From assembly GCF_000003815.2 (NCBI RefSeq), contig NC_049980.1, positions 27,592,762 through 27,656,761 of the forward strand: a DNA stretch of 64,000 nt. Direction: 5' to 3'. A program made the translations under genes and the position numbers. The stretch's first letter is position 1, and each line of letters starts with the position of its first letter. Of this stretch, positions 1 to 64,000 are shown one piece after another. The notes beneath the pieces were generated by a model. That model was not told the origin of the DNA. It saw nothing but the letters and a program-made list of their open reading frames with translations, and ran no database searches. This stretch comes from Branchiostoma floridae (taxonomy: Eukaryota > Chordata > Leptocardii > Amphioxiformes > Branchiostomatidae).

Positions 1-773
1 GTGACGTGTGGGTACGGTCTACAGCACCGCAGTATCCGGTGCAAGACGGACAGGTCCGACAAGACGTGGTATCACAACTGCAACAAGCACGACAGACCTG
101 ACTCCACCCGCAGTTGCTCCGCCGGAAGTTGCGTCAACGCGTTCGACCTCTACGTGTACCCCCTGCAGCCCCCGAACGGTATTTCGTCCTAACTTCCTGT
201 TGTCTTAGCTGATTAAGATAACCTATGTTGTCCTGTTTTTTGTGTGTGACATAATTAGATACTTTTTCCTTACCAGAAACGCATTTTTTGTTGATAAACT
301 GAAGCAAAAATGTATATTTTTGCCATTTTCGCCACGCTATCGCTGATTTTAGCCCAGTAGAGCCATTGTAGCAAAAAAATGGCTTAGAAACGTTACATCC
401 AAAGATTGCTGAAGGCTAACAGACGGGATATTCTCATGATAATTTTGGACTGAACCTGAACATTGTAGAACTCTCCGAAAAATGACCTGACCCAATCATT
501 CAGCATGAATAACGAAAAAAGAATCCATGAGGAAATATTATACATATAAATGATCGCAAAACAGGAGAGCCTCCCTGGTTGGCAGCTGTGAATGAACGAC
601 TCACACTTACTTGTCTCCATTTTGTCTGTCCAGTGAAAGAACCCCGCCGGTGCAACAGAGACCAGGCCAACCCCAGAATCTGTCGGGTGGTGAAGACCAG
701 GGGAAGACTGTGTCGCCACACTCACTGGGCCAAGAACTGTTGCAGGACCTGCGGCTACTACGAAATCGTCTAG
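1..773 (+). CDS. C-terminal end of a TSP1/PLAC-domain extracellular protein (ADAMTS/ADAMTS-like/papilin type), partial
   Basis: Two exons are seen: 1..178 (open at the window start) and 634..773 (stop TAG 771-773). The donor at 179 (GTATTT) leaves one base, and the acceptor (TGTCTGTCCAG, ending 633) supplies two, so the frame is kept. Exon 1 encodes the rear of a thrombospondin type-1 repeat (TCGYGLQHRSIRC, then CNKHDRPDSTRSCSAGSC). Exon 2 encodes a PLAC module with six cysteines (RICRVVKTRGRLC, then NCCRTC) right at the C-terminus. Known of the family: a terminal PLAC after TSP1 repeats is usual in ADAMTS proteases, ADAMTS-like proteins and papilins, secreted matrix proteins. The catalytic or other N-terminal domains lie outside the window, so protease and non-protease cannot be separated. 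Confidence 0.85.
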
Positions 774-1146
774 CCGCACAAAGAACACCAAATACGGTCT
801 ACCAAAAGCGTTGAAGAAACATAAGGCACATAACTGGTGATCAGGTGATGGTCGTAAATGCATAATTATGCTGTATCAATGGCATTGTCTGAAACCTATA
901 GGCATCCCCCAAAGGCTTGCAATACCTCTTTCCACTTGGCGGTGGTCGCTGGGCGCTGCTGAGCGACAGAAATGTATTTGTGTGACAATTGATATCATAC
1001 TTTGAATATGATACATGATGCAAAAGTATGATATAAAAGTCAAAACACTCACATAGGGTAGAGAAGTTTTTTCCGCCATCCTTTTAATTCGTTCAGCGAT
1101 TTTCCAAATCGTTGGACTCTTAGCCTGACTAAAACCGCGCCCGCGA

Positions 1147-1192
1147 GGGGTTATTAACCCCAGCCAGCGAGAGATTGTGTAAACACAGGCTT
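1147..1192 (+). repeat. Dispersed repeat copy (TTAACCCCAGCCAGCGAGAG core)
   Basis: A 46-base stretch with core AACCCCAGCCAGCGAGAG followed by TGTGTAAACACAGG recurs nearly unchanged at 18314-18360. A related, more diverged copy lies inverted at about 41240-41300. No coding potential was seen. It is most simply a fragment of an interspersed element. Confidence 0.6.
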
Positions 1193-2346
1193 GTTGGTCG
1201 CTCATCTCAGCGGCCTTTTAGCAGTTGCAATCTCTATAGGAAGGGGTAAGGGTACACTGCACCAAGTTGAAACAGTCTTACTATCAAATCCAACGTGTTT
1301 CCTTCGCCGCCTTTGGTAGACCTTGATTGCTGTACAATTCTTTTCTCTCCAGCAAAATTGCTGGAATGAATTTTTGTAGATGTCCGAACCAATGACTAAG
1401 GGCTGATTTTGTAGATTTGAGTGTTGTAGAAACGGAAACCTTGCTGCTAACATTCACACAGAAAGGTGCTAGTACATCTCGATGATGTTATCATATTCAT
1501 ACATACAAATACCTCTACGTTGAATGCTGTTGAACAAGAATAGTATTACGTTAAAACAAACTTTGGTAACATAATTTGGGACTTCTTCACTCTAGCTGTA
1601 GCTCAGGAAATACATGTAGTATCATAGCAGTCAAGCATAAATTTTCGATTTTGCGACGAGCTAGTTAAACAAATATGTTACGACCTCTTCATACCTCTTA
1701 TCATACTGGTGCTATCTATATTCTATATTCAAGTGAGGTTATATTATACAGATGTGATATTGTGTGTTGGTGCTTTTCCGTGGAGTTTTGTATCATTGTA
1801 CATGTACTTTGACTACATTTGAGTCATACATCACGAATGTAAACAACTATACATTATAATTTTATAAGTACGCTCGTTAATTTGATTCAAATTCGGTAAC
1901 AGGCTTTTTGTCATCTATTCACTTGTGTATCGTCCATTTTATGTGTGAAAAGTCGAAAAGAAGTTTTACTATGCTACAAATGTTTTCAAGACTTGAAAAG
2001 CCCGTCCGGCATCGTATGTTGAGTCAACTTCTTACTTATAGGCACATATTTTCTTGTCATACCACTGCACTTGCTGTGCTCATTATAATATAGAGAGTAG
2101 GAAATAACGAAATTGCGTTATCAATATCTTTGACAGTCCACATCTTTTGATTTTGGGTGGATTGAGAGCATATGACTTTATTTAGTAATGTTGTAGCATT
2201 AATTGAATTGTTCTTCATCTTAGTTTCCATGTTTTTGTCCGATTCTACTCGCCGCGTTGTTAAACGTCCATGTCCTCTGAATTCTATAACCTCAACTTCC
2301 ACTTGATATTTTAAGCTCATTTGTTAAAAGAAAAAAAAGTGTTCAT

Positions 2347-2352
2347 TTTATT
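2347..2352 (-). promoter_or_regulatory. Polyadenylation signal of MAM gene A
   Basis: AATAAA on the minus strand, about 95 bases beyond the stop codon of gene A. Position and sequence fit a canonical poly(A) signal. Confidence 0.55.
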
Positions 2353-2445
2353 TGAATGTTTCAATAGGTTAGGGCAACAAAATTACAAACTGATTAGGGG
2401 CCATTTTAACAGATTTAGATTAATTTTAGTTGGAAATCAATTCAT

Positions 2446-5400
2446 TTAAGGGACTTGGTCGTGAACTTCGGGAGTTTTGCCTGGAGACACTACCGCCTTC
2501 TTGGGATATTTCTTCCAGAGAACGAACGCGCCGATTGCCATGGCCACGACCAGGATACCACCCGTTGTTCCAAGGGCGATAGGGATGGTGTTGGCGTCTC
2601 CGCGTTGGGCGGATTCCGTTGGTGCCTCTTCCGATTTAGACGTCGTTGAGGGAGTCTTGGAAGGGTCAGATGGTTTAGACGTTTCTTTTGTGTAACCGGT
2701 CGTTTTAAATGCGGAATTATGTGAGCTGTCGGTTATCGCCGGTAAAGTGGTCTCGTCTTGGCCACCTGTCATAAGAACTGTGCTCACACTGTCGGTGTAA
2801 GATTCAGTTGTTGGCATGGCCTCGGTCGTAGTTACTGAAGAAAAAAGAGTTGGGAATGGGTTTTTATAGATGCCATAGATATCGGATGTCTAAAAAAATA
2901 ACGCTCGAAAGAAATGTTTCCAAGAGTGATGGCCACAACATTTTTTTTTACTCACAATTTTCAACAGCAGTAAGGGTCAAGTTGTCAATGCCAAAGTTTG
3001 GCAAGTCGGGAGGATTCGAAGTTCCTTCAATCACGACCTGAGGTGGTAGAAAGTACTAGTAGATCAAGGTTCGCATGTTGATGTAGTGCACAAAGGTATC
3101 ATGAATTCTAACGACATTGGTCAAATAGAACTTATTTACAATAAGTGCAATGACGTTAGATACTCAACACAATGTTTTTAGCACCACCTATATATCGAGT
3201 TTATAATCCAATCAAGATAAAAACATTTGCAGACGGGATGTTGTTTTTTTGACAATGAAAAAAAACTTCGTATCTGAATTCACTCACTTTGTAAGGCCCT
3301 GGCTGCACCACGCCAATTAGTACATGTTGCCATGGGGATAGGAGGTCAGAGGTTGACCAAAGCAGTCGCTCTGTACTAGTCTCGTTCAACGTGAAGACAT
3401 TGAGGTATGTAGAGTTGGGCGGCCTGACTGTTCCGACGGCGAAGCTCATCACTACAGGGTGGGTCGTGTTGATGGCCGGGCTGGTCAGTCGGGCTCTGTC
3501 CGTGCCTACAGGCAGACTCTCCAGGTGGAAGCACATGTACCTACCGGGGGCTGAAACAATCAAGCGTTGAGAAAGTTCAGAATGTTGTTTGATTTGTTTA
3601 ACAGCAGCAGATTTCATTGACTCATCATCATTCATAGGAAACAACTGCACTGTACGAAAAGTATGCATATGATACACAAGAGATAAAGAAAATAGTTGTG
3701 GGCATTATTTGTATACATTTGTACGTCTACATTTCTATTTTTCTTTTCCACAAACAGCCCAGCCTGGCACCGGTTTGGAAATCTAACATTAGCCTATTAT
3801 AAATTTTTAGTTAGTACGTTAGAGACTTGACTCTCCCCAAGTCATGCCTAAACAAACCATCAATCAATTTTATGATGGAGGCTGAATAGCTAATGTTAAA
3901 GTGCAGCGATTAAGACGCCAGTAAAAGTATTTTTCTCACTTGCATTTGGTTAACAGTGTCTGTGAGCAAAATATGCTCACAACTACAACTAACAAACTTT
4001 TATAATATTTTATACATACCGGTAACACCCTGAAGTGCATCGTTTGGCCACCCGTGATCGCACACACCCGGACCCATGTGGTTGACTGGGCCTTCTATGG
4101 CCCAGCCGCAGACATCAGCGTCAAAAGAACATCCGTACTGGTCACCGAGATTCAGGTCAACTGTCAGAGAACACAAGGAAGGAATCATGACATCGAATTA
4201 TGAGCTCCACAATAAGCGGACGGTTGCAGAAAAGTTTAACGTGTATGAAGTGTTCCTGCCTTGATTTTTAGGTTTGGTAAAAATTCACACCGGCCTCCGA
4301 TCTGTCAACTTTCAGGAACGAAAAGTGCAATGGAAAAGTAAGCAACAAGACACTCAAGAAATTAGTCATAAGCATAATTTGTATATGTTTTTGCTTGATA
4401 AACACCTTTTTTCCGTTTCTGCAAACATTTCAGGCAGGCCTTGATTCGCGGACAAATGGCCGTAGCATAGCATGCCGTTCCGCCAAACAGTACCTCTTTC
4501 ACGTCGTATTTTGCGTCCTACTATTAAGTTAGGACTCCACAAAGTATATAGAATCCTTTTAATTATTTCCACGTCGTATTTATTTGGCGTCCTATTATTA
4601 AGCTGGGATTTCACAAAGTGTAAAACGCTTTTTGCCTGAAGGCAAAACACCTTTTTTCCGTTTCTGCAAACATTTCAGGCAGGCCTTATTTCGCGGACAA
4701 ATGGCCGTAGCATAGCATGCCAAAGTCTGGATTAGTCACTTACCTCAACCATACATATCTACTTCAAATTCAGCAAACATTTGGTAGATTTAAACTTCAC
4801 ATCGAGAGTTTTATAGTGTTGTTTTCAACGCTATAAAATTTTAACACATACTAGTTGGTACGTGGCACTAGTTGGGCTACCAAATCAACGATGACTGTGG
4901 GATGCCCCATTTCAGTCATTTTACGCTTGCTGCCGTTTCATAAAAAATTGATTATACATAAATACTATTATATAATTTCGCAGTTGAAACAACATTGAAA
5001 AATGATGGTTAAAATCGACAAAGAATAAAAAAAAAATCTTTTAAAATGTCATCGAATTTAGAGTAAACCTAGACGCAAGGAGGCTTTGATTCAAGTAAAA
5101 CGTTTTAACTGCCAACAAGGACTCATAGCATTGACTCATCTTCTTGCGCAACTTGAAAGGGTGTCATAGGAAATCTACCAAAACCTGCTTAGTATACAGA
5201 CAGATAGAGTCAATTAATCAATAATCTCCAAGCAGATCCTACGATGGCATAAGATAGTCGTTTAGTTTGATATAGCCAGCTGCTGCCGCACCGCGTGCAT
5301 GCGAAGCTGGTGTGTTACGCCGAAGGGTGGTTATACCGAATATATAGATACAGATACAGATAGATACAGAAAGTACAAAACTGGCCAAGACGTGTAGTCA

Positions 5401-5604
5401 ACCAAGAGATGTACATTTGCCAAACACACTCCTAGGCCGGCTTCACTCCTGTGGCAGCTTTTGATACTATCTTATGCTACCATAGGATCTGCTTGGAAAT
5501 CAATATTGACCGCCATGCGTCAAGAAATTCAGATCATACTCACTTGAAGCAGTTGAGACGGCAAACCACGAGAACAGGAGAAGAAATGACGGCGAAAGCT
5601 TCAT
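2446..5604 (-). CDS. MAM gene A: MAM-domain, mucin-stalk, single-pass membrane protein (311 aa)
   Basis: Exons (minus strand): 5604..5544, 4160..4020, 3550..3288, 3037..2956, 2834..2446; the lengths sum to exactly 312 codons and every junction is GT-AG. Exon 1 is a signal peptide (MKLSPSFLLLFSWFAVS). Exons 2-4 form one MAM domain of about 160 residues: DLNLGDQYGCSFDADVCGW, then VCDHGWP, YMCFHLE, SFAVGTVRPP, SPWQ, and the closing VVIEG/PNFGIDNLTL strand. Exon 5 holds a Thr/Ser-rich stalk, a membrane span (TIPIALGTTGGILVVAMAIG) and a short basic tail (LWKKYPKK). Known: MAM domains mediate extracellular adhesion or oligomerisation. Inferred: type I plasma-membrane protein; ligand unknown. It is the most downstream member of six tandem paralogs. 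Intron 1 contains a local duplication and a small inverted-repeat element. Confidence 0.85.
4401..4721 (+). repeat. Local direct duplication, 76-bp unit in intron 1 of gene A
   Basis: A 76-base segment (starting AACACCTTTTTTCCG, ending AGCATAGCATGCC) occurs at 4401-4476 and again at 4646-4721, nearly identical. A second short motif (CACGTCGTATTT... GCGTCCTA) is also doubled between them, so about 245 bp was duplicated in tandem and then diverged. Confidence 0.8.
5223..5500. mobile_element. MITE-like element with about 35-bp terminal inverted repeats
   Basis: The left end (5223-5258, CCAAGCAGATCCTACGATGG core) and right end (5466-5500) are inverted copies differing at a few positions. TCAATA flanks both ends, as expected of a target-site duplication. 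The 278-bp interior has no transposase and carries a sub-repeat (5305-5369) also found at about 41 kb and 49.3 kb. It lies in intron 1 of gene A. Confidence 0.75.
5305..5369 (+). repeat. Dispersed repeat copy 1 (AGCTGGTGTGTTACGCCGAA core)
   Basis: The stretch with core TGTTACGCCGAAGGG, a palindrome-prone GGTTATACCG, then ATAGATACAGATACAG reappears inverted at 41007-41066 and in degenerate direct form at 49297-49346. An interspersed element core is likely; the family was not recognised. Confidence 0.65.
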
Positions 5605-5685
5605 GACGGAGACGGATTCAGCTACGCTTCCTTTTTGTATCTTGATGTGACAAAATGATCTCATGCCGACCTTGTACGTATGGCA

Positions 5686-5761
5686 TATATATAACATTAG
5701 AAACCCTAAACCTAATACGCCACAAAGTACACACTCTAGTTAGAAAAGGTTGCTCAGCAAT
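5686..5761 (-). promoter_or_regulatory. Promoter of gene A: TATA box plus X-box-like inverted repeat
   Basis: TATATATA at 5686-5693 lies about 85 bp upstream of the ATG. GTTGCTCAGCAAT at 5749-5761 lies about 145 bp upstream. The latter is an inverted repeat of a GTTGCY half-site with a one-base spacer, resembling the RFX X-box (known consensus GTTGCC/GGCAAC half-sites). Equivalent elements occur in front of the other cluster members. Confidence 0.55.
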
Positions 5762-5829
5762 TTTCATTACAGCGATAAAGTTAATGACCTCTGGGTACTT
5801 AAAGTGTTTGTTAAGGAGACGATAAATCG

Positions 5830-6992
5830 TCAATGAATGGAGTAAGTCTGGTGACTGGGTTATAAACGGTGCACACCCCAGTTTGTTTTGGGTCTCAATT
5901 CGAGGCTGCGCACCCTCAAGTCGAGAGGCCGTCTCTTCAAGAAAATAAATCTAAAGCAGAAAAGCCGTATATTGGAAAGAAGGGTATCACTCCAGCTTTA
6001 AGAACAGCCGGGTTTCAGTTTCTTCACCCTCTCTACTTTTCGTAATATTTGGGGGAGAAAAGTTTTTTCACGTAAAAAGTATGCAAAAAAAGGAAATTTT
6101 AACGTGGAAATAAACCCATCACCTACAGTTTAGTCATGAAAATGACTGAGATTGTCTGAAAGAGAATACACCTAGGATTAATCAAGCAAAAAATAAGAAA
6201 AATCGTAACACTGGGATTTTTACCATAACCCGACGCGCGAGGCATAGCAACACGGCTCACAGAACGCATATGGACGGTGAATCTGGGTCAACGGGCGAAG
6301 CACTTCCAACGGCGTAGAAATACAAGGAAGTGAACCTCGGGCCCAAAACCAATTTGCACCAAAAACACATCACTTCTTACGCTTTTTAGCCATGCCAGTA
6401 TTAAATGCCATTTCGCAACAGATTATGAGAAATTTGAACTCAAACACGGACCCTCGAGACCCTTTCGTCACATTTTTGTCGCGCACTATCTCAAAGGTGT
6501 GTGCACCGTAAAGCTGTATGTGTACTCTAGTTATGAGGATAGTGTAATTGGAAGGCGTGTATATGCTCATGCGTTGCAACCAATTAAGGTCAGTCCATAC
6601 ATCTTACCGGCAGATAGTGGTCTTGTCTTTAGACTTTTCTTTCTTAACTACATAATCTATCTATGTATCCATGAATGTAATGACGTTGGCATTGGAATCT
6701 TGTATTACAGCCATTTGCTACGTATATACTTTATGATCCAAACTTATCGCAACCATCACCACACTTGTTCAAATCTTTGTCTATTGACGAGAAGCTCAGA
6801 TCATACTGCAGGCCGATTTCCAATGAGGTCACAAATGAGGCATTAAGGGGCAAAACATCACAATTGGTTTATTGTTTTATGACATTAAACTCCTTTAGCT
6901 GTCACATGTAAAAAGCACATTCATGTACTCATTCATTCTGGAACATATGGATTATACTACATCGAGGCCAATTTGGTCTAAAAGTCGGAGAT
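5830..6992. other. Intergenic region between genes A and B
   Basis: No supported exon. A minus-strand frame ending in a lysine-rich peptide near 6370 has no homology or splice context and was not called. A minus-strand AATAAA at 6868-6873 fits as the poly(A) signal of gene B, about 120 bp beyond its stop. Confidence 0.5.
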
Positions 6993-9900
6993 TTAGATAT
7001 TTAACGGATTATCCTGGGTATACGTCTCAGGAGAAACTACTGGTTTTCTGGCGTACTTCTTCCAGATAGTGAACGCCCCGATTGCAACGACCAGAAACCC
7101 ACCCGTTGTGCCGACGGCGATGGGAACGGTTTGGGAGCTAGTCACACCGCCTTCTCCACGCTGAGCGGATTTTGTTGGTTCCTTTTCTAAGTTGGACGTC
7201 GTCGAAATAGTCTTGGATGGGGTTACACGTTTGGTGGTCTCGTCTTTGAGCGTCGATGGGGGAAAGTAGCTCGTCGCTTTTGGTGTAGAATAAACAGGGA
7301 TGACGCTTGTTGTGCCCTCCTGATGAGTAGTTGAAGGAGGGGTACCTGTTGTCTTCGTTGTTGGAACTTTCGTCATGCGTGTAGTTTCACTCTTACCACT
7401 CGTCGTAAGAACAGTGCTCGTATCTGTAATGTTAGTGATAGGTACGGTGTTCTCATCATGAGCTATAAGATAAAGACATAGACAAAATATGAGCGCCGAA
7501 ACAGACGTCAGATATTTACGTGTTGTCTGTCGATGTATCGGGGAGAGGTTTGAAATCGAAGATACCTCAGGAAGAACATATGTCCGTATGTAACTCACCA
7601 AAATCAGTCGCAGTGATCGTGAAGTTGTCAATACCAAAATTTGGGAGGAATGGTGGATTTGGAATCCCTTCGATCACAATCTGAAATGAAAGGCAAAATT
7701 CATAAACACTGAATGCAAACAATGAGGAAAGTTTTGTAAAAAATACATTTCACGGCACATATTTCCACACACCTAGTGAGTGGTATCCACACAGATCTAC
7801 GTTTACTTATACACCTACTCACTTTGTAAGGTCCAGGCTTCACCACTCCCACTTGTACGCGTTGCCATGGAGACAGGAGGTCAGAGGTCGACCAAAGCAG
7901 AGATTCCGTTCCGTTCATCATCACCAAAAGTACGTTGAGGTATGTCCCTGTTGGCGGCCTGACAGTGCCGACAGCAAAACTTATCATTACAGAGCGAGTT
8001 GTGTTGATGGTTGGGCTGGTCAGTCTGGCTCTGTTCAAACCTGGATACATACCGGGCAGATGCTCCAGGAAGAAACACATGTACGCACCGACAGCTGGAA
8101 GAAACAATACAATTGCAAGTTTAGCTAAGTTTTACATGGCATGTAGGAAACTTTAGGGCACATAAAGTAGACTATTGGAAATGTGTAATATCGTACTTGT
8201 AATCCATGCATTCGTCCTCTGTCATTGTCTTGATACACCAACCCGAGGTGAAACCAGTGGACGGCGTACCAGATCACACAACAAACTGACCACTATCAAT
8301 GCCAGAACGGAGCGGTATAAGAACAGTACCATTCCGCACATCGTCCGACTACTGATCTCATGAACTGTGTTACCTTTGCTTTAACTGTCGATTTTACCGG
8401 TCAACCCAATGTATATATTGTAATACGTTTGATAACTGTGAACGATTTTAAATGGACGTCCTTGTTATTAAAGTATCATGTGAGTACAAGAGCAATCCAG
8501 GGCCGACTTTTTGAGTCCTGCTATTCTGTACACTTTTAATGGACCAAATAAACCATTATTATTATTACATAATTGTTCATAAATACATGTTCAAACTAAA
8601 CAGGCTAGGCATCCACGTATGGTATATGGTTCCCAAAATTCGGTATACGTTGCCAAAAAGGTTGGGAAAACTAGGTACATTTAATAGCTGCTTAAACATT
8701 ACTTGTGTCACTGCGATGCCAACAACTGAACAAACAAACCTGTCACGCCACCTACTCCATCATCTGGCCATCCATGATCACAATACCCCGGTCCGTTGTG
8801 TACAGGGCCTTCTATCCCGCAGCCACAGACGCCGGCGTCAAACGTGCATCTGTACTGGTCAGTGGTGTCCAGGTCGACTACAACAGGGAAAAATCAACTA
8901 TATCAGAACACTATTTCATTAGGCCCCCATTCCACTTGACGGCGCTCTCACCGCGCTCTCACGGCGATGGCAAACTTGCCCCATCGCCGTGAGAGCGCCG
9001 CGATGGCAAAAAAAGCTGCTCTAGTGGAATCTCTCCTGCGACGTCAGCGCGCTCTCAGCGCGACGGAAAACTCAAAGGACAGCAATTTTTATGGGCTGCC
9101 AAGAACTTTAAAGATTACTCAACGAATTTCAGAGATAAAGAACGAGATTTCTTACCTTTTGTGTATTTTATTGTATTTCAAGTCATACTTTTACGTCTTA
9201 CGTAATTTTAAATTACAAAATCAAGGCTGTAAACAAATCCAATTTTGCTCACTGTAGAGTCGTTCAGCTTGACTTGCTGTTTTTTTTAAATTAAATTTGC
9301 CATGTAACTTGTTCAAAATGAATATCATTATCATGCCAGGTTATTATCGTAAATTATAGAATAGTGAAACGATTTGATCTATTGAAAATAAGTCTTCTAT
9401 AATCTCAATCTACAGGTTAAGAACATGAAAACTAAAGTGTTATTCTGTTAACATTTAAAAATAAGCATAATAAACCTTTGTGTTCTATTCTATCTCAATT
9501 TAATTCATTGTACATTTTCTCCGAGTTCTTTCTCGTCAATTTGTGTTATATCTAATCCTGTGACTCGAAACGCTGAATAAAGCACCGTATGTGTAGTTGT
9601 CCAATTTGTTTAACCCATGATTTTATTAGGAAGTGATTCATGACACAAAAGTATGATTTGACAACAAAATTCATCAAAATATACTTCTTCAAGAATAAAG
9701 ACTGCATGAACTATAGTTGAGAGCGCAGCGAGAGCGCGGTAAGATCGCCGTCCTAGTGGAATGGGGCCTATTATATACCATTGTTTAGCCCTATTGGCGC
9801 TCACCGCGCTCTCTTGGCGCTCTCATGTCGCTCTCACGGCGCTCTCACGGCGATCATTGTTGCATCGCCATCCTCGGCGCTCTCACGGCGATGGTATGGC

Positions 9901-11648
9901 AGGGCTCCATACCATCGCCGTGGTGACGGCGCTCTCGCCGCGATGGCACTCCCGTCGCGATCTCACGGCGCTCTCACCGCGCTCTCACCGCGCTCCCATG
10001 GCGACCTTGGCGATCCCACCGCGCTCTCACCGCGATGGTCAACTTTGCCATCGCTGTGAGAGCGCCGCGAGAGCGCCGTCCCAGTGGAATGGGGGTATAA
10101 CATAACGCTATTCACTATTGACAGAACTAACAGAATACAACTGCCAGGCAGTTTCCTACTTTTTTTTTTCTTGTTCATGCTTTTTGATAATCATTACAGT
10201 CCTTATCTCTTGGCCATTACAGTCCTTATCTCTTTGCAATATTTATCAAACCCATATTGTCGAGACATTGTGAGACCAGTCGCAGTTCTTCGGAAATATG
10301 ACTTAATTATTTCGTAGGTGTTCTTGTTGACTCCGCCACAGCTAATTGTCTGCCAGCCAGAGGTAGTCTATTATGCTCATAAGCCACCCCTTCTACTTGA
10401 TGGCTATCAATAAGTGACAATAGGTCATTAGTCAACAGCCAGAAATGTCATCATTGCAAGTATCTGATTCCTTACATTTGAGGAAACAATGTTTGTTCTC
10501 ATCGTAAGAATCAAGTGTCGTTAACTACTCTATTTTCCCCCGAGCGCTAAGATTACCGACTGCAATATTGAACAGATTTACAGTACATTATTAATCTGCC
10601 ACCTAATAATGAATTTATTTACCTGAAGTGTCAGATTTACTCGCCATAAGTATTCCGACTTAATTTCAGCAAACCTTTGATCGAGATTTAAGTTTCGTCG
10701 TCGAGATTTTTATGAGGCTGTTTTGAACGCCATAAAATGTTCCTCCCCCTTCGACCGCAGAGAGACCAAAGATTGATAAATGAATTCCATTGATAAAGAA
10801 CGGCTTTAAATTTTGTGTATTTTTAGATCATCCTTTATTCACATTGCATAATGCTCCAATTATAGAATCAATGGTAGCACAAATGCAATTTAGGTCGCTG
10901 TACGGTCGCTCAGCAATCGTCGTATGGCGGAAAGGTGGTCCAAGCAGAGCACAGGGGGACTATTCAGAATGACGAAGCACTCCACTTTTGGGCGCATAAG
11001 TTTAAGGCTTTTCGCTGCGTACCACGATCACACTAGCCAGTAGTCGATCCATTAGTCTCTACGAGACTCCAAAGTCGCTGGAAGAATCGTAGAAATGGAA
11101 CAAACAGTGGAGCAACCGGCCAGATAAGTACAGCCGGCTAGGAAACAGCGCGCTACCTAGCCGACTGTACACCTCTGGCCGGCTTGCTCCTCTATTTGTT
11201 CCATGTGTACGGTTTTCCCAGCAACCTATGAAGTCTGGTAGAGACTAACTATCCATAGCAGTATACAGGCACACATTGACTTCGTGTTTTTCATCTTAAT
11301 TTGAGATATTCAGCCTATAGTAGGTTAGGTTCAAGATCGACAATGACAATGTTATAAGAACTCATCCAACGTCAGATCGAATTGGCGTCTTTCTTAGATT
11401 TATAGGAATACATGTTTGTCGTAAGATCGGGGCTTGAATTTAACTACAGGAAATGTAAATTGAATGATTCAAGAAACGTTTAAACGATGCTGGCAACTAC
11501 TAAGTAACTTTGAATTTGGTATGGAAGAAGAAATACATACATGTACACAGACATGCTACACGATAATAGTATAGAAGACAGGCTTACTTGTAGTGGAGGT
11601 GACGGCAATCCATGAGAACATGAACAGGAACGATGATACATGCCTCAT
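6993..11648 (-). CDS. MAM gene B: MAM-domain, mucin-stalk, single-pass membrane protein (340 aa)
   Basis: Exons: 11648..11588, 8877..8740, 8094..7823, 7680..7599, 7462..6993, totalling 341 codons in frame with GT-AG junctions. Signal peptide: MRHVSSFLFMFSWIAV. The MAM domain runs from DLDTTDQYRCTFDAGVC to PNFGIDNFTI. The usual Trp after the second Cys is replaced (VCGCGIEG), giving an extra cysteine. The stalk is rich in Thr, Ser and Pro (about 100 residues). The membrane span is VPIAVGTTGGFLVVAIGAF, followed by a basic stop-transfer IWKKYARK. The 3' part resembles gene A, while the promoter, exon 1 and MAM exons are nearly those of gene C, so B and C are a recent duplicate pair. Intron 1 holds a 1.2-kb transposon cluster and a 108-bp hairpin. 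The extracellular role is inferred from the domains only. Confidence 0.85.
8909..10098. mobile_element. Non-autonomous TIR element(s) rich in GCGCTCTCAC/GATGGCGAT repeats, intron 1 of gene B
   Basis: Inverted ends CCCCCATTCCAC (about 8925 and about 10093) are followed by inverted arrays of GGCGCTCTCAC. Further internal copies of the end (about 9033 and 9757) suggest nested or composite insertions. The paralogous site in gene C (about 15955-15975) reads CAGAACATAACATAACGC with nothing inserted, so the insertion postdates the B/C duplication. No transposase frame is present. The interior near 9110-9200 matches the interior of the element at 23.3 kb. Confidence 0.75.
11096..11203. repeat. 108-bp near-perfect hairpin in intron 1 of gene B
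   Basis: The sequence starts TGGAACAAACAGTGGAGCAA and ends with its inverse (TTGCTCCTCTATTTGTTCCA); the arms contain GGCCGGCT/AGCCGGC motifs and the loop is a few bases. A diverged but still paired copy is in the same position of gene C (16868-16977). It could be a foldback MITE or a structured intronic element. Confidence 0.75.
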
Positions 11649-11744
11649 GGCGGAAATCTGCACGGTACCGCGGAATGCAGAAATGCAGCCTACTAGCTAC
11701 AGACGTATTGGTCGCATGTATGGAAAAGCCCCGGTGTGCTCATA

Positions 11745-11791
11745 CTTATAAAGACAAAGTAAACTCCTATTGTCAACATGTTGCTAGGCAA
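11745..11791 (-). promoter_or_regulatory. Promoter of gene B: TATA box plus X-box-like inverted repeat
   Basis: TTTATAAG (minus strand, 11745-11752) lies about 100 bp upstream of the ATG, and GTTGCTAGGCAAT (11779-11791) about 130 bp upstream. The arrangement is the same as in gene C, and the X-box/TATA order is the same as in gene A and the orphan exon at 40.3 kb. Confidence 0.6.
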
Positions 11792-11799
11792 TCTCTAGT

Positions 11800-12508
11800 A
11801 CCACCATAAAGTTAATGACAAATCGGCACTCCATGTGATTGTTACCGGCAGGTGCAGGGATCGTTCTAAAACGAGGCTATTTTACCTCCATAAAACGGAG
11901 TTTGTTTTTGCGTGTGTGTGTGCGTGTGTGGTGTTTCCGGATATCTGTGCTTAGTATAACTTTAGAACCTCTGGATGGATTGTAATGATATTATGTGTTA
12001 AAGTAAGGGTTGGTAAGGGAGGTGTTGGTAAGACGAAGGTCAAGGTCGATTTTGGCCCCCTGGCATGTCACCGTTCTACTGCAGCTTAACATTTGGAGTT
12101 TGGTATCTTTTGTCCTAGGCATGCTATGGTCATATGAGAACAATCATAATGATTGTATTGAACTGAACTGATTTTGGGTTGAACTGTATGTGCTACAAAT
12201 GTAGCGATGAAGTTAGATGTCAGTTAGCTTGCCTTGTAACTGCTAAATGTACAACTAAGGTCAATAAAATACTGGGTTGGGGTGTTAACACAACTTTATT
12301 GTGATGAATTGTCATTCCACTGCTGTAGTGTTGATCTGTTTAAGAATCAATGGATGTTCTGTGATTTCGGTACAATACAATAATAAACAAGGACAATGTT
12401 AGTACAAGTTATATCGAGAACGGGTTTACGAGGGTATCAAGGTATTCACCATACTTTGAGTAGGATTGGAATCAATTGTTCAGAACTTAACATATCGTCA
12501 CTATCTTC
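11800..12508. other. Intergenic region between gene B promoter and gene C tail exon
   Basis: No exon is visible. The 5' flank of gene B here (to about 12340) aligns with the 5' flank of gene C (about 17600-18110), for example both contain a TTTAGAACCTCT stretch, so it belongs to the duplicated unit. A minus-strand AATAAA at 12295-12300 may end the long form of gene C. Confidence 0.55.
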
Positions 12509-15500
12509 TCAAATTTTCTTTAGATGTTCGTATATTGCTGGTTTTAAGTCTTGATAGACATTCTCTGAATCTTGGTGTGCTGGAAGGCTATCCATGGGGA
12601 TGTCGTACAAGGGGTTTGAGGGAGACTGGCGGGGGCCACCTGTACCGTTTACATCCTCGTATACCTCCGAAGCTTCTGAAAGAAAACGAAATGACAGTCA
12701 CAATTATTCATCTCAATTCTATGCTAACGAAATGGAATAGAATTGAAGCTTTAACCTTGAAAGTGGACAACGGGTCATGTAATGCATTCTTCTTCTCCAC
12801 CGTACCTAGGCTTGTCATTCATGAGTTTGCGAAGCTCTGCTGTGCCATGTGGTGATGTTATTGAGTTGGGAATCATCTTTAAGTTTTTGTCAAACATTAT
12901 GTAGAATTATTCATCAGTTTACACAATGAAAACCAACAGGCTTAGCTTCAACACAAACCGCATTGTTGGACTCATCACATGCAAATTGTGATTTATTAAT
13001 TCTGACTCACCCTTATAAAAGAAAGACATTCAATATATATTACATCATAGCTTCGCCTTATACTAATGGTAGATTTAATCAGGGCACAGAAATCAACACT
13101 GGTCGTAAAAGTAGATACATTTAAAGATTATGATAATTAGCGGAATAGATATCATTTTAACATGTCAAATATTCCTATTTTATTGACGAAGTAATGTATG
13201 TCCGAAGATCACCGATTAAAAAATGAAAAACAAAATGTTAAACAAAACATTTTAGGGCCCATTTGGACACCATTTCTGTGGGTTAAGAAACTTTGATTGC
13301 TGCATCAACTCGCCTTTTCCATTCCGAAGACGATGTACCAGAAGCGTTGCTAGAACTCCGACCACGGCACCTACAGCAGCGGTGGCTATAGCGATGCCTG
13401 CACTGACTGCGGGGTCGACGCCTGACCCAACAACAGGGTTTTTATCGGGAGAAATCGTGGCCATGTGCAGACATTCCGTTCCCACCGGTGGACAAGTAGC
13501 AGCGCATGTACACCCTGTTTCACTCTCACCTCTTGTTGTAAGAACTGTGTTCGTATCACCAATGTTAGTCATAGGTATGGTGGTCTCTTCATGAGCACTG
13601 GTTGCAGAAACGACGGTCATATCTTCGCTAATGGTGGAAGGGATGGTAGTAGGTATGATGGTCTTTTCTTGAGTTCTTGTTGTGGGAAACGTGGCGTCGT
13701 ATTGGCTCCGTGTCGTAGGAACTGTACTTACAATCTCATGTGTTTGTATGGTCTCGGTCGTGGTAGCTACAAAATAAAGACATACACTATAGATGAGCGC
13801 GGAAACAGATGTCAGATATTTACGAGTTGTCTGTCGTATCGAGGTACATGTATATAGGAGAGATATGAAATTAAAGATACATTAAGAAGAACGTAAACAG
13901 TTCTGTTACTCACAAGAATTAGTCACTGTGATCGTTAAGTGGTCAATACCAAAATTTGGGAAGAATGGCGGATTTGGAATCCCTTCGAACACGATCTGAA
14001 ATGAAAGTCAACCAAGTTTATGAACATTTGCATACCATATTTTGTAAAAGAGACATTTGACAGCACATATTTTCACACATCTAGTGAGTGGCTTCCACAC
14101 ATATATACGTATACTTGTATACATTCACTCACTTTGTAAGGTCCAGGCTGTGCCACTCGTACTTCAACTCGTTGCCATGGAGAGATAAGGTCAGAGGTCG
14201 ACCAAAGCAGAGATTCTGTTCCGTTCATCGTCACCAAAAACACGTTAAGATATGTCCCAGTTGGCGGCCGGACAGTGCCGACAACAAAGCTTATCATTGC
14301 TGAGCGACTTGTGTTGATGGTTGGGCTGGTCAGACGGGCTCTGTTCAAACCTGGATACATACCGGGCAGATGCTCCAGGTAGAAACACATGTACATACCG
14401 AAAGCTGAAAAAACAGTACAGTTACAAATTTAACTAAATGTTTTCCTGTCGTAAATTTGAAAATATGTTAACTTATAACTTAGAAATCGATAAATCATGC
14501 ATTCTACATCTAAATACAGTACATATTTGTCTATACACGTGATTGTTAAAAAAACGCATACATAATCTAAATCTGAGAAATTCACCTATCATGGTACGTG
14601 GTTTCAAATATGAAAATGTGTTGTCCGAAAATTTGGGACTGCTAGCGAGTATCTATTAAAACATTACTTGTGTAACTGTGATGGCAAATCTCAAAGGAAA
14701 CTATTCAACCGACCAGTCACGCCATATACTGCATCATCTGGCCATCCATGATCACACCGCCCCGGTCCGTTGAACACCGGACCTTCTGTCGTACTGCCAC
14801 AGTAGCCGGCGTCAAACGTGCATCTGTACTGGTCAGTGGTGTCCAGGTTAAGCCCCGGTCACAAAGCGCGTACGATTCCTTGCGATGGACTATTCCGCAT
14901 ATCGTACGATGAGCGCAGTACATCGCAAGAAAATCGTAAGCATCGCAAGCCATCGCAACGCATCGGATGGTGTTCAAAATTTTTCCAGCGTCGCACGATT
15001 TTTCACTTGTGTCTCTTCTGTATAGCCGTCTGACCGCTTTTGTGCTTCTTTAACCAACAAAATGTGGACATAGCTGTTTAATACCTTCCTATAATATCTT
15101 TAACTGTAAAAATAAATTTAAAAAGACCATGACAACAAGAGTATTACAAGCAAAAGTTCAAATCAAGCGTGAGTACTGGTATGGTTATCTCGGTCTGCTT
15201 GCCGGCTCTACGTGTCAGGCTCTTTCGAAGATCGTCATGATCATGATATGCTATCAACAAAAAGATGCCATCATACAAAAATCAAATGATAAGAATTATA
15301 TCATATATATTTCCGACTCATAGAGCCTGCCTTTATGTTCGAGTTGTCCCCATGGTTATTACGATTATGGTAAACTGACCCAAGACCGACGAGAGCTGAG
15401 ATTTGATCTAATTATAAACTCACGTGCATGAGGCGATCAAACAATTGTCTGCATCACCTGTGCGGGGCGCGCTGTTCTCTGGTTGCGACTGTGGCAGTTG

Positions 15501-17434
15501 CGACTGATATATTTCCCCTTTTCGTCAATATCGACAATATCAGGGAAAACTGAAACCATCACAACATGCTAAAAAATCATAAATCTATAACCTCATCAGT
15601 AGACAAAAATTGCCGTAATGAACTCTGCTATGGGGGCAAATAAAATCTTACGACGATAGCGAAATTTTGAACATGTTCAAAATCCATTTCAGCTCTATTT
15701 TTCGCCATACCACGCTCCCCGATTTACTATGATCCACTGCGATTGACGCAGGCACGCTCTTATGACCTCATCGTACGATCCACTACGCGCTTTGTGACCA
15801 CGGCTTTATATACTTAAACCATTGCTTCCGATTTTCTTCCGACTTACGTCGCACTGCGATTATCCTGCGCATCGGAAGGAATCGCAAGGAATCGTACGCG
15901 CTTTGTGACCGGGGCTTTAACTACAACAGCCGGCACACGGGGAAAATTCATTATATCAGAACATAACATAACGCTATTTGCTATGAACGGAACTCACAAG
16001 ACAATTACGAGATTAAAGATATTACTGTAAATCTTTTAACAACAGAAATTTCATCATTTGAAATACAGTGGAAGTCAGTTAAATGCACAACGGATTACCA
16101 CACACTTCTGTTAATTGCGTGGAATCCTAAAATCCCGAACCGATGAGGTCCAGCTGGATAAGTTCGCATTGTTGCAGAAAATAGGTTTTTGTACGAAATA
16201 CACTGAAAAAGTAAAAAGGCCTAGGGGTGTGCAATTAAACAGCTTCTACTATATTTGATGCCTAACATTTGAGACAACAATGTTTGTTCCCATCGTTGGA
16301 ATTAAGTGTCGTAAAGAAGACTTTTTCTCACCCCAAGCGCTAGGATTACCGACTAAAATATTGAATAGATTTACGGTACATTATTAATCTGCCACCTGAT
16401 AATGGATTTATTTACCGTAAGTGTCAGATTTACTCACCATAAGCATTCCGACTTAATTTCAGCAAACCTTTGATCGAGATTTAAGTTTCGTCGTCGAGAT
16501 TTTTATGAGACTGTTTTGAACGCCATAAAACGTTCCTCCCCTTCCGATAGAGTCTTCGCGGAGAGACCAAAGATTGATCAATGAATTTCATAGATAAAGA
16601 ACGGCTTTAAAAAAGTACTTTGTGTATTTTTAGATCATACTTGTTCACATTGCATAATGTAAATTATAGAATTAATGGCAGAAGAAATGCAATTAAGGTC
16701 ACTGTACGGTCGCTCTGCAATCGTCATGTGGCAGAAAGGTGGTCCAAGCAGAGCACGGGGAACAATTCAGAATGACGAAGCACTCAACTTTTGGGCGCAT
16801 AAGTTAGGCTTTTCCCTGCGTACCACGATCACACTAGCCAGTACTATCTATAAGTCTAACAGTAGATATGGAACAAACAGAGGGGCAACCGGCCTGAGAA
16901 GTACAGCCGGCTAGGGAACAGCGTTGTTTCCTAGCCGGCTGTACTTCTCTGGCCGGCTTACTCCTCTTTCTGTTCCATTTTTACGGTTTTTCCAGCAACA
17001 TATAGAGTCTGGTAGAGACTATCCATACCAGTTTACAGACTCACATAGACTTTGTTTATCATCTTAAAGCGAGATTTGTAGCCCGTAGTAGGTTCAAGAT
17101 CAAGGCAAATATTTCATCTTAAGTTGCCATTAATCACGACATTGTTATAAGAAGTCATCCAACTTCATATCGAATTGGCGTCTTTCTTAGATTTATAGAA
17201 ATACAACTTAAGTTCAAACACGCCAGGGACTTGAATTCAACGACAGGAAATGTAAATTGAATGATTCAAGAAGTGTATAAACGATGCTGGCAACTACTAA
17301 GTAACTTTGAATTCGGTATGGAAGAAGAAAGACAAACACAGCCATGCTATAACATTAAAGATGACAAGCTTACCTGTAGTGGACGTGACGGCAATCCACG
17401 AGAACATGAAAAGGAACAATGGTATATGGCTCAT
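12509..17434 (-). CDS. MAM gene C: MAM-domain, stalk, membrane protein with NPLY tail; exon 2 split by a transposon
   Basis: Exons: 17434..17374, 14851..14714 (MAM exon, its 5' edge displaced by an element at 14852-15916), 14404..14133, 13995..13914, 13766..13314, 12675..12509; ignoring the insertion this is 390 codons in frame. Signal peptide: MSHIPLFLFMFSWIAV. The Trp normally found after CG is lost (YCGSTTEG). The last intron is predicted to be GC-AG (AAAAG|GCGAGT to TTTCAG). Reading through instead ends at 13252 with a different short tail. Span: AGIAIATAAVGAVVGVLATL. The spliced tail carries VYEDV, NPLYDIPM, VYQDL and IYEHL, plausible SH2/PTB targets by family knowledge. The stalk start matches gene B but the CTCAATCPPVG region and everything after matches gene E. 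As sequenced, use of the original acceptor would read into stops inside the transposon. Confidence 0.75.
14852..15916. mobile_element. 1.07-kb TIR transposon inside MAM exon 2 of gene C
   Basis: Ends are inverted repeats of about 36 bp (core GGTCACAAAGCGCGTACGAT). TTAA stands on both outer sides; the target duplication could be TTA or TTAA because of one extra A. Removing the element restores CCAGGTTAACTACAACAG, matching CCAGGTCGACTACAACAG at the acceptor/exon-2 start of gene B. There is no transposase frame, so it is non-autonomous. The insertion lies two bases inside the coding exon, on the exon side of the ancestral splice acceptor. Confidence 0.85.
16868..16977. repeat. 110-bp near-perfect hairpin in intron 1 of gene C
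   Basis: Copy of the 11.1-kb hairpin, starting ATGGAACAAACAGAGGGGCA and ending with its inverse. Pairing is kept although both arms differ from the gene B copy at several positions. Confidence 0.75.
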
Positions 17435-17532
17435 GACGGAAACCTGCACAGTACCGTGGAATGTTGGAAACCGCTGCCTACTAGCTACAGACGTATTGGT
17501 CGTATGTATGGAAAAGCCCCGGTGTGCTCATA

Positions 17533-17580
17533 CTTATAAAGACAAAGTAAACACCCACTGTCAACATGTTGCTAGGCAAT
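17533..17580 (-). promoter_or_regulatory. Promoter of gene C: TATA box plus X-box-like inverted repeat
   Basis: TTTATAAG (17533-17540) and GTTGCTAGGCAAT (17568-17580), at almost the same distance from the ATG as in gene B; nearly the whole flank is conserved between the two. Confidence 0.6.
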
Positions 17581-17619
17581 CTCTAGTACCGCCATAAAGT
17601 TAATGACGAATCGGCACTC

Positions 17620-19288
17620 CATGTGATTGTTACCGGCAGGTGCAGGGATTCTAAAACTAGGCTGTTTTACCTCCATAAAAGTGGTGGTATTGTTTTTGCT
17701 GTGTCTGTGTGTTCTTGTTTGTATTTCTGGATAGTTGTTCTAATGTCAGCATAACTTTAGAACCTCTAGATTGATTGTAATGATACTTTATATGTCAATA
17801 TGGATTGTTAAGGTGAAGGTTAAGGTCGATTTGGGGCTCCATAGCGTGTCACTTTTTTACCGCAGCAAACCATTTGGGGTTTGATTACTTTTTTCCTGGC
17901 CATGCTTAGGAACTACGAGTATCATAATGTTTGTATGAAACTGAACTTATTCTTACTTGAACTGTATGCGCTACAAATGTAGCGATAAAGTAAGTTGTTA
18001 GTTAGCTTGCGTAACTTGTAAGATGTACAACTAAGGTCAATGAATAATGGGTTAGGGTGTAAATACTACTTTATCGGGATGAACAGTCATTCCACAACTG
18101 TAGTCATTTATGTCACCATTCAATCATACGGAGATCCCTGAGCGACTGTTGAGCGACAAGCTTTAATAGTTGGAAGATGATGAAGGATATAGAAATATGA
18201 TTTGAAAGACAATCATACATACAGAGCATGAAAGGTTCTCTTATATTAGCCAGACTAAATAGTAGACTTATTTTAGCTCTCCTAGCGGCCGGCCTTACAG
18301 CTGCCACCGCTAAGAGGGGTCATTAACCCCAGCCAGCGAGAGAATGTGTAAACACAGGATACTGTTATATCATCTATGAAATTCATTAGCGACATGTCAG
18401 ATTTTCGGCCGCTTTGAAGTCACCAAACCGTCGCAGGGCACCTCGAGTTAAAGGTCATATACAAAGACACATGTCAAATCAGCAATAAACTAGCACTGAA
18501 GTCAAGGTAGAAATGTGGATAAGGCATGTGCTCTATGTACAACCAATTTGCTGCAATGACACACAGTGCATAGTGTTAGTCGCTTTACAGTCAGACGTGC
18601 TCATCCAAGGCTATGCCAATTTCACTTTTCTTTTTTTCTTTTCAATTTAACTTTCACTTGTCTATTGGGCATTATCATTACAGAAATGCTTGGTCCTAGC
18701 AAAAGGCTTGCGACATGGTGAATACACACATTTCTGCTCAATCGGTTAGCCCGAGCCTGTGACTACCTAAACAAGAAATTGAATCCGAAAATAGTTTCAT
18801 CAGGTTGGTAGAATATAGGATAAAGGAGAATTCTTTTTACACAACCAGCAGGTACTTACATTGCCTGCGTTTCGATGTCTCTCAGACACCTTCGTCAGAG
18901 CTTCTAACTGGAGTTTTGAGAATTAAATTTTTTTTTAAATTCTCGAGATATATCAAAGACATGTCCATTTTACACTCGTACATGTCCTGTTCGGACTACT
19001 GACAACATTCATTTCCAGCATACCCGCGAAATAAATCTGAATCCGGACACCTCAGACTGGAAAATTTGGACAACTCGTACACACTATATAAACAAACAAA
19101 CAAACAAACAAACAAAGAAACTAATAAACAACAAACAGACAGACAGAGAGGTGGGAAACTAAATATATATACTTCCGTTTTGACGGAGGTAACACATTGT
19201 TCATACCACACTAAGAGAGTACGTCTTTGACGTAGGATTTGTCGGGGATTGCCCCTTGAAACTCTCAATAGGGACAAATTCGGCCTCG
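17620..19288. other. Intergenic region between genes C and D
   Basis: No supported exon. It contains the rest of the B/C duplicated 5' flank (to about 18110), a dispersed repeat copy at 18280-18360 and an (AAAC)n microsatellite at 19090-19117. Confidence 0.5.
18280..18360 (+). repeat. Dispersed repeat copy with CTAGCGGCCGGCC and AACCCCAGCCAGCGAGAG cores
   Basis: The second half matches 1147-1192. The whole arrangement (GCGGCCGGCC, then GGGGTCATTA.CCCC) is found inverted at about 41240-41310. Confidence 0.6.
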
Positions 19289-22200
19289 CTATGGACTTGT
19301 GGATTGTTCTCCGCGATCCGGAGACACTTTTCTCACATATTTCCTCCACAGAAGGAACGCGCCCAGCCCCACTATCAGTAGGCCTCCCGCCGAACCCAAC
19401 ACGATGGGAACGAGAACGATGTCCGTAGAACCGTTAGTTCCGCCCTGTACGGCTTCCGTAGCGGTACTCATGGAGGGAGTCGTCACCTGAAGGGAGCATT
19501 TGGCTGTTGGCGCACCCGCGGTAGTAGTACCTGAAAACACAGAGCGTATGTAACGGATGCCATTTCACCTTTATACGTGAGGTAACTTATATCCGTTTTT
19601 TAAAATGCGTCATTTAGTGGACTGACAGTGGCTTAAAAATATTTCGAAAATATTTCAATTTTAGGCCACCGTCCGTCGACTTGATACCTCTGAAATATCT
19701 TATCTTTACCCTATTCAGACCGGGCTTTTTTGGTCATCCCTGGACCGGGGGGGGGGGGCTTTTGAGGCCCTCCACTTTGAAGTCCTATAACTCTAAAACG
19801 ACGTGCCGTAGGGCCACCAAATTTTTAGGACATGATATCGACATAATATCTGACAAGTATTTGACGTTTGACGTTACGTTGACGTAAGATGACGTAATTA
19901 TGACGTCATCAATTTGATTATATTGGCCGGACCCATGAAAAAAGGGTATTCTCAGAAAACTTCAAGTTATTCTACAAAAATGTAACAACAAGTGCAGATA
20001 ACAGAATAATAATGTTTATTACGACTTGCGTTGCCAATAGCAACATCAATGACGTCAAAATGACGTCATAAAATGACGTCATGCACATCTAAGATACCAG
20101 TTGGGCTCCGCCATATTATATCCACCACCTTGAATTTTTAAAAATACTTTTTTTGCAACAAATAATCACAAAGGGCAATGGAAATAGACTCAATTCATTC
20201 ATTTAGATGGTTTTTGATGAAAAAATACCAGGTAGTTATAAATTTTAAGGGATAATTAGCTCGTTATTCTTGATCTGGCCATACGGTCCGCCATCTTGGA
20301 TTTTGGGCTGATGACGTCATCAAATTAGCGTAATTTATGCATATATAATTATGAAAGATATGCTAGATAATATAAGATTTTATTTATGTAACAAAATAGC
20401 AGTAATATAGCAAATAAATGTGAAAAATACATTGTTAGAACCAAAAATAGAGATTTTTGGCAAAACAGCCTGTCAACAAACGGTTGCCATGGCAACACGA
20501 AAAAATGGAAAATTTGTCAAACTTCGTGAAATTGTTGCCAACAATATTTTAGGAAAACTCACCAAATTTGGTGGCTCTAGCGTAAGCCGTTCTGGCGTTA
20601 TAGGACATCAAAGTTAGCGCGGGCCTCAAAAGCCCCCCCCCCGGTCTGAATAGGGTTTAACCCTATCCAGACCGGGGGGGGGGGGGGGCTAAAAGTGCCC
20701 GCGCCAACTTTGACGTCCTATAACTTCCGAACGACGTGTGCTAGAACTACGAAACTTGGTGACTTTTCCTAAAATATTGTTGGCAACAATTTTGCGAAAA
20801 AATTTTGAAATTGTAATGTTTCGTGTTGTCATGGCAACGGGTTTCTGACAGGCATATTTACCAAATTTACTAATTTCAGTTTGAATTATGAGATTTCATG
20901 GTTTTATTGCAAGACCACACTTGTTTATCTATATCATTAACATCCTGCGTAATTTTAAATTACATTTCTAATTAAATATTCATAATTTATGCTAATTTGA
21001 TGACGTCATGGCTCATAATCCAAGATGGCGGACAATGCCATCATCAACGTTAAATACATGTTATTTTTACTCACATTCCGTCAAAATCTTTTATTTTCTT
21101 ACAAAATACAATCATTTGAACCCTTTTAGTCCACTTCTATTGGGTTTTGGGGTTATATGTAGAAAAAAACGTATTTCAGAAAATTCAAGCTTGTCGATCC
21201 AAGATGGCGGACAAATGACGTCATTTTCTGACGTCATACAGGCGTCAGCGTCGTCGTCATTGGCAACAAAAGACTTGGCAGACTTAAAACCAAAGAAGGT
21301 ACCGTTTATAGTCATCATTTTGTTTAATACCTTTAGGTATAGCGAAAATGAAATATTTAGACGATTTTAGCCCAAAATATGACATTATGACGTCATAATT
21401 ACGTCATATTACGTTATTACGATACCAAAATTACAGAAAATATAAAACTTCACTAGTACATCATCTCCTGCAAATCTGGTGATCGTAACACAAGCCGTTT
21501 TGAAATTACAGGCACCAATAAAGACCTCTGATCCCCAGAATATATGAGTTTCGTCTATAAGAGGACTGGAAATTTATCATCATAAAATACTTACCAGGGT
21601 CAGCCACTGTGAGTGTCAAGTCGTCAATACCAAAATTAGGGTAGAAGGGAGGATTTGGAACCCCCTCAATGATGATCTGAAATAGAAGAAGAACAGAACA
21701 ATTATAGATGTCTGTCTATTATATGGTAGCCAGATTTTTTTACCTAAATTGATCATTACTTCGCATTTTTTTTCAAAGTTAGTTCACATCAGCAATGAAT
21801 AATGAAGAAAAACAGAAACGTTATGGACAGAGACCATCAAGAAAAAGACTGGCAGAAAATGGCAATGACACATGCGAAGGACCGTTTCAACTAACGGCGA
21901 AGGACCGTTTCAACTAACGACGTATGACAAAGAAATAATCATGTTTATTTCACAATACTTGGACAAGGGTTCAACTTCACACATCGTCAAGCTAGGATTA
22001 AGCACTCACTTTGTAAGGTCCAGACATCCCTATTCCTACTTGTATGCGTTGCCATGGGAGCAGGAGGTCAGAGGTCGAACACACGAGCTCTTCTGGGCCG
22101 TGTTCGTCCGCCATGATGATGTTCATGTAGATGGCGTCTGGCGGCCTGACAGTGCCGATAGCAAAGCTCAGGACCACATGGCGGGTTGTGTTGATGGTTG

Positions 22201-24747
22201 GACTGACGAATCGAGCTTTGTTGGTGCCCGGAGGCAGGCCCTCCAAGAAGAAACATATGTATTGGCCGGAATCTGTGAAGATTAAAAAAAGAAATTGTAG
22301 ACGCCGAGCAGTGGCAGAATGATGATATTGATAAAGTTTCATTATGATATACTAACTATGGTACCAGATTTCTACACTAACGAACACAATTCACAACTAG
22401 AACCATTAAAACATTCTAATAATGACAAGGTCACACATGACACTTTAATCGGATAAAGGTGAAAACTACATGGCCATGGTCCCCTGGTCTAAGACAAAAT
22501 AAAATACTGTTTGATATCATTACTAAAGAAAGGGTTGGTAAGAATGATTAGACTTGTGTAATATCCGTACCGCGATAAGTGAGCAAATTATGTTCGTATC
22601 ATGGATTACATCACTGGTGTACATATTCAGTGCTGTTAGTTCGATCGCGCGAATATAATAAAGCGTTGAAAAACACTATGTTTAATGTCAAGCGAAATTG
22701 TTCGACGTTATACATGTATGTACATACCCGTAGATCCATTGAGTGCATCAATTGGCCATCCATGGTCACACCCGGCCCCGGATCCATGGGAAATTGGACC
22801 CTCTATAGTCCAATCGCAGACATTAACGTCAAGAGAACATCCGTACTGGTCCGTACTGTCAAGGTCAACTATGGAGAACAAAGGCACGAAAAACAAAAGA
22901 CTGAATGTATTGGCAATAGAACTGGTATCGAATTTCAAATTGGTATGCTATATTGTACCTTATTATGTAAACGTATTCGTGTATGTGTCTTGGGACAGCT
23001 GACAAAAAGGTCAAGGGACCATTGAGTGCATATACTGGTAAAGTAATAAAATGTGACAATAGAGAACTAGCTTCCATCTGCTAATACCTTATTGTGCGAT
23101 AAATCCACAAGACATTAGTCTACAAATAATGTCACTGTTTAATGTTATCGGTCACGTACACATTGATTTATTCAGTTGAGGTTTACTAATGTGGCTTTAA
23201 TCATTGCTTAATTAAGGGGTAGAAGTTCTCTTATCGTTTTATTGAGCTGTTTTTAAGGCAATAAAAGTCCAACTTACTCGCACAAGACGGAACTTGGTAC
23301 TGTCTCAAGTAGGTAAAGGTGCACTCTCACTGCAATTGCGTCAAGCTTGCGTCAATGCGGGGTTTGAAATATACTCAACGAAATTCAGAGATAAAGAACG
23401 AATTTTCTTACTTTTTGTGTATTTTGCCGTCTTTAGTCATACTTGTACGAATTACGCAATATCTCAATTATAAAAAATCCAAGAAAATAACAAAACAGTG
23501 ACACAGTAAACGAACCCCGCAGTGACGGAAGCTTGACACAAGTGCAGTGAGAGTGCACATTTAAGGGCCATGTTCTATATATGTTCAAGCTTGATGAATT
23601 TTGATTAGCATTCACCAAAACAAACAATATGTTATACATTTCTTGTGTCAATAAAGATTTCCAAAATAATATACAAACGAAAATCTACCCTGTACATACC
23701 CTGGACATACAATACTGTCAATGAAAACCAGAAATCTTTGGGCAGATATTTCATTTCTTTCTGAAATGTCATAGGGGAGGGGACTATACGTATTTGAGTT
23801 AAATGTTATTTCTAAACCGCAAATGATTGATTAAATTTAAGAATTACTTAAAAAGTGACAAGTTAGTACTACGCAAGGTTGAAAAACAACAACAATAACT
23901 AGAAAATTAAGTAAATGACTGGTTATTTACTACGTACGTTTTGGGCAAGTTCTTAAAGATGGATTTCCTTTACATAAGATTGTAATAAGCCATTCCAAAT
24001 CTGTGGGCATCTGAACAACATGGGAGAACATCCGTTTCTGGGATTTGTTTCGAATTTTTCTGCTGTTTTGTACTGTACTGATGTCTGAGTGATGAAAATT
24101 TTAATTGTAGTTAAAATACATTCGATTTTATAAATTGGGACTATTGTTAGCTATTTTATGGACGGATTTTGTAGCTCGTTAATATCGTACATAGTCATTA
24201 GTCATTCGACATTAGTCATTTTAGAGTGCGAAACAATGATGCAGAGGGGGGGGTGTGTAGGAAATATTGGAAGCGATTCGAACAAATATTTTCTGCCGAA
24301 AAAAGTAGTGGTTTTAGAGATGTTGAGTATGTAAATTTTATTTTATAATAAGCTAGACGACGTTAAAGTGGTAACTTTACATAATACATGTGTTTGCTGT
24401 GATACGCTTTGCTTTTTTGTGAAGAAATTTTTAAGAAAAATATACATTACAAATCCATGAAACTGATATCGCATCTGATAATATCTTTAATGATAATAAT
24501 TTTGATGGCTCTAATGACTGAGCAAAATAATGATTCAAACGAATTTCTAACGACTGTTCTAGTCTTTACAGTACACATACTCGGAAAGTCAAGTACCCAT
24601 TTCCAACATCATGGGTATGTGGAAAAAATTAAAGATATTTTTCGCATTCATTTCAATTATTAGATGTAGCTGTAAGTCGTACTTACTCAAAGCAGCTGCG
24701 AAGATAAACCACGACAACAGGAGGATGGACGCTAGTGTAAGTCTCAT
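19289..24747 (-). CDS. MAM gene D: short-stalk MAM membrane protein (262 aa)
   Basis: Exons: 24747..24687, 22868..22728, 22272..22010, 21676..21595, 19530..19289; 263 codons, frame kept throughout. Start chosen at 24747 because it gives the 61-bp first exon shared by the family; two in-frame ATGs (24750 and 24774) lie upstream, so the signal peptide (RLTLASILLLSWFIFAAA) could be longer. The MAM domain runs DLDSTDQYGCSLDVNVCDW to PNFGIDDLTL. The stalk is the shortest of the six, about 40 residues. Span: IVLVPIVLGSAGGLLIVGLG; basic anchor LWRKYVRK; tail ends EQSTSP. The last intron (about 2 kb) is filled with two CRE-motif-rich transposons; intron 1 carries a MITE. Confidence 0.85.
19709..20655. 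mobile_element. TIR element 1 with CCCTATTCAGACCGGG ends
   Basis: The left end CCCTATTCAGACCGGG (19709) and right end (20640-20655) are inverted copies, each flanked by TTTA. The interior near each end is also inverted (GACGTCCTATAAC-type sequence). No transposase. It lies in the last intron of gene D. Confidence 0.75.
19901..21395. promoter_or_regulatory. Cluster of nine perfect TGACGTCA (CRE) motifs inside the transposons
   Basis: TGACGTCA occurs at 19901, 20050, 20061, 20074, 20312, 21001, 21216, 21229 and 21388. Chance would give about 0.02 in this length. CCAAGATGGCGG-type (YY1-like) sites recur alongside at about 21020 and 21200, with inverted forms near 20289. Whether these act as regulatory sites is not shown by the sequence. 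Confidence 0.5.
20661..21480. mobile_element. TIR element 2, directly abutting element 1 (right end unclear)
   Basis: It begins CCCTATCCAGACCGGGGGG immediately after the TTTAA that ends element 1, and shares subterminal sequence with it. A matching outer right end was not found; the last related sequence is near 21480, so it is probably truncated. Confidence 0.55.
23314..23563. mobile_element. 250-bp MITE with about 45-bp terminal inverted repeats, intron 1 of gene D
   Basis: The left (GTGCACTCTCACTGC, then GTCAAGCTTGCGTCA) and right ends are imperfect inverted copies over about 45 bases, with TAAA/TTTA at the outer borders. The middle (ACTCAACGAAATTCAGAGA, then AAAGAACGA) is shared with the 8.9-10.1 kb element, so the two are related. 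Confidence 0.75.
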
Positions 24748-24831
24748 CATGATGACGACCAACAGAATAACCACACAGAAAATCAGTAAGTTCCAGATAG
24801 ACTAATGTGACCGTGTGAACCGGGATACGTT

Positions 24832-25050
24832 CGAGGTTGCTAACACGTCACGACAAAATACACACTGATTTCCAATTTTGTATCGCGGTTATCAGTCCAA
24901 TTAACGTGACCTACACCTGGATACACGGACACTAATGCCGTGACCGCATGTGCATGGAGACCTTACGATTAAGTTGCTAATGAGTCTCAGCAACACACAC
25001 ATTGATCTTGACATCGTGCTTGGCAGCTATCAGTCCAATTAAGTTTAATT
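24832..25050 (-). promoter_or_regulatory. Promoter region of gene D with a doubled module
   Basis: Two imperfect copies of the cluster promoter module occur: GGTTGCTAACACGTCAC, then TTATCAGTCCAATTAA (from 24834), and AGTTGCTAATGAGTCTCAGC, then TGCTTGGCAGC (25018-25028) and TATCAGTCCAATTAA. The same GTTGCTAACACGTCA motif precedes gene F. No clear TATA box. Confidence 0.45.
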
Positions 25051-25548
25051 ACGCATTCGTGCTCTTATCATCTAGATGTCTGGCTTAAGGCGGCGGTGGC
25101 CCAGTAGTTCAACTGACCAGGTGGTAAATGAGTACATGGTACGTGCTTGATTGTTTGTAGTTAGGGCTGACTGTTGGTCAATGCCAACTGATTGCGGTTA
25201 CTTCAAAGGGGTAGTCTGTCTGCATTGCTACGTACATGCTGGACAAGATATATATGATAGTGCTGGTGTCTCTAAAGAATAATAATTACATTGCTATGCA
25301 ATACATATAAGTGTTGACGAAATGTCTAGATCGGGTTTATTCAGTTAGATTAAATTAAACAACACAAGCTGTTAAAGTATCAGCGTCCGTAGTAACATTT
25401 ACTTTTAAGATTCGAAGCAATCCTTCAGCTCTTCATCTTCACCGCACAGTTCAGCGTATATTTCAAATTTCTCACTCCGTTTTGCATAGATAAAGACATC
25501 TGAGATTTTGTCTATCCTCTCTATTTTTCATTGGTTGTTCATGCGCTG

Positions 25549-28372
25549 CTAAGTCTTGATACTCGCTGAATCTTGGTGTGCTGAAAGGCTTTCCATAGGG
25601 ATGCCGTACAAGGGGTTTGAGGGATTCTGTCGATGACCAGCTGTACCGTTTACTTCTGAAGCTTCTGCAGAAAACAAAATGACAGTCACAATCATTAATA
25701 GGCTAAAGGAATTGAGTAGAATTGAACCTCGAACCTTGAACGTTACCATTGGGGATGTCATCACGGGTCACAGGGGGTTCTGTTTAATAATCTTTCCACA
25801 CTTGTCCTTGTCTTGAGTGAGCGAAACTCTGTTGTAGTTGCACTCTACTGTGTAGTTGCTGAGTTAGGCATCCCTTTTCACGTTGTTGATGAAGCTTGTG
25901 AAGAACTATTCACCAGTTTATACGATGAAAACCAACAGACTTAGCTTCAACACACACCGCAATGTTTGACTTTACAAATTGTGGTTAAATTCATCGTGTC
26001 CCTTGTAAAGGAAAGACATTCAATCCATAAAATCATCCCAGTTACGTGGTTAATTGGTAAATTGGTAAATTTAACCAAAGCATATATATTATCATTGGCC
26101 CCAAAAGTAGGTACATCAATTGAAGGAGCCATGATGATTGCACCAACTTGCCTGTTCCATTCCGAAGACGATGCACCAGAAGCGTTGCCAGAACTCCGAC
26201 CACAACACCTACAGCAGCGGTGGTGATAGCGATGCCTGCACAGACTGCGGGGTCGACGCCTGATGAAGACCTGGAGGACGCGACAACAGGGTCTCCATGG
26301 GGAGAATTCGTGGCCATGTGTGGAAATTCCGAGCCTACCGGTGGGCAAGTGTTAGCGCATGTGCATCCTGTCGCCACATCTGTTGTCGCTGTAAGAAATT
26401 ACATCAAGAAAATTTGTTTATCCCAACATCCACATATGCAGTCAAGCAAGGAAAAAAATTCGAGCCATAGGAATTCCTGACTGCCTGATTATCATAACAT
26501 TTTTAAAGGGACTTTACGAATTACGTAAATGAAGGTTACGTCCATATACGTAACGTTGCTTTGCCTAGTATTCAAACCTTAATACCTGTAGAAAGAAAGG
26601 TAGACGTGCCTTGAATACTGGCTGTAGGCACTGTGGGCGTATTGTTACTGGTGGCCATCGGCAATGTGGTCACTTGCTGACCACTAGTCTGGGGAAATGC
26701 TGTCGCATCCTGACCACCAGCAGTAGGCGTTGTGGTATGGACTTGACCACTGGTCATGGGACGTGTGGTGTTGTATTGCCAAGTTGTCATGGGGACTGTG
26801 GTAAGCATCTCTGTGGAACAATTAGTCGTCTGTACCCCCACATTCGCAGTAGCTGGAAAAGTACACATGCCGGTATTCAAATACTGCCAAAGTTGTCAGT
26901 AAAAGGATGGAATTTTGTGTTTGAAGAGGAAAACGTATTGAACAACAAAATTATTCTCACCATTTTGAACAGCCGTCAGTGTTAAGTCGTCGATACCGAA
27001 GTTTGGGTAGAAAGGAGGGTCGGGAATACCTTCAATCACAATCTGAAAAAGACAAGAAATGGTTATTAAGGCGTTAAATATTGAACCTTATGTGGTTAGA
27101 CAACAAAATTATATAGAGAACTATTGCCCTACTAGAAAGACCAAGTCACATGGATATTCCATTACAAGGCGCTTGACAAGACAATGAAAATACTAACACT
27201 CACTTTGTAAGGCCCAGACTGCACAATACCAACGTATACGCGTTGCCATGGAAAAAGGAGGTCAGAGGTTGAACACAGCAGCGTCTCCGTACCCGTCTCG
27301 TTCACCAAGATGACGCTAAGGTACGTCGATGTAGGAGGCCTCACGGTGCCGATAGCGAAGCTTAACACCACGTGGTGGGTAGTGTTGATGTTTGGACTGG
27401 TAAATCGGGCCCAGGTTATATTTGGAAAATTGGTCGGCATCATGTGTAAGTCGTCCAGAAAGAAGCAAATGTACATGCCAGGAGCTGTAAGAAGATATAA
27501 ACGTTTACTTTCATGTCCCACAATGGTAACGATTACATAAAGCTACTCTCCTGTGTTTTGATTGTTAAATTATCAGGAATAAGAGCTCAAAACTTTAAGC
27601 CACACAGGCAGCTAGATATCATTTAATTACTGAACTTTTGTCAATAGTAAGGACATCCATACTAAAAATGTACGTGTAAAAATAGGGGATAAAACAGGTA
27701 TAAACCTACCGGTGACGCCATGAAGGGCTTCATCTGGCCAGCCGTAATCACATCCAGCCGCTCCTCCATGGTACACCGGGCCCTCTATTGTCCAGCTGCA
27801 AATGCTACTGTCAAAGGTACATCTGTACTGGTCAGCTGCATCCAGCTCAACTAGATATATCAGCACATAGATAGGAAAGAAAAAATGCTATATCAGACAA
27901 TTAACTTGATATTTGGTAATGTTTATAGGGCTTAATCTCAAATCAGGACATTGTGCAACGTGTATAATGATTTATCGTTTGATATCCCGAGGCGCCATTT
28001 TCCCTCCCTGAAGCTGACGGGGATAACTTTAAAGTGTATGCTATGCAGTTGTTTTTACACCAACAATGAGAACGAGAATTGATTCATTGTGTAAAACATC
28101 GCAAATGAGTAGCAATCGTTATATTATTAGGTATTATATCTAGATATTTGCATATGTAATGAAGACTGAAACGGCAGGTAACTTGCCCCCGTTCACGTCA
28201 GTACCTAGGTCGAGCCAAGTTTTCGAAGCAATAGGTTTAGTATACTATGGGACTTTAACTGCATTTTCCGGCGAAGATAATAGAAAGCACGTAGGTTCAA
28301 CTTACTTGAAGCGGATGTGAAGACAAACCACGGATACAAGAGAAAGAACGGCACCGATGGTGTCAGCTTCAT
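25549..28372 (-). CDS. MAM gene E: MAM-domain, mucin-stalk, membrane protein with truncated NPLY tail (396 aa)
   Basis: Exons: 28372..28306, 27850..27710, 27484..27204, 27042..26961, 26852..26586, 26388..26152, 25664..25549; 397 codons in frame. Signal peptide: MKLTPSVPFFLLYPWFVF. The MAM domain is complete with Trp kept (ICSWTIEG). A Thr-rich stalk of about 90 residues has its own exon (TTRPMTSGQ, TTTPTAGGQ). The next exon has a Cys pair motif (TGCTCANTCPPVG) and the span AGIAITTAAVGVVVGVLATL. The final intron is predicted GC-AG (ACAG|GCAAGT to CTGCAG). Without it the frame runs to 26042 with a hydrophobic end. The tail exon gives NPLYGIPM and stops at IKT where gene C continues with VYQDL, because of an apparent 4-base deletion. 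Confidence 0.8.
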
Positions 28373-28495
28373 TATGACCACCAAAAACTTACATAAAAAA
28401 TTGTGTCGTACTTAGTATTGCCTCTTTTACGTATACCGGGATACCTCACGGCAATGTAGCCAACAAGTCACAGCAAATCACACTGGCCTTGACAA

Positions 28496-28536
28496 CTTGC
28501 TTAGCAGCTATCAGTGCCATAAATCATTAAGACACA
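28496..28536 (-). promoter_or_regulatory. Promoter of gene E: X-box-like element
   Basis: CTTGCTTAGCAGC (28496-28508) lies about 124 bp upstream of the ATG and is followed by the TATCAGTGCCATAAATCATT context shared with genes D, F and the orphan exon. No clear TATA box. Confidence 0.45.
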
Positions 28537-28539
28537 TTT

Positions 28540-30053
28540 GTACTCTTAATTTTGTAAATAAATGAAAATGACCTTCGTCTATCCTGGCTGCTCTTTAAAA
28601 AGCGACGGGAACTTACAAGTAGCTCCAATCCGTTAACAAATATGTGATTAGAATGTAGGGATTTGTTACATGTGGCATAAAGAGTTGTTATTAGGAAGTG
28701 TTGCAAACTGATTTCGGTCCGTTCAAACCCTTGATATCTAGGCAAAAACAAGCCAATACAAGTATACTCATGAATATGTCAGATCGTGCCGGTGGCTGTT
28801 CTGTCTTGTTACTATAGTGTAGTTACTATAGTTTGTGCACTCTCCTAAATCTAATAAGTAAAGTAAATCTTCATCTCAACATTGTAAACATGGTCAATGG
28901 CGTGAGCTGCCACATATCATCACACTGGTGGCTGTCGCAGTGTACGAGTGAGACGCCATCAACTATAGACGTGAATGACTCGGCCGGGAACTGCTGACAA
29001 TACGTGCTGCCACTAATGCATGTGAATCTTGTATATCAGTTAACAACGTCCATGAACGTAAATAATTCATGTGGACCTGTCTCCTTCTCCTGTTCACATA
29101 TAGTATATTATTTTTGATTGCCTTGAGCTGATATGGACAACCGGAAGAGATTTCTACTGGCTTAGGAACTATAGGGAAATACTATTGAGTACACGTTCCC
29201 TCACTTTATACAACTAAGTGATATAGACAAATTTATTTTTTGATATAAAGCATAATATAAAGCATATATGTTCCTACGTATACATTTTGAATATCACAAA
29301 GAAACGAGAAGAAGTCGAATTTACGTAGTAGAATAGGATTGTAGATTCACTGTCTATATTTCATTGTATATATTTCATGTATCTTTTGTTGCGACCTGTA
29401 CTTAACCCAGTGGGTATGTTTGTACAATAAAGATCTTCATTCATTCATTCATAGATAAATAGATATAAGTATCCTAATAATGCCATTATATAAGTACAGA
29501 TAATTTTCCATTTGGTTCGCAACAACAGTACTATCACTTGATATAAATGACCATGGTAGCTTGGAAGAGGACCGCTTATAGGATATTCGAAGTGGTTTCG
29601 GAAATGAAGGCAACATTCACGTTTTTAAACAACATTTATTCTTTACGTCTTTTGCAGATGATAAATTTCAATGATCACATACTTGTAGAACTAGATCAAG
29701 CTACCATATTGCATAAGAGAATGAAATGGTGCAATTATTTCTTTTCAGATTTTGAGGCAGTGGCAAGAGTTGTTTACCAAGATTTTGAGGTATGGTGGTT
29801 GTCATTCTAAGTTGAATGTAATTATATATTGGCACAGATAAGATTTACTAATACAGATGCTCGTTTTCAGACGTTGGCAAGAGTTGTTACAATTTGAGGT
29901 AAAGGTGGTTATCCTAGCTAAGTGTAATTAGCATAGATAAGATTTTACAAAGATGTGTGCAAGTTGGTATACACAGTCACAGAGCGCCGATATTGTGTAC
30001 AATCAGAAATGCATGTATATGGTTGTATTTCTTTCATGACACTTCTTTTAACT
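28540..30053. other. Intergenic region between genes E and F
   Basis: No supported exon. It holds the 3' tail of an interspersed element (29389-29452) and an imperfect local duplication of about 110 bp (29745-29850 and 29865-29960, both with TTGGCAAGAGTTGTT-like sequence). Confidence 0.5.
29389..29452 (+). mobile_element. 3' end of a non-LTR-type element with (CATT)n tail
   Basis: An AATAAAG signal is followed directly by repeated CATT, a common 3' terminus of LINE/SINE insertions. Only the 3' end is recognisable; its 5' limit is not clear. Confidence 0.4.
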
Positions 30054-33000
30054 CTAGAACTCTGTTAACTCGGTCTGAGTTAGAGTCATCCTCGATGCCC
30101 TTCGCGATTCTTCTACAGAGAAACTAGACCTCTTCCGTTTCTTCTTGAGGTAGAACATGGCGCCTGCCGCTACCAGGAGGAATACTGCTATCCCAAGCAC
30201 GATGGGGAGGGCGGTGATGTCCGGCTGGCCGGTGCGTCCGCTCTGCTGACCAAGCTGACCATCTTTGGAAGGTGTGGACGTGGGGAGAGGTTTTGTTGCT
30301 GCCTCTCCTGATTTAGTAGTCTTGGCAGGAATTGGACGTTTGGTCGTTTCTTCAGGGGGTGATGGCTTGGATGTGGGACTCTTGGAGATGCCGCTTGTGG
30401 TCTTGTCCTGACTGGTTGTCGAACTAAAGTGGTCGGTTGCTTTCGTTGTTGGCATGTTGGAGACGATGCGTGTGGTTTCCTCCTGCTTACTAGTCATAGG
30501 GAGGACCGTCGTATCCTGACTAGTTGTCATGGGCATTGTGGTCGTATCATGGCTACTCGTCATGGCTAATGTGGTCGTATCATGGCTATTCGTATTGGAC
30601 AATACGGTTGTATCATGACTACTTGTCATAGGTAGCATGGTCGTGTCTTCACTACTCGCCATTGGTAATATGGTCGTATCTTGCTTACTTGTCATGGGTA
30701 GTATAGTCGTATCATGGCTACTTGTCATAGGTAGTATGGTCGTTTCATGGCTACTCGTCATGGACAATAAGGTCGTATCTTCTCTACTCGTCATGGGCAA
30801 TATGGTCGTATCTTCTTTACACGTCATGGGTAGTATGTTCGTATCTTGACTACTCGTCATGGGCAGTATGGTCGTATCTTGACTACTCGTCATAGGCAGT
30901 ATGGTCGTATCATGGCTACTGGTCATTGACAGTAGGGTCGTATCATGAATACTTGTCATTGGCAATATGGTCGTGTCTTCCCTACTCGTCATGGACAGTA
31001 TAGGCGTATGGCTACTCGTCATACGCCGTGTGGTCGTATCTTCACTACCTGTGGTAATTGTGGTCATATCCTGACTAGAAGTAGAAGTCTCAAAATGTAT
31101 GGTCGTGTTTTGACTAATGGTCATAGGATGTGTGGCGTTGTATGAACTACTGGACATAGCAACCGTAGTCACAATCTCAGTTGAACATCTATCAGTTATC
31201 TCTACACCCAAGGCCGCGGTTGCTGGAAAATGAAAGATTTAGCAATGCATCACTACTGGAAAAGATTTTAAGAAAATATCAGTCTAGCGGTCAAAGTATA
31301 GTTAAGGTTTTCTTACAGACTTTATCGAGATTTTCAAATTTGATACAGAAATTAAATCGCGTAGCAGAATGTTACTCACCATTTTCAACAACTGTCAGTG
31401 TGAAGTCGTCAATGCCAAAATTCGGATAGAAGGGTGGGTCTGGAACCCCTTCGATGACGATCTGAAATGGTTGAAAAGTTATCAATCGTCACATATTAAA
31501 ACGTTACTTGGTATCAATGGGAATTTAACAAAAAAGTCAGAGACCCAACATGTGGTAAACAGATGCATCTAGAGTGAGACACTCACGTTATAAGGCCCGG
31601 GCTGCACTACACCGATGTAAATACGTTGCCATGGGGACAGGTGGTCAGAGGTCGAACACAGCAGCGTCTCAGTGCCGGTCTCATTCACCAGGATGACGTT
31701 GAGATATGTCCCGGTTGGCGGCATGACGGTGCCGACAGCGAAGCTCATCACCACTTGTTGAGTAGTGTTGAATGTTGGGCTGATAACTCTGGCTCTCTCA
31801 ACGGGAGCTATCTCCAGGAAGATGCACATGTACTCACCATCGGCTAAAAAAGGCAAAGCGCTATTTAAAAAGCAAGTTCGACCCAGTAACGTTTAGTGTC
31901 TTCAGATTGGCAAAAAAATACAAATTAAATGTCATCGTGTTTACTGTTAATTTTTGGCAGTAAGAACATAGAATATTTCTTTATTTAGATTTTTCAGAGT
32001 GAATGGGAGGGCAAAACAGGTACAAACTGCACCTTTGAAGGCTGCCCTCCCGTACATAATAAATATATTCATGGCACAACATTACATACAATAACACAAT
32101 ACAATAATATGTACAATAATAGCGGAAAATGACATACAAAATATACAACCATTTGGCAAAATCATTGTACTAACTAGCGTGGTCTTGATGCTATGCAAGA
32201 ACTGCAACCACAGCAAGTGGTACAGGTACAGGGAAGATCGATACAATAAATGGTACTAAATCTGTTGTATGTAGCCTTCAAAAGTTTTCGTTTAAATGGT
32301 GTTACGTCAAACTGTTGTGCTGCTAACTTACCAAAGCAACACAGGTCAGCAGTAAACTTATTCCAGATCACCAGTCTGGGAATGTACGTGTGACTGAATG
32401 CTGACGTCTTAGAAATATTGGGACGTTCTTGCCTGGATGATAATCTGCATTTTCACGCAGTCGTTAGAAATGAACTAGAAAAAGTTTCATCCTAATGTTG
32501 AATTATAATGGTTTAAACTTTTAATGACTTAAAAAACGCTTGAGGTCGCTAAAAAAAGGAAAAGAGGATTGAAAGTATAATGTATTTCATATACCAACCA
32601 GTAACGCCATGCATTGCATCAGTCGGCCACTCGTGATCACATCCCCCTGAGCTATGGGCGACTGGGCCATCTATATTCCAACCACAGATACCACCGTCAA
32701 AGCTACATCTGTACTGTCCAGAAGCGTCAAGGTCAACTAACAAAGGGAAATGAAAAGATGGATGTATTAGATATCAAATTAGTCTATGCTAAATATTTTA
32801 GCAAAGTAATAGCGTTATGATATGGCAAGCTACAATTGTAGTTTGCAGTTCTAGTAACTTGATAGTGGTAGACGTTAAGATCTTTAAAAGAAGTTATCTA
32901 GCCTTTGACAAACTTAGTAGACAAGGTTTGTACAGTTGAAGTCGTTAACGATCTGTAACAGTTGAACATAAAAATCTTCAAATAAAAAAAGTCATCCTTG

Positions 33001-33351
33001 TATACAGCACTGTTAGTATACCATGGTACCTCTGACACTACGAAAAGGATAAAGTAGATGTGACAATGCAACACATCTATGTCAGTAACTCAGACATATT
33101 TGTCCAGTTGAGGTGTTGCTATATTGATTATTGGGTTTAGTGACAACCTGTTAACCATCTTTTGTCCAATAGTTTGAAAAACTAAACATTGTGAAGGGTT
33201 TCAGAACATACGTCGTAGATTGGCCAATACAAATTATACTTCACGTCAAACACCAGCACGAGAATATGGGGGCATATACATTGTACTTACTTGAAGAGGC
33301 AGTAAAGGCAAGCCACAAGCTCAAGAGCAGAGTCAATGATACAAGCCTCAT
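30054..33351 (-). CDS. MAM gene F: MAM-domain protein with long repeat-built mucin stalk (568 aa)
   Basis: Exons: 33351..33291, 32736..32599, 31843..31587, 31461..31380, 31222..30054; 569 codons, all GT-AG and in frame. Signal peptide: MRLVSLTLLLSLWLAF. MAM domain: DLDASGQYRCSFDGGICGW to PNFGIDDFTL. The last exon encodes about 16 imperfect copies of an 11-residue unit (consensus DTTILPMTSSH), then a Pro/Thr-rich linker, a membrane span (ITALPIVLGIAVFLLVAAG), a strongly basic anchor (KKKRKR) and a tail with possible basophilic kinase sites (RKRSSFS, RRASRMT). A dense Thr/Ser stalk implies heavy O-glycosylation (inference). It has the longest ectodomain of the cluster and lies at its 5' end. 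Confidence 0.85.
30470..31015 (-). repeat. 33-bp coding minisatellite in gene F stalk
   Basis: About 16 tandem 33-bp units encode DTTILPMTSSH-like peptides. Units differ by a few bases (SMTSRE, PMTCKE, SNTNSH variants), all keep frame, and none contains a stop. Confidence 0.85.
31985..32440 (-). mobile_element. 3' fragment of a non-LTR retrotransposon in intron 2 of gene F
   Basis: A minus-strand frame ending at 32174 contains SHTYIPRLVIWNKF followed by an F(D)VTPFKRKLLK stretch. This resembles the C-terminal end of LINE reverse transcriptases (a FPR..WN pattern). Downstream is a short 3' region with AATAAAG. There is no catalytic domain; it is 5'-truncated. Confidence 0.5.
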
Positions 33352-33469
33352 GGTGACAAACTTAACAGCAACACAAGTGCACAGGAGCTAGCTACGTGCG
33401 GCTTGGTATGAAGACAATCCCTGTCGATCAACTACATAAGTATGCGAGCTTACGTGCAAGAATGCGTCA

Positions 33470-33560
33470 GGACCAGGTTGCTAACACGTCATACAACAGA
33501 GTACGCACTGATTTTTGACACATTGCTTAGCAATTATCGGGATTGTCATAAAAAGCTTCA
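33470..33560 (-). promoter_or_regulatory. Promoter of gene F: X-box-like element
   Basis: ATTGCTTAGCAAT (33522-33534) is a perfect inverted repeat with a one-base spacer, about 170 bp upstream of the ATG. GGTTGCTAACACGTCAT, shared with gene D, begins at about 33476. No good TATA box. Confidence 0.5.
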
Positions 33561-34872
33561 CTACACCTTAGCCTCTTATCGTTCCCATGTTTATCAAAGG
33601 TGCCGGTACATTACCAGTAACCTCAGTAGTTCACATGACATGGTAATAAAACTACAGGGATTGCCTGCATATTGCGTAAGGGGTTGTTTGAGAATGGCGC
33701 TGTATATAACTTCGTACGATTGCAACTTAGAAAAAGATAACCTGATTGTCTGGTGACTGTGCCAATAAGTCAAGCACACTGGCGCCAGTACTTAATCAAT
33801 GAGGTTATACTACCTGATCATGACTAGTATTGCGTCAGAAAGTGGCGTAGCTTGTTTTTCATTGGTACATGACAAAGACACGGTAGCGCCATGGCAATTT
33901 TGTCAGGTCAACATGCCCTGGCGTCAATATTTGTGTCCTAGCTAAAAATTACTCTCAAACGTCTATAAAATATTCAAATGGCTTCCTTTATTCACACAAC
34001 TTGTGGACACGGTGGTCTGGGTAAAATGAGTTATGACGTCACTGGCTTAGTTGGTACATTCTGGATCAATGGCCAATAACCGCCGGTTATCAGTGTTGTG
34101 AGGAAGACCTTGCTGTATTGATCATGTTGTGAGGCAAACAGCTAGAACTAGTAACTGTAACTATGGTGCAATTAAAAACCCCTATGGTCTACACTCGTTT
34201 GACCTGAACTTACTAGGGTGATTCTCATGGGCTCTATACTGTGTGCGGTCCTGATATTTAAATGTAGTGTCATCTTTCGTCACATAGGCTTTTCCAGAGA
34301 CTCGTACCTGTGGAAGCTCCTATTGGTATATGCTACAAGTTTTATAGCTACATGATTTATATCGTGTGTCATAATTCTTTGAGAAGAAATATTACCGAAC
34401 TGCTAGCTGTAGAACTCAACAGACATGTTAACCGTAACAGGCGAAACTTTATTTTGACCAACATCGCAAGACAGGTTTTGTATACATGTACGAAACCCAC
34501 TGCTGGTATGATGCTGAGTACAGTAATACACCATCCATAAACAAAAATAATCTTCTTAAATCTACCAAGAAACAAGATCGTACTAGCTTAACTAGCTTTT
34601 TTTCCAAACTGATATTACATATACCTTGGATGTCACACACATGACCTTATTTCATACCACATGCTGTGTACTGGTATTCTTCTTTATTTGATAGAGGTTC
34701 CTTGTAATTACTACACAACACTTGTATAGATAATAGTGCGATTCAACAATACAGAGATTAAATACAGGGTTTTGTGTATATCACACAAAATGCCCTTTTT
34801 CTACACACATGACGTAGTCTTTTGCTTTAGTAGCTCGAGCTTCCAGGCTGATACATTATAAGCCCAAAAGGT
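33561..34872. other. Intergenic region between gene F and the receptor gene
   Basis: No supported exon. A minus-strand AATAAA at 34685-34690 fits as the poly(A) signal of the receptor, about 185 bp beyond its stop. Confidence 0.5.
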
Positions 34873-37800
34873 TTACAACTTGGTGATATTGTTGCTGATG
34901 TTGGCAAAACCTTCCTGACGGATGGCGACATGGTACAGCTTGCCTTTCTCACTCGCGCCGAGGCTTCCCTTGCCAGTTTCCGACAGCGCTGCTTTAGGAC
35001 CACACGCGTTGCAGTTCTTCACGGTAAGAGCCAGGACGATGAGTAGCCCCTGAGCGCCGTTCAGGCCCGTGAACACAAACCACAGGACGGTGCTGTCCAC
35101 GAACGGCGCCACCAACCCCAGCGCCCATGTCAGCCCCATCAGGGTGGTGATGCGGAGGCAGACCCGCATCAGGGCAAACTCGGACCCCGTGCGGGCGGCA
35201 GACGTCTCCTGTGCCGACCGGTACAGGGACAGAATGATCCACACGAGGAAAAAGGCATTGGAGAGAACAACAAGCCCTACAACCACGCCGAACGCTAGCA
35301 GAGAGGCCCAGGGGTTTCCTATCCAGCACCCCCCGCCACCGTACCCTATACGGGCTGCTTCTGTCCACGGAGAGAAGTCCAGGAAAGCGCACACGCTGAC
35401 CAGAATCAGGGGAAGGCCGAAGCTAAACACAGCGTAGCGGCGGTACGGAACGCCATAGCTGCTGAACTGGGCACAGCATAGCTTCCTGAAGAGATCAAAG
35501 GCAAGCGAGGACATCGAGAGGAAAGTTACGAGGAAGAAAAAGTGCAGCAGGACGGCAACAGCCGTGCAGAGGCGCTGCAGAGTGAGTAAAGCGCGGGAAA
35601 GGAAGAGACACTCCGCCAGAGTGAGCATGACAACCAGCTGTAGCTTGAGCCTGTCCGGTGTGGAAGAGAACTTCTTGTAGTACACACTGTGGGCGGTGAA
35701 GCCAACCCCCGAGGCAATGGATAGACTGAGTAAGCTGGTTGTCAGTAGGCCCTGTACAGAATAACCATCGTTCAGACTGTCATCACCAACGTAACGACGT
35801 AAGCACGACTTACAGACGTACGCCTGGTTCTTTGCGATCAGGTACTCTGTCGCGTTGCAGGTGAGGTTGTCCGACGCCCCCTGAAGTACGGCATCGCCAC
35901 TGGGCAGGATGGAAAGCTGGGACATGTTGTATGGTACGGAGTCATTACTACACCAGTCCTGCGGATTGTCAGAGTACATAGATTCAGGCGAAGAGCGGTA
36001 GAGATCACGGCAAGCATCGATGATGGGATCGTAGAAGTCGCTCGGGGGACAGCGGGGTAGGTCTTCTACTGGGTCATCAATGCTCTGAGCCAAACTGCCG
36101 AAATTGAACAGCTGACCAAGAAACAAAGTGTTCTTATCGAATTGAGCATCGCTTTCGGTCCCCCTGGGGAAATGTGGTGCGGGCAAACCGCACTCTAGAT
36201 CGGCCACACCGACACCATGACAAAGCGCGCTGAACACGTTACGAAAATTCCGATGAACACTGTTGTGGACATACGCCACCACGCCAGCAGAGGGGTCAGC
36301 GGGACAAGTCGGTCCAAGAGACACATGGCCAGTCGGTACGCAGCGCCGAGCGTCATACCGGTGAGGAGGAAGGAAATAGAAGAGAAAAACCTGACACAAA
36401 CCACCTCTTAAGCTTTCTAAGTTGTGCGGTACGGAAAAATTGACGCAGGATACCAAAACATCCAGTCGCCAGCTCTCAAGCACTTGCGTCGACGCCCCGT
36501 TACACAACGCACAGAAAACGTTCGAGTACGTCGCCAGTGTGTCCACGTCTAATACTGGAGTGATGTACGCAGCGTCTGCAAGGGTGAGGTTCACCCCGGT
36601 AAACCCTTGAGTCGCAGACACGAGTTGAATCTTCCCACACTGCTCGCTGACGTTCGCGTTGCGCCACGATGCCGGGCAGCTCGACACCATCCAGTGGAAG
36701 GTGCCGATGTTGCCGCTGGGCCGACACTCGTAGGGGGCCGGTTGGGCTGACCGGTGGGCTCGGTCCGGAGGTTCCTCGCTGCTAGTGTTCTCACACTCAT
36801 CGGCAAAGTCGCTGCAACAGGTGCCGACTTCTCTGCAGTTCTGCGAGCAGTCGCAAGACGTCGCGCTGACGGAGCGGTCCGAGAAGCAACGGTTGGAACA
36901 GGAGGTCTCTGTGACGATGGGTCGCCGTTCTGTTGGAAATTGGAAAAGAAAAACATAAACTCACATACATGTACATCCTAAAGGACTTTATGTGTATCAT
37001 GACGGAAGGAAAGTGCTCGGTTTCCTCCTCTTCCTCACAAAGCATACAAGGTCAATGACCTGGACCAGACGGCTGTCACCATGGTTACTGGAAAGCATCA
37101 GACACCCAGGTGTGTTTGATAACACAACGTAGCAAGTGACAGGAAAGAGCTAGAGGGACTGAGTAACACTAAACATATTCAGTAGTTTGTGACCGTGTAT
37201 AGGCAAGCATCATATTTTTGCTTGCATATGCTACCTTTCTACTTTTGTTTGCATTTGATGAATAGAAATTGCTGCTAAATAGCTATCGATGACGTATGAG
37301 ACACGTATGCTGAGCCTTGTCATGGGGAAAAGATGTAAAAGGAACATCAGAGATTTTAGATACCTCGTTTTAAATTCTCGTTCCATCTTTCGGCGCAGAG
37401 TTGCCCGTAGTCCGGGCAGCAGTCTCGGAAGTGTAGGCAGTCCAGGTCACACAGGCACATCTTGTCGTGCCCCGCGGAGAAGCCCTCCCCGCACCGCCCC
37501 GCACAGGACCACACGTCGGGGCGGGCGCACCCGGGGAAGGCGGCGTCATCAGCCGCAGGCGGAGGCCGGAGACCCCCAGCAGTCACCTCATCAAACATGG
37601 CTGCATCACCTGTGTGTTGTAAAAGGCATGTTTCTGGACCGTTGTGAAAAATCAAAAATTTGTGATCTATTTACATGTGATTGTAAAAAAAAAATGACAT
37701 ATACGATTCTGTGATATTGTATTTGCCTTGCGAGAAATATTTAGATTAAGGACTGTCTCACAAAATCATATAGCAAATACGTTTTTACAAAATAATCCAA

Positions 37801-39624
37801 TAGCATCTTCAAAGACGACAATCAAACTTGTAGAGATTACATTCCCTTAATACTTTGAAACTTCATATAGAGACTTAACAATCGATCAGGCTCGGCGAAT
37901 GACAAGACATCCCCTTATAAAGTATTGTATGGGACATTACCGCTAAGACGCTAGTTGGTGGTCATATGCATGGATATCACTGTTATTCCGTGTTTTCGGT
38001 TCTAAGATATTCTAACTTACTGGACTTCCTCTGAACAAATAACATCGAATCTTAATACGAAAGAAGATTAGATTGAAGAAACTGCTTCATCATTTTCTAG
38101 TATCAGTTTCCAGGTGGGCGTAGAGAGGCTGTGCAGGCTGACGGGGGGTAGGATTACGCGACTGGTGATACGTACTTACAGTGATTACCCGGAGATCGCT
38201 GTCAGATGTGATACCTTAATGGATGGACGCTGCTTGTTTTGTAAAGGATTTAATCGTAACAGATATTTTGTAAGCTGTTGGGTAGCCTTCAATGTTACAT
38301 GTTTTCAAAGTCTATGTCCCGTTTGATCATCATTTATCTCGTAAAGTTAAGTAGGTCAGTGACTTCTAGGTGTTTGGGGGTATTGTACACGTGTTCGCAA
38401 CGATAGCTCAATTTGAAATTTGACATGCCGGTTGCTATTAAGGTCCCAATGATCGATGGAAATGTTAGGCAAAGCAACAGTATTATAAGGTAAGGCCACG
38501 TTGATTTGTTTACATGGATGGCATCTTTGGAAACACCAAAAATGACGCGAATATAAAAGGTTTTAAAACATTTCCTTCAATACGAAGTCTAAGGTTGAAC
38601 AAAAGACTGAACAAACGTAGTATGGTATACCGAACCATAGATTCTTCAAATTTGTTTTTTCACATTTTCTTTGACCTTGGAATTGACTATTGCATTCTAT
38701 GACATTAGCATACATTTTCTGATATTGTTTTTTGGCCATCAACGGCATATGTTTGCTTATTCTGCAGCTGCAGCTGCTTTGTACGATTAACATATGTTTG
38801 AGAACAAAAACTGATGCTAGGCCTGATGCAAAATTATAGAACGACACCCTCATTTTAGAATTAGGGTTTTACAGTCCATTTAAGAATCTGAAGGTCAATT
38901 TATAGTAGCCTGTACAGCAAATGCTCTCGCTGCCTGGAGCTTATTCGCAGCAGTACTTTCCCAACAGAGGTTAGAAAATGGCATGGTTACTGTCTGGTTT
39001 AATTTTTGAATATTGCTTCCACATAGATGTAAAACGGTTTCGAAGAAAAAAAGTCCTTTTACGAGGGTATCAAACACTTGTTATGGCACAAGACATACAC
39101 CACAACTATTTCACGATGTTTATGTTTTGCAAACTCTTGTTTCATACATGCGACAAGCCAAGCTTTCATGACTCTAAATTTACTAAGGTTACAGGACGTG
39201 TTTGGAAGTATGAACTAAAGATCCCTCACCGTACACAAATTGGAAAAGTGTCTTCTATAGTAAGCTTTTTCCTACCATACAAGAGATCTGTAAGTAGTAA
39301 CAGAAATATTTACTCACCATAGTCTGTATACAGCGTGTCGTTCTTATTCGTTTCCTCCTCCTGTGTCGTGTTCGCTGGTTCTCCGAAATGTCCGATCATG
39401 CCGGGGTTGGGTCCGGGCTGTTGATCGGGCTGTGAAGCGTCACCTTCTTCTATTTCAGGCTGGATGTAGTCCCCGTCTTCATAGGCCCGATCTGGCCCGG
39501 GGCAGAGTTGCTGGGGCACATCTTCGTCTTCTACGCATGTAATTCTTGCCGCAGCGTCTGTCCCACTTTTACCGCGGGCGAGGACACAGACGCTCACCAG
39601 CCAATAGATATGAATCACCTTCAT
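34873..39624 (-). CDS. Seven-transmembrane receptor (family B / Methuselah- or adhesion-like) with two somatomedin-B-like domains (869 aa)
   Basis: Exons: 39624..39318, 37609..37364, 36929..34873; 870 codons, phase 1 at both introns. Exon 1: signal peptide (MKVIHIYWLVSVCVLARG) and an acidic linker. Exon 2: a Cys-rich module (DVWSCAGRCG, CLCDLDCLHFRDCCPDYGQLC). Exon 3 begins with a clear somatomedin-B domain (CSNRCF, CDCSQNC, GTCCSDFADEC), then a large Cys-containing ectodomain with N-glycosylation sequons, seven hydrophobic spans from about residue 500 (first GLLTTSLLSLSIASGVGF; last about VLWFVFTGLNGAQGLLIVLA) and a tail of about 40 residues. ITTLMGLTWALG in TM6 is typical of family-B receptors. 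No GPS cleavage motif was seen. The role is ligand sensing at the cell surface; the ligand is not inferable. Confidence 0.85.
37615..39317. other. Intron 1 of the receptor gene
   Basis: A 1.7-kb intron with no recognisable exon, transposon or RNA gene. A plus-strand frame around 38978-39322 has no homology features. Confidence 0.5.
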
Positions 39625-39695
39625 CTTCTTTTTACCGAAACATTAACTTGACTCGAAGCAGGATAAAAATGCGGCCGGGTGATCCAACAGGCTGA

Positions 39696-39701
39696 TTTAT
39701 A
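39696..39701 (-). promoter_or_regulatory. TATA box of the receptor gene
   Basis: TATAAA on the minus strand in the context CGCTATAAATCAG, about 75 bp upstream of the ATG at 39624. No X-box-like repeat stands next to it, unlike the MAM cluster promoters. Confidence 0.5.
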
Positions 39702-40282
39702 GCGACGCAGTATATACGCAGAGGATTACATGAAACAGAAGATCCTCATCAATTCATGCCTATCTACTCCACTTAGATGGACCAATCGAGGAGGCATAAC
39801 AAATTACTAACCGTCGATCTTAAACATGGATTGTACCCACGAGACTGCGTATTGTATGGCTTATTGCCGCTATGACGCTCGCTGGAGTATATGTTACTGT
39901 TAACTTTATTTCGTGTTTTCAACCTCCTTGGTCTGAACAACTCAGCGAGGCTGTCAGCGGTGCAGACTCAAGTCCATAGAGGGTAAGGGAGTTCCAAGTG
40001 TTGATATTGATATTGATAAAAGGCAACAAAAAACACTAAACGTACCAAAAATACATGTAGTTTAACAGCATACCTTGTGCATAATCACTTGCGGAAACTG
40101 TAACTCCTTGTTTCCGGCGGTGTCCCTGGTAGGACATGTGACGTAGGCCCTAAAGCTTACTCTAAAGCGGACCCTTTACCATTCACTTGGATTCTCTATT
40201 CCCAATCATTACAGGACAGGAAACTCCGTGCAATAAAGCCAAAACAATAGGCTACGTCAAACTACCATGCGGGGTTACTTAC

Positions 40283-40343
40283 TTGTAGCAGATGCGGAAA
40301 CAAGCCACAAGGAAGAGAGAACGAGCGGCAGTACCAGCCACAT
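40283..40343 (-). other. Orphan signal-peptide exon of the MAM cluster type
   Basis: An ATG opens a 61-bp minus-strand reading segment encoding MWLVLPLVLSSLWLVSASAT, followed by a strong donor (A|GTAAGTAAC). Length (61 bp), phase 1 and sequence style match exon 1 of MAM genes A-F. No MAM exons lie downstream before the receptor gene begins. Its donor phase also fits receptor exon 2 (acceptor at 37609, phase 1), joining in frame, so it could be an alternative first exon of the receptor. The alternative is a relic of a seventh MAM gene, or a long splice past the receptor into the cluster. Confidence 0.6.
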
Positions 40344-40446
40344 GGCGACGTGTTCAGTGGTCAGCCGACTTGGAATGAACGAAATTCCTTTATGCTGTGT
40401 GTGCAAATCTCAGCACTTTATGGCACAGAAATGTTTAAGGCCAAAG

Positions 40447-40504
40447 CTATAAAGCACGTCAGAAGGAGTGCAGACTTTGGCTACTTGATCTGTTGCCTAG
40501 CAAT
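40447..40504 (-). promoter_or_regulatory. Promoter module in front of the orphan exon: TATA plus X-box-like element
   Basis: CTTTATAG (40447-40454) and GTTGCCTAGCAAT (40492-40504) lie about 105 and 150 bp upstream of the orphan ATG, followed by TATCAT and CATAAATCATAATC as in gene E. GTTGCC-T-AGCAAT is the best RFX X-box match in the set. An intact module argues against long-standing decay. Confidence 0.55.
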
Positions 40505-40519
40505 TATCATTGTTCTGTC

Positions 40520-42888
40520 GTGATGCATAAATCATAATCAAATTCTTATTAACAATAATTCGTTAACCCTTGACAAGTGCAAATGACTATATATTGTGCT
40601 AGTGGTGTAAAGAAGTCCAAAATGTCAAGTCAAGTATTTGCAAAGATCAAGGAGGTTAAAGAAAAGATTTACAAGAATATCGAAACATTTGGCTAATGCG
40701 CGTGCCTATTGTTTTGTACCACATGTATATCTAGTCTTATTCGATACTTATATCCTGCAACCCCCTGAAAACAAGACACAATTTGGTGAATAACAAATTC
40801 AGCGCCAAGGTCAATAGCTACACAGTTACATGCCTATCGATACATTAGTCTTGTGGGAACTAGGGATCTTAACTCATACGACATTTTACCCAAGGTCACA
40901 CATACTGTAATTAAATCCGTTTGTTCACTGTGGGCTGTGTTCGCGGCTTTACCGTATCCCGGAGACACGCTCTGTGTGACGTGGTAACGGGTACCGCACA
41001 CATGGATCTGTATCTGTCTATATCTATATAGCCGGTATAACCGCCCTTCGGCGTAACATACCAGCTTAGTCTGTAAATATTGACACTGAACGTGATGCTT
41101 AATGGTGGTGGAAGGGAGCACGGGCATATCCGGCTCAGGGCAGGCCAACAACAGTTTAAGGTGAGATCCAGGTGTCACGTCATATAATTGCCACATTGCA
41201 TCTGTGAAATTGGGGTCTAGGTAGCCAGTTTTCACACTATCTATCACTGGCTTGGGGTAATGACCCCCTCCGCGGCAACTCTAGGGCCGGCCGCTAGGAG
41301 CGCGATTGTAGTCAAGCTATGGGGCTGGGGTCGACAGCGCGAAAACAAAACACGCTAGAACTTCAACTTCTGCCGAATTTCAACAAGTCTGACGAATTTC
41401 TTCCCCCTCAAGAGTACTAGAAACCCCTGAGAAGTGTCGGTGCAATTACTTGGCAGTTGGCAATTATTTGACGTGACAACGAATGCCGCAAAAACAGGCC
41501 CTGCCCTACATCTGCTTGGAAACTAGACATCGTCATTTTTATGTCTACATAAGAGTTACCAACACTAGGAATTGGGCCTCATTTCTGTATTCTCATAATG
41601 ATACAACTAATAACATCAGTTTAGACACTATTTAACCGAAAATACGAAGATGTGGATGGCTAAACGTGTAGTCTGGTGTTGTTTGCCTTGCAGATACATT
41701 AGGCCATGGCAAAAATAAAATAATTCTGAGGAAAAACCATATTTCCAACCTATCAGGTAATCAAAATTGTTCAAATCTGCTACAACACAAGCCGTTTAAT
41801 TGCACAGCCTAATTACCAGCGTATTTCGTGCAATTATCCCGCTGGTGCAATAATGCGAAGTTATCAAGATGAACAGTATCAGTTTGGGTTTTCTGTTGAT
41901 GTTGCAGTCCCCTCTACCATCCATATTTCCATGCCATCCCAGGTTGTCTTCCATCTCAGACCACTTTGAGTGGGCGTCTCCTTCCCTCCTCAGACTGGCA
42001 GCTGCTGTTAGTTACACACGAGTTACAACCACACCAAGATACAGAAACACTGGAAGTTTAATCTCTGTAACTGTGCCAATACATCAGCATTTTTTACATC
42101 TGCCTTCGGCAAGTGTACGTACAAGGCTCACTGATTGTTCTCTCAACTTCCCTCTATAGTACTGAAATTACTCTGTACATCACTACTAACTTTGTGTAGA
42201 AATTCAGACTGTTCAACAATTTTCATTACTTACAACGTTTACATCATAATTTCATTCATTTGCTAGAGAGACTCTTACAGTGGTTATTCCGTATCAGAAC
42301 TGCTGTAAAGTATGGGCCTTCTGGGGCAAAGAGGGAGCCTTAGACTTGCTGCAACACCAACTTGACACAGCCCTCCCGTCTACTTACACATCTTCAGACA
42401 TAAAACCTTCCATATACAAGGTTGAAAACACACTTTCGTCAGCATTTTCCTCAGCAGGTACCTATTTTTCTATCTGTTCTAAGAGACTTACAAATGTACT
42501 GAGTAAAGTAAAGGTCTTAAATAACTGACAAATGTGTGATAGGTATTGATGCAATACAGGAGCTACCATCCCTGTGAATTCACCTCATTGTTACTTGGAC
42601 TCAATTTGCAATGTTTTAAATTCAGTTAAAATACCACTCCTCCAGGCTCCCTTCTTGCCCCCACTTTTGGCACTGTGCCTTATCTCACTACTGAGAGTGT
42701 AGCCAACAAAATTGAACTGAAAATAAAACATCAAGTGGTGGGGCAGGTCTATCACACAACACGTTTGGGTCCACAAAGGTTGGTGACAGCTACATTGGCT
42801 GTAGTAACAGCCATAGACTGATCTAAAACAGCTAGGCAGCTAGATCTTACATTCAAACCTCTCATTAATATTCACAATACGCACACCC
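40520..42888. other. Intergenic region between the orphan exon and RPRD2
   Basis: No gene was recognised. It includes a repeat-derived block at 40834-41310. From 41311 to 42888 there is nothing beyond possible 3'UTR of RPRD2; frames here lack homology and splice support. Confidence 0.5.
40834..41310 (-). repeat. Interspersed repeat block, inverted relative to copies at 1.1, 5.3 and 18.3 kb
   Basis: Read on the minus strand it starts with the GCGGCCGGCC/GGGGTCATTACCCC motif (also at 18280) and contains the TGTTACGCCGAAGGG core at 41007-41066 (also at 5305 and 49297). One 137-residue frame is open across it (40834..41247) but shows no recognised domain. The two cores together suggest one composite element family. 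Confidence 0.5.
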
Positions 42889-45800
42889 TCAGTACCGAGG
42901 ACGTGCCTGAAATGGCTGTCTCTGTCTGAACGCACCAGGGGGTGGGGGGTACGGTGGTGGGGGAGGGGGTTTTCTGGGATGGGGCGATCTCGGCCCGAAC
43001 CCAAACTGCCTGGGCCCATGCGGTCTGGGCCCGTGATGTCTGGGTCCCGGTGGCCGATGCCCCGGCTGTCTGGGCCCGTGTAGCCTGGGACTGGCCTGCT
43101 GGCGGGGACGTGGTGAGTAGAAAGGGTCTCTGGGCCCGAAGCTGGGCCCTGGTTCTGACCTGGGCTCCAGTCTAGCGATGGGGTTTCCCTGCGGTACACT
43201 GGGCTGGGAGCCGCTATTTACAGCAGTCAGGGTGCCAGGGTCTATGTTCCTGTCGCGGTCGAACTGTTGCGGGCGATCGCGCTGGACAACATCGATTGAC
43301 TGTCTCCTTTCCGGGGTTTGCCCGCGGAAAGCGCCGCCGCCACCCGCACCTAACCGCTGAATCGGCTGACCTGCGATGGCACTCCCGCCTAACCGTTGTA
43401 TCGGCTGGCCCCGTCCCGCACCTACTTCATTTTGTTCACCAAGTCGCTGGATTGGCTGTCCCTGACCGACCCCTGCGTCCCCTATCCGCTGAATGGGCTG
43501 GCCCTGGCCGAACCCTCCTTCGTTCGTGTGGTTTGCCTGACCAAACTGTCCCCGCTGTGCACCCTGCGCCTGCTGCCCTCTGAAATCTGGCTTCCCGTCC
43601 ATGACAGTGGGTATCCGAGGCCCCTGTAGGGGTGCATTTGTAACTGGTGGTCCGCCGGCACCAAACTGGTTATCCCCCATTGGTAACCTCTGTGGCATTA
43701 TCCCCCCTCCCCTCCCCACACCCGGAAACTCTGGGCCATTCCCTGGGACTGGGCCTTGAGGACACTGAAGTCTTGTGCTTTTGTCCATCCCACCCCCCAA
43801 CTGTGCTATGCCGGCCGGTGGGGCACCTAAGGGAGCGCCTCTACCAACAGCTGGGACATTTTTGTTCTTTAGAATACTCCTAGTTGGAGCACCGGGTGGT
43901 GACCCCAAGGGTAAGGACACGCCGGGCCCGTTTGCGTTCTTCAGGATCCCCCTTGGAGTGGACGAGGGCTTTACCTTCATGCCCTTGGCTGGTTGGTGAT
44001 ACTGCTCTAGTCCTGCCATCTGGTTGTGTGGAGGGAGAATACTGGAGATGGGCGCACCTTGAGGTGTGCCTCCCTGCCCTGCACTCATGACTGTCTGAGT
44101 CTCTGCCTGGCCCCCCTTCCCCAGTTTCACCAGCCCGGCTAGTTTAGACAACAAGTCTGACTGCCCTGTTCTACCACCTTCACTAGTCTGGTTTATCAAC
44201 CTGGATAGCAGGTCAGGTGCGTTTGCCACGGGTTCCTCGTCTTGCACGGGAGTAGCTCCCCCTTCCTCATCGTGGAGGGGGGTACCAATGTCATCAGGGG
44301 GTGTCATACCCCCCTCAGGAGTCACCCCGCCCTCGGGTGTTTTGTCTCCACCCAAGTCAGGCTGAGGAGGCGGGGGGACAGGCTGGGCAGTGGCAGGGAC
44401 GTGTTGTACCGGCTTCTGCGGCCACACCGTGGCTTTCGTCGGGCTAGGCTTAATCTTCCCTTCCGTTGCACTTTTACTGGGTTTACTTGCCGCAGCTTCT
44501 GGGGACTCCTGGCGCGATTTCCTGACCGGCGATTCGAATAGACCCGAGACCGCCTGAGGCAAACTGGGCGCATTGCTCATCATTTCCCTTAACCTGGAAT
44601 CTAAGCTGCTCTCCCCACTAGCTGCTGGCTTCTCCTTCTGACCGGCCTGCGACAGGAAACTTGTTGACGCCACAGCAGGACTCAAGTCTTCCACATCTGC
44701 TGTGTCAGCCACGGCCGGATGCCTTTCTTAAGCACGCAAGGTNNNNNNNNNNNNNNNNNNNNNNNNNNNNNNNNNNNNNNNNNNNNNNNNNNNNNNNNNN
44801 NNNNNNNNNNNNNNNNNNNNNNNNNNNNNNNNNNNNNNNNNNCCGTTTTTGACAGTAAGACACAACTGAGCTGCGTCATCTCTTGAGAGTGAGGGGTCGG
44901 TGACCCCCACGTTTTGCACAGTTTCCAGGATGTGGAGCCGGCGCGGGTCGCTGAGGCAGCAGCGCGGGCGGCTGCGGTGGTTTTCTCGTTCTGCAGCTTG
45001 GCTCTCTTGCTGGCCGGACCTGTGTGTGAGTGGGAGGGTCGCACCCCTGTGCCTGTCCTGCTGATGGTGGACTTGCTCGGGGTGACAGCTATGGGGAGAA
45101 AGGAACAACTGTCAATCTGGCTCATGAAGCATTGACAGCTATGGGGAGAAGGAATAGCTATGAAGTTGGGTCTAAAATTCAACTCTTAAATGTGAAAAAT
45201 GCATGATATTTCAGGACAGAACAAAAAGATTTTCACTGCCTACAAAAATCATTCATCAGTAACAGAAAATGCAGAGAAAGCTAAGCAATTACTACTTGGG
45301 AAGGTCCATCTAGTTTCACATCAAAGCAGAACATAAGTGGATTCTAAATTGGTTGCTTCTCCATCATTCTGAACACAAAACATAGTTCCTAGTTTCTGTC
45401 GAATGTGTTTGGACTACATATTCTTCTCAGTCACTGATGAAAGATAGTGGATGCTGTCTGGAATGTCTAACCATCTACCAAATTTATCAAGTTGCTTGAG
45501 CAACTTTCGTATGGTATATTTTTAACTGTCTAACCTTCATTGACTAACATTAAGAAAAAAGATTTCCAGCATTTTTTTTACCGAGGTCCGTTAAAATTTC
45601 TGGCCTCTGCTCTCAGTGTAAGTAACATGACCCAGTGACTCACCAACAATATTTGAAGCAGCCTTCCCCTCCTCATCGTCATCCGAGATGTCCATGTCCT
45701 CCACCTCCCTGGTGTCAGGTTCCTCGGGGGGCGGGGTGCTGCCTGGCGATGGTGCGTCCTCAGATGGGGAGGGGATGGGGCTGTCGGGGTCGGGCAGGTC

Positions 45801-48800
45801 CTTCTTATACTGGTCAATCCTCTTCTTAAAGTTGGAGATCCTCGTGCCAAAGTTCTTGTAGGCCTGAGAGGAAAAGAACATGAGGTAAGGGGAGAGTTCA
45901 GCAAGCTTTATCTTAATTATCAAGTATATGTATCTGTATCATGTTGGCAAGAACTTGGAAATGATGAGGGAATGCATATTGTTTTGCCTAGTGTGTTCTT
46001 CTACCAGGAGTCAATCAGAGCTTAGAACTGCTGTGAACCAAGATGTCTTCACATGATTGCTTTAATAATCCCTAAAAACCTACATTAGCCACAATCTTGG
46101 CCTCGCTGTGCTGTGTGGAGTACACTGGATTAACATAAACCTACACTAGCCACAATCTTGGCCTCACTGTGTTGTGTGGAGTACACTGGATTAACATAAA
46201 CCTACACTAGCCAGAATCTTGGCCTCACTGTGTTGTGTGGAGTAGAGAAGTAACATAAACCTACACTAGCCACAATCTTGGCCTCGCTGTGCTGTGTGGA
46301 GTACACTGGATTAACATAAACCTACACTAGCCAGAATCTTGGCCTCACTGTGTTGTGTGGAGTAGAGAAGTAACATAAACCTACACTAGCCACAATCTTG
46401 GCCTCACTGTGTTGTGTGGAGTAGAGAAGTAACATAAACCTACACTAGCCACAATCTTGGCCTCGCTGTGTTGTGTGGAGTAGAGAAGTAACATAAACCT
46501 ACACTAGCCACAATCTTGGCCTCGCTGTGTTGTGTGGAGTAGAGAAGTAACATAAACCTACACTAGCCACAATCTTGGCCTCACTGTGTTGTGTGGAGTA
46601 GAGAAGTAACATAAACCTACACTAGCCACAATCTTGGCCTCGCTGTGTTGTGTGGAGTAGAGAAGTAACATAAACCTACACTAGCCACAATCTTGGCCTC
46701 GCTGTGTTGTGTGGAGTAGAGAAGTAACATAAACCTACATTAGCCACAATCTTGGCCTCGCTGTGTTGTGTGGAGTAGAAGATTAACATAAACCTACATT
46801 AGCCACAATCTTGGCCTCGCTGTGTTGTGTGGAGTAGAAGATTAACATAAACCTACATTAGCCACAATCTTGGCCTCGCTGTGCTGTGTGGAGTAGAAGA
46901 TCTCGGCCTGCTCTACCAGCTCCACCATCTTCTTCCTCTCTGCCAGCTGCTTGTCCATACTCTTCACAAATTCCTCCAGCTTCTCTGTCGCCTCGTCAAA
47001 CTCCTCTGAGAACTTCTTCCCTCCTTGTCGATCTGCAAAGAGAGTTAGTATTACACTAATTATCTCACAGTAAACCTGTATATTAAGGATACAGGCACAG
47101 CTGTAAATGATAGCTAACCAGAGCAATGGTTTAATGGACAAAAACAAACATCTAAATTCTAATTGAAACATTCCTGTTAGTGTTACAGTACTAGTTATTT
47201 TACGATGAATGTGGAAATCCTTTTAGAAACTTTTTGAAAGATGACAACAACAAAAAGCTTGCTCTGGTTGCTTGTACAATACAGTACATATTTCACTGCA
47301 TCTAAGGAGCAAAGTAGCCTGTAGTATAGCACTGCTGCAAAATGAACATGGCCTTACAAGCTTTTATGTACACAACTACCCAAATCTCTTAACAGATGCC
47401 AGAAGGGAAGATGACAAAATATTCTCGTTGGTCCACGTCCATGACACACAGCTGTTTATTGGAAGACAGTGTGTATGGGACCTGGCTTGGTCAGAAAACA
47501 TAACAATCTTCCCTTCCACCATCTGCTTGGAGATTGACCTCCCCGGCCTTACAAGTATAATCCACAGACTCCTTTTCAGGATGCTGCGAGAGGCCATCTC
47601 TTGACGACAGCTCGCCAAACTTTTTGAAGAATTGATTGCGCCCATGCGGATCTAGGCAGCAATGACATAACACCACATGAGTCACCATCACGGGCAAGCT
47701 AACTTCTACTCTTACGCAGGCTAAGAAGCATTGTGGGGATGGAATTTAATTTCACTGCAGCTTTCCTTCTTTCTTACCTTTCTTCAGTAATTGCTTTCCC
47801 TTAATCTATATTTGCAGCCAGAAATTGAATAGTAAAAATCTAACTTCTTGCAACCAGCAACAGCACTTTGCTTACATGAGCCAATGCCTTTACACATGAG
47901 AAGACAGAAGTATGGCATTGGAAAAAAAATGTTGAGTTTCCTGTTTCCCTACCTACCCTAGAAAAACCTGCCGACCCTAGACTTTTTTTGGGTGCGTGGG
48001 CAGTGGAGTCACAAAGCATACAGAATTTTTATTCAGCCTGCTTCCTATTGAAGTAAAAACACTGCTTGTAAGTTAGCTCACTATACTATATTTTTGGTCA
48101 GCCTAAAGAAATTAAAAGAAAAAAGATAATCTCTACCTACCGACCCTAATTTTTTCAGGACTGAAACAGGAAACACATACATTTTCCCTAGGCCTAAGAC
48201 AGATGTAGCTGATATCATACAGAGTAAATCTGTGCTCAACATACCTTTTAGCTGCTTGAGTGTTTCACTACTAGTCACGTCCACCCGCAGCTGACTGAAC
48301 TGCTGTTGTCTGAATATCACGTCATCTTCCAGTCTCTTGAAGGAACTGATGCTGTCTATCAGCTTCTGGGGCTAAAAATATCAAAGGCGATGATTAAAAT
48401 CATGGTCCTCTGGAAATATTTATAGCCTTTGTAGCAAATTAATGAAAAGGACTGTTATAGAATTTTAATGAAATAGTTATAGAATATCAAATGAAGATAG
48501 CACTTTTTGAATATGAATGAAAATGATGGTTTGTTAATGAAAATAACGGCTGCAGATTTTTAATCATGATTAAAATTACAGGGTATTAGTGAAATTGACA
48601 GCTACATGTTTAGAATATTTATGAAAACAATGGCTATATATATCATTTACACTCAGCGCACATTACAATTCATAAGAGCTACTACTTGCCATGGGCTTTG
48701 AACAGGTTGTGTGCAAATTTCATGAATCAGTAATGTTTGCAAGATGACAGTATCTTGGGATGGAAGTCTTTTCCAGGTTATGTTTTATTCATATATGTGT

Positions 48801-51800
48801 GTCACATGTGTGCCACTGTGTTATGTACAGCAGTACTTTACAGTTCAACAACCTGTAGTCACTAACCTTGAACTCAGCCAGGACCTTTGTGTTCACCTTT
48901 TTGGGTCGAACTTTGGAACTCACTGAAATGTAAACAAAAGCCAGCTAAATGATGGTAGCTTTACTGTAATATATACATGTACAAGACTACAAGATCCATT
49001 GTCAATAGGTAACCTGAAAAACAAAACATATAGATGTACAAGACTACAAGATCCATTGTCAATAGATAACCTGAAGAAAACAGCAACAATAAAGATCGAT
49101 GTCAGAGATACATCAAATTTATCATGCAGACACAATGTTTTGGAAAATTATTATAATGGGTTCTCTCACAAAGATATTCTGTTTCAAACAAGGGAATACA
49201 TTTTACTTGTCATTAAAACAGGTTATTTTCATGACACACAAATATAGGATAGAGATACAGATGAAAGTGATCTTTCCCTTTCTTTCCCCTTTCTTAAGCT
49301 GGTGTGTTACCCAAAGGGCAGCTATACTGGCTATATAGATACAGATCATCATCATCATCATCCTATAGATACAGATTTTAATGTGTCATATTATCCTTCC
49401 ACTGCCAGTTTCAATACTCTTTTTAATTTCCCGTCAAGATCAGACCAAGCACTATAGTATGAATAATTCATTACCTTAATGAACCCTGATAAAAAAGCTA
49501 GTCTTTTAATGAGGGAATTGATCATATCTCTGAAGCTATCTTGATGCATATTCATATCCAAGGCTATTAAAAAAGAGAATCTCTAGACACTGGTTTCCAA
49601 ACACCATAAAAAGCTGCTGCTATATAAAATACGTTGAGCAATTAAGAATTTTTGGGGCGTCAATTTTCCCCAGGAATCTGTTGCAGAACAAAGAAAGACA
49701 CCTTACCCAGTGCCCCTTTAAGCTGTGTAATAAAGTCACTGTCATACACACTCCTCTCTTCCCAGATGTTAAAAATCCTGTCCACTGACTTGCGGATGGA
49801 GGAATCCCTGCACAGAGTGAGAAAACATACTTTGTCATTATAAAATAATAAACACAAAGCATCATTACATATTTCAATTGGGAAATGTCCATTGAGAAGA
49901 CCCAACCATAGTCTTGTTGTTTGCGTTTATTATGCCTAAAATGCAAAATCCAATGAATCACGAGACACACTGGGTCAAACCAAAATAAAAGAACCACCAC
50001 ATTTATTTCTTATGAAGTCTCACTGGATCTCAAGTAAACGTGCGAGAATGACACAATGCCCTCTACTGACAATATGCAAAACTGCAATTTCCCTAAAAAA
50101 GGTAGATGTCGGTAGAGCTTGAGGACCATGTTTCCATCATTATTTCATTTACATGTATACAGGCTAAAATAAGAATTAATTTGTTGGTTTTGCTACATTA
50201 GGAATTATATGAAGCTGGAAAAAGTTTGTTTTTTCCCAAAATTTGTATATGTTATTCATACTATACTATACTATCTGAGACCAATCGTGTCTACAAATGA
50301 CTACATAGCAGGCAAATTTTTTTGCCAACAATTTCATGCCATGCAACAACACGAAAATATTTCCAGCACTGCTTCCCCTAAGAATGTCGCTATCCTTACC
50401 TGGTCAGGGAAGCTGCTTCTACCAGCACAGTCTTGAAGGACTCGTTATACGCTGTGGCGCCCTTCCTGCGCCCGTTCTGCAGCACATCATTGCAGAGGTA
50501 CATCAGGTTCAGCTTTTCTGGAGGCTTGGCTGGAAACAGATAAAAACGTAATGAGTAAAATACATTGTATGCCCCAAGAAGGCTAAAATCTGGCATCAGT
50601 CCTGCTTGAAATGTGAAAGAATCAATGGAAAAAAAATCAATGTTCTTATTACATTAAAATTTAAATGTTAATATCTTATCAGCAATATAATGGTCTTCCA
50701 AAGACCAATGGTCTCGCATGAGATCAACCAGTCATTGAAAATTGAAAAACAATGCTTTACATGGACAAAGCTACAGTCACATACCAGCAAGACCAAGTTG
50801 TCTATAAGAGAGCTAAGCCTACATTCATATCTGTACCCAGCAGCAAATGATGCATAAAAGCAAGCAACAGACTTGAATCAAAATCACTTTGACCCATTAC
50901 GTCATGTGAGGTCATGTTGTCCATAAGCAACGACTTGTGTACACTACAATACAGGATCCTGTTGAACTTCAACCCTCTTTTGAATGACAAACCCATCATC
51001 ATCACATCATCATATAATCATATCAGTGTCATCGGATAAGATGCAGCCATTTTGACCACTGTAAGATGATCCGCTTCGAAAAACTGGTGTCCAGAGTTTT
51101 TAAAGAGACCCAATTTCAAATTCATCAAGGGAAATCTATTTCAAAATTGGTATTTAGCTACCATTTTTTAAACCTTTAAACAGAGCTCTAGCAGGCATTT
51201 CCCATCAATTGACGAAAATTTGCTGTGTGTACTGAGGGAAAATTTTAAAACCAATCCGTCAACCTTGACAGACGAAAATCCTTGGTGGAAGGTACAGGCG
51301 GCTTGGGGACGCCGTCCACTGTCTGAAAGCCACACACTGCTTTGCTATTGTTATGATTGTTGAAAATGTGTGTTGGTGCTCTTTTGCATAGGATAATCTC
51401 ATTAAAAACCTGTTTTTCAAGGTCTCAGTTCAATCCTGCTAACTCCTGGCATAGCTGCATTCTACGAACTTCCAAAGTTTCTTATTTTATCTCAATGACA
51501 ACATTTACTTTGTAGTGTCATAGCAAAATCATATTCCTGGTTGTTGCGACAATGGGAAATTGGCTGACGGATAAAAAATTTGAGCTGGCTAGAGCCCTGC
51601 CTTTGATTTAAGATGACAAGCATTTCAGGAAAATAAAATAAATTATGACAAAATGTGGTTGGAATTTTCATAACAAGCAAATGGCAATGTATCACTGTAT
51701 TGTCAAAATGGCAGCTTCGTAATACGTACTGAATTTTTAAATTAAAGATACAACTTAAAGATAATATATTCCAAATGCAAACACAAGACAATAACAAATA

Positions 51801-52206
51801 TAAAAATCATACCCCAAAAAAGATATTTATTGCATTTTTATTGAACTACATGTAACAGTGCTGTATAAAAAGAATGAAATATATTACTTCAGTATCTATG
51901 CATTGAGTCATTTCGTAACTATGTGCAGTATGACTGCGTCCTCTGTACCCTAACACAGTCAAGTTCATGCAGTAACATGCGTATCATGTTCCGCCCATCA
52001 ACACAGGTCACATGGTCCTACAAAAACGTTCCAGCATCGCAAAATCTACACTCACATTTCCGAAGCTGCTTCATCCACAGCTGCACGATCTGCTGGTGGC
52101 TGCTCTTGTGGTGCACGATCCACAGAGAGAGGGTCTGGATACTGTCCATGGTGTTCTGTAGGCCCGCCAGTTTGCGCTCAAAATACTCCACGTTCAGGGA
52201 CGCCAT
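42889..52206 (-). CDS. RPRD2: RPRD2: CID-domain regulator of RNA polymerase II CTD (with assembly gap)
   Basis: Exons: 52206..52056, 50529..50400, 49807..49707, 48922..48867, 48371..48245, 47032..46857, 45863..45644, 45088..44843 (runs into the gap), and a long last exon ending at 42889 (open to about 44712). Exons 1-3 form the CTD-interacting domain (FERKLAGLQNTMDSIQTLSL, LNLMYLCNDVLQNGRRKG, RIFNIWEERSVY). Exons 5-6 are the coiled coil (GGKKFSEEFDEATEKLEEFV). Exon 7 matches RPRD2 closely (LPDPDSPIPSPSEDAPSPG, REVEDMDISDDDEE). The last exon is Pro/Gly-rich with repeated GQPIQRLG and ILKN motifs and ends FQARPRY, like vertebrate RPRD2. Known: RPRD proteins bind Ser-phosphorylated Pol II CTD in the nucleus. 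It starts 478 bp from XPA, head to head. Confidence 0.9.
43360..43500 (-). repeat. Coding GQPIQRLG repeat of RPRD2
   Basis: Five close copies of GQPIQR(L/I)G, separated by Gly/Ala-rich spacers, occur in the last exon. A linear repeat with conserved core and variable linkers suggests a short-motif binding array; its partner is unknown. Confidence 0.7.
44743..44842. other. Assembly gap (100 N)
   Basis: Exactly 100 undetermined bases, the usual placeholder for a gap of unknown size. It removes the junction between RPRD2 exon 8 and the last exon. Confidence 0.99.
46081..46912 (-). repeat. 59-61-bp minisatellite derived from an RPRD2 exon end and its splice donor
   Basis: Fourteen units begin at 46081, 46142, 46203, 46262, 46323, 46382 and then every 59 bp to 46854. 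The unit at 46854 is the real 3' end of exon 47032..46857. On the minus strand each unit carries CACAGCGAGGCCAAGATTGT (coding for HSEAKIV) followed by the donor GTAGGTTTATG, preceded by a pyrimidine-rich CTTCTCTACTCC. Confidence 0.9.
49297..49346 (+). repeat. Dispersed repeat copy 3, degenerate
   Basis: AGCTGGTGTGTTACCCAAAG, then CTATATAGATACAGAT, related to 5305-5369 and inverted 41007-41066. It lies in an RPRD2 intron and is followed by a short (ATC)n run. Confidence 0.55.
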
Positions 52207-52683
52207 CTTGGAAATGTCTCTCGCCTAACCTTTTGCGAAAATACACCTCGAATTTCAACAATCCCGGCGGCCTCGCTGTATTTACCCGGCTAAAAATAAC
52301 GTCTTCACCCTTAAGACTAAGTATATGTCGGCTACATCCCTCGAAATGTCTGCGAAGGTGGTAAAATCGAGGGGTTTGGGAAGGAACGCCTCCTGAAAGA
52401 ACCAGGCACCTCCATTTTACAGCAATGTTGGCTCTGCGCATGACTGACTAGTCCATTCAGCTAATAGGGATGACTATTGAAACGGTAGTTTATTTTATCA
52501 AGCTGAAGTCGTAATTGTTGAAAATCTATACATAGAATTCTTTTGGTTTTAAGCAATTAGACAATTGAATATTTTACTTTGAATATTTATCTATTAAACG
52601 TTCAAAAACTGTAAATTTTAGACTCTTTTGACTACTGAATCGGTCGGTGATAAATTCCGTGCTATGTTTCTTACATCAGCACA
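52207..52683. promoter_or_regulatory. Shared bidirectional promoter region of RPRD2 and XPA
   Basis: The two ATGs are divergent and 478 bp apart. Neither side shows a TATA box at a suitable distance, and the RPRD2-proximal side is GC-richer, in keeping with housekeeping bidirectional promoters. No specific factor site is claimed. Confidence 0.6.
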
Positions 52684-55600
52684 ATGGCGGCAACAACAGA
52701 AGACGGAAGTAGCGCGAACGTCCAGACAGCTATGACTTCGGAAAGTCGTATGTTCGTCTCTTTGCCAAACTCTTTCTTTGCAACTTGGGAATGTAGCTGG
52801 TTTATAACTCTGTGGTATCATTTTCATGACACAGCTAGACACAGAGCTGTCCATACGATTAGATATAAGAAGTTCAGCAGTGGACACCAAGGTTTTTACA
52901 TAACGATGTCCATTACTATCCAAGCAGAGGTAAAAAAGAAAGAAAGAAAAAATGATAAAATAGGGCCTTTACTCATATATTTAGTTATTTTTGTTGGCAT
53001 TTCCATTTTTCAGTTTTTTTAATATCCCTAGTGAATTGTAGAGATCACAAAAACGGGAAGGCCAACAGTAAAGGATGATCAAAACAAGCCGGTCCTATTA
53101 AACATCTGCTTGAAGCTTGTGACCAAATAGCTTTACTGATGTTTCAGCCCCCGAACCACTGTCAGATGCGCAGAGGGCAAAGATAGAGCGAAATAGACAA
53201 CGTGCCTTACTCCTGAGGCAAGCAAGACTTTCCAGCAGACCCTATGCCGACCCTTCAGAAAGACCCAGAGGACAGGGGTAGGTGTGGCCATTTGACGATG
53301 GTTTGTACGTATCAAATGCAGAGTTAAAACTGTTCTATAATAATAATAATCTGGTGTATTTTGCAGCCAGTAGGTACCCAAAGTATGAGTAATGAGGCTG
53401 TTTAACGTGGTCGAGGCACCTCCTCGAGCACGGGACCCCCGTTTTACGTCCCTCCCGGAAGACGATTTCGTGAAAACTTCGTGAGGCTACAGCAATCCGG
53501 ACGTCCTTGGTTGGTCCCCCATCCAAGCACTGTCCGGACCGCGCGTTGCTTAACTTCCGAGATCGAGGGATCGGGTGTGCCAACGCGCCACGCGGCCGTA
53601 GCACAAGAAAGTTTCAGCATCTTCTTCTTTTTCTTCTTCTGGTTATATCCAACTGCTGATGAGTCGGCAATGATTGACATATACTGTCCCACCTTAAGTT
53701 AAGACTGTCCTACCGCAAACACACAGCCCGTCTTTACGTCCCACCTAAGTAAGAGGCTGTCCTTAACCGAATGTTACCAATTTTCACCTGAGCGAAGAAA
53801 TTGGCATACGATTTAGAATAGATTACTAGTGCATTCATGTACTAAAGATTCCAGCCCAGAAGCTTTAGAATTAACCCTTTACATCCATGATCACCTTCCC
53901 TTGCCACCTTTCCCTCCAACAGTATGTCATTCCAACAGTTGTTTAAGTGTGTGAAATGTTACTAAGACCTATGCTTCCGTGTCCACAGTAAGTCGTCCCA
54001 AGGGAAACTGCCAGGCAGAGTGATAGACTCTGGAGCAGGGTTCCTGATAGAGGAGGATGAGGAGGGGGAGGATCCAACAGCTGACATCAAGGTTGTGCAC
54101 AGACCTGGTCAGTAGATGTTTGCGCATCTTTTTCTGCTGTTTTTTCAAATGTACTGATGTTCCATTGTTTGAGGTTAGGCTGACCCAATATTATCGATTT
54201 TCACCCCTGAAAATTGTGAATAATGTGACAGATTGAGATAAATGACAAAACTCAAAATGATTGAAAAGTTAGATGTAGGAAAAAATAGATAATAGAAGTA
54301 CATTGTTTATATTGTAAGTTAAATGTAAAGTCATAAGTTATAACTAAGTCATAAAGTCATAAGTTATATATTTAAGTTGCCTGTCTCAATGACACTGTCT
54401 AGCCATGAATGGCATACATTGTATACTATGTTCATCATGTTTGGCAGCATGCATAAGTTTCTCCATGGTGATTCCTGTGTTCACTTTCATCCAGGTCCCA
54501 TCTTGGAGCCAGACCGTGTCGCCTGTGAGCTGTGTAACAGTGAGATCAGTGACTCCTTCCTCTACAACAGCTTTGATGTGCCTGTATGCGATGGGTGCAA
54601 GTAAGGGCATTACTATACTAAAAATACAATCTCTATGTCAACGTATTACTGCACAAAGCCCTGTCTTAGAGCATAACCTTCAGTTGAGGTACACCGTTTG
54701 ATGTGGCCAGTGAGGCCTGAAAGAAAAATATTTGCAAAGTGCAAACCAACAGAAGAAAATGAATTTGTGGATGGCCAAACATACCATTAGGTATTCATGC
54801 CTATGTGTTTTGTCACTTGTATGATGCAGGTAAATTTCACGAGTGATAAAGGCTATGCAAAAATAATAATAATAATCTTTATTGCAAATTCATGCCCGAG
54901 GGCTAATTGCATACAAAGTAAGGTAGTAGTGGTATCCATAAACATAATTAACAAAGAAGGGAAATGATATTCATAGATAAATCAAAAGGGAATAACGTCT
55001 AAACTAAATCTATTTCTACCTAAGCTATATGATGGGTTTGACTTCTTTTCCGTAAGCAGTGGAAGATGAATTGTCCAACATTTTCATATATAAAGGAGTT
55101 GGACGACTTAAGTAAGAAGATTGATTTTTGTTGGTCGGTAAGGTGATAAAAGCTTGGGTAAGTTTTACTGATTTTAAGAAAAAGTTTGTTTCTTTCGTAA
55201 CTGTAATGTGAACATTGACAAATGAAATGTAGTTCATCTTCCACTGCTTTCCCTGAACAATGATTACACGTTCTCTCGTCAACGGACAGTTTTTTGTACC
55301 TGCCTCTCTCTATTTCTAATGAATGAGCACTTATCCTCATTTTACATAAAGCGGATCTTAGCTCAAAATCTGAGTGGTATAGGTAACTCTCCATACTGTA
55401 CTCAGATTTAAGTTTCTTATACAATCTTAACTTACCAGCATTAACAGATAAATGGTGAAGAAATCGTTGAATATACATGTCTGTTAGCCTTTTCCTTAGC
55501 GATACACAAACATGCTTGCTATCAACATTTACATTGATAATAGACCTCAAGTTGGACTGCTGGAATATTTTAGTTATGTCAGCAAAATAATTTAATCTCA

Positions 55601-57651
55601 CAGGCAAGAAAACAAGGAAGCTTCATTAGATCTCCATTTACCTTGTCACTTGACCCATACCAATTGTACCAAATATTAAAGAAGACTGTCCATTCCCAAA
55701 AAGATTTATGATTTTAGAATACTCTAGTTGACTGGTCTGTAACTTTAAGCTTATCCAACACACTTTCTCACTATCCGGTTTTGTGCCCGTTGTTCCCTGT
55801 CTTGCAAGGGTTGGACGTCACGAGATGTCGTTAGGGTCTGATTGCTGATTGCCAGCTTCTTCTGTTAAGGTGGTTGGTTGGCTTTTTGCAGCTTCATTTT
55901 GCAAACATCTTCCTTGACATACGTTTTAAAATCTGATTGCTCTCCATGCTGTGACAGAGATATGGAGGAGAAGCACAAGTTGATCACCAAGACTGAAGCC
56001 AAGCAGCAGTTTCTGCTGAAGGACTGTGACTTTGACCAGAGAGACCCTCCCCTGAGGTGTATCATCAGGAAGAACCCACACAACCAGAGATGGGGGGACA
56101 TGAAACTCTTCCTGCTCTACCAGGTAGTGTGTAATATGATACTTTAGTGTGCATACATTGGTAAAGGTTGGACTTTGAGGTAATACAAGATAACATTAAC
56201 TCAAGGAAAATTGATAGATTTTGAAAATTGCCAGATATTTCAGGTAGCATCAACTTCCTTTAGTTAGTCAGTTAGTCTGTCTTTAAAGAAAGGTAGTTTA
56301 TGCTACTTGAAACATCTGACTGTTTCCAAATCTATCCAGTTGCCTAGGTAACTGTTACCTTGCATATATAGTGCGTCTTTATATATGTAATACATGTATA
56401 ACACTATAGCATTGGCACCTGAAAAAAAATCTTAGAATTGTTATTATAGTCTAAGAATAGAGGCAAAATGAAGATTGCCAGCTGCAATATTTGAAATAAT
56501 CAAAGATTTATTTTTAGTGCACCACTGCACATAACAACTTTATCCTATCAGAAAGCTTGACATTTGTTGCAATCTACACAATGTTCCACTTGTATATTGT
56601 GTAATCCACTCATACATGATATTTTATGAGACGACATAATCGAAAATTTTGTCAGACATTTGGTCATTAAAGCCAGGGAAATAGAAACAAAGCAGTTGCA
56701 GATGTTAATTTGGATACAATCAATTGAAAACTTTGTCAGACTTTAGGTTTTTTTTAGGCAGATACAATGTACACTGTTTAGTGCAAAAGTTCTCAATTTG
56801 TGACCCTACAGAGTACATGTGTTACACCAAAAGAGGTTCTTTTACCTGCCTTTACACTACACTACCCCTTCAGGTGAGAAAACGGGCCTATGAGATCTGG
56901 GGAGATGAGGATGGGCTGGAGCAGGAGAGGGAGAGGAGGGAGGAGAACAAGAGGATCAAGAAACAGAAGAAGTTTGACAAGGACATTAAAGGTAGGAATT
57001 CTATATTGTAATTAATCATGATTGTGAACTGTTATTTCTTAGTAATTAATGGCCGCGTGGTCCTTATATGCAGAGGTGGCCACTACTGCAGGTTAGACTA
57101 CATACATATATATTAGTGGCCACCAAAGACCACCTGTCTTTAGGTAGAGGTGGTCTATAGTATAAAGGTTTGACTGTATATCAATGGCCAGGTGGTCCTT
57201 ATGTAGATGTAGTCACATGTGCAGATTTGACTGTATACCAATGACCATAGTCTTTATGTAGAGGTAGTTATCTATACAGGATTTTAACTGTAGTATTCCT
57301 TTGCCCTGCATTTATCAAAATACTTTGCTGATAAGTGACATTAATGGTTTATTTCATCTAAACAACATGATACAGATATCAGGGTCATCATTTAGACCCT
57401 GAATTGCACTGCCACATGACAAAAAGACATCCAGGGCAGCATTCAACAAAATTGCATTTTATGGCATTGTTGTTTTTATTCAATCCTTTGTTACAACAGA
57501 ATTAAGAAAGGCAGTGAGAAGCAGTACATGGACCAAAGACACCTCCTCTCACCAGCATGAGTTTGGACCAGAGTCATACGATGAGGAGTCAGACATGTAC
57601 AGCAAGAAGTGTGGCACCTGTGGGTTTGTACAGTCGTATGAGAAGATGTAG
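52684..57651 (+). CDS. XPA: XPA nucleotide-excision-repair damage-recognition scaffold (283 aa)
   Basis: Exons: 52684..52744, 53148..53277, 53989..54107, 54495..54600, 55958..56123, 56874..56991, 57500..57651; 284 codons with consistent phase (human protein 273 aa). Exon 1's donor (GAAA|GTCGTA) is weak, so the N-terminal 20 residues are the least certain. Exon 2 has the basic NLS-like IERNRQRALLLRQARL. Exon 4 carries the C4 zinc finger (CELC, 17 residues, CDGC). Exons 5-6 are the DNA-binding core (LKDCDFDQRDPPL, NPHNQRWGDMKLFLLYQV). A charged helix follows. The C-terminal CGTCGFVQSYEKM matches the conserved TFIIH-contacting end. Known role: NER in the nucleus, binding damaged DNA, RPA and TFIIH. 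Introns 2 and 4 contain a SINE and a LINE fragment. Confidence 0.93.
53338..53602 (-). mobile_element. 5S-rRNA-derived SINE in XPA intron 2
   Basis: The 118-base head (53602..53485) is 5S-like: it starts GCTACGGCCGCG, contains TCTCGGAAGTTAAGCA and CTTGGATGGGGGACC (internal promoter boxes A and C) and ends GCTGTAGCC. It is followed by an unrelated body of about 135 bases and a (TTA)n tail at 53338-53349. The head-body-tail layout fits the SINE3 class rather than a 5S gene. Confidence 0.8.
54872..55611 (-). mobile_element. 5'-truncated non-LTR retrotransposon in XPA intron 4
   Basis: A 195-residue frame (55607..55020) has a Cys/His finger near its end (CNHC, then ELHFICQCSHY), as found after the reverse transcriptase domain of several LINE families. 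Downstream come AATAAAG and an (ATT)n tail at 54872-54882. There is no RT catalytic motif, so it is a dead 3' fragment. Confidence 0.7.
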
Positions 57652-57851
57652 ATATGAAGGAAATGTTTCTTATATTAGTATGTAGGTACAAATGTGATGC
57701 TCAGGGAAATGTAGAGGTTATTTGAGAACAGTTAAAATTTAATTGTGATCACATAGTAGACAATTTAGCAATTGAAATTGTCTACAACTTTGCACGAATA
57801 AGAGAAAACTTAATATTCTATTATCATCACATAAACACATCTTAATTTTAA

Positions 57852-58578
57852 AGGCATACTACGCAGTTTTTTGCGCTCAAATTTGAAATATTCTAGAATT
57901 AAGAAATATCAGCTTTACTACTACTTTTTGTCACTTTTTGACACTTTTGTGTTATTATTTCACGTTTGCAACGTAAAGGATTAGCCTACAAACATTTCGC
58001 TCTAGGCACCCTGTAACCTTGTGTCCCCCCAAGTTAGACCCTCCGGGTCTTGCTTGCCACTGGTAGGTCCCCCGGGGTGGGGCAATCAGTTAGCACATGC
58101 ATGGCAGACTGAAGATAAAGAACACAATGGAGATCTTCTTTGGAAACACCTATATCTAATCGCAGGAGCTGACAAGAGCTCATTGATCTAATCATTCTAA
58201 AATAGCATATAATCATGAACTTATTAGTCTATTTCGTAGGATATCAACAAGCTGAGGTCATATTCCCTTCAAAACTGCAAGAAACATTGTACAGAAAGCT
58301 AGTCTACTGTACTCAGAGGAACTGTCAACTGGCCCCCCACTGGGAAGCCAGGCTGATAAGCAAGAAACAACAACACACAGAGGCAGTAACCAGCCTGTGC
58401 CCATCTGTTTCTTGGAAGATCACAATTTTTATACATCATGCTTATGTGGTGCATTGATGTCGCAGCATCTCTTCCTGAACATTGGTATGCAATGCTATAG
58501 GGTTGATTGAACTAACAATGTAAAGAAAAAGTAGGAAAAGCTACTTTTTGTTTTGTTCAAAAATCCCGTAGTATGCCT
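57852..58578. mobile_element. TTAA-flanked MITE between XPA and the STAND/TPR gene
   Basis: Perfect inverted ends AGGCATACTACG (57852-57863) and CGTAGTATGCCT (58567-58578), each bordered by TTAA (57848-57851 and 58579-58582), the piggyBac-type target. The 727-bp interior has no transposase. A run TTTTTTG/CAAAAA continues the inverted symmetry. Confidence 0.85.
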
Positions 58579-58689
58579 TTAAAATATAGATATTGTGGGA
58601 ATGGTGACACATAGCACAAGCTGAAATGTTTTATCAAAGGTTACAAATGTGTATATAAGTACTATCTTGGGACAGTGGCACACAATAAA

Positions 58690-58980
58690 TGTACAAACTG
58701 GACACCATCTAAATATTTGAGACATACATATTTCTGTACAACCGCGCATCTTTGAAAAATTTTGTGGACAAAAGCAGCTGCAGGCCATGGCCTGCTTAGC
58801 ATATAAAGTATAAGTAATATCCTGTGGTACACACAATAACATAACAATTTTCACATAGTATTACATATATGTGTATAAAATTAACATCATTAAAATGTCT
58901 GCAACATATTCCAGTACAGCCTTGCATGTTATTCCTTGACAAAAGCAGCTGCGGTGTCCCTGGCCTCCTTAGCCTGTGCT
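58690..58980. repeat. Imperfect local duplication around the last exon of the STAND/TPR gene
   Basis: GACAAAAGCAGCTGC plus the following GGCCT(C/G)CTTAGC occurs at about 58767-58800 and again at about 58938-58973 within the terminal exon. The 70 bases before each copy are also alignable. The outer copy has lost its frame. Confidence 0.6.
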
Positions 58981-61900
58981 GTATCAGGGTGGTCAGGACC
59001 CAGGAAGGACTCGAACACTGCCGCTGCCTGCTCAAACTGGTACTTCGACCTCGCGTAGTGACTCGTGGCAAAGTAAAACGCTCCCAGGTTGTACCTGTCG
59101 AGAAGAATGTCAAAGTGTTAACTTTGTTTAAGTGAGTGTACCATCATCACCCATCCCAAAGTCTTACTAATACTGCGACTGTTGGGGCACTAGAGAAAAT
59201 CTGACATTCAGTTTTCTTCAGCCTTCTTCAATGCACTGATTGTCATGCCTGTTCATCCTTTGAAATGATTTCTTTGCCTTGTACATTTAGTCTTTCTTTT
59301 TCCCAAAGACAGTCCCAGTGCATGTGCCATATGATAACACCCTGTCTTTGCAAAGTACATGCATTGGGCACTAGGTAACAACAAGCACTAGGAGTCAGCA
59401 TACCTCAGCCATATGCTGATTAAAAATTGTTCAGGATGCCAAAAACTATACAACTACCACTTCATTTGCTAAAAGTTAGTAAATCTAGTTCTTCTATTCG
59501 CCAACCAAAACTGGTATTACTCTTGGTATGCACACACGATTTGAATCGTAAATCCTAAATTACTTACAAGTAATTGGGGCCAATTTTCTAAAAATAATGG
59601 AGTCTGATAGTCAATAATATATCGAGCCCATACCTAATGATAGCCACATCCACATGGTTGTTTCCATACGCCTGCGCCATGGTGGCCAGGGCTGTCTCGT
59701 AGATCTCCCCGGCGCGTTCGTCGTTTTTGTCGTCATACACCAGCGCGATGCTGTTCAGCACGCCGGCCGTGCGCGGGTGGCTGGCGCCGTGGATGGCCCG
59801 CACCTTGCTCAGCTCCTGCAGGTAGAAACCCAGGGCTTCGTCCACACGGCCCTGTTTGTAGCAGACTTGACCAATCTGTAAAAGAGTAAAAGAGAAAAAA
59901 AATTATAACCGTTACTGTAATCATTGAAGGCTTCACATTGAAGTCATTCATTTTTAGCACTCTGTAGGTATTGTCCATGAGCTATTGTAGAATGTTTGGG
60001 GGTATCATATAATGACTGTAACTGATGCATTTAAAGGCATCATCAGGCTACAGTATCTGTATAGCAGTATAACAGTATAGCAGTATAGCAACCCTTCTAC
60101 ATAACGCACCAGTGTCCCAGGCATTTGGTGCGGTAAGAAATGTATGTAACGCTGAAGAACAAAGTACGTACCTGTCACATGGAACCTTTGCACACCTTGC
60201 TGCAAAGCTATCTAGTGATGATGTCCCTACAACAAATGGCCATTTTTGGTCATTAATTGGCCCTTTTCAAACCAGAAATTACAATGTTTTCCTAACAAAA
60301 GTACAATCTGTCTCACCTGTCCCACAATGGATGCCACATAGTGATGGTGAGGCCCCAACACGCTGGTCGTCACCTCCTTGGCACGAAGGAGCAGCTTCTT
60401 CGCTTCCTTCTGGTCTTCCTTCAGACTCTTCACAGATCTACAAGACAGAACATGCATCATTTTCCACTTTACTGAGCATAAAGTCCCAACGATCCTGTCA
60501 TTGTGCACATAATTTGCATATTAATGCTCTGTACAAGTCCTTGCTATGTTTTGGTCTTGTGTTATACATTCTTTACTAGTTTAAGATGTCACAAAATCTC
60601 AACAAAAGTTTCAGGCTTGGTAATATCACACAAAAGATTATTCTAGTTGCCTTCTGCATTTCAATGATTTTGTTTGTGTTTGACACATTGTTAAGATGCG
60701 ACAGGCAATAAATGCTTAAAGCAAAGGTTACATGGAGCTCACAAGTCTATGAGAGTGACAGACGATTGAGTTACAATACAGGTTGAATAAAATTAATGTC
60801 TAATTAAGTGCTACGAAACTCACGCTAGACCGAGAAGCCCTTTCACTAGGTAGAGCTTCTCTTTGGGCGTGTCTAGCCTGGTTTGACGGTCCAGAGCATC
60901 TGTGTAGAACTCTTCAGCACGTTTCAGCTCCATCTGCCGCTCACACACGTTTCCCAGGCTGTGCAGAATCTGTCGCAGAATCGTATGTTTGTGATATGTA
61001 TAATATTATTGAGATGCGACATTTGCATAATGGTAGAAGAAAACTTCTACTTTAGACCACTGTCGGGTAGCATCTTTTCTCAACCCAATCTGTACATTGC
61101 TGATCGAGGATCAATTGTTTTACAGTCATGCATTACTGTATAATATGCACATTGAAGACTGAGGCCTTAGAAAAAGAATACATTCATTGAATCATTTATC
61201 TATTCCATTGCCGGCCCCAATCATTGCATTTAGCACACCAATATACTTGAAATATACGCAATGTATGTCTGTTAATACTTACGTCCAGAACATCGGTGTG
61301 CTTGCACTTGTGTTGGAATGAGAAGTTCCTTGGGTGGTACACTACTGCGCCATGGGTGTCCAGATAACGACTTTCAAGCATTTCAAGCAACTCTTCGTAC
61401 AAAGATCTGAAATCAAAAAACGCCTCGATTACTATTCAGGAAAAAAAAGACGAAGTCAGTGTCGAAGGTAGTGAACAAACTATAGTTTCATTAATGCGTT
61501 ATGACCGTAGACTAAAGCCTCATCAAAGTTAATTCAGCCGGCTTACCTTGCACTTTTCAGCAGTCCTGCTTTGACGAAGAACGCTGCCATGCTCCGAAGA
61601 AGCGCGACCCTGTCTTCCTTTTCCTGATCGGACGTTCCCTGAGGCTCCTCCGACAAGGCCTTAAGATAATCTGCTTCTGCTCGCTCATAGCCTCCAACCT
61701 GAAGAAAATATTGTCGTCATTTACGAGTACCTATTTAACAGGTATTTTTTTGCCGAAAATGACACCAGAAATCATCTTCACTATTATGAAATGGGATTTC
61801 TGAGAAGAAGATTTTAGATCGAGCATAGAGATACAAGAAGCCACAAATTCGAATTCAAAATCCCCGTGTACCTGTTGCCAGTACTTCATGAGGTTGAAGG

Positions 61901-63870
61901 TCCCCTCTACGGACTTCATCATCCGCTGGAAGATCAGCAGGTTCGTGATGGTCGCTCTGAGGCGGTCCATTTCGCCAGCCTTGGACAGAAGAAACGGCAG
62001 CTCGTCCACCTAACACAATGCACATTGGCTTCAGTCAATTGCTCATACAGGCAGTCAATATACAATTGGGACGTAAACAGGGAACGATATCGACTTCCAA
62101 CAACCCATTGATGACGTTACATGTCTAAAGCGATTCGGTCGCATAATTGAAGAGGTCTCCAGTCGAAAATGCCGTTGTGTCTAATATTATTTTCAGTCAA
62201 AAACCATTTTATTTCTCTTTGATAAACAATCATTGCCAATTCAGATGTGATTGTCAACCATTGATAAAAGAACAAAGTGTCTTACAACTCTGTCGTCGAC
62301 TTCCCTCGTGGCGAAGTAATCCGCCAGTTCCAGGTACTTCAGCCGCTTGTCCTCCGCGGACGGCAGGTACCTGGCCTCCACAGCCTGGCGGAGATGGTCG
62401 TGAAAGAAGTTCAGGATGCCGTTCCGATTGATCAGGTTGTCGTCCAAGGAGAGGTAGAAGGGAGACCAGACAACGGATGGTACCTGTCAGGCAAAAGATA
62501 AGCATTATGCTTACAACAAAGCTTACGTTACAGCAACAGTAGAACGATTATCTGTCAATGGAACATTCCAATGCACAAGTTTAGAATAAAAGTTTAATGC
62601 CAAGAGCCCTTCAAATAACTGCTAAGAGCACTTCACGTTGTTATTTGTGACGCAGCAAAACAATGTATTCAATATCATGTTAACTGCTTGATTATTACTT
62701 ATTGTAGGTAAACAAAGTAGTACATACGTCCAGAAGGGTGACCATTTCTTCCTCTGATAACCCACGATGGGAACACCAGATGGCAGACGTGGAAAGCCGA
62801 ACAAGGTCTTTTCTGTATAAAAGATTTCAACATGTTATGTGGCGTTTAGATAATGGCATAAGGACAACTAGATCAGTAATAAGATATGTCAATGAAATGT
62901 TAGATAGACATGCAATCTTGACAATCAATTACCTGGTGTTGACTCCTGTCTCAAAGTCATTCTCAAGGCGTTCCAAGATCTTGCCGAAAAGGACGCCGGG
63001 ATTCTCCGCCTCAAGATAATGCTTTATCCGGGTGGTCACCGTCTCAAACTCACCGTACAAGCGCATCTGCGATATCAAAGGAATTCTATAGTCAACGTTT
63101 CTAGATGTTAAAGAGCAGGACGGAGAAATCGTAGAGACACTTTGGATTTGAACTGATGAGAAGTTCATTGCAAGTACAGTTGAGTACTCTGGTGACTAGC
63201 ATGAATGTTTGAACTTCATTGCTCCACAATCATGTATGGCAACAGATCAAACGACAATATAACAAGGCTGATCTTTGTAGCACTGGATTTTATGGCTACC
63301 AGTACATGAGTCAATTGATCATCAAGTATGGATTATGTGGTCTCACTTTTGGAATAAGAAAATAAAGAAATTGACCTACTATTTTGGCGGATATAGGTGT
63401 TCCGGGACATGCTGAAAGTACATAGAAAATACTGTGTACCAGAGTTGTGTACCAAACGTACCTCATCTAACAAGGCCTTCAGGTACAGCGGGTTGTTGGT
63501 CTGCGGAGCGTCAAGGATGAGCTGTTTCTGCTCTTCTGACAGCGTCTTGGTGTACATGTCCTCCAGGTACCCCTTGATGATAGCAGACTTCTCCTCGGGT
63601 TGCAGAGGCTGCACAGCAAAAGTTTCCCATCCACTCGCAGAGGCAGCCTCCATCGCCTGATGACCAATGAAGAATATATTTAGTTACTTTTCCGTACTCT
63701 CATGCCGTGCGGTTAAGACATGAAAATATAGCATATCATATGCATGATTCGATACATTAACAAGAAAACAAATAAAGCATTGAAACTCACCCTGCCCGGT
63801 AAGGTGGAGAGCAGCATGCTGACGCCAGGTGGCGTTTCTTTCGGGATCCACAACAAGTCGTGCTCATCAC
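58929..63870 (-). CDS. STAND NTPase/TPR protein, nephrocystin-3-like, C-terminal part (593 codons seen, 5' end beyond window)
   Basis: Exons: 63870..63791, 63656..63462, 63066..62933, 62812..62728, 62483..62286, 62009..61872, 61698..61547, 61406..61283, 60969..60824, 60437..60317, 59875..59634, 59094..58929. All are GT-AG, and the phases close exactly at the stop 58931-58929. The N-terminal visible part is the rear of a NACHT-like NTPase with its helical subdomain (NNPLYLKALLDE, then HRGLSEEEMVTLL and NFFHDHLRQAVEARYL). A linker follows (VDELPFLLSKAGEMDRL), then at least five TPR-type repeats (LGNVCERQMELKRAEEFY, IGQVCYKQGRVDEALGFYL, ALVYDDKNDERAGEIYETAL). Walker motifs would be upstream, outside. 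Known: NPHP3 acts at the ciliary inversin compartment; TTC41-type proteins are a close alternative. Confidence 0.75.
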
Positions 63871-64000
63871 CTGAATAATGAGAAGTCAATACATGAAAAC
63901 CGTGTCTGATGCACACTGAATGTAGTCTTGTTAGCACTGGTAGTGAAGGAAATTTAGGTTAATCTAGATCCACCACATGCATAAACTGCGTAAACAAATT

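What the first reader, a model, noticed from the sequence alone, without database searches (positions are those of the whole stretch)
2446..33351. Six-gene tandem cluster of MAM-domain, mucin-stalk membrane proteins with fixed architecture but variable stalks and tails
Seen: six adjacent same-strand genes share signal peptide, one MAM domain, Thr/Ser stalk, one membrane span and identical intron phases. The MAM part is conserved, while stalk length varies from about 40 to over 300 residues and the tails fall into at least two types. Known: MAM domains serve adhesion or recognition. Inference: a lineage-expanded surface-receptor family with diversifying display height and signalling, perhaps in recognition or epithelial defence. 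I know of no described family with exactly this plan.
Basis: partly seen in the sequence, partly recalled or inferred. Interest (0 to 1): 0.8.

Follow-up and report, generated by a model that had tools for sequence, protein, structure and literature searches.

The report
Six MAM-on-mucin-stalk receptors, swappable tails
A probable lancelet chromosome carries a private row of six genes for cell-surface proteins that hold one adhesion-type domain out on a probably sugar-coated stalk; one of the genes is a hybrid whose tail end comes from a neighbour, and that tail resembles a tyrosine-bearing tail found on quite different receptors in the same genome.

Summary
Six minus-strand genes (2446-33351) share signal-peptide exon, three-exon MAM domain, Thr/Ser stalk and membrane span; five of six splice cleanly with phases 1-1-0-1. 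The MAM is divergent: 2 of 6 pass Pfam's cut-off. The family looks private: all 18 matches of a whole-genome search lie here.

New findings:
(1) g4 is a mosaic: MAM exons like g5, membrane/tail end like g2.
(2) A missed exon: in g2 and g4 an apparent GC-AG intron leads to a tyrosine-bearing cytoplasmic exon. The same cassette ends two fibronectin-III receptor genes elsewhere; a tail search gave 27 matches, 11 at E<=0.01, including both query genes and g4.
(3) g4 exon 2 is interrupted by a recent TTAA-flanked transposon, and g2's tail is truncated, so neither tyrosine-tailed gene is complete here.
(4) g1's stalk is a 33-bp repeat array.

MAM evolution looks purifying, not diversifying. Function is inferred: adhesion/recognition receptors in signalling and short-tailed versions. 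No transcripts or other species' genomes could be examined.

The parts
30054..33351 (-). gene g1: exons 33351-33291, 32736-32599, 31843-31587, 31461-31380, 31222-30054; 568 aa; longest stalk (344); type C tail (...KKKRKRSSFSVEESRRASRMTLTQTELTEF)
30508..31048 (-). 33-bp tandem repeat, 16.5 copies, 77% matches, coding the 11-residue T/S repeats of the g1 stalk
26042..28372 (-). gene g2 as first modelled: exons 28372-28306, 27850-27710, 27484-27204, 27042-26961, 26852-26586, 26388-26152 (type B membrane exon; reads on to 26042 if the GC donor is unused)
25549..25664 (-). g2 inferred last cytoplasmic exon after a 487-bp GC-AG intron (donor AG|GCAAGT after 26152): EASEV...NPLYGIP..., truncated relative to g4
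19289..24750 (-). gene g3: exons 24750-24687, 22868-22728, 22272-22010, 21676-21595, 19530-19289; 263 aa; shortest stalk (41); type A tail
13252..17434 (-). gene g4: exons 17434-17374, 14852-14714 (acceptor destroyed), 14404-14133, 13995-13914, 13766-13314 (type B; reads on to 13252 if the GC donor is unused)
12509..12675 (-). g4 inferred last cytoplasmic exon after a 638-bp GC-AG intron (donor AG|GCGAGT after 13314): EASEVYEDV...NPLYDIPM...VYQDLKPAIYEHLKKI, four tyrosines
14852..15916 (-). transposon of about 1.07 kb with 37-42-bp terminal inverted repeats, TTAA on both sides, sitting in the first bases of g4 exon 2
13517..13518 (-). g5-like / g2-like junction inside the g4 stalk exon (exon nt 249/250)
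6993..11648 (-). gene g5: exons 11648-11588, 8877-8740, 8094-7823, 7680-7599, 7462-6993; 340 aa; type A tail
2446..5604 (-). gene g6: exons 5604-5544, 4160-4020, 3550-3288, 3037-2956, 2834-2446; 311 aa; type A tail; best Pfam MAM score (39.8 bits)

Best explanation
This is a private tandem family of type I membrane proteins. A divergent MAM head is held away from the cell on a presumably O-glycosylated Thr/Ser stalk and anchored by one membrane span. The head is kept constant while presentation and output vary. Stalk length changes by repeat gain and loss. The membrane-plus-tail end can be exchanged between paralogs by unequal crossing-over or exon shuffling within the stalk (one clear case, g4). 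Type A and C genes carry short basic tails and would act as adhesion or display forms. Type B genes carry a tyrosine-bearing tail that would be phosphorylated by Src/Lck-type kinases and dock SH2 or PTB proteins when the head is engaged. Shown here: gene structures, domain identity, privacy of the family in this assembly, mosaic g4, tail cassette shared with other genes, transposon break. Inferred: GC-AG splicing (no transcript), glycosylation, ligand binding, phosphorylation, tissue and immune role.
For: Gene structure: five of six genes open with the same phases. MAM: Pfam 39.8 and 31.9 bits for g6 and g4; the profile hits the MDGA1 MAM at 5e-9. Privacy: 18 of 18 matches at E<=0.05 in the cluster, 20 of 20 candidates scored; no copy in 50 kb upstream or 30 kb downstream. 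Mosaic g4: aa identity to g5 is 0.82 in MAM and 0.18 in tail, to g2 0.60 and 0.71; MAM tree groups g4+g5 (support 100), tail tree g2+g4 (100); 338 informative sites split 112:17 (g5-like:g2-like) then 37:172, reached by 0 of 20000 shuffles; junction inside the stalk exon. Tail: the same cassette on two FN3 receptor genes, including the GC donor sequence; g4 tail against the C11 tail 46% identical, E=6e-18 for that single comparison; 27 genome matches, 11 at E<=0.01, of which two are the query genes and one is g4. Tyrosine signalling exists in amphioxus: BbLck phosphorylates an LRR receptor (PMC8211107, passages).
Against: No transcripts, so splicing through the GC-AG introns is unproven; unspliced, g2 and g4 would end in short tails without these tyrosines, and g2 would have a second hydrophobic stretch. 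Of the two type B genes, g4 has the full tail but its head is interrupted by a transposon, and g2 has an intact head but a truncated tail with one tyrosine, so this assembly holds no complete signalling member. Only one mosaic was seen among six genes. The tyrosine pair is spaced YxxL-x4-YxxL, shorter than a classical ITAM (recalled consensus). Nothing here shows a ligand. The MAM head shows no sign of diversifying selection. AlphaFold on exon 3 alone was uninformative (pLDDT 53.7).
Confidence: 0.55

Rival explanations
1. Structural glycocalyx family: the genes are membrane mucins whose MAM head only anchors or spaces the mucin coat; tails are incidental and stalk variation is neutral repeat slippage.
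For: Four of six genes have short tails without tyrosine motifs of this kind; the g1 stalk is a simple 33-bp repeat; neuropilin's MAM has been read as part of a spacer (PMC8155012, passages).
Against: The MAM is kept under purifying selection with many invariant residues, and the type B tail is a conserved cassette shared with other receptors.
Confidence: 0.25
2. Decaying array: an old tandem family now in birth-and-death decline; the mosaic, the truncated g2 tail and the transposon in g4 are debris rather than a mechanism.
For: g4 broken by a recent transposon; g2 tail frame truncated against g4; g4/g5 dN/dS 0.46 overall, the highest of the 15 pairs, and 0.68, 0.31, 0.91 by MAM exon.
Against: Five of six genes have intact reading frames and splice sites up to the membrane exon, and dN/dS is low in the other 14 of 15 pairs.
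Confidence: 0.2

Closest known systems
Class C scavenger receptors (Drosophila SR-CI)
   Same: Type I membrane proteins with a MAM motif, insect pattern-recognition receptors (PMC4493455, passages); a mucin-like Ser/Thr stretch is recalled, not read here.
   Different: Class C receptors have a CCP region before the MAM; none is found here, and no exon was found between signal exon and MAM.
Zonadhesin and zonadhesin-like proteins
   Same: MAM domains next to mucin repeats; zonadhesin has one membrane span and a short tail (PMC1325057, passages).
   Different: No VWD, TIL or EGF domain found here; one MAM only; far smaller.
Schistosoma SmPoMuc mucins
   Same: Multigene mucins with variable numbers of 9-residue repeats and mosaic paralogs made by recombination (PMC2576457, passages).
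   Different: No MAM head or exchange of a signalling tail appears in the passages read. Analogy of process only, not kinship.
Amphioxus immunoreceptor BbLcLRR
   Same: Lancelet receptor with three tyrosine motifs, phosphorylated by Lck (PMC8211107, passages).
   Different: Ectodomain is LRR; the motifs quoted (DDYATV, HDYSEV, HDYDDP) differ from YEDV/YDIP/YQDL/YEHL.
Two FN3-array receptor genes at C11:4.90 and 4.92 Mb of the same genome
   Same: Similar membrane exon, same GC donor sequence and phase, similar last exon with YEDV, YDIP, YQEL, YEHL.
   Different: Ectodomain is a row of fibronectin type III exons (Pfam run on two exons of the first gene; the second looks alike), no MAM seen.

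Membership tests
MAM domain (Pfam PF00629) | Profile match above curated cut-off | tested here: inconclusive
   Over cut-off in g6 (39.8) and g4 (31.9); 25.7, 24.3 and 21.9 bits in g5, g3, g2 against 26.4; no hit in g1. Family profile hits the MDGA1 MAM at 5e-9.
MAM domain (Pfam PF00629) | N-terminal Cys pair (CxF(E/D)..C.W start) | tested here: met
   Both Cys invariant in 6 of 6; the Trp after the second Cys is present in 4 of 6 (not g4, g5), the Phe in 5 of 6 (not g3).
MAM domain (Pfam PF00629) | Second disulphide (Cys before the SFYYHMYG strand and Cys after the DDI strand) | tested here: not met
   First of these Cys is absent in 6 of 6 (Val or Met there); the aligned MDGA1 residue is Cys, as in MAM exons of other loci of this genome. 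No Cys within 20 residues after NFGID in 6 of 6. Place of the canonical pair partly recalled; two disulphides in the meprin MAM read in PMC9848320 (passages).
MAM domain (Pfam PF00629) | Three-exon layout seen in MAM genes of this genome, middle exon near profile 40-132 | tested here: met
   Exon 3 runs GxY(M/I)...GPY(K/N) in 6 of 6; 77 of 150 listed genome rows start at 34-43 and end at 128-136.
Class C scavenger receptor | CCP domains N-terminal to MAM | tested here: not met
   No CCP hit (E up to 1); signal exon is followed directly by the first MAM exon in the gene models.
Class C scavenger receptor | Phagocytosis / pattern recognition | not testable with these tools
   needs experiments
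Zonadhesin | VWD domains | tested here: not met
   No VWD hit in 6 of 6.
Transmembrane mucin | Thr/Ser/Pro-rich extracellular stretch beside one membrane span | tested here: met
   Stalk T+S 32-40%, P 7-9%, one strong span by hydropathy apart from the signal region (g2 has a second stretch only if the GC-AG intron is not spliced). Glycosylation itself not testable.
ITAM receptor | YxxL/I-x6-8-YxxL/I in the tail | tested here: not met
   g4: YQDL-KPAI-YEHL, spacer of 4. Consensus recalled.

The most novel reading that the evidence does not exclude
The cluster is one visible part of a combinatorial receptor system in lancelets: a portable cassette (membrane span, GC-AG intron, four-tyrosine tail) is joined to different ectodomains (MAM-mucin, fibronectin-III arrays, PAN), and within families the mucin stalk serves as the recombination site that lets a fixed head be re-paired with signalling or silent tails and with different reach.
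Probability: 0.3. Interest if true: 0.75.

Novelty: new variant of a known kind. Interest (0 to 1): 0.5.

Why it matters
If right, it gives a compact, testable case in which receptor heads, reach and output evolve separately. Six neighbours share one conserved head, differ eightfold in stalk length and carry three kinds of tail, one of them resembling a tyrosine cassette on unrelated receptors. Lancelets are reported to gain domain pairs unusually fast, with promiscuous domains spread mainly in 1-1 phase exons (PMC4284660, passages; the word MAM does not occur in its main text); here a junction is seen inside a stalk exon.

Tried and rejected
Considered and rejected: one large multi-MAM gene (each unit has its own signal exon, span and stop); chance low-complexity similarity (18 of 18 protein matches in the cluster); rapid positive selection on the head as a whole; tails with no signalling content (no sign of any in A and C, contradicted for B). 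AlphaFold on exon 3 alone: pLDDT 53.7, not used further. Pfam on pieces of the C192 gene carrying a weaker tail match gave no family, and the ectodomain of the C14 gene was not identified by eye (no Pfam run). The g4 tail has no relevant relative among solved structures (one hit at E=4.8). A search for relatives of tail A did not complete; none was made for tail C. The NCBIfam scan failed and was not repeated.
Full report
Setting. The window is G000:C2:27592762-27656761 of a 513,431,437-base assembly in 431 contigs. From size and chromosome-scale contigs I take it to be the Florida lancelet, Branchiostoma floridae; this is recalled, not shown by a call. No relatives of this genome could be searched.

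Checking the observation. tblastn with exon pieces found six copies of the first MAM exon and six of the middle MAM exon, all on the minus strand. Splice borders were placed by hand and checked by script. Five of six genes give open proteins with intron phases 1-1-0-1. The cluster bounds 2446-33351 are exact. Gaps from stop to next start are 1.3-1.9 kb, or about 0.8-0.9 kb after g2 and g4 if their extra exon is counted. Stalks run from 41 to 344 residues with 32-40% Thr+Ser. The g1 stalk is a 33-bp tandem array of 16.5 copies at 77% matches.

What the head is. Pfam MAM scores are 39.8 (g6), 31.9 (g4, read from exon 2), 25.7 (g5), 24.3 (g3) and 21.9 (g2) against a cut-off of 26.4, with no hit for g1. 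The whole-genome Pfam search reported 151 matches and listed 150, none of the listed in the window; exons were scored singly and 150 of 546 candidates were scored, which may be why. The profile of the six heads matches the MAM of MDGA1 at E=5e-9; the only other hit, an SR-C-like protein, is at 0.36. Four cysteines are invariant (C11, C18, C33, C53 of the alignment). The cysteine before the SFYYHMYG strand of MDGA1, also present in MAM exons of other loci of this genome, is Val or Met here. I infer that the second canonical disulphide is lost and that C33-C53 may replace it. g1, g2 and g3 also have a cysteine in (L/V)CSTSD together with one 21-22 residues after NFGID, at the stalk's start; g4, g5 and g6 have neither. 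That is a possible extra head-stalk disulphide in half the family, though with six related genes it may only reflect ancestry. A fold of exon 3 alone was too poor to test any of this.

How far it extends. A g6 head search of the whole assembly gave 18 matches at E<=0.05, 20 of 20 candidates scored, and all 18 are the three MAM exons of the six genes. Flanks of 50 kb and 30 kb hold no further copy; L009 holds a canonical MAM gene instead. So this is one array in this assembly, as far as that search sees.

Selection. Nei-Gojobori dN/dS over the MAM is 0.14-0.35 in 14 of 15 pairs and 0.46 for g4/g5 (dS 0.24); dS is 0.92-1.70 in the other 14 pairs, so those ratios are rough. By exon g4/g5 gives 0.68, 0.31 and 0.91, which looks relaxed. 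Overall this is purifying selection and gives no support to a diversifying head; site-wise tests were not run.

Mosaic g4. g4 and g5 are tandem duplicates: 82.3% over 685 bp through two MAM exons and introns, and 81.6% over 1.9 kb upstream. Inside the g4 stalk exon, nt 172-250 match g5 (83.5%) and nt 249-466 match the g2 membrane exon (81.1%); the first part resembles g6 and g1 stalks weakly. Protein identity flips accordingly: MAM 0.82 to g5 and 0.60 to g2, tail 0.18 and 0.71. Trees disagree with support 100 on each side. A split test on 338 informative sites gave 112 g5-like to 17 g2-like before and 37 to 172 after, reached by 0 of 20000 shuffles; the stalk part of that three-way alignment is weak, and its split fell at the start of the stalk exon rather than at the junction. 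One mosaic among six genes shows that exchange has happened, not that it is frequent.

The missed exon. Downstream of g2 and g4 the DNA stays alignable (68.9% over 649 columns). Both have a GC donor (AG|GCAAGT, AG|GCGAGT), a pyrimidine-rich AG acceptor and matching phase 1, joining an exon that codes EASEV...NPLYxIPMxSL. Over 33 codons the g2-g4 differences by codon position are 2, 4, 7, a weak coding signal. Nucleotide identity is 0.86 in the exon, 0.80 in the heavily gapped intron and 0.61 after it. g4 has four tyrosines (YEDV, YDIP, YQDL, YEHL); g2 keeps one and ends early. The stronger support is the match to other genes, next.

The cassette elsewhere. The type B membrane exon matches C11:4922350 and C11:4901447 (E 4e-9 and 8e-9), C233:34923 (0.003) and C14:8521867 (0.06), besides g2 and g4; 6 of 6 candidates scored. 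The C11 genes have rows of fibronectin type III exons (Pfam run on two exons of the first gene), the same GC donor sequence, and a last exon ending YQELRP(A/T)VYEHLRKK. The g4 tail is 46% identical to the first of these over 56 columns, E=6e-18 for that single comparison. C233 has a PAN-like domain and Thr-rich stretch; its donor was not resolved. The C14 gene shares YEDV, YDMP, YQEL and YEHL. A whole-genome search with the C11 tail gave 27 matches at E<=1, 31 of 31 candidates scored; 11 are at E<=0.01, two of them the query genes and one g4; g2's shorter exon was not listed. The weaker 16, ten of them on contig C192, may include chance or distant matches. Of the eight stronger matches outside the two C11 genes and g4 I looked at two (C233: PAN; C14: unidentified), and of the weaker ones at one C192 gene, whose pieces gave no Pfam family.

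The transposon. The stretch before g4 exon 2 is repeated genome-wide: 38 of the 41 matches lie outside the cluster at 98-100% identity (40 of 618 candidates scored). Four copies match over about 1.07 kb at 97.5-99.3%, with 37-42-bp inverted ends. TTAA flanks both ends, and the outer flank reads ..TTGTAG|TTAA, an acceptor and the first exon bases. So the insertion looks recent, and g4 looked like its sisters before it. Skipping exon 2 would keep frame, because both its borders are phase 1, but would remove the start of the MAM.

Reading. The safest statement is a private family of stalked MAM membrane proteins. Beyond that, head, reach and output vary separately, and one output end is a cassette shared with other receptors. 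I think an adhesion/recognition role with signalling and non-signalling members is most likely, at about 0.55, with a plain glycocalyx role as main rival. The strongest point against is that neither type B gene is complete in this assembly. BbLck phosphorylating a lancelet LRR receptor (PMC8211107, passages) shows that tyrosine signalling is plausible in lancelets, no more. A lancelet phagocytic LRR receptor works with Grb2 without any cytoplasmic tail (PMC10199209, passages), so short-tailed forms need not be silent.

Literature. Ten full-text searches of the open-access library showed no paper on this family in their listings, several of which were capped; subscription journals and databases of predicted proteins were not searched. 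Of the papers cited I read passages only.

Noticed in passing
34873-36960 (-): Next gene on the same strand: exon with a somatomedin B domain and a secretin-family seven-helix region, 1.5 kb before g1.
   Followed up: partly
L048, L050 (C11:4.895-4.925 Mb): Two neighbouring genes of many FN3 exons ending in a membrane exon, GC donor and four-tyrosine-type exon like g2/g4.
   Followed up: partly
C192:108150-367039: Ten weak tail matches spaced along one 376-kb contig, perhaps a tandem array; the one read (209 kb) has several hydrophobic stretches and an open frame with YQELRPAVYQSL; ectodomain not identified.
   Followed up: partly
L053 (C233:30000-39999): PAN-like domain plus Thr-rich stretch and membrane span followed by an open frame with YDVP and YQELRPAQYQGL.
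   Followed up: partly
L009 (C2:27548392, 27550436): Canonical MAM exons on the opposite strand about 42 kb from the window; the middle exon read keeps the cysteine that the window family lost.
   Followed up: partly
window g1, g2, g3 versus g4, g5, g6: A cysteine in (L/V)CSTSD and one at the start of the stalk occur together in g1-g3 and are both absent in g4-g6: possible head-stalk disulphide.
   Followed up: partly
9806-10034: Two arrays of 11-bp tandem repeats in g5 intron 1, in a stretch without an alignable counterpart in g4.
   Followed up: no
42889-44727 and 46845-47222 (-): Pro/Gly/Gln-rich 612-aa open frame without a Pfam hit and a sub-threshold CREPT match nearby; possibly an RPRD-type gene (name recalled). 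A run of unknown bases lies between 44.7 and 45.1 kb.
   Followed up: no
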